Shown here piece after piece: positions 1 to 34,223 of a stretch of DNA of 34,223 nt. The position numbers were made by a program, and so were the translations under genes. The DNA comes from a virus. Positions within the stretch are counted from its first letter, which is position 1. Each line of letters opens with the position of its first letter. The stretch covers positions 1 through 34,223 of the IMG/VR virus record IMGVR_UViG_3300017732_000027, one strand, 5' to 3'. The notes below the pieces were generated by a model, which saw only the letters and a list, made by a program, of their open reading frames with translations, made no database searches and was not told the origin of the DNA.

Positions 1-51
1 GACTATTTCGTACTCGAAGGTTTATGTTATGAAGTAGGATTACCTACCTAA
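1..51 (+). CDS. C-terminal end of an upstream gene (partial)
   Basis: The first reading frame of the window is open from base 1 and gives 16 codons ending ...YEVGLPT before a TAA at 49-51. It has the same strand as everything else and is followed by a short non-coding gap, which is why I read it as the tail of a real gene cut by the window edge. The fragment is too short to assign a product. In T4-like phages a tail or baseplate gene would be expected here, but that is inference from position only. Confidence 0.4.
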   Translation, partial: DYFVLEGLCYEVGLPT

Positions 52-94
52 AGTAATACTAACTCGTATCGCTACTAAATGTTAATTAGGCACA

Positions 95-102
95 TATAAA
101 AA
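95..102 (+). promoter_or_regulatory. Possible T4-type late promoter (TATAAAAA)
   Basis: TATAAAAA lies in the 149-base gap between the upstream gene tail and the NlpC-like gene and differs by one base from the T4 late consensus TATAAATA. A 10-base perfect palindrome (AGGTTAACCT, 112-121) follows it. Both are short and may be chance in AT-rich DNA. The rest of the gap (52-200) shows nothing else I can support. Confidence 0.25.
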
Positions 103-200
103 AGTCCTTTGAGGTTAACCTACAACAGTATAGGGACAGCTATATTATCGAAATCGCCCATTATGGTACCTAGATATAGAAAAAATCCCGCAGGAAAAAA

Positions 201-617
201 ATGTCTCAGAAGTTGAAAAGAAAATACGAAGCTGAGTACGCTCAGTTCATCGGTAAGGAGTGGAGTAAGACCAAGGGTGGTGGTTGCTTCACTCTTTTGT
301 TTGATATGGGAAAGGAGATAGGATATCACACCTGTAAGGAAGACTATTCATTCACCGCCAAGGAGTTCCTTAGAGATCTCTGGGAAGCCGAGGATTGGAC
401 TGCGATTAAAACGTCGAGTATGGGTGAGGTATTTGATATCAGTGATCTACAAAAGTACGACATACTGGTGATGAGGGTGGAGAAAAGACTTAATCACTGT
501 GCTGTGTACTTGGGAGAAGGGTTTATATTACATCACAAAGCGTTCTCGAAGTCTAACATAGAAGCAGTAGAAACCTATATACCTTCGACACTGTACGTTA
601 TACGAAAGAATGCATAG
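201..617 (+). CDS. NlpC/P60-like cysteine peptidase, probable tail-associated
   Basis: A 138-residue protein. Family knowledge: NlpC/P60 enzymes are papain-like cysteine peptidases that cut peptidoglycan stem peptides, and phages carry them on tails (lambda K-type). What is visible: a G-G-G-C-F segment places Cys29 at the start of a helix as candidate nucleophile; a 'YDILVMRV' strand then leads to N-H-C-A-V-Y-L-G-E-G, with His99 as candidate catalytic base, followed by a second His pair at 111-112. This order, Cys-helix then D-x-L and H-x-x-x-Y-L-G, is typical of the family. The start is supported by AGGAAA a few bases upstream. The gene overlaps the next start by 8 bases. The role could instead be cell-entry related or structural. 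Catalysis is inferred from motif order only. Confidence 0.6.
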   Translation: MSQKLKRKYEAEYAQFIGKEWSKTKGGGCFTLLFDMGKEIGYHTCKEDYSFTAKEFLRDLWEAEDWTAIKTSSMGEVFDISDLQKYDILVMRVEKRLNHCAVYLGEGFILHHKAFSKSNIEAVETYIPSTLYVIRKNA

Positions 618-768
618 ATTCACAACAACTATTGAAGAAGATGATGATACAGGGGAACTGTTTGTTAAACTACCAGAGTCTTTATTATCTGCTGCTGACT
701 TAAATATCGGAGATGTGGTAGAATATAGTGTAGAAAATGAAACTATTATCTTAACTAAAGATCAATGA
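610..768 (+). CDS. Small AbrB/MazE-like peptide
   Basis: A 52-residue acidic peptide overlapping the previous gene by 8 bases and the next by four (ATGA). It reads M-H-R-F-T-T-T-I-E-E-D then a T-G-E-L-F-V-K-L-P-E-S-L-L stretch and a G-D-V-V-E-Y turn, ending T-K-D-Q. The pattern 'TG-(hydrophobic)-LP-x-x-L(L)...L-x-x-GD-x-(V/L)-x(2)' is that of swapped-hairpin AbrB/SpoVT domains such as MazE antitoxins, and cyanophages carry similar short copies. No toxin partner of known type is adjacent, so an antitoxin role is not supported. It may be a small DNA-binding or structural peptide. Tight overlap on both sides supports it being a real gene. Confidence 0.6.
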   Translation: MHRFTTTIEEDDDTGELFVKLPESLLSAADLNIGDVVEYSVENETIILTKDQ

Positions 769-956
769 AAAACTCTTTTGCTGATTTAACTGCAAGTGAA
801 TTGGAAATGTGTTATGATGCAGTTAGGTATTATCAAATGAATCATATAGGTCCTTTTAAACACGGACCTTATGAAACTGCTAATTCTATCTTAGCCAAAC
901 TACATTATGTAAAGACCCCCTATGACAGATCACAAGCAGTCGGAACAGCAGACTGA
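765..956 (+). CDS. Small hypothetical protein
   Basis: A 63-residue soluble protein of unknown function. The start overlaps the upstream stop as ATGA, and its 3' end overlaps the next gene by 35 bases, which suggests translational coupling in a dense phage operon. The sequence has one predicted amphipathic helix (L-T-A-S-E-L-E-M-C-Y-D-A-V-R-Y-Y-Q-M) and no transmembrane segment or recognisable catalytic motif. I do not recognise the family. Confidence 0.55.
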   Translation: MKNSFADLTASELEMCYDAVRYYQMNHIGPFKHGPYETANSILAKLHYVKTPYDRSQAVGTAD

Positions 957-1128
957 GTGGACAATTACTCTCACTAAAGAAGAACGTCAGCTCATATGCA
1001 ACTCAGGCGGTTGGTGTTTGTTATACAAGGCTGAAGTCTGTGGTGGCAAACCCCTTGAGAACGTTCAGAAGACGTGGAGATCAATCCGTGCTAAACTAGA
1101 AGCTCCTGAGAAGGGATTCATAGAGTAG
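922..1128 (+). CDS. Small hypothetical protein
   Basis: A 68-residue protein, unknown. The N-terminus is Q/E-rich, followed by a W-T-I-T-L-T-K-E-E-R-Q-L-I-C segment and a G-G-W-C-L-L-Y-K stretch with two cysteines, then a basic helix (V-Q-K-T-W-R-S-I-R-A-K-L). It overlaps the preceding gene by 35 bases in another frame. The 44 bases after its stop (1129-1172) contain no clear promoter or hairpin. No function can be assigned. Confidence 0.5.
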   Translation: MTDHKQSEQQTEWTITLTKEERQLICNSGGWCLLYKAEVCGGKPLENVQKTWRSIRAKLEAPEKGFIE

Positions 1129-1172
1129 TAAACCCCTCTGAAACCTTACCCCCGCGAGCGTCGTAACTAACT

Positions 1173-1712
1173 ATGAGCTTTGACTTTGATATTGAAGATG
1201 AATACTTAGATGCTAAGTCTCTTTGCATACTGCAAGAAGAGATGACTAGCGATAGGTTCAACTGGAATCTATCTACTAAGGTGGAGGATCGTGCTCTTGA
1301 TATGCTATTTCCGAACGTAGGACTTTGGAATTGGCAACTATGTAATGTAATGTATTCTAATGGACGACCTCTAACTGATGAGTATGACCTTGTACTGCCC
1401 TTAATTAATAGGATCTCACCGCGTGCGTTAATACGAGTAAAGGCGAACCTAGTCCCTATAACTGAGTCTAGGAGAGAGTACGAGTTTCATACGGATTTAC
1501 ATCCAGAAGGGTATGAGGGTGCAAAGACCTCGATCTTCTATGTAAATACTAATAATGGTTTTACTTCCATACGAGATGAGATAACTGGTTTTCAAAGAGA
1601 TGTTGAGTCTAAAGAGAACAGGTTACTTAGTTTTCCACAGGAAGTAATGCATAGGGGTACCTCTTGTACTAATGCCTCAAATCGTATTGTTATCAACCTT
1701 AACTATTTTTAA
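1173..1712 (+). CDS. 2-oxoglutarate/Fe(II)-dependent oxygenase family protein
   Basis: A 179-residue protein with the jelly-roll iron-binding triad of the 2OG-Fe(II) dioxygenases: F-H-T-D-L-H gives His106 and Asp108, and V-M-H-R-G gives His160. Arg171 in S-N-R-I-V-I-N-L-N-Y-F is at the expected place for binding the 2-oxoglutarate carboxylate. Members of the superfamily hydroxylate or otherwise oxidise proteins, nucleic acids or small molecules using O2. The substrate cannot be told from sequence. Such genes are common in T4-like cyanophages. No good Shine-Dalgarno sequence precedes the ATG. The stop is followed directly by the next start (TAA-ATG), suggesting co-translation with the PsbN-like membrane protein. 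A second, differently built 2OG enzyme lies 243 bases downstream. Confidence 0.8.
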   Translation: MSFDFDIEDEYLDAKSLCILQEEMTSDRFNWNLSTKVEDRALDMLFPNVGLWNWQLCNVMYSNGRPLTDEYDLVLPLINRISPRALIRVKANLVPITESRREYEFHTDLHPEGYEGAKTSIFYVNTNNGFTSIRDEITGFQRDVESKENRLLSFPQEVMHRGTSCTNASNRIVINLNYF

Positions 1713-1952
1713 ATGATCGGATCCGAAATGTATGCTATCAGAGACTTGCTTCTCTCTTGCACACCTGTGTATACCCTACCAGGTACGTGGACTAAGTGTA
1801 ATGCTATAATTCCACACTATAATGCTAATCCTAATGCAACGTTTGCTATTTCTATTCTAGTGATCCTTATTCTGGGTACTGGTTATGGTCTATATAAAGC
1901 GTTCTTTGATAACAAGGAGTTAGCAGATCCTTGGGATGATCACGATGATTGA
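1713..1952 (+). CDS. Single-span membrane protein with PsbN-like C-terminus
   Basis: A 79-residue protein with one clear transmembrane helix at about residues 42-61 (A-T-F-A-I-S-I-L-V-I-L-I-L-G-T-G-Y-G-L-Y) followed by an acidic tail, K-E-L-A-D-P-W-D-D-H-D-D. Cyanobacterial PsbN, a roughly 43-46 residue thylakoid protein needed for photosystem II assembly or repair, ends in a very similar motif (x-L-x-D-P-F-x-x-H-E-D) after a single helix, so I read this as a phage PsbN-like protein. It is longer by about 40 residues at the N-terminus, with two cysteines (16 and 29). There is no in-frame ATG nearer the helix, so either the extension is real or a non-ATG start is used. The ATG at 1713 abuts the stop of the upstream oxygenase; a later ATG at 1728 is also possible. 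Alternative: an unrelated small phage membrane protein with a chance acidic tail. Confidence 0.6.
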   Translation: MIGSEMYAIRDLLLSCTPVYTLPGTWTKCNAIIPHYNANPNATFAISILVILILGTGYGLYKAFFDNKELADPWDDHDD

Positions 1953-1954
1953 TT

Positions 1955-2482
1955 ATGAGAATGTTAATTGAACCGTTCGGACCTAAGATACTCAGGTCTT
2001 TTCTACCTGAGAAATACAGACAAGCTTTGTTAGCAGATGCATTTAATATGGACGATGATGCATCTCCTATCCTTGCAGGTCAAGTTAATGAGCAGTTATA
2101 CTTCTATCCCGAAGAAGGGATAATGACTCCTTTTAACTATGCAGTGCACGAGTATCTGGGAGAACAAAGATTACATACTATCGAACCCTTATGGGTAAAC
2201 TTTGCAGTAGCAGGTGATTGGCAACCTGTACACAACCACGATGGTGACTTAAGTATGGTTGCATTCCTAGATGTGCCAAAAGGTATTTACGAAGAGACTG
2301 AGATAGCAGGTTCCTTGTTCTTTCAGTATGGAGAGAGGATACAACATAATAAGAATACTTACGGACCTATTAAACCCCAAGTAGGAGAGTTCTTTATCTT
2401 TCCTAGTTGGTTAAACCATTATGTGTATCCTTTTGTCTCGTCGGGACAGAGGATCTCACTCTCAGGAAACATTTACACTTAA
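1955..2482 (+). CDS. 2OG-Fe(II) oxygenase (cyanophage type, PF13759-like)
   Basis: A 175-residue protein from the ATG at 1955; a TTG six bases earlier and an ATG at 1961 are alternatives. It carries the typical order of this small family: W-V-N-F-A-V-A-G-D-W, then P-V-H-N-H-D-G-D-L-S with His93/His95 as candidate iron ligands, F-L-D-V-P, G-E-F-F-I-F-P-S-W-L-N-H with His155, and S-G-Q-R-I-S-L-S-G-N with Arg166 for the cosubstrate. These features are those of the 2OG-FeII oxygenases abundant in T4-like marine cyanophages, whose substrates are generally unknown. The start lies two bases after the stop of the PsbN-like gene, so the three genes 1173-2482 look like one transcription and translation unit. 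Confidence 0.85.
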   Translation: MRMLIEPFGPKILRSFLPEKYRQALLADAFNMDDDASPILAGQVNEQLYFYPEEGIMTPFNYAVHEYLGEQRLHTIEPLWVNFAVAGDWQPVHNHDGDLSMVAFLDVPKGIYEETEIAGSLFFQYGERIQHNKNTYGPIKPQVGEFFIFPSWLNHYVYPFVSSGQRISLSGNIYT

Positions 2483-2484
2483 CT

Positions 2485-2583
2485 ATGGAACTTTTTATTA
2501 TCTTTGGAGGTGCTTATGCACTCTACACAGTTGGTATGGCAATCGCTACTGAACTAGACTATCGTGCTGCTAATAAAAAATGA
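2485..2583 (+). CDS. 32-residue membrane peptide
   Basis: A very short frame, M-E-L-F-I-I-F-G-G-A-Y-A-L-Y-T-V-G-M-A-I-A onward, that is almost entirely one hydrophobic helix followed by a charged tail (T-E-L-D-Y-R-A-A-N-K-K). It fills exactly the space between the oxygenase stop at 2482 and the next start, with which it overlaps as ATGA (2580-2583). That neat fit and the composition support a real gene. Function unknown. It could be a holin-like or membrane-complex peptide, but nothing in the sequence decides this. Confidence 0.5.
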   Translation: MELFIIFGGAYALYTVGMAIATELDYRAANKK

Positions 2584-2867
2584 GCGACATACCTGAGTTT
2601 GAAAACTATCAAGACGAACTAGAATGGAGATTCGTAAAGATTGCGGAATCTATTAAGTCTCTTGCTATTAAGATAAAGACTGTAGAAGGATTCTTTGGAA
2701 GAGGATCTTCAATGATCCAGTATAAGATACCTGGTAACGATGACTACAGTGATCTTGCTAGTGTGTTTGACGATCTGTATGACCGTCTAAATAAGATTGA
2801 AGAAGACATTGCTATAAATGGGAGCTTACCTGATCGAAACAGGTCGGAGTTATCAGAACCCGATTGA
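2580..2867 (+). CDS. Hypothetical protein, helical, acidic
   Basis: A 95-residue, highly charged, probably helical protein (E-W-R-F-V-K-I-A-E-S-I-K-S-L-A-I-K-I-K and D-L-Y-D-R-L-N-K-I-E-E-D-I). It has no transmembrane segment or known motif. It overlaps the start of the large downstream structural gene by 50 bases in a different frame, unusually long for this cluster, which suggests translational coupling with it. It might be a small chaperone or assembly partner of that protein, but this is only a guess from position. Confidence 0.55.
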   Translation: MSDIPEFENYQDELEWRFVKIAESIKSLAIKIKTVEGFFGRGSSMIQYKIPGNDDYSDLASVFDDLYDRLNKIEEDIAINGSLPDRNRSELSEPD

Positions 2868-5800
2868 TTCACACGATTATAATCGTACCTATACTGCTGC
2901 GGATTCACCTCATATTGGTAATCTTGTAACGTCAGGTTCTGATGGAGAGATGTCAGTTGATAAGAATGCGACAGGCGGTACATATACAATTACAACTGGT
3001 GGTGGTGCTGGTTCTTATCAGTTTGGTAAGGATGAGGTCTATTATATTGGTACACAACAAACAACACGAATAGAATACGCATACGCAGAAAGAAGAGAGA
3101 TATATCGTTGGTATTCTGGTAGGAGAAACGATCATCTATACTATGATCAAGTGGATTTGGATGATAGTTTACCTATGAATCCAAAAAGATATAATAAAGA
3201 ACCACGTAACGGAAGAGAAGTCTTCCTATTGTCAAAAGATAGTCATACTGGTAACACTCAGGTATATTTGCATTATGATGCAGCAAACTTTAATTCATAT
3301 CTATCAACCAGTAGTACAGGTGCACTAAGATCATTAGGTTATATTTGGTCATCACAGGCTGCTGCTGACACTGCACAGATTGTACATCCCTCTGAAGACC
3401 TACTACCTCTATACCACTATCGTAGAGCTAACCCTGTTGACGACCTCTATACTACAGATCCTACTAAAGAGACGAACATACAGACAGATGTGTCAGGTGT
3501 TCCCAACTCCCCTAATCCAGGAAATCAAGAATATCAGTATCAAGGTATATACGGATACGTGTTCTCACGTACTGCTCCACGCTATAGAAATCAATATGTT
3601 GACGTAGGTAAACCAATAAACACTGGTGAAGTGAACAGATCTAACTGGTATAGTTGGTCAGGAGGGTATAATGAGGACGCATATAACAATTCTTCGCCTC
3701 CTGCAAGCACTTTAGGTTGGGGAAATCCAGATAATGCTGAAATAAACGACTCAAAAGCGAATTTTGAGTGGTTTTATGGCAAAAATGGAGCTGTAAAGGC
3801 GTGTTTACCCAAATTTTTGGGTTTTCACGATGCTTTTGAGGGTCAATTCGTCTATTATCTGTATGATACGACATTTCCGTTCTCAGGACCGATATATGGT
3901 ATTAATTTAATTACAACTGATGCTCCTTGTAACCCATCAACTGCTGATTGCCCTCACGATCCACATACATTATACCATTCTTACTACTATGAGATGCGTC
4001 AAGACGCTTGGGAGACCAAAAAGACGCATATTTCAGTAGATACACCAGGTCAAGATGGTTTATCCGAATCATTTTGGGCTGTGGGTACTGATGATCAGAT
4101 GGTATTCTTTAGATACACTACAGAGACTGGTTTCTTCGTACCTGGTGAACAAGTAAATGGGTGGTTAATACAGTCAGTGCGTTACTTTGGTGATGAACTG
4201 CGTTGTGGTTTTATGAGATTGCAGACTATAGCAGGTGCAAAAGGTAATGTATTCACTTATCAACAAACATTTACCTCTACAAACAGTGGAACTGCTTCAA
4301 TATTGGCAGGTTACGGTATTCCTGATAAAGCAGCATTCTTCGGTGTGTATGAATTTCCTAAGAAATTGTCCTATTATAAAGCAGAAATCGATAATGATGC
4401 ACTAATACCACAAAGAAACTTCGATGAAGCAATTTTACAAGCGTATGTAAGTGAAAAAGGGGAGATTGAAGAGATAGAAATTATCAATGCAGGTAAAGAT
4501 TACAAAGATCCTGACATTATTATCTCTATTCCAGACATTAGAAGAGTGGAAGGGTTCACTGATACTGCTACAAACATCCCAGAAATGTTTGTTGATGGTA
4601 TTTCTGGTGAACCTCAGCTCAATTTTCAGACTACAGAAGACTTTGAGCAATCAAATAAGGCAGGTAGGGAGACAGTTACACATCTTGAAAAGCAAAAATG
4701 GGAGACAGATGCAGGTTATACTAAAAGTGTAAAGCAAGCAAAGGCATCTATCATATTAAATGAAGAAGGATGTATCAAAAGTGTAACCATATTGGAACCT
4801 GGTGCGGGTTATCAACCAGGTGAAGAGGTTGGTGTGCGTGTTGTAGAGCGTGATAAAGAGACTAGAGAAGACACATTCGTTGGAGAAGACACCAAAAATG
4901 TCCAAGCGGAGTTAGATAATTCATTTGATAGTGACGATACACCGAAGGAAGTAAGAGATGCATTAAAAGATCCAATGCGTATTATGAAGGAAGGATTATC
5001 TTCCATTGATACAACTATATCAACAGACTATGTAACTGGGTATATTGGTGTAGCAGATCTTGAAAAAGATGAAAAAACTAAGTTCTGTGACAAGATTCCT
5101 TCAGAGTGCTTATCACCTGACCTAGGAAAGAACTGGTATAGACTTGGAAATATCATAAATCCAGACACATATGTCGGAGGAATCGCTTCTTCACCAAATT
5201 CCACTCCAATAGCAAATGAATTGACTAAGTTTTTAAGTCCATCTGTAAGTAATAATGTTGCACATTCAAACTATTTGGAAGAAAAGACCTCAAATGGTCT
5301 GCCAGGTATGTTTGGTGGTGCTTGTTTAGAGACATTCCAAGCAAAACTATACGGAGTGAAAAGATTTTTTGATGTACCTTGCCCTATGACTGGATATGAT
5401 CAATACGGAAAGTACAAAACTTTTGGATTTATCCCATACAAGTATTGCGGAAGTAAACAAGAAAGTGCACAGGTACGTGTTTCTATTAGTGTAGAGGGTG
5501 ATGTATCTAAAAAAGGAGAGACAGTTAATCAAGCGTTCCTTGATTGGTTGGAATCTCTACCTAAACCTACACTGACTAGACCAAGACCTGTTATGGATGG
5601 TAATACTGATAAAACAACCAAGTCACACGCTTGTAATCGTGGTGGTGATGTGAATGGTCGTTGCTTTGCTACAGGTAATGGTACATATAGTTTTGTTCCT
5701 GAAGCAGGTGATGAGAATACATTTGACTTTGTAGGAACAGAACTAGAGAAGTTAGCTACGTGGGTAGGTCCTGGCAACTATAACAGTTACGGAACTGGTA

Positions 5801-6276
5801 CAGTGGAGATTACAGACACGATGTTAACGCCACCTAATGACACGTATTCGCACACCTATAACACAATACAATTTGCTACGTGTACAAATGGCAAGTTTCC
5901 TAATCCGTGCTGGCACAATTTCATTGCTGATGGCGTACTTGATGTTTATAGTGGATATGATGAGAACGGTAATGGGCTTGCATCTGATAACATATGCACA
6001 GGACAACCTTTCTCAGACCCATCTACGTGGGTGCAGAGTAGTGTCTTAAACTCATATGGTGAATGTGCTGCATTGCAGAACATTGTGCACTCTACTGTGG
6101 CATTTGACACAGGTAAAACTAACGAAGATAATCCATACATAGAACTAGGACCGATAAACGGTAATATGCACTGGGTCAACTACCTTCCTGGTGCAACACA
6201 TCTATTAACCCAATCATTAAAGAGATATGGTAATCCGTATTTCGACGAATGCGATATAATTGAACCTGAACAATAA
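2818..6276 (+). CDS. Large virion structural protein with DUF5648-like repeats
   Basis: A 1152-residue protein. The N-terminus (M-G-A-Y-L-I-E-T-G-R) begins inside the previous gene, with AGAAG upstream of the ATG. Two stretches resemble the beta-repeat of DUF5648-type carbohydrate- or surface-associated proteins: residues 94-109 (E-I-Y-R-W-Y-S-G-R-R-N-D-H-L-Y-Y) and 195-250 (L-Y-H-Y-R-R...D-L-Y-T-T-D-P...G-I-Y-G-Y-V-F). Around residues 550-575 and 655-675 there are two beta-repeat units with the signature I-N-A-G-K-D-Y and P-G-A-G-Y-Q-P, the type found in dozens of copies in the giant protein downstream. The C-terminal third is rich in cysteines and aromatic residues. It overlaps the PAAR gene by one base (TAATG). 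A tail-tip or baseplate-associated adhesin is likely. It has no counterpart I recognise in T4. Confidence 0.75.
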   Translation: MGAYLIETGRSYQNPIDSHDYNRTYTAADSPHIGNLVTSGSDGEMSVDKNATGGTYTITTGGGAGSYQFGKDEVYYIGTQQTTRIEYAYAERREIYRWYSGRRNDHLYYDQVDLDDSLPMNPKRYNKEPRNGREVFLLSKDSHTGNTQVYLHYDAANFNSYLSTSSTGALRSLGYIWSSQAAADTAQIVHPSEDLLPLYHYRRANPVDDLYTTDPTKETNIQTDVSGVPNSPNPGNQEYQYQGIYGYVFSRTAPRYRNQYVDVGKPINTGEVNRSNWYSWSGGYNEDAYNNSSPPASTLGWGNPDNAEINDSKANFEWFYGKNGAVKACLPKFLGFHDAFEGQFVYYLYDTTFPFSGPIYGINLITTDAPCNPSTADCPHDPHTLYHSYYYEMRQDAWETKKTHISVDTPGQDGLSESFWAVGTDDQMVFFRYTTETGFFVPGEQVNGWLIQSVRYFGDELRCGFMRLQTIAGAKGNVFTYQQTFTSTNSGTASILAGYGIPDKAAFFGVYEFPKKLSYYKAEIDNDALIPQRNFDEAILQAYVSEKGEIEEIEIINAGKDYKDPDIIISIPDIRRVEGFTDTATNIPEMFVDGISGEPQLNFQTTEDFEQSNKAGRETVTHLEKQKWETDAGYTKSVKQAKASIILNEEGCIKSVTILEPGAGYQPGEEVGVRVVERDKETREDTFVGEDTKNVQAELDNSFDSDDTPKEVRDALKDPMRIMKEGLSSIDTTISTDYVTGYIGVADLEKDEKTKFCDKIPSECLSPDLGKNWYRLGNIINPDTYVGGIASSPNSTPIANELTKFLSPSVSNNVAHSNYLEEKTSNGLPGMFGGACLETFQAKLYGVKRFFDVPCPMTGYDQYGKYKTFGFIPYKYCGSKQESAQVRVSISVEGDVSKKGETVNQAFLDWLESLPKPTLTRPRPVMDGNTDKTTKSHACNRGGDVNGRCFATGNGTYSFVPEAGDENTFDFVGTELEKLATWVGPGNYNSYGTGTVEITDTMLTPPNDTYSHTYNTIQFATCTNGKFPNPCWHNFIADGVLDVYSGYDENGNGLASDNICTGQPFSDPSTWVQSSVLNSYGECAALQNIVHSTVAFDTGKTNEDNPYIELGPINGNMHWVNYLPGATHLLTQSLKRYGNPYFDECDIIEPEQ

Positions 6277-6809
6277 TGGCATTAGGAGTCTTAAAACCAG
6301 TTGCGAATCATAATGGGTTACCTGACACAGGTCACGGTATACCTATTCCTTCGACTATTCATAGTACACAACCTTGTAATAGTCCTCCTATTGAATTACC
6401 AATTATTGTTAAGGACAAAACTTGTTTATGGCCACCAACACCATTGGTTCCATTAACTGCTCTCAATCCAATGCGAGCAACAGTATTGGTAAATGGTTTG
6501 CCAATTATGATTAACTCTGATACTTTTACCACACACAGAAGTATCACAACCAATATTATTAACTATGTGTGCCCTTGTGGTAAGGCAATGTGCATTATAC
6601 CGACTCCTATTAACTGTAGTTTGCTTACTATGGAAGATATGAAGGGAATTGGACACGGAAGAACACTATGGGCAACTACATTTACTGTATTTGCGTTCAA
6701 AATTCCTATTGGTCGTCTTACAGACCCATTAGGATTCGGTGTAACTGGTAAATCTTGGCCGTGTTCGTCTGCTATTGCCTTTGGAAGTCCAAATGTATTG
6801 GCAGGTTGA
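6276..6809 (+). CDS. PAAR-like spike-tip protein (T4 gp5.4 analogue)
   Basis: A 177-residue, proline- and cysteine-rich protein. The hallmark is A-T-V-L-V-N-G-L-P-I-M-I-N-S-D, the repeated 'VLVNG-x-P' type strand of PAAR proteins, with several H and C residues (T-G-H-G-I-P-I-P; V-C-P-C-G-K-A-M-C) able to bind the metal ion at the tip. The C-terminus has P-C-S-S-A-I-A-F-G-S-P-N-V-L, also typical. PAAR proteins cap the membrane-piercing spike of contractile tails; in T4 this is gp5.4. The start overlaps the preceding stop by one base. The stop runs straight into a CTAAATA box and a 7-bp inverted repeat. Confidence 0.75.
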   Translation: MALGVLKPVANHNGLPDTGHGIPIPSTIHSTQPCNSPPIELPIIVKDKTCLWPPTPLVPLTALNPMRATVLVNGLPIMINSDTFTTHRSITTNIINYVCPCGKAMCIIPTPINCSLLTMEDMKGIGHGRTLWATTFTVFAFKIPIGRLTDPLGFGVTGKSWPCSSAIAFGSPNVLAG

Positions 6810-6838
6810 TCTAAATATGCTACAATCCTACTAGATCA
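6807..6838 (+). other. Inverted repeat (7-bp stem) followed by a T-rich run
   Basis: TGATCTA (6807-6813) is the exact reverse complement of TAGATCA (6832-6838), with an 18-base loop, and is followed by a T-rich run up to the ATG at 6848. It overlaps the stop of the PAAR gene. The stem is AT-rich and the loop large, so a true terminator is doubtful. It may be an RNA-processing or weak termination signal, or chance. Confidence 0.3.
6811..6817 (+). promoter_or_regulatory. CTAAATA box, candidate late promoter
   Basis: An exact CTAAATA lies immediately after the PAAR stop and 31 bases before the next ATG. It resembles the T4-type late promoter core (TATAAATA) and the same heptamer occurs again in front of gp25. 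Its place in one of the few intergenic gaps supports a regulatory role. Confidence 0.5.
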
Positions 6839-6847
6839 TTATTTTTT

Positions 6848-6985
6848 ATGGCAGTCTATTCGAATACAAACCTATTGAAGGAACCTAACCCTAAAAAAAC
6901 ACGTCAAGGGATGGGAAAACATAGCAAATTAAGTGCAACTTCACGTAATCAAAAGCGTAAGAGGTATCGAGGGCAAGGAAAGTGA
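6848..6985 (+). CDS. 45-residue basic protein conserved in cyanophages
   Basis: A short, strongly basic protein: M-A-V-Y-S-N-T-N-L-L-K-E-P-N-P-K-K-T-R-Q-G, then G-K-H-S-K-L-S-A-T-S-R-N and a K-R-K-R-Y-R-G-Q-G-K tail. From memory, near-identical small proteins (K-L-S-A-T-S-R-N and Y-R-G-Q-G-K motifs) lie in the structural region of many T4-like cyanophages. The role is unknown; the charge suggests contact with DNA, RNA or an acidic protein surface. It is bracketed by two CTAAATA boxes, so it may be transcribed as part of, or separately from, the baseplate genes. No Shine-Dalgarno sequence is evident. Confidence 0.65.
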   Translation: MAVYSNTNLLKEPNPKKTRQGMGKHSKLSATSRNQKRKRYRGQGK

Positions 6986-6992
6986 CTAAATA
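6986..6992 (+). promoter_or_regulatory. CTAAATA box, candidate late promoter for gp25
   Basis: An exact second copy of CTAAATA, directly after the stop of the 45-residue gene and 28 bases before the gp25 ATG. A TATAAT follows a few bases on (6997-7002). The matching sequence, and a spacing to the next ATG similar to that at 6811, argue for a phage late promoter driving gp25, gp6 and the giant gene. Confidence 0.5.
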
Positions 6993-7019
6993 GACATATA
7001 ATGTCAATATTAACGCTTA

Positions 7020-7427
7020 ATGGCGTATCGGTTTAACGCAGAAAGAAATTTATCACGTCAATTCCGTGACCTCAGTATAGGGATGAAAGCAAACCCCAAT
7101 ACTGAGGATTTTTCTATTGTAAAGAATCAGAATGCTATTAAGCAAGCGATGAAAAACCTTATCCTGACAGGATTTGGTGAGAGACCATTTCAACCAACTA
7201 AAGGATCTCGTTTACGTCAGATGCTTTTTGAACCTTTTGATGTGTTTATGTCAGAAGAACTTAAAGAAGAGATGTTTAACGTATTAAAGACTTTTGAACC
7301 TCGCATCGTGGTTAATGAAATAAGAATGATACCTGGTGAACCAAATGAACTAGAAGTGGAAGTTGATTACACCATTGTAGGAGAGACCCTCATACAAACT
7401 GTTGATTTCTTATTGGAGAAAGTATAA
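7020..7427 (+). CDS. 25: Baseplate wedge protein gp25-like
   Basis: A 135-residue protein of the GPW/gp25 family, which forms part of the baseplate wedge and nucleates sheath attachment in contractile tails. Visible family features: S-I-V-K-N-Q-N-A-I-K-Q-A-M-K-N-L-I near residues 38-55, T-G-F-G-E-R-P-F-Q-P with the conserved G-E-R, then G-S-R-L-R-Q-M-L-F-E-P. Length matches T4 gp25 (132 residues). The stop overlaps the next ATG by one base (TAATG), the normal 25-6 gene order of T4-like phages. Confidence 0.93.
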   Translation: MAYRFNAERNLSRQFRDLSIGMKANPNTEDFSIVKNQNAIKQAMKNLILTGFGERPFQPTKGSRLRQMLFEPFDVFMSEELKEEMFNVLKTFEPRIVVNEIRMIPGEPNELEVEVDYTIVGETLIQTVDFLLEKV

Positions 7428-9520
7428 TGGCAGCAATTCCATCCAATTTAACCTCGTTAGATTTTACAGAGATCAGAGAATCTATTCGATCATATCTAAG
7501 AACAAGAGATGAGTTCACAGATTATGATTTTGACGGTTCTGCTGCATCATATCTTTTAGATGTTTTATCATATAACACTTATTATGCTTCATTCACCGCT
7601 AATATGGCGATGAACGAGGCTTTTCTCGAATCTGCGACTATTAGAGATAACGTTGTTAAAATTGCAAAACAATTAAACTATACACCACGTTCTGTAAAAG
7701 CACCAAAAGGATGTGTGCGATTTGCAGTACAAACTACTGTAATTGGTAATAGCACAGACTATCCTAGTAGTGTAACTATGATTGCAGGTGATGTATTTGT
7801 TTCTACAACTGCTGGACAGGGATATACATTCACATTGCCAGAGAATTTAGTTGCTACTGTTGATCAAGCAACTGGAATCGCAACATTTACACAAGTTGTG
7901 ATCTATCAAGGTAATACATTAGAGTATGAGTACGTTGTAGAGGACGTTAAGAAGAGAACATATCTAGTTCCATCAGATGCTATTGATACTGACCTATTAA
8001 AGGTCTCTATTGCACCTAACGCACAGTCTGAAGAGATTGACACATATAACTTAGTAGAAAATATTGTTGATGTTGATGGAACTACTCGTGGTTACTTCCT
8101 TGAAGAGACTGATGACCAAAGATACAACGTAGTTTTTGGTGATGGAGTTATCTGTCGTCAGTTAATTGCAGGTGAGGTTATTAAACTTAAGTATGTGAAG
8201 ACTGAAGGAACTGCTGCTAACGGATGTAAGAGATTTAGCTTCATTGGACGCATTCAAGATTCAACTGGTCGCTTTGTTGCTACATCAAATGTATCATTAG
8301 TGACCATTGACGGTGCACAAGACGGTGAGGACTTAGAATCTACCCTATCGATTAAATTCAACGCTCCTAGGGCGTTTAACAGTCAAAACAGGGCAGTTAC
8401 CGAATCAGACTATGAATACATTACCAAAAAAGTCTATCCTCAAGCAAAAGCAGTAACTGCTTACGGTGGAGAACGCTTACAACCTCCTGTTTATGGAAAG
8501 GTATACATTTCAATTAGGACTAAATCAGGTGCTTTACTTAATACCACAACTAAAAAAAGAATCAGGACAGATTTACAAAAATATTCCATCGCTGCGATTG
8601 AACCAGTTATCGTTGACCCAATTACCCTCTTTATCAGACCTAAAACTTGGGCATTCTTTGACGGTAATAAGACTACACTATCAAATAATGAAATTGCGTC
8701 TAAAGTTCTTGGAGCTATCGATCAGTACAATTCTCAAGCAGAATCAACTCGATTTAATGGTCGTATTGATATCTCTGCTTACCAAACGATGATCGATTCA
8801 TCAGATCCTGCAATTAGTGGTAATGTCACTCATATGACATTGGGTATGAACGTTGCTGGATTTAACTTTGGTCAAACATTTACTCAATGTATTGACTTTG
8901 GTAATGAAATCGCTAACCCTAACGATCTTTCAGGAGCAGACAAAGGGGGAAGTGGTACTGGCACAGATAACGGAGGTACTTGCACACCTAAGTATTCAAG
9001 TGTTAAGAGTGGTACATTCTATGCAACTGGTTATACCGAGAGTCTTCTCGCATTAACTGGAAGCACAAATGGCAATCAGATATCTTCTGCTTCTCTAATA
9101 GAGAATGACACTTCTGCATTCCTTCCAGTGAATATTCGTGATGATGGTTACGGAACTCTAATTTTGGTTACAAAGGTTGACGAAACAGAGACTGTACTGA
9201 AAAAGAATGTAGGAACTGTAGATTATAAGAATGGACAGGTATGTTTAGGACCTATCGATGTAGCAAGTACACCTGATGGAACTAATAGAATCCCTGTTAC
9301 CGTGATACCTGCATCTAGTAACATAGACGTAGGTCCTGGCTTAGATCCAGCAATCTTTAACCCAACTGTTCAGTCGATTGATTACACGATTGATACAACA
9401 AATGCTAAAACATTTGACCCATTTGACTTTACTCCTATCAACTTCGATGGTAGTTCTATAAATATCATTGATTATCCAACCACTGTATACGAAGTACCAG
9501 AATTTAATTCTTGCTTCTAG
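7427..9520 (+). CDS. 6: Baseplate wedge protein gp6-like (baseplate J family)
   Basis: A 697-residue protein; T4 gp6 is 660. The N-terminus (F-T-E-I-R-E-S-I-R-S-Y-L-R-T, then Y-L-L-D-V-L-S-Y-N-T-Y-Y) and the following N-M-A-M-N-E-A-F-L-E-S-A-T and L-N-Y-T-P-R-S segments are the typical gp6/baseplate-J opening; the central F-G-D-G-V-I-C and S-E-S-D-Y-E-Y-I-T-type region (here T-E-S-D-Y-E-Y-I) fits the same family. After a glycine-rich linker (about residues 505-520) comes a beta-rich C-terminal domain. Gp6 dimers clamp neighbouring wedges into the baseplate inner ring. GGAGA upstream, inside gp25, serves as ribosome site. Confidence 0.92.
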   Translation: MAAIPSNLTSLDFTEIRESIRSYLRTRDEFTDYDFDGSAASYLLDVLSYNTYYASFTANMAMNEAFLESATIRDNVVKIAKQLNYTPRSVKAPKGCVRFAVQTTVIGNSTDYPSSVTMIAGDVFVSTTAGQGYTFTLPENLVATVDQATGIATFTQVVIYQGNTLEYEYVVEDVKKRTYLVPSDAIDTDLLKVSIAPNAQSEEIDTYNLVENIVDVDGTTRGYFLEETDDQRYNVVFGDGVICRQLIAGEVIKLKYVKTEGTAANGCKRFSFIGRIQDSTGRFVATSNVSLVTIDGAQDGEDLESTLSIKFNAPRAFNSQNRAVTESDYEYITKKVYPQAKAVTAYGGERLQPPVYGKVYISIRTKSGALLNTTTKKRIRTDLQKYSIAAIEPVIVDPITLFIRPKTWAFFDGNKTTLSNNEIASKVLGAIDQYNSQAESTRFNGRIDISAYQTMIDSSDPAISGNVTHMTLGMNVAGFNFGQTFTQCIDFGNEIANPNDLSGADKGGSGTGTDNGGTCTPKYSSVKSGTFYATGYTESLLALTGSTNGNQISSASLIENDTSAFLPVNIRDDGYGTLILVTKVDETETVLKKNVGTVDYKNGQVCLGPIDVASTPDGTNRIPVTVIPASSNIDVGPGLDPAIFNPTVQSIDYTIDTTNAKTFDPFDFTPINFDGSSINIIDYPTTVYEVPEFNSCF

Positions 9521-9536
9521 TCTCTAAAAACATAAG

Positions 9537-12500
9537 ATGAAGGCTATTACAATATCAGATAGGTTGCAGGATCAAATTCCTGCATTCATTAAAGAAGATA
9601 ACGACCAGTTTGTCAATCTTTTAACGCAATATTATAAATCTCAAGAGAAATCGGGTCGTCCGTACGATGTTTTAAGTAACATACTGAGATATACAGATAT
9701 TGGTTCGGGAGAATTTGACCCAAATTTCCTTTCTTCTACCTCTGCTGTACTAGAAAGAGTAGATCCGACACAAAAAACTATAATTGCAGAAAACGTAAAT
9801 TACTTCCTCGAAAATGATGGTACAATTAAGATCGATGAAGAAGTCATTTACTATGACAAAATTACACACTCTCCTGACATTGTTTTCACGCCTGGTGTTG
9901 ACAAAGCCGAATTCGATAGAAAAATCCAAGAATTCGAACCAATTTCTGATCAATTTGATGGTTCAACAACGCTATTTCCTTTAAGGTTACTTGGAAAACC
10001 TGTAACTCCTCAAAGTTCACAACATCTTCTTGTTATTGTAAATAACGAGTTTAAATATCCAGATGTAGACTATTTCCTTGAAGGAGATAAGATACGTCTT
10101 GTAAACCCCCCAGAAACCCCTACAGGACTGCTTACAGGTGCTATCAATACAGTTCGTTACCTAATTGGTTACACAAGCATTCCTGTACGTTCTCTGGACA
10201 CCATTACTGTTGCTAATGATGCTAAAGAATTTGAATTAAAGTTAGACGGATCAAGTTATACTCCATTATCTACTGTATCTTCTATAGTTGTTGTTAATAG
10301 AGTAGAAAAACGTCCATATGAAGATTTTACAATATTTGAAAATAAATTAATCTTTAAAGAGGATATTGGTGAAAATTCTGTTATCGCTATTCGTTCAATT
10401 GAACTTATTGCACCTGAATTTGGTGGTGGTGCGAGTGCAGTTGCTCAAATTGAAGATGAGAAGTTAAAATCAGTTATTGTTAAGGAAGGTGGTAGTGGAT
10501 ATCGTTTAAGTTTCGCTCCTAAGATTAGTGTTGCGTCAACTAAGGGTACTGGGTTTGGTGCTACTGCTGAAGCACTTGTTAATGGTATTAAAGAGACTCA
10601 ATTACTATTTGCAGGACAAGGTTACGCTTCAAACAATACTCCAGTTGTTATTGTTGACTCACCTGCTGACCCTGAAGGTAAAACTGCTCAAATCCGTGCA
10701 GTTGTTGATGATTCCATCGAAGGGGTCTCACAACTCATTGTAGACAGTTCAGGAAGTGGTTACGATAGGATCCCATCGATCAAATTCCAGAATCCTGGTG
10801 GTGCAACCATTAGTAACCCAACGTTAACTAACGGTGTGATCGATCCTGATTCAATTACTGTCACAGATGATGGTTCAGGATATACTACTGCACCTCTTGT
10901 GTATTTGGATCTTCCAACAGGTGACAATGCCATAAGAGCTAACGTTGTTGCAACAATTGATGCATTCGGGCGTGTTAATGGCATTACAGTCGTTTCAGGA
11001 GGACAAGGTTACACCAGTGTTCCTAGAGCACGTATTATTGATCCTGTAGGTGCACAAATACTTGATGTCAATGTAACTGCGGGTAGAGTTACTAATATTG
11101 AACTATTAACTGGTGGTGCAGGTTACACAGACGCTCCATCGGTGTATATCGTTGATAATAGGAAGGATATTACTGGTGCACCAGCTGGTGGTACTGGAGC
11201 AACTGCTGTTGCAACCATATTCAACGGAGAGATTACTGATATCAATATAACCAGTTTTGGAAGTGGATACTCAGAAACAGAACCTCCTCAAGTTTTTATT
11301 GCTGCTCCACCTGCACCTGAAGCGTCTTGTGACGTTGGTTTTGGTGAAATTACTGGATTTACGATCCATAGTGCAGGTTCTGGATATCAACCATCTGCAT
11401 TTGTTAACTGTAAGCGTGGTGTTTCTAGCACATCTTCATTTGATCAGAAAGGAAACCAAGTATACAGTACAGAAGCATCTACAATTCAATCTTCACACGA
11501 GATTGGAGGAGTCATTCACAACCTAGATACACTCTTTGCTAAGGAATTATACAGAAGGTACGTAAATCAATATCTACCAAATGCGGAAATTGACTATGAA
11601 AAAGTAAATGCTCCGCAGATCATTAAAACTATTTCGGATTTTTACGCATCTAAGGGTACAAAGATCTCAACACAGTACCTATTCAAGATGCTGTTCTCTG
11701 AGAATGTGGATGTATCTTATCCAAAAGATGAGGTTATTAAACCATCTGCTGCATCTTGGAACGTAGATACAGTCCTCCGTGCTGAACTTATAGAAGGTGA
11801 TCCTATTGATTTACTTGATTCACAGTTAATTCAGTATGTGGATGACGTAGATAACTCTGTTAAGGGTGCATCTGCACTGATTGAGAACGTTATTGCTATC
11901 AATACTGGTGTAGGAACTGTATATGAACTTGCTATATCTGAGGAAACACTACAGGGTTCATTCACTATACCCTACAAAACAACTCTTGTAGAATCACTTA
12001 ACACTACAGAATCAATCATTACTGTTGACTCTACGATTGGTTGGCCAGAAAGAAACGGAACTATCCGTATTAATGATACTGAGCAAGTACAATATAAGGA
12101 AAAGACACTTAACCAGTTCATTGAGTGTACACGTTCTAAGAATGGTGTTGTTGAAGATTGGGATGCGGGAACTGTAATTCACTCTGATATATTTGTATAT
12201 TGCAATCGTGGAACCAATACTGAGATTAAATTGCGTGTTTTAGGTATTGCTGATGCAAAATCCACCGTATTGACTGATACTGGTTCGTACTACTTACCTG
12301 GTGATAAATTAAACGTTGCATCTCTAGGTTCTACTGCTACAGATCAGCGTATCACTTCTTGGTTGTATAACGTTAAGAAACTGATAAACGTTACTGATAT
12401 TGTACCTGGCGGACTTAATAACCAGACTGCAACCGTAACTTGCTCTAATAAGCACGGTCTTCTTGTTGGTGACACTGTTACCATCTACGGTGCAAACCCA

Positions 12501-15500
12501 ACTGTGTTCAACGGTACGTTCCTAGTTACTTCACGTATTAGTGATTTCCTCTTTGAATACAATATACCTGCACCAGCAGATGCTGCTCCACAAGGTAATA
12601 TCCTCCTATCTGTTGACTTGAATAAAGGTAAGTCTACAGAAGAAGGTATCAGCATTGCAATTAGAGACTTTACTACAAACGTACAAAATACATTCTTTGA
12701 CGATACACACTCATACATCGCTTCTTCAGGTATACCGAACTATCAGGTAGGTCCTTTCGTAGGTTCTGCACTGTTACCAGGTAACCAACGTAAACTTATA
12801 CGTATACCACGTGTCATCAATACAATAAGTAAACGTGAACAAACAAGTTTCGGTCCTATCGGAGCCTGGGTGAACGGAGTTTCTGCCTGGTCATACAAGT
12901 CTGAAACAAAAATTAAGTACGGTGGTGTTATAGACATCTCCATAACAAACGTTGGACAGGGATATGATGCAGCGAATCCTCCTGTTATTGAGATTAGTGG
13001 AGGAAATGGTACAGGTGCTGCTGCTAGTGTTGTTGTAAACGGAGCGTTAAGTGAGATTGAAGTTACTTCTGGTGGTACTGGTTATACTTCTAGTCCTCTT
13101 GTTTCTATCGTGGGTGGTAACGGATTCGGTGCAACTGCTACTGCTGTTATTACAAACGGTGTAGTTTCTAAGATCTTAGTAGAAAACCCAGGTCAAGGAT
13201 ATACATCTCAACCTGATGTGTCTATTTCAGGTGGTGAAGGAACAGGTGCAACTGCTACTGCTGAAGTTCGCGGACCTATTCAGTCTGTAAGTATTGACAA
13301 TGCAGGTTCATCTTATACCGCATCTCCTACTATTAAACTAAATTCAGGTGAAGGTGCTGTTGCACAATCAATCATTATTAATGGTCGTATCGTTTCAATC
13401 GCTATTATTGCAGCAGGTCGTGCATATACTACTGCACCAGAGATTGTAATCAATGGAGATGGTTATGGTGCTGTGGCAAGAGCTACAATTGGTACAGTTG
13501 GTGAAGATAGAGGTAAGGTTATTGGTGTTACAGTTGTAAATAGAGGTATAGGATATACAACAGGTAACACAACGATCCGATTGGAAGCAGTCGGTGAGAT
13601 GGCGACATTCACTGCAAACGTTTTTGAGTGGACACGTAACCTACAAGATGAATTAGGACAATCCTTTGATACAGCACGCGGTTATGTGTTTGCAGGTTAC
13701 AACACTCAGTATGGTGGTGAATATGCTCACGTATCTGATCCAAAACAGCTCCGTTACGTCTTAGGCGATAATGTCTTCAAAAACCAATCGACTCAACAAT
13801 TACAAGAACTTGCTACTGGGTGGTTACATTCTCCGATTCTTGGATGGGCATTCGATGGTAACCCCATTTATGGTCCTTATGGTTACATTGATGCTACCGA
13901 CCAGTCTTCTGGTGTACGTCGTATTAGAAGCTCTTATAAGATTAAGGATGTCTTAATCTATGACGCTGCAACTAACCCAACTCCAGTAAGAGCAGACGGA
14001 CCTCTACTAAGCAACTATTCAGCTGGATCATTTATTGAAGATTATGAATATACTTTCCAATATGGTGACTTAGATCAATATAACGGGCGTTTTTGTAAGA
14101 CTCCTGAATTCCCTGAAGGCATATATGCGTACTTTGTGTCTATCGATGCATCAGATGCAGGTAATCCTATATTCCCATACATATGCGGTTCTCAACTTTA
14201 TTCTAAAGCAGATGAGTGGAACTACAGTCAGAATGCTGTTCAAACAAATATTCCATTAGGTGTTGTTAGATTTAGAGATCCATATGAAGATGTTGACATC
14301 GATATTGATCGTCAACCAAACCAAGATACTGATATTCTTGTAACTGAATTTGGTGAGGAACTTATCTTTGAAATTGAAGATACAAACCGTGATGGTGTTA
14401 TCAATAATTTAGAAGATAGTACACCTATTAATATTGCAGAAGAACCTGTACTTCAGTTATTCGATTACTATCCTAAAGTTTCTACTAGATCAGAAGTTGA
14501 TATTGACATTGAAACTACGACTAAATTTGAGGATGCTCAAGTTGATGGATTTGTGGTAGAGAATCCTGGTATTTCTTATAAAGTAAACGATAAACTATAC
14601 TTTGATAATACAGATACAGAAGGATTTGGTGCTTCTGCTAAAGTTGACTCAGTTAAAGGTCTTTCAATATCTGGTTATTCTTCATATATGGCGAATGATA
14701 TACCTTATGGTCGTATCACTACTCCTTCAGAACACGAATTGCGTATTGGTGATGAAGTTATCGTTACCAGTAATCCTATATTAGATTCTACAAATAAAAC
14801 TTATAGAGTTAAAGTTATATCTGGTGTTGAAGAATTAACAATTACACAGAATGGTGTTGGTTATTCTTCTGAACTACCTCCAACCTATGAGTTGATTACT
14901 GACACAGGACAAGATTTCCAACTTTCTCTGGTTAGAACTGATGCAGGTGGTGTTTCACAAGCAAATATTATCAACTCTGGTTCTGGATACAGTGCTTCTA
15001 ATCCTCCACAGATCAGAGTATCACATCCACAGAGATATAAGAAAGCAACTTACTTCTTATCCTTTATTAAAGAAGCAACTGGTATTCTTTCAGTAAATGA
15101 CGTTAGAGTCGCTGATGACCGTACTATCTACGTTGTTGGACAAAGAGATATAACTGGTGGTGATACTTGTGGTGTTCTTGCTAAGTTCAACAGTGATGGT
15201 CGTTTACTTTGGCAGAGAACCTTAGTTCCTACAGTTCCAAATGCTAATCCCAAGTCACTAAAATGGAATTCACTATATGTCGAAAACAGCAATCCTCATA
15301 ATATCTACGTTATTGGTGAAACTGTTCCTAATATTACTAACTTAACTCATAACCCAGACGTTATCGTTGCAAAATATACTTCAGGATTTGATAATGCAAA
15401 CAACCCTGATGGTATTCTTCAGTGGCAACGTGATATTGCAGGTATATCTGGTGCTACAAGAAGGGACTATGCTACTTCTATTGCTCTTGATCAAGATGGA

Positions 15501-18500
15501 AGAGTAATGATAGGTGGTTATACAGACTCTAACAGTTTGTATGCTGACGATATGTGGGTTGCTTTACTTGATATCGATGGATCTATTATGGAGAAGCGTA
15601 AGATCGCTTCTAGTGCAGTCAGTGAAAGATTACATCAGTTAAAGTGGAAGTCTACAGATAGATTCCTTTTTGTTGGTATTAACGAACCAGATAATACCTC
15701 TGACATCATTATTGGTGAAACTGTCTATGATAGTGCAACTATTGAATTAGCTTGGTCTAAGAAGATCACTAATGCATCTTACAAGTTTAAGAATCCAACA
15801 TTTACTATTGATGAATATGGTTCTGTATATGTAACTGCTACTGCTGTTAATACTGATGGTAAGAATTATGGTGTTTTATATGTAAAATTTGACAATGACG
15901 TTTATACTTCTACCATACACCAAAAGATCTTTGTACCAAGTGGTACTTATCAGAGTTGTGAGAATGGTGGAGTTAAATTTGATATCTTTGGTAACGTTGA
16001 TGTATCTTGTTCTGTACAGGAAGATTTCAATGCTGCTAAATCTGTAACTCTAAAGGTAGGTTGGAACACAGGTACCGCTATTAATTCTACAGTTCTATCA
16101 GAAACAAGTGGTATTGGTTTCAAACCTGTTGCAGTATCTAATGATAACTCAGGTGATACTATTGTTGTTGGTAATAAAGTTGAATCTGACCAACTTGCAA
16201 TCTTTAACTGGGATACTGCTGATAACTTATTTGATGAGACATATAATGACACTTTAAAAACTGGTACAAACAAACAGTGGTATGCTACTGGTAACGCTGT
16301 AATTGATGACACTAAGAAATTTGCTGGTGCATCTTCTATTAAATTAGATGCTGCTAACTCTCTTGCACTTCAGTATGGATCAGATGTAGCAACCAGTTGG
16401 ACTATGGAGGGATTCTGGGCACTAGGATCTACTCAGTACGCTGCTGCTAATACAAAACCAATATTCTATACATCTACTGATAATGCAGGTAACGTTGTTA
16501 AATTTGGTCTTGATGCTGATCAAAGTAGTCCCAACTACGGTAAATCATTTATAGACATCTCAGGTACAACTACATTCTCTGCTGCATCTGTATACTTTGC
16601 TGTACTTAATAATGAAGTATTCATTCACGTAGCAGCAGTTAAAGAACGTGTTGGAGTTGGAGATTACAAATATAGATTCTTTATTAATGGTATTGAAACA
16701 CAAGTTCTTACAAGTACCACAATTGATGTTAATTTAAAAGATGCTAGTGTGGGTCCTGATGGAACACCTGGTTCAGTCAATAACTGGATTGGTTGGATTG
16801 ACAACATAGTCATCTCACCGACCGCCAAGTATGTTGAAGCGTTTACTCCCCCTGATACACCGATTCTTGGTTCTAATAGTATCAGTAAAGGTTTCTTATA
16901 CAAGGTTGACAAAGATAAAACACAGTTAGGATCATTTACTCTTAACGATGTTGAATCAGGACATCAGATAACTCTTGCTTCTACATCTGCATATACATTC
17001 AATACTCAAGCAGTAACGCTGAATCCTTGGACAATAGGTCCCGCTGGTATTCAAATCCTTGACTATGGTGATGTAGTAGCACAGCACGTACCTGGTGTAT
17101 TTACAGTCACATCTACAGATCAGTCTTACGCTAATAAAACTTCTACTATTCCTACACCAGGTGGTAAGAAATTACTTCTTACAACTACTGTTGTACCAAA
17201 ATACTACTTCAAGGATGCAACATATACACAAATTGACCTTGTTAAGACAATATCATTTAATCAACCAGCTACATTCACTAAAGGTGCTACATTACAACAG
17301 TATTCAGTGATTGGTGGTTCTGATGTTATATCTGCGTATGGTCAAATTGTTGAAGTAGGAGCTAGTTCTGTCAAGATTGGTAAGATTATTGGTACATTTG
17401 ATAACACAAAACTACTAAAATCAACTGTTAATGACATAAATGAACTAGAAAGGAACTTTACAGAAGAAAAAACAGAAACACAATGGGCAACTAACTTCAA
17501 TTACACTGTTGGAGATGTAGTTTATAACGATAAAAAACTCTATACTGCACAAACAACTGGTGTTTCAAGTACAATTGCACCTGTACATACAACTGGAGTT
17601 GTTTCTGATGGTGCTATTAACTGGGCTTATACCTCAGCATCAGGCATATATGTTGTAGATCTTGCAAATACATCTTATAATGGCAGTACATTAGCAACAT
17701 TTGCTTCTTGGAAAGCATTCTCAGCGTCTGATTACACTATTAAGATTGAAGAAATCTATGATGACTCCAACTTTATTAAAGGAGACACCATTGATGCTGA
17801 TGCTGTCAACCTACAATTTGCTGTTGATGCTACTGGTAAGATAGCAACCTTCACTGGACTGCTTGGTGTTAAGAAGATATCTTTAATTGCAAAACTTAAT
17901 AAGGACGTAATTCCTTCTGGATCACTTACAAACACTGATTTAGTATATTGTTCTGCTGCAAGTAGACATAATTTCGAACTTAATGACATTATATTCACTG
18001 AAAACTTTGGTACTAATGATTATAATGGTTCATTCTTCGTAGAAGAGATATTTAATTCTAGAGACTTCAGTTTCCGTCTAAGAAGCACTGCTGTACAAGA
18101 TCCTACCTTTGCTGGAACTGGATCTTCAGTAGCTAACGTCAATATTTACGCTAAACATCCTAAATTCCTCTTTGTTAGAGGTCATCAGTACATTTTTGAC
18201 CTTGATGATGCTTCTAACTTAGGATATTACTTGTCATTCTCTAAAGATAACCAGTATAAACTGGAATATCCTTTCATTAATATCGTTAGAGAAGGTACAC
18301 CAGGTTTCACTGATGATGATTCACCAACTCCATTGGTTAAATTTATCATTAACGAAGACGTTACTAATATTTCATACTACTTTGACCCTTCTAGAACAGG
18401 TGCAAACTCTCCTGTTGGTGAAGGATCATTCATTGACGTTATAACTTCACCTTATCAAGGTACATTTAGAGTAACTGGTACAAGTAACGGTGGTAAAACA

Positions 18501-21500
18501 TTCGACTTCAGACTATTAAATGAACCAGAAAAAACTACTGGTGCTGTGGGTAATGATGAATTTGGTCTTCCTCGTTCTACTTACTCAACAACATCAATTA
18601 AGGCTATCGGACCTATTTCCGCTATTAAACTGGTAAATCCAGGTGGATTCTATCAGAAACTACCAATCGTTACAGATATTGCTTCTAACAGAGAAATTGA
18701 AAAGGTTAGAGTTACTAACGGTGGTACTGAATATGTAAATGGTGTCTATTATAATGTTCCTATCTCTGGAGACGGTGAAGGTGCTATGTGTAACATCACA
18801 GTTACTGATGACGGTGACTTTACTGGTGTTATAACTGATGTTACTTTAACCTCAGCAGGTAAAGGATATAAAACTGCAACTATTGATGTAGATGCTATAC
18901 CAGGTATTTTAGGACCTCTACTTGCAGGTTCTGGTGCAGTACTAGATGTTGTGATTCCTGATGAAGGTTCAGGTGCATCTGTATTCTTACAAGGTAAATC
19001 AATTGGTAAGATCAAGAAACTTAAGAACAATGAATTTGGTTTCGGTTATTCTCACGACTATACACTAAAACCTGAAATAACTTTCCCTGTAAACCTTCAG
19101 TTGTTTAATACCGCTTTACTAGCACAAATCAAGATAACTGACCCAGGTTCTGGTTATACTTCAACACCTGCTGTTGTAATCGAAGGTGGTGGTGGTTCTG
19201 GTGCTAGTGCTGAAGCAATAGTTAAGAACAACAGACTTTCCGAGATCATTATTAAAGATCCAGGTGCAGGTTACAGTTCTGAACCAACAGTTACACTTAA
19301 ATCAGAATTTAACTACGTTGTTAACGTTGATTTAGGATATCTACAGTTCAACTTCCCACACGGTATAACAAACGGAGCAGAAGTAACATTAAGAGCAGAG
19401 GATCTTGGATCTACAGTCGGTATTCTACCAAAACCTAGTTCAGCAGGTTTGGTCAGTCTATCTTCTTCCCAGACATACTATGCTATTGCAGGTCAAGCAA
19501 ATGGTCTTGAATCTGATCAGTTACGTATCTCTCTAACACAGTTAGATGCTGAATCTGGTTCTTACATTACATTCCTAACACAAGGTGAAGGTAGACAGAT
19601 ACTTCTTACTGAGGTATTTGGTGGTCAAGCAACTGCTATCGTTGAAACTTCTAGATTCCTTGCAGGTGAACTTGTTTATCAAGGTACTTCACTTCAACTT
19701 GCATCTGCTACAGGTTATGTTTCTACTAACGAAGGTTGGCAGATCGGACCTAGAATCCTTAAACTTGAAAACTATGACGGTGTATGGAATCCTGGTGAAA
19801 GAGTAACTGGTGAGGTATCACGTGCTTCTGGTTTGATTGATAACCTTTCTATTGCAAGAGGTACACTTGAAATTGCATCTCTAACCAATACACCAGGTCA
19901 GTTTATCGATGACGTTGGTAAACCATCTGAAATTGTTCAGAAGATTCAAGATAGTTACTTCTATCAGAACTTCTCCTATGTTATTAAGTCTCAAACACCT
20001 ATTAACCAGTGGAGAAAACCTGTACTAGAAACAAACCACCCTGTTGGATTTAACCTATTTGGTGAACTATCAATCACTGGTGGTAAGGATATATCTGGAA
20101 GAAAGGTTGTATCTGACCTTATTAAAGAAGTTAATATTAATAGTTTCACTAATATTAATAAAATTACATCATTTGCTAACGCACAACCAATTTATACTCA
20201 GTTTAATAACACTGAAGTCTTATTCAGACAGAAGAGACTTACTAACTCTGAGGAAATTCTAACTTCTATCGTTAAGAAATTAGATGATATTTCTGAGGAC
20301 TTTGATGGAATTAGAACTCAATTCCCTCTTAATGTAGAGGGTGGAAGTATTACAGCAGCAGATAATCAGATGTTTGTCTTGATTAATGGTGTTGCACAGT
20401 CTCCTAGCGTAGCATTCTCAACTTCAGGACCTTCAGTTGTCTTTACTGAAGCACCGAAAGCACCTTCTAGAATTAAGTTTAGAAAGGTTACACTAGCACA
20501 AAAGATAATCACAAGACTAACATTTAGTAGTATTGGTGGTATTTTCCCATTACTAGGCAATACAGTTCGTGGTATAGTTTCTGAAGCAACTGCAACTGTA
20601 ATTGACTCTGGTACTAATTACATTGACGTTATTGATGGAGAAGGAACTTTCCAAATCAATGAAAATGTTCTTAATAGTGCCACAGGATTTAACTCTGTTC
20701 TTAGCGATGTTTCTCCTCAAACTTCTAAGACTATCTACGAACAAGGTGAAAGAATTACTAACCTACAAGGTAAGTTTGCTGTTATTGAAGAAAATAACCT
20801 AGATGATGGTACTGTTACTAATTTACTTGTTGTTTCTCGTACATCTGGTACTGCTGAGTTTGAAACTGGTGAATTTGATTTAGGATTTAACGATATAATT
20901 TATTCAGCACGTTCTAAGATTGCAGCAACTATTCAGTCTATTGCACCTTATCAGGATGAGGTATCTAATCAAATTATTGATACAGTTGATCTATCTCCTT
21001 CATCTTCCTTCTTTGGTCTTGTATTCCAGAGGGTTCCTTCAATTACTTTCCCGAACGTTATCCTTGATAATATTTCAGAGACTGTTATTAACCCAACTGA
21101 ACTTTATACTGAAACAGTTAATAACCAAGACTTCCTAGACTTTGAGAATGTACGTAACCAAGAGGTTAGACTTTATAACCAATCTGGTACTGCATTTGTT
21201 GCTGGTGATAAATTACGTCTTAAGAAACTATACTTTGGTAACTCTTCACTAAGAAGGGGACACGATGTACGTACATTTAACGCTGCTGAGGCTCTAACAC
21301 GTAATGCAAGATTTATTGCAGAAGAATCCGTGGGAGCAATGTTGGCTTTCTACCCCTCCTTTAGCATTCAAACTGGAAGAAACGCAGATTGTGAAGATGA
21401 TATCGTAGATGCTCTTACTATGATGGCGTGGCAGTTAGAGTTTGATGGTAACTCTGAAGTATTTGATATTGCTAATACTTACGTTCAAGGTGGCGGTGTA

Positions 21501-24500
21501 TATCACGTAGATGGTGAAGTACCTCAAACTGTTTACGCAATGGAACAGGCACGAGATCTAGCGATCAAGTGTATCAATATGGTGACTATTAATACTGTAC
21601 ATACTTCATTACAGCAATGGAAAGATTTAACCGTTACTGGTGAGTATAGTGTTACTGATAACTCTCACGGTGATGCAAGAACAATGATTCTTGCTAACAA
21701 GTGGTATATCGCTCACGAAGCATTGTACTATGCTAAACAGCAGAATCCTGGTTATACAGTATCTGGTGGAGATGAGCATTGTCTTTCTGATATTGTTGAT
21801 GTTCTAGAAGCATTAGGATATAACACTGCTCACGGTGGTAATGACTTTGTATATGAAGCAACTGATAGAATTCTTCATTATGGTGTTACTTCTGGAGACA
21901 GAGATACCATCGTAAATGCGATGACTAAAGCCAGAGATATGGCAATCGCTGTTATGAGAAATACTGCTGTTGCAAAACAAGATACTTCACACGGTTGGAC
22001 ACAGTTTACTGATGCAACTCTAACTGCATCACTTGAAAGTCCACTTTGTGCAACAGTTGAGGCAACAATAACCACGTTGATGAATTTACTGATTAATGCC
22101 CTCGGTACTACTGCATCACCTGGTACAAGAGCAGCATTCTTAGCTGGTCAAACTAGAACAGAACCAAGTACAGCACTATTATCAGTTCCTGATGCTAATG
22201 CTTGTGTAAACCAGACATCTGCTATTACAAACTACTTCAGAATAATTACTGATACATTACAGGATCCTACAGGTGCTGATAAAGTAACTTATCCTTGGTC
22301 TACAAGTAACTTACAAAGAGTTGCACCTCCATACTCATTTGTTGACACTGAAAATCTTAAATCTATTAAGCACGCTTATAAAGATAAGTCATCTGGTGGA
22401 TTCTTCGTCTTTGGTGAGACAGTTACAGGTATCACATCTGGAAACACTGCTGAGATCATCGGTTCCAATGCAGGTAATAAGTGGATCTATACTAAGAACC
22501 CAACTGGTGCATTTACTGCTGGAGAATACATTACTAATAGTCTCTTAACTAATACTAATGTAGTTGTAGATAACTTAGATTATGCTGTTGGTACTGGATC
22601 ATTAGAATTTAACGGTAGTGCATACTTAACATATCCTGCAACTGAAAATGTTGCTTTTGGAGATGGTGCTGGTGCTGCTGGTGACTTTACTATTGAATTA
22701 TGGGTCAAGGTTACTGCTGTTAATACTAACCAAGTTCTTATTGACTTTAGAACTGCTGCTGGTTCTACAACCGAAGCATACTTAATCATTGTTAATAACA
22801 CTGTTCGTTGGAACACAGGTAATGTTGATAGAATTACATCGTCTGCTAGTTTACAAGCAAATACTTGGACACATATCGCTGTAACACGTAACTCTGGTCT
22901 AACTAGACTATTTGTTGGTGGTTCAAAAGAAGGTGTTGATTATACAGACGCTACAAACTATGGCAATATGCCAGTTAAGATTGGTGCGAACGTTGCTGGT
23001 TCTCTACCAATGACAGGTCATATTGAAAACTTGATGATTAAGAAAGGGATTGCTGAATACAGTTCTAGCTTTACTCCAAGTGCAACATATGATTCTGGAG
23101 ACTTACGTCTAACATTTGGATTTGATGGTGAAGCACCTATTCCTCTTATTAAAGGTGAAATTTATGCTACATTCCAACAAACAATAACATCTCAATGTTC
23201 TGCTGATGGTGTAGAACTATGGCGTGATGAGATTATGACTGAAGAGATTGATCTTGCTCGTGATACTTATAGAGATTGTGCAGATATAATTGAGAAGAAT
23301 AAGTATTGGATTGCTGAGGAAGCTATCGGAAGAATGAAGGCGAAGTATCCTGACTTTATCATTCCTGGTGATACTGGTATATCTGATCAAGGTACTAAGA
23401 CTTGTTTAAGAGATACTTACGAATATATTATACCTGCTATCGTTGCTGATCTTAAATACGGTGGTAACTATAATACTATTGTTGCAGGTAGAGGATATCT
23501 TGCTAACCAACAAGGTCAGTTAGCACACGTTAATGGAGAACTTCTCCAGTCCATCTATGCTTGGAGAGAAGTTGGTAAGTTATGTAATACTGTTATCACT
23601 GCTAACGCTGATGATCTAACTGGTGTATATACAACTCGTATTCGTGTTCCTAATTACTTTGCATCACCAGCCTCCAGTACAATCACTACTTACATTAGTG
23701 ATATTATGGATGATCTTCTTGATGTTCTAGGTCCTACAGGTCACAGATATAGAGACGGTGCTGATCTATTGTACTTTAATAGAAAGGCAATCGCTGAAGA
23801 AACAGTGATGTGGTTGGAAGAAAAATACAACATAATGATTGGGTTTAATACCGCAGATAAACTCACTATACCTGGTGGATCTGTAGGTACCAATAAGTGT
23901 ATTCGTGACTTGAGAGACCACATTATACCTGCGATCTCAGGAGATTTACTTACTGGTGGTAATGCTAATATTCAAGGAATTATAGATTCTTATTTAAGTT
24001 CATCTGATAATATTTCTTACGTTGAGACAGAACTACTACCAATGCTTGATGCTATTGGTTATGCTAAGTGGTTAATGGAGAAAGCATTACAGAACTGTTT
24101 AGTTGGTAGATCTGAAAACGTCGCTAATATTACAGGTATGACTCCACTGACTATAGATGATCTATTCCAGTTGCAGTATACAGACATTCCAGTATTCCGT
24201 AAAGAAGTTTCTGCTGATGACAACTTTGCAGAGCAACCTCTTGATCCTCAGATATATGCAGGATCACAACGTGCTTTAGATGCTGCTGATCTAATCAATA
24301 CTAATAAGAGAGCGATTGCTGAGGAAGCAGTTGACTTAACAATCAAAACAGAAGCATTCAAACATTATGGATTTAGAGTTCCTGGTGGAAAGGTTAATTG
24401 TGAAGATGATATTGTTGATATTCTAGAAGGTGTTGTTCACGATCTTAGATTTAACTCTAACTCTAAGACTTACGATGCTGCATTATTGTATCTTGATTCT

Positions 24501-27500
24501 GAGAATGGATTGAAGCACGTTAAAGATCAACCTGCTGAAACACTCTTTGCTATGAAGATGGCAAGAGATATGACAGTTCTCGCGATTCAGAACCGTCTTG
24601 GATTTAAACCATATGCAACATATGCTCCAGCTGGCGGTGGTGCTACTGGTGGAGAGGGCTTTGCTGGCGGTGGTGCTATTGTAGAACCACGTGATACTTA
24701 CTACGAAAACGCTTCTGGTAACAAGGCATATAATGCTGCTGATGAGATTAGAAATAACTTAAGATTCATTGCTACCACTGCTGTTGGACGTGCTGTACAG
24801 CAGTATCCTTCACTAGCATTTGGTGGATATGGTTATCAGTCTTGTGTTGATGACTGTGTTGATATTCTAGAGTCATTAGTATTCAACTTATCACACGGTG
24901 GTAATAACAAGATGTGGTATGCCACTGAGTTTTATATCACTGATGCTAATGCTATTCAACACGTCAATAACCAAGCAGCTGAAGTTAAGTACGTATTCGA
25001 ACAAGCACGTGACCTTGCTATTGCAGTAATGAGACAGCAGTTGATCACAACTAACGGTTATACCGAAGGTGATGCGATCTATGATCTTGATATTACTATT
25101 GACCAAGCAAGTGGAACTGCTAAACATACACCATCAAATGCAACTTATAATCCTAATACTGGAGACTTAGTTCTTACTATCACTGGTTCTCATTCAATTA
25201 CTACAAGTGATACTCTTAGAATTGATACTAATTCATTAGTCTTTACTTGTGATCAAGATGATCATCAAACTTTACACCCATATCCAAGAGCAACTGATCC
25301 TGCTGCATTAGCAATTCTTCCTATTACTGCTGTAAGTGGACAGGATATTACAGTCAATGTTGGTATAACACAGAGAATTAACTTTGATGCAAAGGATTCT
25401 ACTTATGATCCTGAGACAGGTCTATTAACTCTTGATATTGGATCACACAATCTAAGAATTGGTCAATCACTTAAGATTCTACAAGATGAACTACTATTCC
25501 GTTGTTCACAGGATAATTACAGAACTATTCATAAGTATCCTCGTATTACTGACCCAGTAGTTGATAAAGCAATTGATATTGAAGCTGTCGGGACTACATT
25601 CCATACTGCTACATTTGCTTCTTGGAGACCTGACAGTGCGTTCTTAAGTATTACTATTCCTAATCACGGATTCAAGAATGGTGACAGAGTTAGAATCTCT
25701 AATCATTCTATGACATTCACTTGTTCTATGGATCAGCATTATAGTAAGAAGACTTATCCAAGACTTTCTGATGCTGCAAGTGGATTATTCCTACCAATTT
25801 CTAATGTAACTAGAAACAATTTTGATGTGAACATTGGTAAGAGTCCTATCAAATACTTCACACCATCTCAAGCAAACTACAACCCAACTACAGGTGCACT
25901 AGAACTTATTCTTGGAAACCACGGTTTGACTGCTGGTACTCACATCAAGATAGCAGATAACTCTCTAACATTCACTTGTGATGAGGACGATAACGCTACT
26001 TATCACACATACCCAAGAACACAGACTGTACAGGTTACTCCAACAGATGCTTCTTACAATCCTGTTAATGGTCACCTAACAGTTACTGTTGCTAATCACG
26101 ACTTTAAGGTTGGTGAGTTTGTTAAGGTTGCTGAAAATGGAATCGTGATGACTTGTGATATGGACGGAAATGCTTCTGAGCATCCATATCCACGTAAGAA
26201 GGATCCAGCATATGATTCTTGGATGGAAATTGCAGCAATATCTACAAACACATTTACATTTAAGGTTGGAGAATCTCCTCAAATAAGTTTCACACCGACA
26301 GATGCGGTTTACACCCCTACTACTGGTGATATGAAACTCACTATTGGTACTCACAATCTACAAGCTGGTACTGCATTGAAGATTGAAGAAAGTGGAATCG
26401 TATTCAGTTGTGCACAAGATAATCACGCTACAGAGCATCCTTATCCACGTAGTACTATTCTTACTGCTCCTAATATTTCCAACGCTATGTATGATCCAGC
26501 GGCTGGTTTATTAACAGTAACAACTGCTGCTGTTCACGGCTTCACAGATGGCGATAAAGTTAAGTTTGCTGATAATGCTATTACATTCACTTGCTCAATG
26601 GATAGTAATGCAACAAATCATCCATATCCAAGATCAACTGACCCTGCATCTGGTAAGTGGTTAGAAGTTGATGTAACTAGCACAACTGAGTTTACTTGTA
26701 ACGTAGGTAGGACACCTAGTGTTGTATTCGATCCTTCAATGGTCGTTTATGATCCTTCTACAGGTATTATGGTTATGACCATTGGTGCTCACGACTTAAC
26801 AGTTGGAACATCTGTAAGAATCGCTAATAATTCAATTACATTTAAGTGTGCTCAAGATAACTACGCTACTGATCACTCTTATCCTCGTTCTACTGACCCA
26901 TTCTATGATACTTCTTGCCCAATCACTGCTGTTACTGACACCACAATTTCAGTACAAGTTCTAAGTACAGTTCCATCTACAAACGTAACTGCTCATACTT
27001 GGCAACCACCTGCTAAGTTGACACCAACTAATGCAACTTACAACCCAAGTACAGGGGTTATGGAAGTTACTGTTGCTAATCACGGTTTAATGAATGGTGA
27101 GCACATCAGAATCGATGAAAATGCTTTCACATTCACTTGTAATCAAGATAGTAATGCTACTAACCACGCATATCCAAGATCAACTGACCCTGCATACCAT
27201 CAGTTCTTACCAGTTTCTAACGTAACTCAGAATACATTCCAAGTTACTGTTCTTGCTGTAACACCTTCTACTAATACTACAACTCACGCATTTGTAAGTG
27301 CTGTTTCTGATAGCATTACTAGAGGTGTTGTGAGAAGCGGTGGTATTTACACTCACGCATTTGTAAGTGCTGTTGCTGGATCTCTTTCATATAAGAAAGA
27401 CCAAGCATTTGATTCTTCAGTTACTATTAAGCACGAAGGTACTCCTTTAACTCCTACAGGTGCTTCTTATAGTGGAACTACTGGTATTTGTCAGATTACT

Positions 27501-30500
27501 AGCAACAATCACGGATTAATTGATGGTGATTATGTCAAACTAAGAGATGGTGCATTGACATTTACTTGTGCTGAGGATAGCAATGCAACAAACCATCCTT
27601 ATCCAAGACACACTGATTTAGCATCTAATAAGTGGTTAAAAGTAACTAACGTCACTCAGAATACTTTTGACATTCAAGTACTATTCTCTATCCCATCTAC
27701 TAACCAAACTGCTCATTTATTTGTTTCTGGTTTAACTGATGGAATCGTTAAGAAGGACGATACAATTACTGTTAATGTTGGTGCAACTACTGCTGGTAAC
27801 TACGAGCATAAGTTCTTATATGCAGAACCTGCTGCAATCAAGACTGGTGGTAATTACAACCACGTATTTAAGTCAGCGTTGCCATATTCTATTACTAAGT
27901 CTAAGGATCCATCATACAGTAATGTATTGACAATCGATGGTGCAACTTCAACTTCAATCACAGTTAATGTTCTTCCAGCAGTACCTTCTACTAACGAAAC
28001 ATCTCATACATTTATTTCTGCTTCCAATAATGCTATTACTACTGGTGGTCAGTATGTTCATAAGTTTATTGAAGCACAACCTGATGGTATTGAATTAGAA
28101 TCTGGATCAATTACAGTTAATGTTGGTACAACACCTGCTGTATTCTATAGTGTTGCTGATGCAATCTATGATGGTGAAACAGGTGATATGGAACTTATGG
28201 TTGGTGCACACGAACTTCTTGAAGGAACAAGTATCAAGATTCACGATAATGCATTGACATTTACTTGTGATATGGATGATCACGCTTCTGAGCACGTTTA
28301 TCCTCGTTTAACTGACCCTGCTGCAAACACTGCTTTAGTAATGAAGGAAGCAGGTTCCACTTCTCATACTGTTACTGATGCATCTTACAATACTATAACT
28401 GGTGATATGACCTGTACCCTTAATGGTCACGGTCTAAAAACCTCAAGAACACTCTCTCCAACCTTTGCTAAGTTTGATCCTACAACAGGTGATATGGAAA
28501 TATATTCAGTTAATCACGGTATTACTGATGGAGAAAGTGTCAAACTTGCTGATGGTGCTGTTACATTTAGATGTGCTAAAGATCAATTCAGTTCAACTCA
28601 TCCATATCCAAGATCAAGCGATCCTGCATCTGATCAATTCCTAGTTGTTAAACACGCTTCTCAAAATAGATTTACAGTTAACGTTGGTACTGGAGAAACT
28701 GGTGGTGCTATCTCTGACCAGAGTGAGCATAGATTCCAAGCATCAGTTCCTAATAGTATTACTGTTGCTCCTAATATGGTTAAGTTTGATCAGGATGCTA
28801 TTACATTCACTTGTACTAAAGATAGTAATGCTACTAACCACGCATACCCAAGAGCAGATGATCCTGTAGCTGGACATTGGATTCCAATTAAGGCAGTAAC
28901 TACAAACACATTTACTGTTAATGTTGGTGTTTCAACTGCTGCTGGAAACTATCCTCACACATTCGTCAGTGCAACTACTGGTGGAATGAAACTACAAACT
29001 GGATGGGTTAAGGTTAACGTTGGTTCTACACCTTCTACTGGGTTTGATCCTGCCACTGCGAGTTTCAACGCAATCACAGGTATTATGACTCTTGGTTTGG
29101 GTAATCATTACTTCAATAGATTTGATAATATTAGAGTACAACCTGAGTCATTAATATTCACTTGTGGTTTAGATAACAATGCAACGAATCATCCATATCC
29201 TCGTTCTACTCTCATCGAATCTACTCCTAGTGATGTAGATTATAATCCTTCTACTGGATACTTAACTATCACACAGAATAATCACGGATTCTCTAATGGT
29301 GATTTTGTAAGATTCAAGGAAAACGCATTCACATTTACTTGTGATATGAACGGTAATGCTGATAATCATTCATATCCTCGTACAACTGATCCAGTTTATG
29401 ATAAGTGGGTTACAGTTGAGAGTGTTCAAGCAAATACCTTTAATGTATTTGTAGGTAAGACACCTACTACTGGATTTGAACCATATGCTGTAGATTATAA
29501 TCCTTCTACTGGATTGATGAAGATGACTATTGGTGAGCATAAGTTTACTACAAGTCAGAGCATTCGCATCGCTGCGATGTCATTGAACTTCCGTTGTGAT
29601 CAGGATGGTCAAGCTACAGACCACTTATATCCAAGATCTACTGACCCTCTATATCAAACTTCAGTACCTATCTCTGCTGTTGACGATACAAGTATTACTA
29701 TACAAACTCTTGCATCTGCACCTTCAACTAATATAACCACTCACGTTTGGCAACCTCAAGTTGGTATTACTCCTACTGGTATTGATTATGATCCTGTGAC
29801 TGGAATGATGACAGTTACTTGTTCTAATCACGGATATAACGAAGGAGATATGGTTAAGTTTGCTGAGAACGGAATTACATTTACTTGTGATAAAGATAGT
29901 CACGTTTCTGATCACCCATACCCACGTAAGACAGACCCTGCTTGGGATAAGTGGTTACCAATTGAAACTGTAACTGGTACAACATTCAGAGTTAAAGTTC
30001 TTGACAATGTTCCTTCCACTAATATTTCTACTCATACATTTAAATCTGCTGTTGCTAATTGTATAACAAGAGCAACTGTTAGAGGTGGTGGTGTTTACAA
30101 TCATACTACTGTGTCTATTGCTTCTAATAGTATGGAGCATAAGAGAGATCCATTCTATCAGAGAGGAATCAACATTGATCAGGTTGAAGAGACAACTCAT
30201 ACAGTAACCAATGCTTCATACAGTCCATCATCAGGTGTGATGAGACTTACAATACCTAATCATAATTTCACTGCTTCCACATCTCATACTGTAACTGATG
30301 CTCTTTATACACCTGCTGACAGTATGTTGAGATTGACTATTGCAGGTCACGGATTCAAGGAAGGTGACAGAATTAGAATCGCTGATAATTCTATTACATT
30401 TACTTGTGATCAAGATAGTAATACTACTAATCATTCATATCCAAGATCAACTGATCCTGGTAGTGGTGCTTGGTTAGTTGCAACTAAGGTAAGTACAAAT

Positions 30501-33500
30501 CATTTCCACGTTAATGTTGGTAACTTCTTTGGTAGAGGTCCGATTTCTAATCAGACAACTCACTCATTTGTATCTGCAACTGCTAATGGTGTAGAGAAAG
30601 CAAATGATAAAATCAAGATGGCAGAAAACTCAGTTACATTTACTTGTGCTAAAGATGATAATGAAACTCTCCATCCATATCCTAGACAAAATGATCCTGC
30701 ATACAACGAATATCTACCTATTTCTGATGTAACTACTCACGAGTTTGATGTATTTGTTGGTCGTGCAAACTTAGATCAGACTGTTCATCAGTTCTACTCT
30801 GCAACAGATAACGGAGTTACACATCCTACTGGAAATATTACAATCAACGTTGGTATTTCTTCTAACACTACAACTCACAACTACGTTACCACTACTACAA
30901 CTTACGATATAACTGGAGCGACCTACAGCCCAACTACAGGTGTAATGACGCTGACCATTCCTAATCATAAGATGTATGTGGGTGAGTACATTTATCTTGC
31001 TGATGGTGCTGTTACCTTTAGTCAAGGTGCTTTACCAAATTCAAATGATGAAGTAAGTGGAAGAATGATTCGTGTACAAGGTGTAATTTCTGATAACCGC
31101 ATTCTTATTGTTTACGGAACTAATAGTAATACTGCATCTTGGTCATATCAATCTGCTACTGCTGGTGCAGTTACTAAACCTAAGATTCTTGGTGGTGGTG
31201 TTTACAATCACAAGTATGTTAGTTCTACTGGTATGGCAGTTCGTGGTGGTGGACATTATACTCACCAATTCGAAGGTCCTGCTAAGACAACTGTTACTGA
31301 CGCTGCATACAATCCTACTTCAGGTGTTATGACTGTTACAGTTCCTAACCACGGTTGGGAAACTGGAGATGGTGTTATTATCGATGACGATTCTATCGTA
31401 TTCACTTGCACACAAGATAGTGGTGCTACTGAACATCCATATCCAAGATCAAAGGATCCTGTAAGTCGTCAGATTCTTACAATTTCAAATGTAACTACTA
31501 ACACATTTGATGTACAGGTTCTAGCAACCACACCTTCTACAAACACAACTACTCATACATTTGTAAGAGCAACTAAGCACGGTATCAGAAGAGCTGCTAT
31601 TCACACTGGTGGTGCTTATAATCACATCTTTGTTAGTTCTACAAATGATTCTCTAACATCATATGTTGGTGGTGGTGCTGCTCGTTGTCAAAACGAAGCA
31701 TCTGCTATTACTACATTAATGAATATTCCTATCAATCTATTTGGTAGTGGATCAGCTAATCCAAATACTTACATAAGTGGTATTACTAGAACTCTACCGA
31801 AGGAGTGGCCACTAACAGGTGAACGTGCAATTCAACGTGATATTTCAATCACATATGATAGTGGATCTGGTGACTGTGCAACTGAAGCATCTACAATTAG
31901 TACATTATTTGGATACTTAATTAATGTTATTGACACTGCTTCTAAAGGAAATGGTAACTACTTTACTAACCAATCAATAACAAGAAACGCACCTGCTCAA
32001 ACTAATACACTTCTTGCTGGTGGTGGTATTTGCTATAACGTAGTTTCTGCTATGTCAACATTGGCAGACTTGTTAGAAGATACTCTTGGACAAGCTCCTG
32101 AAATGTATCGTCAAACTGCAAGACTACTATTATTGAATGACACATACGTCAGACGTGAATCATATTATAAGACAGTACAAACTTACGCAGGTTATAACGG
32201 TGACGAAGATTTCGGTGATTCAGTACGTAAAGCATTTATTTATGACTTACTCACAGACGGTAATATTGCAACAATCGACTTAGTTAATAGTTGGTTTGAT
32301 GCCGAGGGTAATTTCATCGCGTATCCTGGCATCTTCAGGACACAATTAATCTTCCACGCAGACGCTGTTAAAGAAATGTGTGTCAAGATTATTAAACAGA
32401 AAGCAGATAATCCTGGTGGATATAACCAAGAGATTCCTTATGAGAATAAGGAGTATCGTCCTACTGAGACTGCTGAACACAAATTACATCAACTATATCA
32501 TATAATTGACGTTGCACTTAACCGTTCTACATTCCCATCAATTTACTTGAAGTTTAACTTTGATGTTGGTGCTCAGGTTAATCAGAATGGTTCACTTGAT
32601 GCTCCTGATGGACACAACTTCGAAGCATATGATCGTGTAACTTATACAGTTCTTGGTACTGCTATTGAAGAATTAGATCGTACAACTTATATCATTCACC
32701 CAGACACATCAGAGAATCTAATCTGGTTGGCAGAAGAGATTGATGGTGAGAAACTTACCGTACTATCTCCAGGCACACCTGGTCAGACTCACCAATTATC
32801 TGTATCTGATGAGACTGGTATCAATAGAGTTCCTACAACTTACGGTACACGTAATGTTCCTACACCTATTACTGGTGGTATCAATACTGCTGATATATTC
32901 TTCGGTGAAACTTCAGGTGCATATGGTGAAGTTATTAGAATCCAAGACAACTTAGCAGATATTCTATACGCTGTTAAGTGGATGCCACTCACACGTACAA
33001 GTGATCCTGAGACATTTGTTAACGGTGAAGAAGTTGTTAAGACTGGTGCTACTGGTAACAAAGGAACTATCCTCGCTACAGACAATGCAACATATGTGAA
33101 GATTATTATTACTGGTGGAAACATTCAATCTGGTGATGCAATCGAGGGATCTACCTCTGGTGCTACAGGTAATATTGGATCTGATATTCACGATCGCTTA
33201 TTGATCAACATCAAGCAAGGTGATTTCATTGCTACTGATATACTTTATGCTAAGAATGCTACAAGTAAGGCAGAAGCATTGATAGTACGTAATAACGATG
33301 GTGCTCTACTTGATAACCAATCTGGACGTGTCACATTTGACATTGAATCTGTTAAAGGTCAATTCAATAGTGGCGATGTTATCTACGGTTCTGTTACTGA
33401 TCAAATCATCGAGATTGAAGGATTTAATATCCTTCCTGGATTTGGAGAATATATTCACTCAACATTCATAACAAGATTTGAATATGCATCATTAGTTACT

Positions 33501-34223
33501 GACTTCGGTGTTGATGATACCTTTAAGGTTGGTGATACATTACAATTACAGAACGCTGGACAATCTGTAGGACATACATTTATTGTTACTGAACACGATG
33601 CAGACAATAATTACGTATACCTTGCAAATGAAGAAGGTAGATACGTAGGTATTGGTGAAGATTTAACTGTAATCCAAGGTGATACTGCATATCAACTTGC
33701 TAAGATTCCACCTGGATCTAACTTCCCAAGCGTTACAACTTCTGCAATAACTACAGTAAATATTTCAAACACAACTGCTTATGGAAAGATTGAAAAAATT
33801 GAACAAATCGGTCTACGTGCGATCATTCACCTTGGTGATACTTCTGGAACATTCGTTAAGAACGCTCAAATCATCGGTGATTATGGATTCAGAGGTGCTT
33901 GTTCAGTTGCTAAGACTTTACGTGGACGTGTTAGAAGGTACTTCAGAGGATTCGATGGAGAAACTAAGAACTTCAAGTTAACACAAACAAACGGTACTGC
34001 ATACTTCCCAGATCCAGCAGGTCATATGATGATCTTCGTGAACGGTATTCTACAACCACCAGGCGGTAGTAACGCATTCACTGCATTCTCTGACAACATT
34101 CAATTCACTGAAGCACCTGCAATTAACTCTACCTTCCACGGTGTGTACGTAGGTAAGTTAAGACAGTTGGATGACATCTCATTCGACTTCGATTCATTAC
34201 GTAACTCATTCAACTTGAAGTTA
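9537..34223 (+). CDS. Giant modular baseplate/host-contact protein, gp7 position (partial, 3' open)
   Basis: One frame stays open from the ATG at 9537 to the final base, 8229 codons, and continues beyond the window; expected mass so far is near 0.9 MDa. It follows gp6 directly, the place of T4 gene 7 (1032 residues). The opening (M-K-A-I-T-I-S-D-R-L-Q-D-Q-I-P-A-F, then Y-Y-K-S-Q-E-K-S-G-R-P-Y-D) and residues about 666-770 (L-F-A-K-E-L-Y-R-R-Y, F-Y-A-S-K-G-T) resemble, from memory, cyanophage structural proteins following gp6. Modules in order: G-x-G-Y beta repeats (about 312-628 and 1128-1354), YHYH core (1429-1450), propeller-like (1850-2227), LamG-like (2229-2443), more G-x-G-Y units (3022-3258), FDG module (3589 on), helical repeats (3916-5175) with a second LamG (4347-4532), YPR repeats (5197-7370), and FDG modules from 8139. 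There is no clear Shine-Dalgarno sequence, only CTAAAAA at 9524. A baseplate anchor carrying host-contact modules is inference. Confidence 0.85.
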   Translation, partial: MKAITISDRLQDQIPAFIKEDNDQFVNLLTQYYKSQEKSGRPYDVLSNILRYTDIGSGEFDPNFLSSTSAVLERVDPTQKTIIAENVNYFLENDGTIKIDEEVIYYDKITHSPDIVFTPGVDKAEFDRKIQEFEPISDQFDGSTTLFPLRLLGKPVTPQSSQHLLVIVNNEFKYPDVDYFLEGDKIRLVNPPETPTGLLTGAINTVRYLIGYTSIPVRSLDTITVANDAKEFELKLDGSSYTPLSTVSSIVVVNRVEKRPYEDFTIFENKLIFKEDIGENSVIAIRSIELIAPEFGGGASAVAQIEDEKLKSVIVKEGGSGYRLSFAPKISVASTKGTGFGATAEALVNGIKETQLLFAGQGYASNNTPVVIVDSPADPEGKTAQIRAVVDDSIEGVSQLIVDSSGSGYDRIPSIKFQNPGGATISNPTLTNGVIDPDSITVTDDGSGYTTAPLVYLDLPTGDNAIRANVVATIDAFGRVNGITVVSGGQGYTSVPRARIIDPVGAQILDVNVTAGRVTNIELLTGGAGYTDAPSVYIVDNRKDITGAPAGGTGATAVATIFNGEITDINITSFGSGYSETEPPQVFIAAPPAPEASCDVGFGEITGFTIHSAGSGYQPSAFVNCKRGVSSTSSFDQKGNQVYSTEASTIQSSHEIGGVIHNLDTLFAKELYRRYVNQYLPNAEIDYEKVNAPQIIKTISDFYASKGTKISTQYLFKMLFSENVDVSYPKDEVIKPSAASWNVDTVLRAELIEGDPIDLLDSQLIQYVDDVDNSVKGASALIENVIAINTGVGTVYELAISEETLQGSFTIPYKTTLVESLNTTESIITVDSTIGWPERNGTIRINDTEQVQYKEKTLNQFIECTRSKNGVVEDWDAGTVIHSDIFVYCNRGTNTEIKLRVLGIADAKSTVLTDTGSYYLPGDKLNVASLGSTATDQRITSWLYNVKKLINVTDIVPGGLNNQTATVTCSNKHGLLVGDTVTIYGANPTVFNGTFLVTSRISDFLFEYNIPAPADAAPQGNILLSVDLNKGKSTEEGISIAIRDFTTNVQNTFFDDTHSYIASSGIPNYQVGPFVGSALLPGNQRKLIRIPRVINTISKREQTSFGPIGAWVNGVSAWSYKSETKIKYGGVIDISITNVGQGYDAANPPVIEISGGNGTGAAASVVVNGALSEIEVTSGGTGYTSSPLVSIVGGNGFGATATAVITNGVVSKILVENPGQGYTSQPDVSISGGEGTGATATAEVRGPIQSVSIDNAGSSYTASPTIKLNSGEGAVAQSIIINGRIVSIAIIAAGRAYTTAPEIVINGDGYGAVARATIGTVGEDRGKVIGVTVVNRGIGYTTGNTTIRLEAVGEMATFTANVFEWTRNLQDELGQSFDTARGYVFAGYNTQYGGEYAHVSDPKQLRYVLGDNVFKNQSTQQLQELATGWLHSPILGWAFDGNPIYGPYGYIDATDQSSGVRRIRSSYKIKDVLIYDAATNPTPVRADGPLLSNYSAGSFIEDYEYTFQYGDLDQYNGRFCKTPEFPEGIYAYFVSIDASDAGNPIFPYICGSQLYSKADEWNYSQNAVQTNIPLGVVRFRDPYEDVDIDIDRQPNQDTDILVTEFGEELIFEIEDTNRDGVINNLEDSTPINIAEEPVLQLFDYYPKVSTRSEVDIDIETTTKFEDAQVDGFVVENPGISYKVNDKLYFDNTDTEGFGASAKVDSVKGLSISGYSSYMANDIPYGRITTPSEHELRIGDEVIVTSNPILDSTNKTYRVKVISGVEELTITQNGVGYSSELPPTYELITDTGQDFQLSLVRTDAGGVSQANIINSGSGYSASNPPQIRVSHPQRYKKATYFLSFIKEATGILSVNDVRVADDRTIYVVGQRDITGGDTCGVLAKFNSDGRLLWQRTLVPTVPNANPKSLKWNSLYVENSNPHNIYVIGETVPNITNLTHNPDVIVAKYTSGFDNANNPDGILQWQRDIAGISGATRRDYATSIALDQDGRVMIGGYTDSNSLYADDMWVALLDIDGSIMEKRKIASSAVSERLHQLKWKSTDRFLFVGINEPDNTSDIIIGETVYDSATIELAWSKKITNASYKFKNPTFTIDEYGSVYVTATAVNTDGKNYGVLYVKFDNDVYTSTIHQKIFVPSGTYQSCENGGVKFDIFGNVDVSCSVQEDFNAAKSVTLKVGWNTGTAINSTVLSETSGIGFKPVAVSNDNSGDTIVVGNKVESDQLAIFNWDTADNLFDETYNDTLKTGTNKQWYATGNAVIDDTKKFAGASSIKLDAANSLALQYGSDVATSWTMEGFWALGSTQYAAANTKPIFYTSTDNAGNVVKFGLDADQSSPNYGKSFIDISGTTTFSAASVYFAVLNNEVFIHVAAVKERVGVGDYKYRFFINGIETQVLTSTTIDVNLKDASVGPDGTPGSVNNWIGWIDNIVISPTAKYVEAFTPPDTPILGSNSISKGFLYKVDKDKTQLGSFTLNDVESGHQITLASTSAYTFNTQAVTLNPWTIGPAGIQILDYGDVVAQHVPGVFTVTSTDQSYANKTSTIPTPGGKKLLLTTTVVPKYYFKDATYTQIDLVKTISFNQPATFTKGATLQQYSVIGGSDVISAYGQIVEVGASSVKIGKIIGTFDNTKLLKSTVNDINELERNFTEEKTETQWATNFNYTVGDVVYNDKKLYTAQTTGVSSTIAPVHTTGVVSDGAINWAYTSASGIYVVDLANTSYNGSTLATFASWKAFSASDYTIKIEEIYDDSNFIKGDTIDADAVNLQFAVDATGKIATFTGLLGVKKISLIAKLNKDVIPSGSLTNTDLVYCSAASRHNFELNDIIFTENFGTNDYNGSFFVEEIFNSRDFSFRLRSTAVQDPTFAGTGSSVANVNIYAKHPKFLFVRGHQYIFDLDDASNLGYYLSFSKDNQYKLEYPFINIVREGTPGFTDDDSPTPLVKFIINEDVTNISYYFDPSRTGANSPVGEGSFIDVITSPYQGTFRVTGTSNGGKTFDFRLLNEPEKTTGAVGNDEFGLPRSTYSTTSIKAIGPISAIKLVNPGGFYQKLPIVTDIASNREIEKVRVTNGGTEYVNGVYYNVPISGDGEGAMCNITVTDDGDFTGVITDVTLTSAGKGYKTATIDVDAIPGILGPLLAGSGAVLDVVIPDEGSGASVFLQGKSIGKIKKLKNNEFGFGYSHDYTLKPEITFPVNLQLFNTALLAQIKITDPGSGYTSTPAVVIEGGGGSGASAEAIVKNNRLSEIIIKDPGAGYSSEPTVTLKSEFNYVVNVDLGYLQFNFPHGITNGAEVTLRAEDLGSTVGILPKPSSAGLVSLSSSQTYYAIAGQANGLESDQLRISLTQLDAESGSYITFLTQGEGRQILLTEVFGGQATAIVETSRFLAGELVYQGTSLQLASATGYVSTNEGWQIGPRILKLENYDGVWNPGERVTGEVSRASGLIDNLSIARGTLEIASLTNTPGQFIDDVGKPSEIVQKIQDSYFYQNFSYVIKSQTPINQWRKPVLETNHPVGFNLFGELSITGGKDISGRKVVSDLIKEVNINSFTNINKITSFANAQPIYTQFNNTEVLFRQKRLTNSEEILTSIVKKLDDISEDFDGIRTQFPLNVEGGSITAADNQMFVLINGVAQSPSVAFSTSGPSVVFTEAPKAPSRIKFRKVTLAQKIITRLTFSSIGGIFPLLGNTVRGIVSEATATVIDSGTNYIDVIDGEGTFQINENVLNSATGFNSVLSDVSPQTSKTIYEQGERITNLQGKFAVIEENNLDDGTVTNLLVVSRTSGTAEFETGEFDLGFNDIIYSARSKIAATIQSIAPYQDEVSNQIIDTVDLSPSSSFFGLVFQRVPSITFPNVILDNISETVINPTELYTETVNNQDFLDFENVRNQEVRLYNQSGTAFVAGDKLRLKKLYFGNSSLRRGHDVRTFNAAEALTRNARFIAEESVGAMLAFYPSFSIQTGRNADCEDDIVDALTMMAWQLEFDGNSEVFDIANTYVQGGGVYHVDGEVPQTVYAMEQARDLAIKCINMVTINTVHTSLQQWKDLTVTGEYSVTDNSHGDARTMILANKWYIAHEALYYAKQQNPGYTVSGGDEHCLSDIVDVLEALGYNTAHGGNDFVYEATDRILHYGVTSGDRDTIVNAMTKARDMAIAVMRNTAVAKQDTSHGWTQFTDATLTASLESPLCATVEATITTLMNLLINALGTTASPGTRAAFLAGQTRTEPSTALLSVPDANACVNQTSAITNYFRIITDTLQDPTGADKVTYPWSTSNLQRVAPPYSFVDTENLKSIKHAYKDKSSGGFFVFGETVTGITSGNTAEIIGSNAGNKWIYTKNPTGAFTAGEYITNSLLTNTNVVVDNLDYAVGTGSLEFNGSAYLTYPATENVAFGDGAGAAGDFTIELWVKVTAVNTNQVLIDFRTAAGSTTEAYLIIVNNTVRWNTGNVDRITSSASLQANTWTHIAVTRNSGLTRLFVGGSKEGVDYTDATNYGNMPVKIGANVAGSLPMTGHIENLMIKKGIAEYSSSFTPSATYDSGDLRLTFGFDGEAPIPLIKGEIYATFQQTITSQCSADGVELWRDEIMTEEIDLARDTYRDCADIIEKNKYWIAEEAIGRMKAKYPDFIIPGDTGISDQGTKTCLRDTYEYIIPAIVADLKYGGNYNTIVAGRGYLANQQGQLAHVNGELLQSIYAWREVGKLCNTVITANADDLTGVYTTRIRVPNYFASPASSTITTYISDIMDDLLDVLGPTGHRYRDGADLLYFNRKAIAEETVMWLEEKYNIMIGFNTADKLTIPGGSVGTNKCIRDLRDHIIPAISGDLLTGGNANIQGIIDSYLSSSDNISYVETELLPMLDAIGYAKWLMEKALQNCLVGRSENVANITGMTPLTIDDLFQLQYTDIPVFRKEVSADDNFAEQPLDPQIYAGSQRALDAADLINTNKRAIAEEAVDLTIKTEAFKHYGFRVPGGKVNCEDDIVDILEGVVHDLRFNSNSKTYDAALLYLDSENGLKHVKDQPAETLFAMKMARDMTVLAIQNRLGFKPYATYAPAGGGATGGEGFAGGGAIVEPRDTYYENASGNKAYNAADEIRNNLRFIATTAVGRAVQQYPSLAFGGYGYQSCVDDCVDILESLVFNLSHGGNNKMWYATEFYITDANAIQHVNNQAAEVKYVFEQARDLAIAVMRQQLITTNGYTEGDAIYDLDITIDQASGTAKHTPSNATYNPNTGDLVLTITGSHSITTSDTLRIDTNSLVFTCDQDDHQTLHPYPRATDPAALAILPITAVSGQDITVNVGITQRINFDAKDSTYDPETGLLTLDIGSHNLRIGQSLKILQDELLFRCSQDNYRTIHKYPRITDPVVDKAIDIEAVGTTFHTATFASWRPDSAFLSITIPNHGFKNGDRVRISNHSMTFTCSMDQHYSKKTYPRLSDAASGLFLPISNVTRNNFDVNIGKSPIKYFTPSQANYNPTTGALELILGNHGLTAGTHIKIADNSLTFTCDEDDNATYHTYPRTQTVQVTPTDASYNPVNGHLTVTVANHDFKVGEFVKVAENGIVMTCDMDGNASEHPYPRKKDPAYDSWMEIAAISTNTFTFKVGESPQISFTPTDAVYTPTTGDMKLTIGTHNLQAGTALKIEESGIVFSCAQDNHATEHPYPRSTILTAPNISNAMYDPAAGLLTVTTAAVHGFTDGDKVKFADNAITFTCSMDSNATNHPYPRSTDPASGKWLEVDVTSTTEFTCNVGRTPSVVFDPSMVVYDPSTGIMVMTIGAHDLTVGTSVRIANNSITFKCAQDNYATDHSYPRSTDPFYDTSCPITAVTDTTISVQVLSTVPSTNVTAHTWQPPAKLTPTNATYNPSTGVMEVTVANHGLMNGEHIRIDENAFTFTCNQDSNATNHAYPRSTDPAYHQFLPVSNVTQNTFQVTVLAVTPSTNTTTHAFVSAVSDSITRGVVRSGGIYTHAFVSAVAGSLSYKKDQAFDSSVTIKHEGTPLTPTGASYSGTTGICQITSNNHGLIDGDYVKLRDGALTFTCAEDSNATNHPYPRHTDLASNKWLKVTNVTQNTFDIQVLFSIPSTNQTAHLFVSGLTDGIVKKDDTITVNVGATTAGNYEHKFLYAEPAAIKTGGNYNHVFKSALPYSITKSKDPSYSNVLTIDGATSTSITVNVLPAVPSTNETSHTFISASNNAITTGGQYVHKFIEAQPDGIELESGSITVNVGTTPAVFYSVADAIYDGETGDMELMVGAHELLEGTSIKIHDNALTFTCDMDDHASEHVYPRLTDPAANTALVMKEAGSTSHTVTDASYNTITGDMTCTLNGHGLKTSRTLSPTFAKFDPTTGDMEIYSVNHGITDGESVKLADGAVTFRCAKDQFSSTHPYPRSSDPASDQFLVVKHASQNRFTVNVGTGETGGAISDQSEHRFQASVPNSITVAPNMVKFDQDAITFTCTKDSNATNHAYPRADDPVAGHWIPIKAVTTNTFTVNVGVSTAAGNYPHTFVSATTGGMKLQTGWVKVNVGSTPSTGFDPATASFNAITGIMTLGLGNHYFNRFDNIRVQPESLIFTCGLDNNATNHPYPRSTLIESTPSDVDYNPSTGYLTITQNNHGFSNGDFVRFKENAFTFTCDMNGNADNHSYPRTTDPVYDKWVTVESVQANTFNVFVGKTPTTGFEPYAVDYNPSTGLMKMTIGEHKFTTSQSIRIAAMSLNFRCDQDGQATDHLYPRSTDPLYQTSVPISAVDDTSITIQTLASAPSTNITTHVWQPQVGITPTGIDYDPVTGMMTVTCSNHGYNEGDMVKFAENGITFTCDKDSHVSDHPYPRKTDPAWDKWLPIETVTGTTFRVKVLDNVPSTNISTHTFKSAVANCITRATVRGGGVYNHTTVSIASNSMEHKRDPFYQRGINIDQVEETTHTVTNASYSPSSGVMRLTIPNHNFTASTSHTVTDALYTPADSMLRLTIAGHGFKEGDRIRIADNSITFTCDQDSNTTNHSYPRSTDPGSGAWLVATKVSTNHFHVNVGNFFGRGPISNQTTHSFVSATANGVEKANDKIKMAENSVTFTCAKDDNETLHPYPRQNDPAYNEYLPISDVTTHEFDVFVGRANLDQTVHQFYSATDNGVTHPTGNITINVGISSNTTTHNYVTTTTTYDITGATYSPTTGVMTLTIPNHKMYVGEYIYLADGAVTFSQGALPNSNDEVSGRMIRVQGVISDNRILIVYGTNSNTASWSYQSATAGAVTKPKILGGGVYNHKYVSSTGMAVRGGGHYTHQFEGPAKTTVTDAAYNPTSGVMTVTVPNHGWETGDGVIIDDDSIVFTCTQDSGATEHPYPRSKDPVSRQILTISNVTTNTFDVQVLATTPSTNTTTHTFVRATKHGIRRAAIHTGGAYNHIFVSSTNDSLTSYVGGGAARCQNEASAITTLMNIPINLFGSGSANPNTYISGITRTLPKEWPLTGERAIQRDISITYDSGSGDCATEASTISTLFGYLINVIDTASKGNGNYFTNQSITRNAPAQTNTLLAGGGICYNVVSAMSTLADLLEDTLGQAPEMYRQTARLLLLNDTYVRRESYYKTVQTYAGYNGDEDFGDSVRKAFIYDLLTDGNIATIDLVNSWFDAEGNFIAYPGIFRTQLIFHADAVKEMCVKIIKQKADNPGGYNQEIPYENKEYRPTETAEHKLHQLYHIIDVALNRSTFPSIYLKFNFDVGAQVNQNGSLDAPDGHNFEAYDRVTYTVLGTAIEELDRTTYIIHPDTSENLIWLAEEIDGEKLTVLSPGTPGQTHQLSVSDETGINRVPTTYGTRNVPTPITGGINTADIFFGETSGAYGEVIRIQDNLADILYAVKWMPLTRTSDPETFVNGEEVVKTGATGNKGTILATDNATYVKIIITGGNIQSGDAIEGSTSGATGNIGSDIHDRLLINIKQGDFIATDILYAKNATSKAEALIVRNNDGALLDNQSGRVTFDIESVKGQFNSGDVIYGSVTDQIIEIEGFNILPGFGEYIHSTFITRFEYASLVTDFGVDDTFKVGDTLQLQNAGQSVGHTFIVTEHDADNNYVYLANEEGRYVGIGEDLTVIQGDTAYQLAKIPPGSNFPSVTTSAITTVNISNTTAYGKIEKIEQIGLRAIIHLGDTSGTFVKNAQIIGDYGFRGACSVAKTLRGRVRRYFRGFDGETKNFKLTQTNGTAYFPDPAGHMMIFVNGILQPPGGSNAFTAFSDNIQFTEAPAINSTFHGVYVGKLRQLDDISFDFDSLRNSFNLKL
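9954..10172 (+). other. FDG module 1 in the giant protein
   Basis: Residues 140-212: starts Q-F-D-G-S-T-T-L-F-P-L, continues with a H-L-L-V-I-V-N-N-E strand and ends R-Y-L-I-G-Y. The pattern 'FDG-x(3)-F-x-L ... L-(V/I)-x-(V/I)-N-(G/N)' recurs at residues 3589 and 8139. It is a beta-rich module common in phage structural proteins. Function as a joining or adhesive unit is inferred. Confidence 0.6.
10470..11420 (+). repeat. G-x-G-Y beta-repeat array 1 (protein-level)
   Basis: About seven diverged copies of a unit built as '(I/V)-x-V-x-x-x-G-(S/Q/A)-G-Y-x-x-x-P-x-(V/I)-x-(I/V)', spaced some 35-50 residues, for example G-G-S-G-Y-R, A-G-Q-G-Y-A, S-G-S-G-Y-D, D-G-S-G-Y-T, G-G-Q-G-Y-T, G-G-A-G-Y-T, F-G-S-G-Y-S and A-G-S-G-Y-Q. 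This looks like a beta-helix or beta-solenoid stalk. The DNA copies are too diverged to be a nucleotide repeat. Confidence 0.75.
11532..11850 (+). other. Conserved helical baseplate segment of the giant protein
   Basis: Residues about 666-770: L-F-A-K-E-L-Y-R-R-Y-V-N-Q-Y-L-P, then I-I-K-T-I-S-D-F-Y-A-S-K-G-T, Y-L-F-K-M-L-F-S-E and S-Y-P-K-D-E-V-I-K-P-S. It is helical and interrupts the beta-repeats. I recall very similar segments in structural proteins after gp6 in T4-like cyanophages, so it is probably the conserved baseplate-binding core. That recollection should be tested by profile search. Confidence 0.55.
12918..13596 (+). repeat. G-x-G-Y beta-repeat array 2 (protein-level)
   Basis: Six to seven closely spaced units of about 32 residues, the most regular part of this repeat family: V-G-Q-G-Y-D, G-G-T-G-Y-T, P-G-Q-G-Y-T, A-G-S-S-Y-T, A-G-R-A-Y-T, R-G-I-G-Y-T, separated by G-G-x-G-x-G-A-x-A strands such as G-G-N-G-T-G-A-A-A and G-G-E-G-T-G-A-T-A. 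The regular period suggests a continuous solenoid immediately before the YHYH domain. Confidence 0.8.
13600..13980 (+). other. YHYH-type domain in the giant protein
   Basis: The core at residues 1429-1450 reads W-L-H-S-P-I-L-G-W-A-F-D-G-N-P-I-Y-G-P-Y followed by G-Y-I-D, matching the signature of YHYH-domain proteins (H-S-P-x-x-G-(Y/W)-A-x-D-G-x-P-I-Y-G-P-Y-G-Y). The domain occurs in secreted or surface proteins and, from memory, in some marine phage structural proteins. Its biochemical role is not established. Its placement after a beta-repeat stalk suggests a displayed domain. Confidence 0.75.
15084..16215 (+). other. Beta-propeller-like stretch in the giant protein
   Basis: Residues 1850-2227 contain repeated blade-like strands of the SBBP/quinoprotein style: R-T-I-Y-V-V-G-Q-R-D...L-A-K-F-N-S-D-G-R-L-L-W-Q-R, then N-I-Y-V-I-G-E-T...V-A-K-Y-T, I-L-Q-W-Q-R-D-I, S-I-A-L-D-Q-D-G-R-V-M-I-G-G-Y-T, A-L-L-D-I-D-G-S, F-T-I-D-E-Y-G-S-V-Y-V-T and T-I-V-V-G-N-K. 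These look like five to seven blades, a form often used for protein or glycan binding. Confidence 0.65.
16221..16863 (+). other. LamG/concanavalin-like domain 1 in the giant protein
   Basis: Residues 2229-2443 show the Laminin-G-3 pattern: F-A-G-A-S-S-I-K-L-D-A-A-N-S-L-A-L, S-W-T-M-E-G-F-W-A-L, F-F-I-N-G-I-E-T-Q, then W-I-G-W-I-D-N-I-V-I-S. Such jelly-roll domains commonly bind carbohydrate. It follows the propeller-like part directly. Confidence 0.7.
17499..17640 (+). other. Small carbohydrate-binding-like motif
   Basis: Reads N-Y-T-V-G-D-V-V-Y-N-D-K-K-L-Y-T-A then I-A-P-V-H-T-T-G-V-V-S-D-G-A and I-N-W-A-Y. The form 'VGDxVYxxxxLYxAxxxG...P.H..G...DG.(V/I).W.Y' is widespread in phage fibre and adhesin proteins and resembles chitin-binding-like modules. 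Binding is inferred. Confidence 0.5.
18153..18390 (+). other. Cupredoxin-like beta segment (recalled motif)
   Basis: F-V-R-G-H-Q-Y-I-F-D-L-D-D-A-S-N-L-G-Y-Y then L-S-F-S, followed by F-I-I-N-E-D-V-T-N-I-S-Y-Y-F-D. I recall the motif 'RG-x-x-Y-x-F-D-x-x-(D/H)-x-S-N...F-S' from marine phage structural proteins, where it looks like a cupredoxin-type beta-sandwich. No full set of copper ligands is visible here, so metal binding is not claimed. Confidence 0.4.
18600..19310 (+). repeat. G-x-G-Y beta-repeat array 3 (protein-level)
   Basis: More diverged units of the same family: P-G-G-F-Y-Q, G-G-T-E-Y-V, A-G-K-G-Y-K, P-G-S-G-Y-T-S-T-P and P-G-A-G-Y-S-S-E-P, with G-G-G-G-S-G-A-S-A-E-A between. Single copies also occur near 14560 (P-G-I-S-Y-K) and 14985 (S-G-S-G-Y-S). 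The array links the 18.1-18.4 kb beta segment to the FDG module at 20301. Confidence 0.65.
20301..20500 (+). other. FDG module 2 in the giant protein
   Basis: From residue 3589: F-D-G-I-R-T-Q-F-P-L-N-V, then Q-M-F-V-L-I-N-G-V-A-Q-S-P and V-V-F-T-E-A-P-K-A-P-S-R-I. The preceding K-K-L-D-D-I-S-E-D matches a stretch at the very end of the window (Q-L-D-D-I-S-F-D-F-D). The module shares 'N-G-(V/I)-x-Q-x-P...(V/Q)-F-T-E-A-P-(K/A)' with FDG module 3. Confidence 0.7.
22047..22280 (+). other. Cys-headed helical hairpin pair (C-x(3)-(E/T)-(A/S)-x-I)
   Basis: Two short helical units: C-A-T-V-E-A-T-I-T-T-L-M-N-L-L-I-N at 22047 and C-V-N-Q-T-S-A-I-T-N-Y-F at 22203. Closely similar units reappear at 31686, 31875 and 32031 beyond the YPR array, so this is a mobile sub-module distinct from the longer helical repeat. 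Confidence 0.55.
22575..23130 (+). other. LamG/concanavalin-like domain 2 in the giant protein
   Basis: Residues 4347-4532 match the Laminin-G-3 fold closely: G-S-L-E-F-N-G-S-A-Y-L, F-T-I-E-L-W-V-K, V-L-I-D-F-R-T, T-W-T-H-I-A-V-T-R-N-S-G then T-R-L-F-V-G-G, and I-G-A-N-V-A-G, ending G-H-I-E-N-L-M-I-K-K-G. It is a textbook example of the domain and more canonical than the first copy. It is inserted inside the helical-repeat cluster. Confidence 0.85.
25125..31644 (+). repeat. Tandem array of about 20 YPR repeats (about 100 residues each)
   Basis: A long array of one beta-rich unit. Order within a unit: P-T-x-A-x-Y-(N/D)-P-x-T-G-x-(M/L) strand; L-T-I-x-N-H-G-F-x-x-G-D-x-(V/I); I-A-D-N-S-(I/L)-T-F-T-C-D-x-D; A-T-x-H-x-Y-P-R-S-T-D-P; then W-L-P-I-S-x-V-T-x-N-T-F-x-V and V-N-V-G or V-Q-V-L, often ending T-T-H-T-F-V-S-A. 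I count 20 copies of the YPR core plus a diverged one near 31020 that lost it. Some units carry an extra G-G-x-Y-x-H-x-F insert. Several copies are nearly identical in DNA. It probably forms a long rod or fibre of beta-domains. Confidence 0.9.
31686..32110 (+). other. Three Cys-headed helical units after the YPR array
   Basis: C-Q-N-E-A-S-A-I-T-T-L-M-N-I-P-I-N at 31686, C-A-T-E-A-S-T-I-S-T-L-F-G-Y at 31875 and C-Y-N-V-V-S-A-M-S-T-L-A-D-L at 32031 repeat the sub-module seen at 22047. They restart the helical style of the protein after some 6.5 kb of beta-repeats. Confidence 0.6.
33951..34223 (+). other. FDG module 3 and start of a fourth at the window edge
   Basis: From residue 8139: F-D-G-E-T-K-N-F-K-L-T-Q, then H-M-M-I-F-V-N-G-I-L-Q-P-P and I-Q-F-T-E-A-P-A. 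It is followed at once by Q-L-D-D-I-S-F-D-F-D-S-L-R-N-S-F, the beginning of another copy cut by the edge. The module is thus tandem here, and the gene clearly continues. Confidence 0.7.

Follow-up and report, generated by a model that had tools for sequence, protein, structure and literature searches.

The window analysed here is the entire IMG/VR record IMGVR_UViG_3300017732_000027 (34,223 nt), and its right-hand edge is therefore the end of the contig. PAAR, gp25 and gp6 genes precede a single open reading frame that starts with an ATG and runs to the last base, 8,229 codons later, without a stop (Table 1). Directly upstream of the PAAR gene lies a 1,152-aa ORF (2818-6276, +) that has no Pfam match and is assigned to phrog_22792. 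Closer to the start of the record, a 79-aa ORF (1713-1952, +), the C-terminal half of which resembles the photosystem II protein PsbN (PF02468, E=1.5e-10, above the cut-off), is flanked by two 2OG-Fe(II) oxygenase-like genes (1173-1712 and 1949-2482, +), the first scoring below the Pfam cut-off.

Table 1. Features of the window, and homologues of the giant gene that occupy the same slot in cyanophage isolates.
Feature	Position	Strand	Details
gp25 baseplate wedge protein	7020..7427	+	PF04965 E=9.4e-13, phrog_261
gp6 baseplate wedge protein	7427..9520	+	PF21379 E=5e-17, phrog_219
Giant virion/baseplate-wedge gene (gp7 slot)	9537..34223	+	first 8,229 of 8,566 codons; stop 1,014 b past the edge
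N-terminal 850 residues	9537..12086	+	41-51% identity, conserved in all giant Kyanoviridae homologues compared
YHYH domain	13629..14147	+	residues 1365-1537, PF14240 E=6e-30
Phycobiliprotein-like domain 1	21276..21596	+	residues 3914-4020, Cys3952 in CEDD, profile E=5e-32
Phycobiliprotein-like domain 2	21669..21977	+	residues 4045-4147, Cys4082 in CLSD, profile E=8e-29
Laminin_G_3 / concanavalin-A-like lectin domain	22647..23039	+	residues 4371-4501, PF13385 E=5.9e-16
Phycobiliprotein-like domain 3	23271..23618	+	residues 4579-4694, Cys4623 in CLRD, profile E=4e-35; Pfam PF00502
Phycobiliprotein-like domain 4	23751..24110	+	residues 4739-4858, Cys4788 in CIRD, profile E=1e-30
Phycobiliprotein-like domain 5	24276..24608	+	residues 4914-5024, Cys4955 in CEDD, profile E=7e-34
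Phycobiliprotein-like domain 6	24729..25052	+	residues 5065-5172, Cys5103 in CVDD, profile E=2e-35
Tail-fibre-like beta repeats, TFTCxxDxxxTxHxYPR	25104..31736	+	residues about 5190-7400, phrog_5342
Phycobiliprotein-like domain 7	32109..32414	+	residues 7525-7626, Phe in place of Cys, profile E=2e-26
Homologue, P-RSM6 CPXG_00128			8,573 aa
Homologue, P-TIM40			22,056 b, about 7,350 aa
Homologue, S-WAM1			20,214 b, about 6,737 aa
Homologue, S-SZBM1_208			19,860 b, 6,619 aa
Homologue, S-RIM8			19,188 b
Homologue, P-SSM4, annotated gp7			21,939 b, 7,312 aa

An earlier note on this DNA had followed the frame from the ATG at 9537 to base 34223 and found it open, and our re-reading of the ORF agrees. 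The stop, for which that note had looked to flanking sequence, was reached in two more IMG/VR assemblies that carry the same gene, IMGVR_UViG_3300046387_000246 (75,493 b) and IMGVR_UViG_3300012953_004005 (30,366 b). Both are collinear with the window, the former with 13 substitutions and no indel over the 34,223 b compared and the latter with 102 substitutions and no indel over 28,235 b, and in both the stop is codon 8,567. The finished protein has 8,566 aa and a calculated mass of 926.5 kDa, in keeping with the mass near or above 0.9 MDa expected beforehand, and the gene that follows on the 3′ side overlaps it by one base. In the longer assembly, 5 synonymous and 4 non-synonymous codon changes separate the frame from that of the window; in the shorter, the counts are 57 and 29, and third positions account for 56 of 91 differences, a pattern that indicates purifying selection on the giant frame.

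The contig is metagenomic, contains repeats and has an open end, so the frame might be an artefact, either a chance frame or repeats wrongly joined in assembly, and not one gene. The shared stop, the lack of indels in both assemblies and the signature of purifying selection together exclude both forms of artefact, as the earlier note had maintained for a chance frame. Annotated homologues from isolates are also collinear, and one of them has been seen in virion proteomics. We give the artefact reading virtually no credence.

The gene directly follows gp6 in a T4-like phage, as the earlier note had it, and the gp25–gp6 assignments are confirmed by Pfam and PHROG matches. The same order of gp25, gp6 and giant gene is found in P-RSM6, P-TIM40, S-WAM1, S-SZBM1, S-RIM8 and P-SSM4, and giant genes encoding 5,400-8,573 aa stand right after gp25–gp6 in the Kyanoviridae, the T4-like cyanophages. 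A search with residues 1-1,000 hit 477 phage records, almost all of them from cyanophages, at no more than 54% identity. PHROG 701 spans most of the chain: phrog_701 scores 3,553 bits over residues 2-2999, with more matches in later parts up to the window edge. The S-SZBM1 homologue (6,619 aa, 724 kDa) was detected in virions by liquid chromatography–MS with 71 peptides (PMC9146016). Given the isolate homologues in the same slot, PHROG 701 and this virion detection, the family of the giant gene is already known, and the gene is a member of it, a Kyanoviridae gp7-slot baseplate-wedge/tail structural protein. That the gene is unique to this phage is ruled out by its giant homologues across the Kyanoviridae; the slot had been thought peculiarly enlarged here, whereas giant genes are general in this family, in which such a size, though real, is ordinary. 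Placement in the gp7 slot held for position, whereas identity with gp7 itself was matched only weakly: when the N-terminal 850 residues were made into a profile and run against the PDB, T4 gp7 came up at E=0.0055 and 0.032, over a stretch of just 28 residues near profile positions 703-730.

Between its conserved N terminus and the window edge, the chain is built of recognizable modules. The beta repeats occur in at least 12 copies, or 22 or so by a looser pattern, and their conserved C, D, H and Y residues suggest a metal or ligand site. A LamG-like domain sits between the second and third members of an array that, as far as the open literature shows, is undescribed so far. Residues 3914-5172 hold six helical domains of ~110 aa, in all of which Cys-x-x-Asp is invariant, and an iterated profile found seven such domains in the giant protein and 496 in the loci fetched. 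Across the family, one Asn is conserved at 99%, an Ile at 96% and a Gly-Asn pair at over 90%, with C-x-x-D in most members. Matches occur in 354 of 50,697 records, all from cyanophages except for one record labelled ‘Marine’. In BFVD, the fold recurs in further viral proteins, for the most part cyanophage proteins of structural or tail type, together with some from uncultured phages. In Syn1, S-RSM4 and S-WAM2, the domains are spread over several different genes for tail or structural proteins within one genome, with up to 19 matches in S-WAM2. No open-licence paper was found to report structural proteins of phages that contain domains of phycobiliprotein or phycobilisome type.

Sequence profiles and structure models converge on the relationship of these domains. 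A profile of 32 Cys-type domains, run against 177,635 PDB sequences, returned phycocyanin or phycoerythrin in all of the best 60 of 165 matches (best E=1.9e-6), and a second profile of 23 members, from which most CxRD copies had been omitted, again returned phycobiliproteins. Pfam PF00502 (Phycobilisome) matched 11 of the 32 members (best E=7.6e-7); on a 3,000-aa middle piece of the giant protein it scored 33.5 bits against a gathering score of 22.2, with 20.1-20.3 bits for a single domain alone. An AlphaFold2 model of domain 3 (residues 4561-4738; pLDDT 81, core above 90; pTM 0.79) gave, in Foldseek, phycobiliproteins in all of the best 50 rows, one engineered derivative among them. By VIA-align it superposes on phycoerythrin beta over the whole fold (Z 16.5, 161 residues, rmsd 3.6); the model begins at chain residue 18 and has a single long N-terminal helix. 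The weaker model of domain 6 (AlphaFold2, pLDDT 70) also points to phycobiliproteins at Z 11.8, a value that would not be enough by itself when the model is helical. The best Foldseek E-values are modest (1.8e-3 and 3e-2 for the two models), and the fold case rests on the models together with the sequence profiles. We consider it almost certain that the domains are homologous to phycobiliproteins and share their globin-like fold.

In the profile alignment, the Cys of the phage domains lines up with that of the phycobiliprotein C-A-R-D or C-L-R-D motif, and their Asp with the Asp of the motif (Asp87). The Cys of that CxRD motif, Cys84, is the site of bilin attachment. Equivalents of Cys84 and Asp87 are present in six of the seven domains of the giant protein. 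Among 262 distinct domains of the family, 208 have both residues, 39 have neither, 14 have the Asp only and a single one has the Cys without the Asp, with Glu in its place. Of the six Cys domains in the giant protein, two (CLRD and CIRD) keep an Arg86 equivalent and four have it replaced; Asp or Ser occupies this position in most of them. Conservation across the family is highest at the Asn, Ile and Gly-Asn, not at the Cys. Given the homology to phycobiliproteins, bilin binding by the domains has, in our judgement, a little less than an even chance. To our knowledge, no pigment, absorbance or bilin peptide has come from any cyanophage virion.

A second line of evidence concerns CpeT-type bilin lyases. 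Of 28 phages, 18 have the domains together with a CpeT-type gene and 10 have neither; in these ten, a phage CpeT profile of greater sensitivity gave no match either. S-PM2, Syn9 and P-HM2 are among the phages with the domains, and P-SSM2, S-SM2 and S-SSM7 among those without. In the whole collection, CpeT matches of two types occur in 124 and 246 records, compared with 354 for the domains, and the host classes of the two sets of records are nearly identical when compared by class totals. On a gp23 tree the domain/CpeT state needs one change (support 74/84), and the association therefore carries the weight of one event, not of 28 genomes; a search of that tree for independent evolutionary support found none, with one independent pair. 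The agreement may be mere co-inheritance. A 172-kb IMG/VR contig (G007), a gp7-slot relative with no CpeT match, was rejected as an exception because it begins next to the place of cpeT in its relatives, so that the cpeT region is absent from its coverage. No CpeT was seen in IMGVR_UViG_3300046387_000246, a 75-kb fragment from the phage of the window. Bilin reductase (PF05996) was tried and rejected as a co-occurring gene, since it is present without the domains in P-SSM2 and S-SSM7 and many domain phages lack it.

The position of cpeT was also recorded. It lies 1.4 kb (S-PM2) and 1.3 kb (S-WAM2) upstream of domain-bearing tail genes. In the closest long relatives of the window, the tail module contains two cpeT-like ORFs, close to an ORF of 808 aa that, judged by its N terminus, is taken for a gp5-like hub gene. 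This neighbourhood with tail genes adds some weight to the case for bilin binding. The CpeT-like ORFs adjoin in the IMG/VR relatives L174 (8290-9246) and L175 (7832-8546), unlike in most of the isolates tested, which have a single cpeT.

The overall reading that we favour, with a probability of roughly 0.43, is a gp7-slot tail protein with a pigment-bearing phycobiliprotein array. Its closest rival accepts the ancestry and dispenses with the pigment: the domains would be helical spacer or oligomerization modules in a long tail arm, with Cys and Asp retained for folding or as a helix cap, and CpeT would serve host phycobiliproteins, as is usually assumed. The pattern of conservation fits such modules, being strongest at structural positions, and the Cys-less subfamily still fits the fold profile. 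It also speaks for them that the link to CpeT is one phylogenetic event and that, in published accounts, phage CpeT works on the antennae of the host (PMC10452541, PMC9146016). However, structural modules of this kind leave unexplained why the Cys is nearly always accompanied by an acidic residue three positions on, the lone Cys-only domain having Glu there, and why cpeT adjoins tail genes. We hold the pigment-free reading to be nearly as probable as the pigment-bearing one, at somewhat less than even odds.

The array could instead mimic the host antenna, binding a linker polypeptide or the thylakoid surface after injection or in assembly, or take part in receptor binding with the LamG and YHYH domains. 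In favour of such roles, the domains stand next to lectin-like ones in proteins of the tail and wedge, and almost exclusively in cyanophage records. However, phycobilisomes are intracellular, whereas the baseplate contacts the cell surface, and phages of Prochlorococcus MED4 (P-HM2 and MED4-213), a strain without phycobilisomes, have the domains too. More generally, Prochlorococcus has no intact phycobilisomes (PMC3037559). Mimicry or receptor binding seems quite improbable to us.

For the pigment-bearing reading, the following mechanism can be envisaged. At least some of the phycobiliprotein-like domains would bind a linear tetrapyrrole, made by host or phage, covalently at the conserved Cys, and a CpeT-type lyase or chaperone encoded by the phage would assist its loading onto the tail domains. 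The virion tail so loaded would be a chromoprotein. More speculatively, light acting through the pigment could alter the conformation or affinity of the tail and thereby make adsorption light-dependent.

Comparisons of phages in the dark bear on this last step. P-HM2, which has six domain matches and CpeT, does not adsorb in the dark, and P-SSP7, which has neither, infects in the dark (PMC7112961). Three classes of cyanophage dark behaviour have been described (PMC7238727), and P-HM2 transcripts were detected after inoculation in the dark (PMC5082946). Such transcripts mean that entry without light is above zero. The domains and CpeT are both present in S-PM2, for which Jia et al. reportedly found in 2010 that adsorption is light-dependent. 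P-SSM2, which is without domains and without CpeT, is said to adsorb in the dark without replicating, as Liu et al. are understood to have found in 2019. The phages compared are few and differ in many other ways; the link to light is a testable idea of low probability. A role for the array in light-dependent adsorption is speculation, and we doubt it; equally unlikely is its stronger form, in which a CpeT-loaded chromophore array would let the virion sense light or absorb its energy and would allow adsorption in the light alone.

These observations touch two puzzles. Open-licence papers yielded no molecular explanation of why adsorption depends on light in cyanophages such as P-HM2 and S-PM2, and what phage-encoded phycobilin genes are for has been termed a mystery (PMC3037559), partly because some such phages infect hosts without intact phycobilisomes. 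An antenna-fold array with a putative pigment Cys in the tail, near a bilin-lyase gene, is one candidate solution to the two puzzles. It names residues for mutation and so provides a testable lead on the light-only attachment of some cyanophages. Even without pigment, the array would represent the reuse of antenna-protein domains as parts of a virus particle.

Set against known systems, the window protein is closest to the giant gp7-slot proteins of the Kyanoviridae, which it resembles in position, N terminus, length and kinds of internal repeats and from which it differs solely in the sequence and number of its internal modules. With T4 gp7 (1,032 aa) it shares gene order and the short profile match at E=0.0055; by contrast, it is eight times longer, and no T4 counterpart was detected for most of the chain. 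In every phage tested, the presence or absence of the gene for a CpeT-type lyase (PF06206) matches that of the domain array, and two lineages have this gene within or close to the tail module; it is a separate gene outside the window, and the array is the putative target of its product. With phycobiliproteins (PF00502), the phage domains share the fold over 161 residues, the Cys-x-x-Asp site and the Asn and Ile core positions, whereas they are ~14% identical, are arranged in tandem inside a structural protein of ~0.9 MDa, often lack Arg86 and carry a bilin that is putative.
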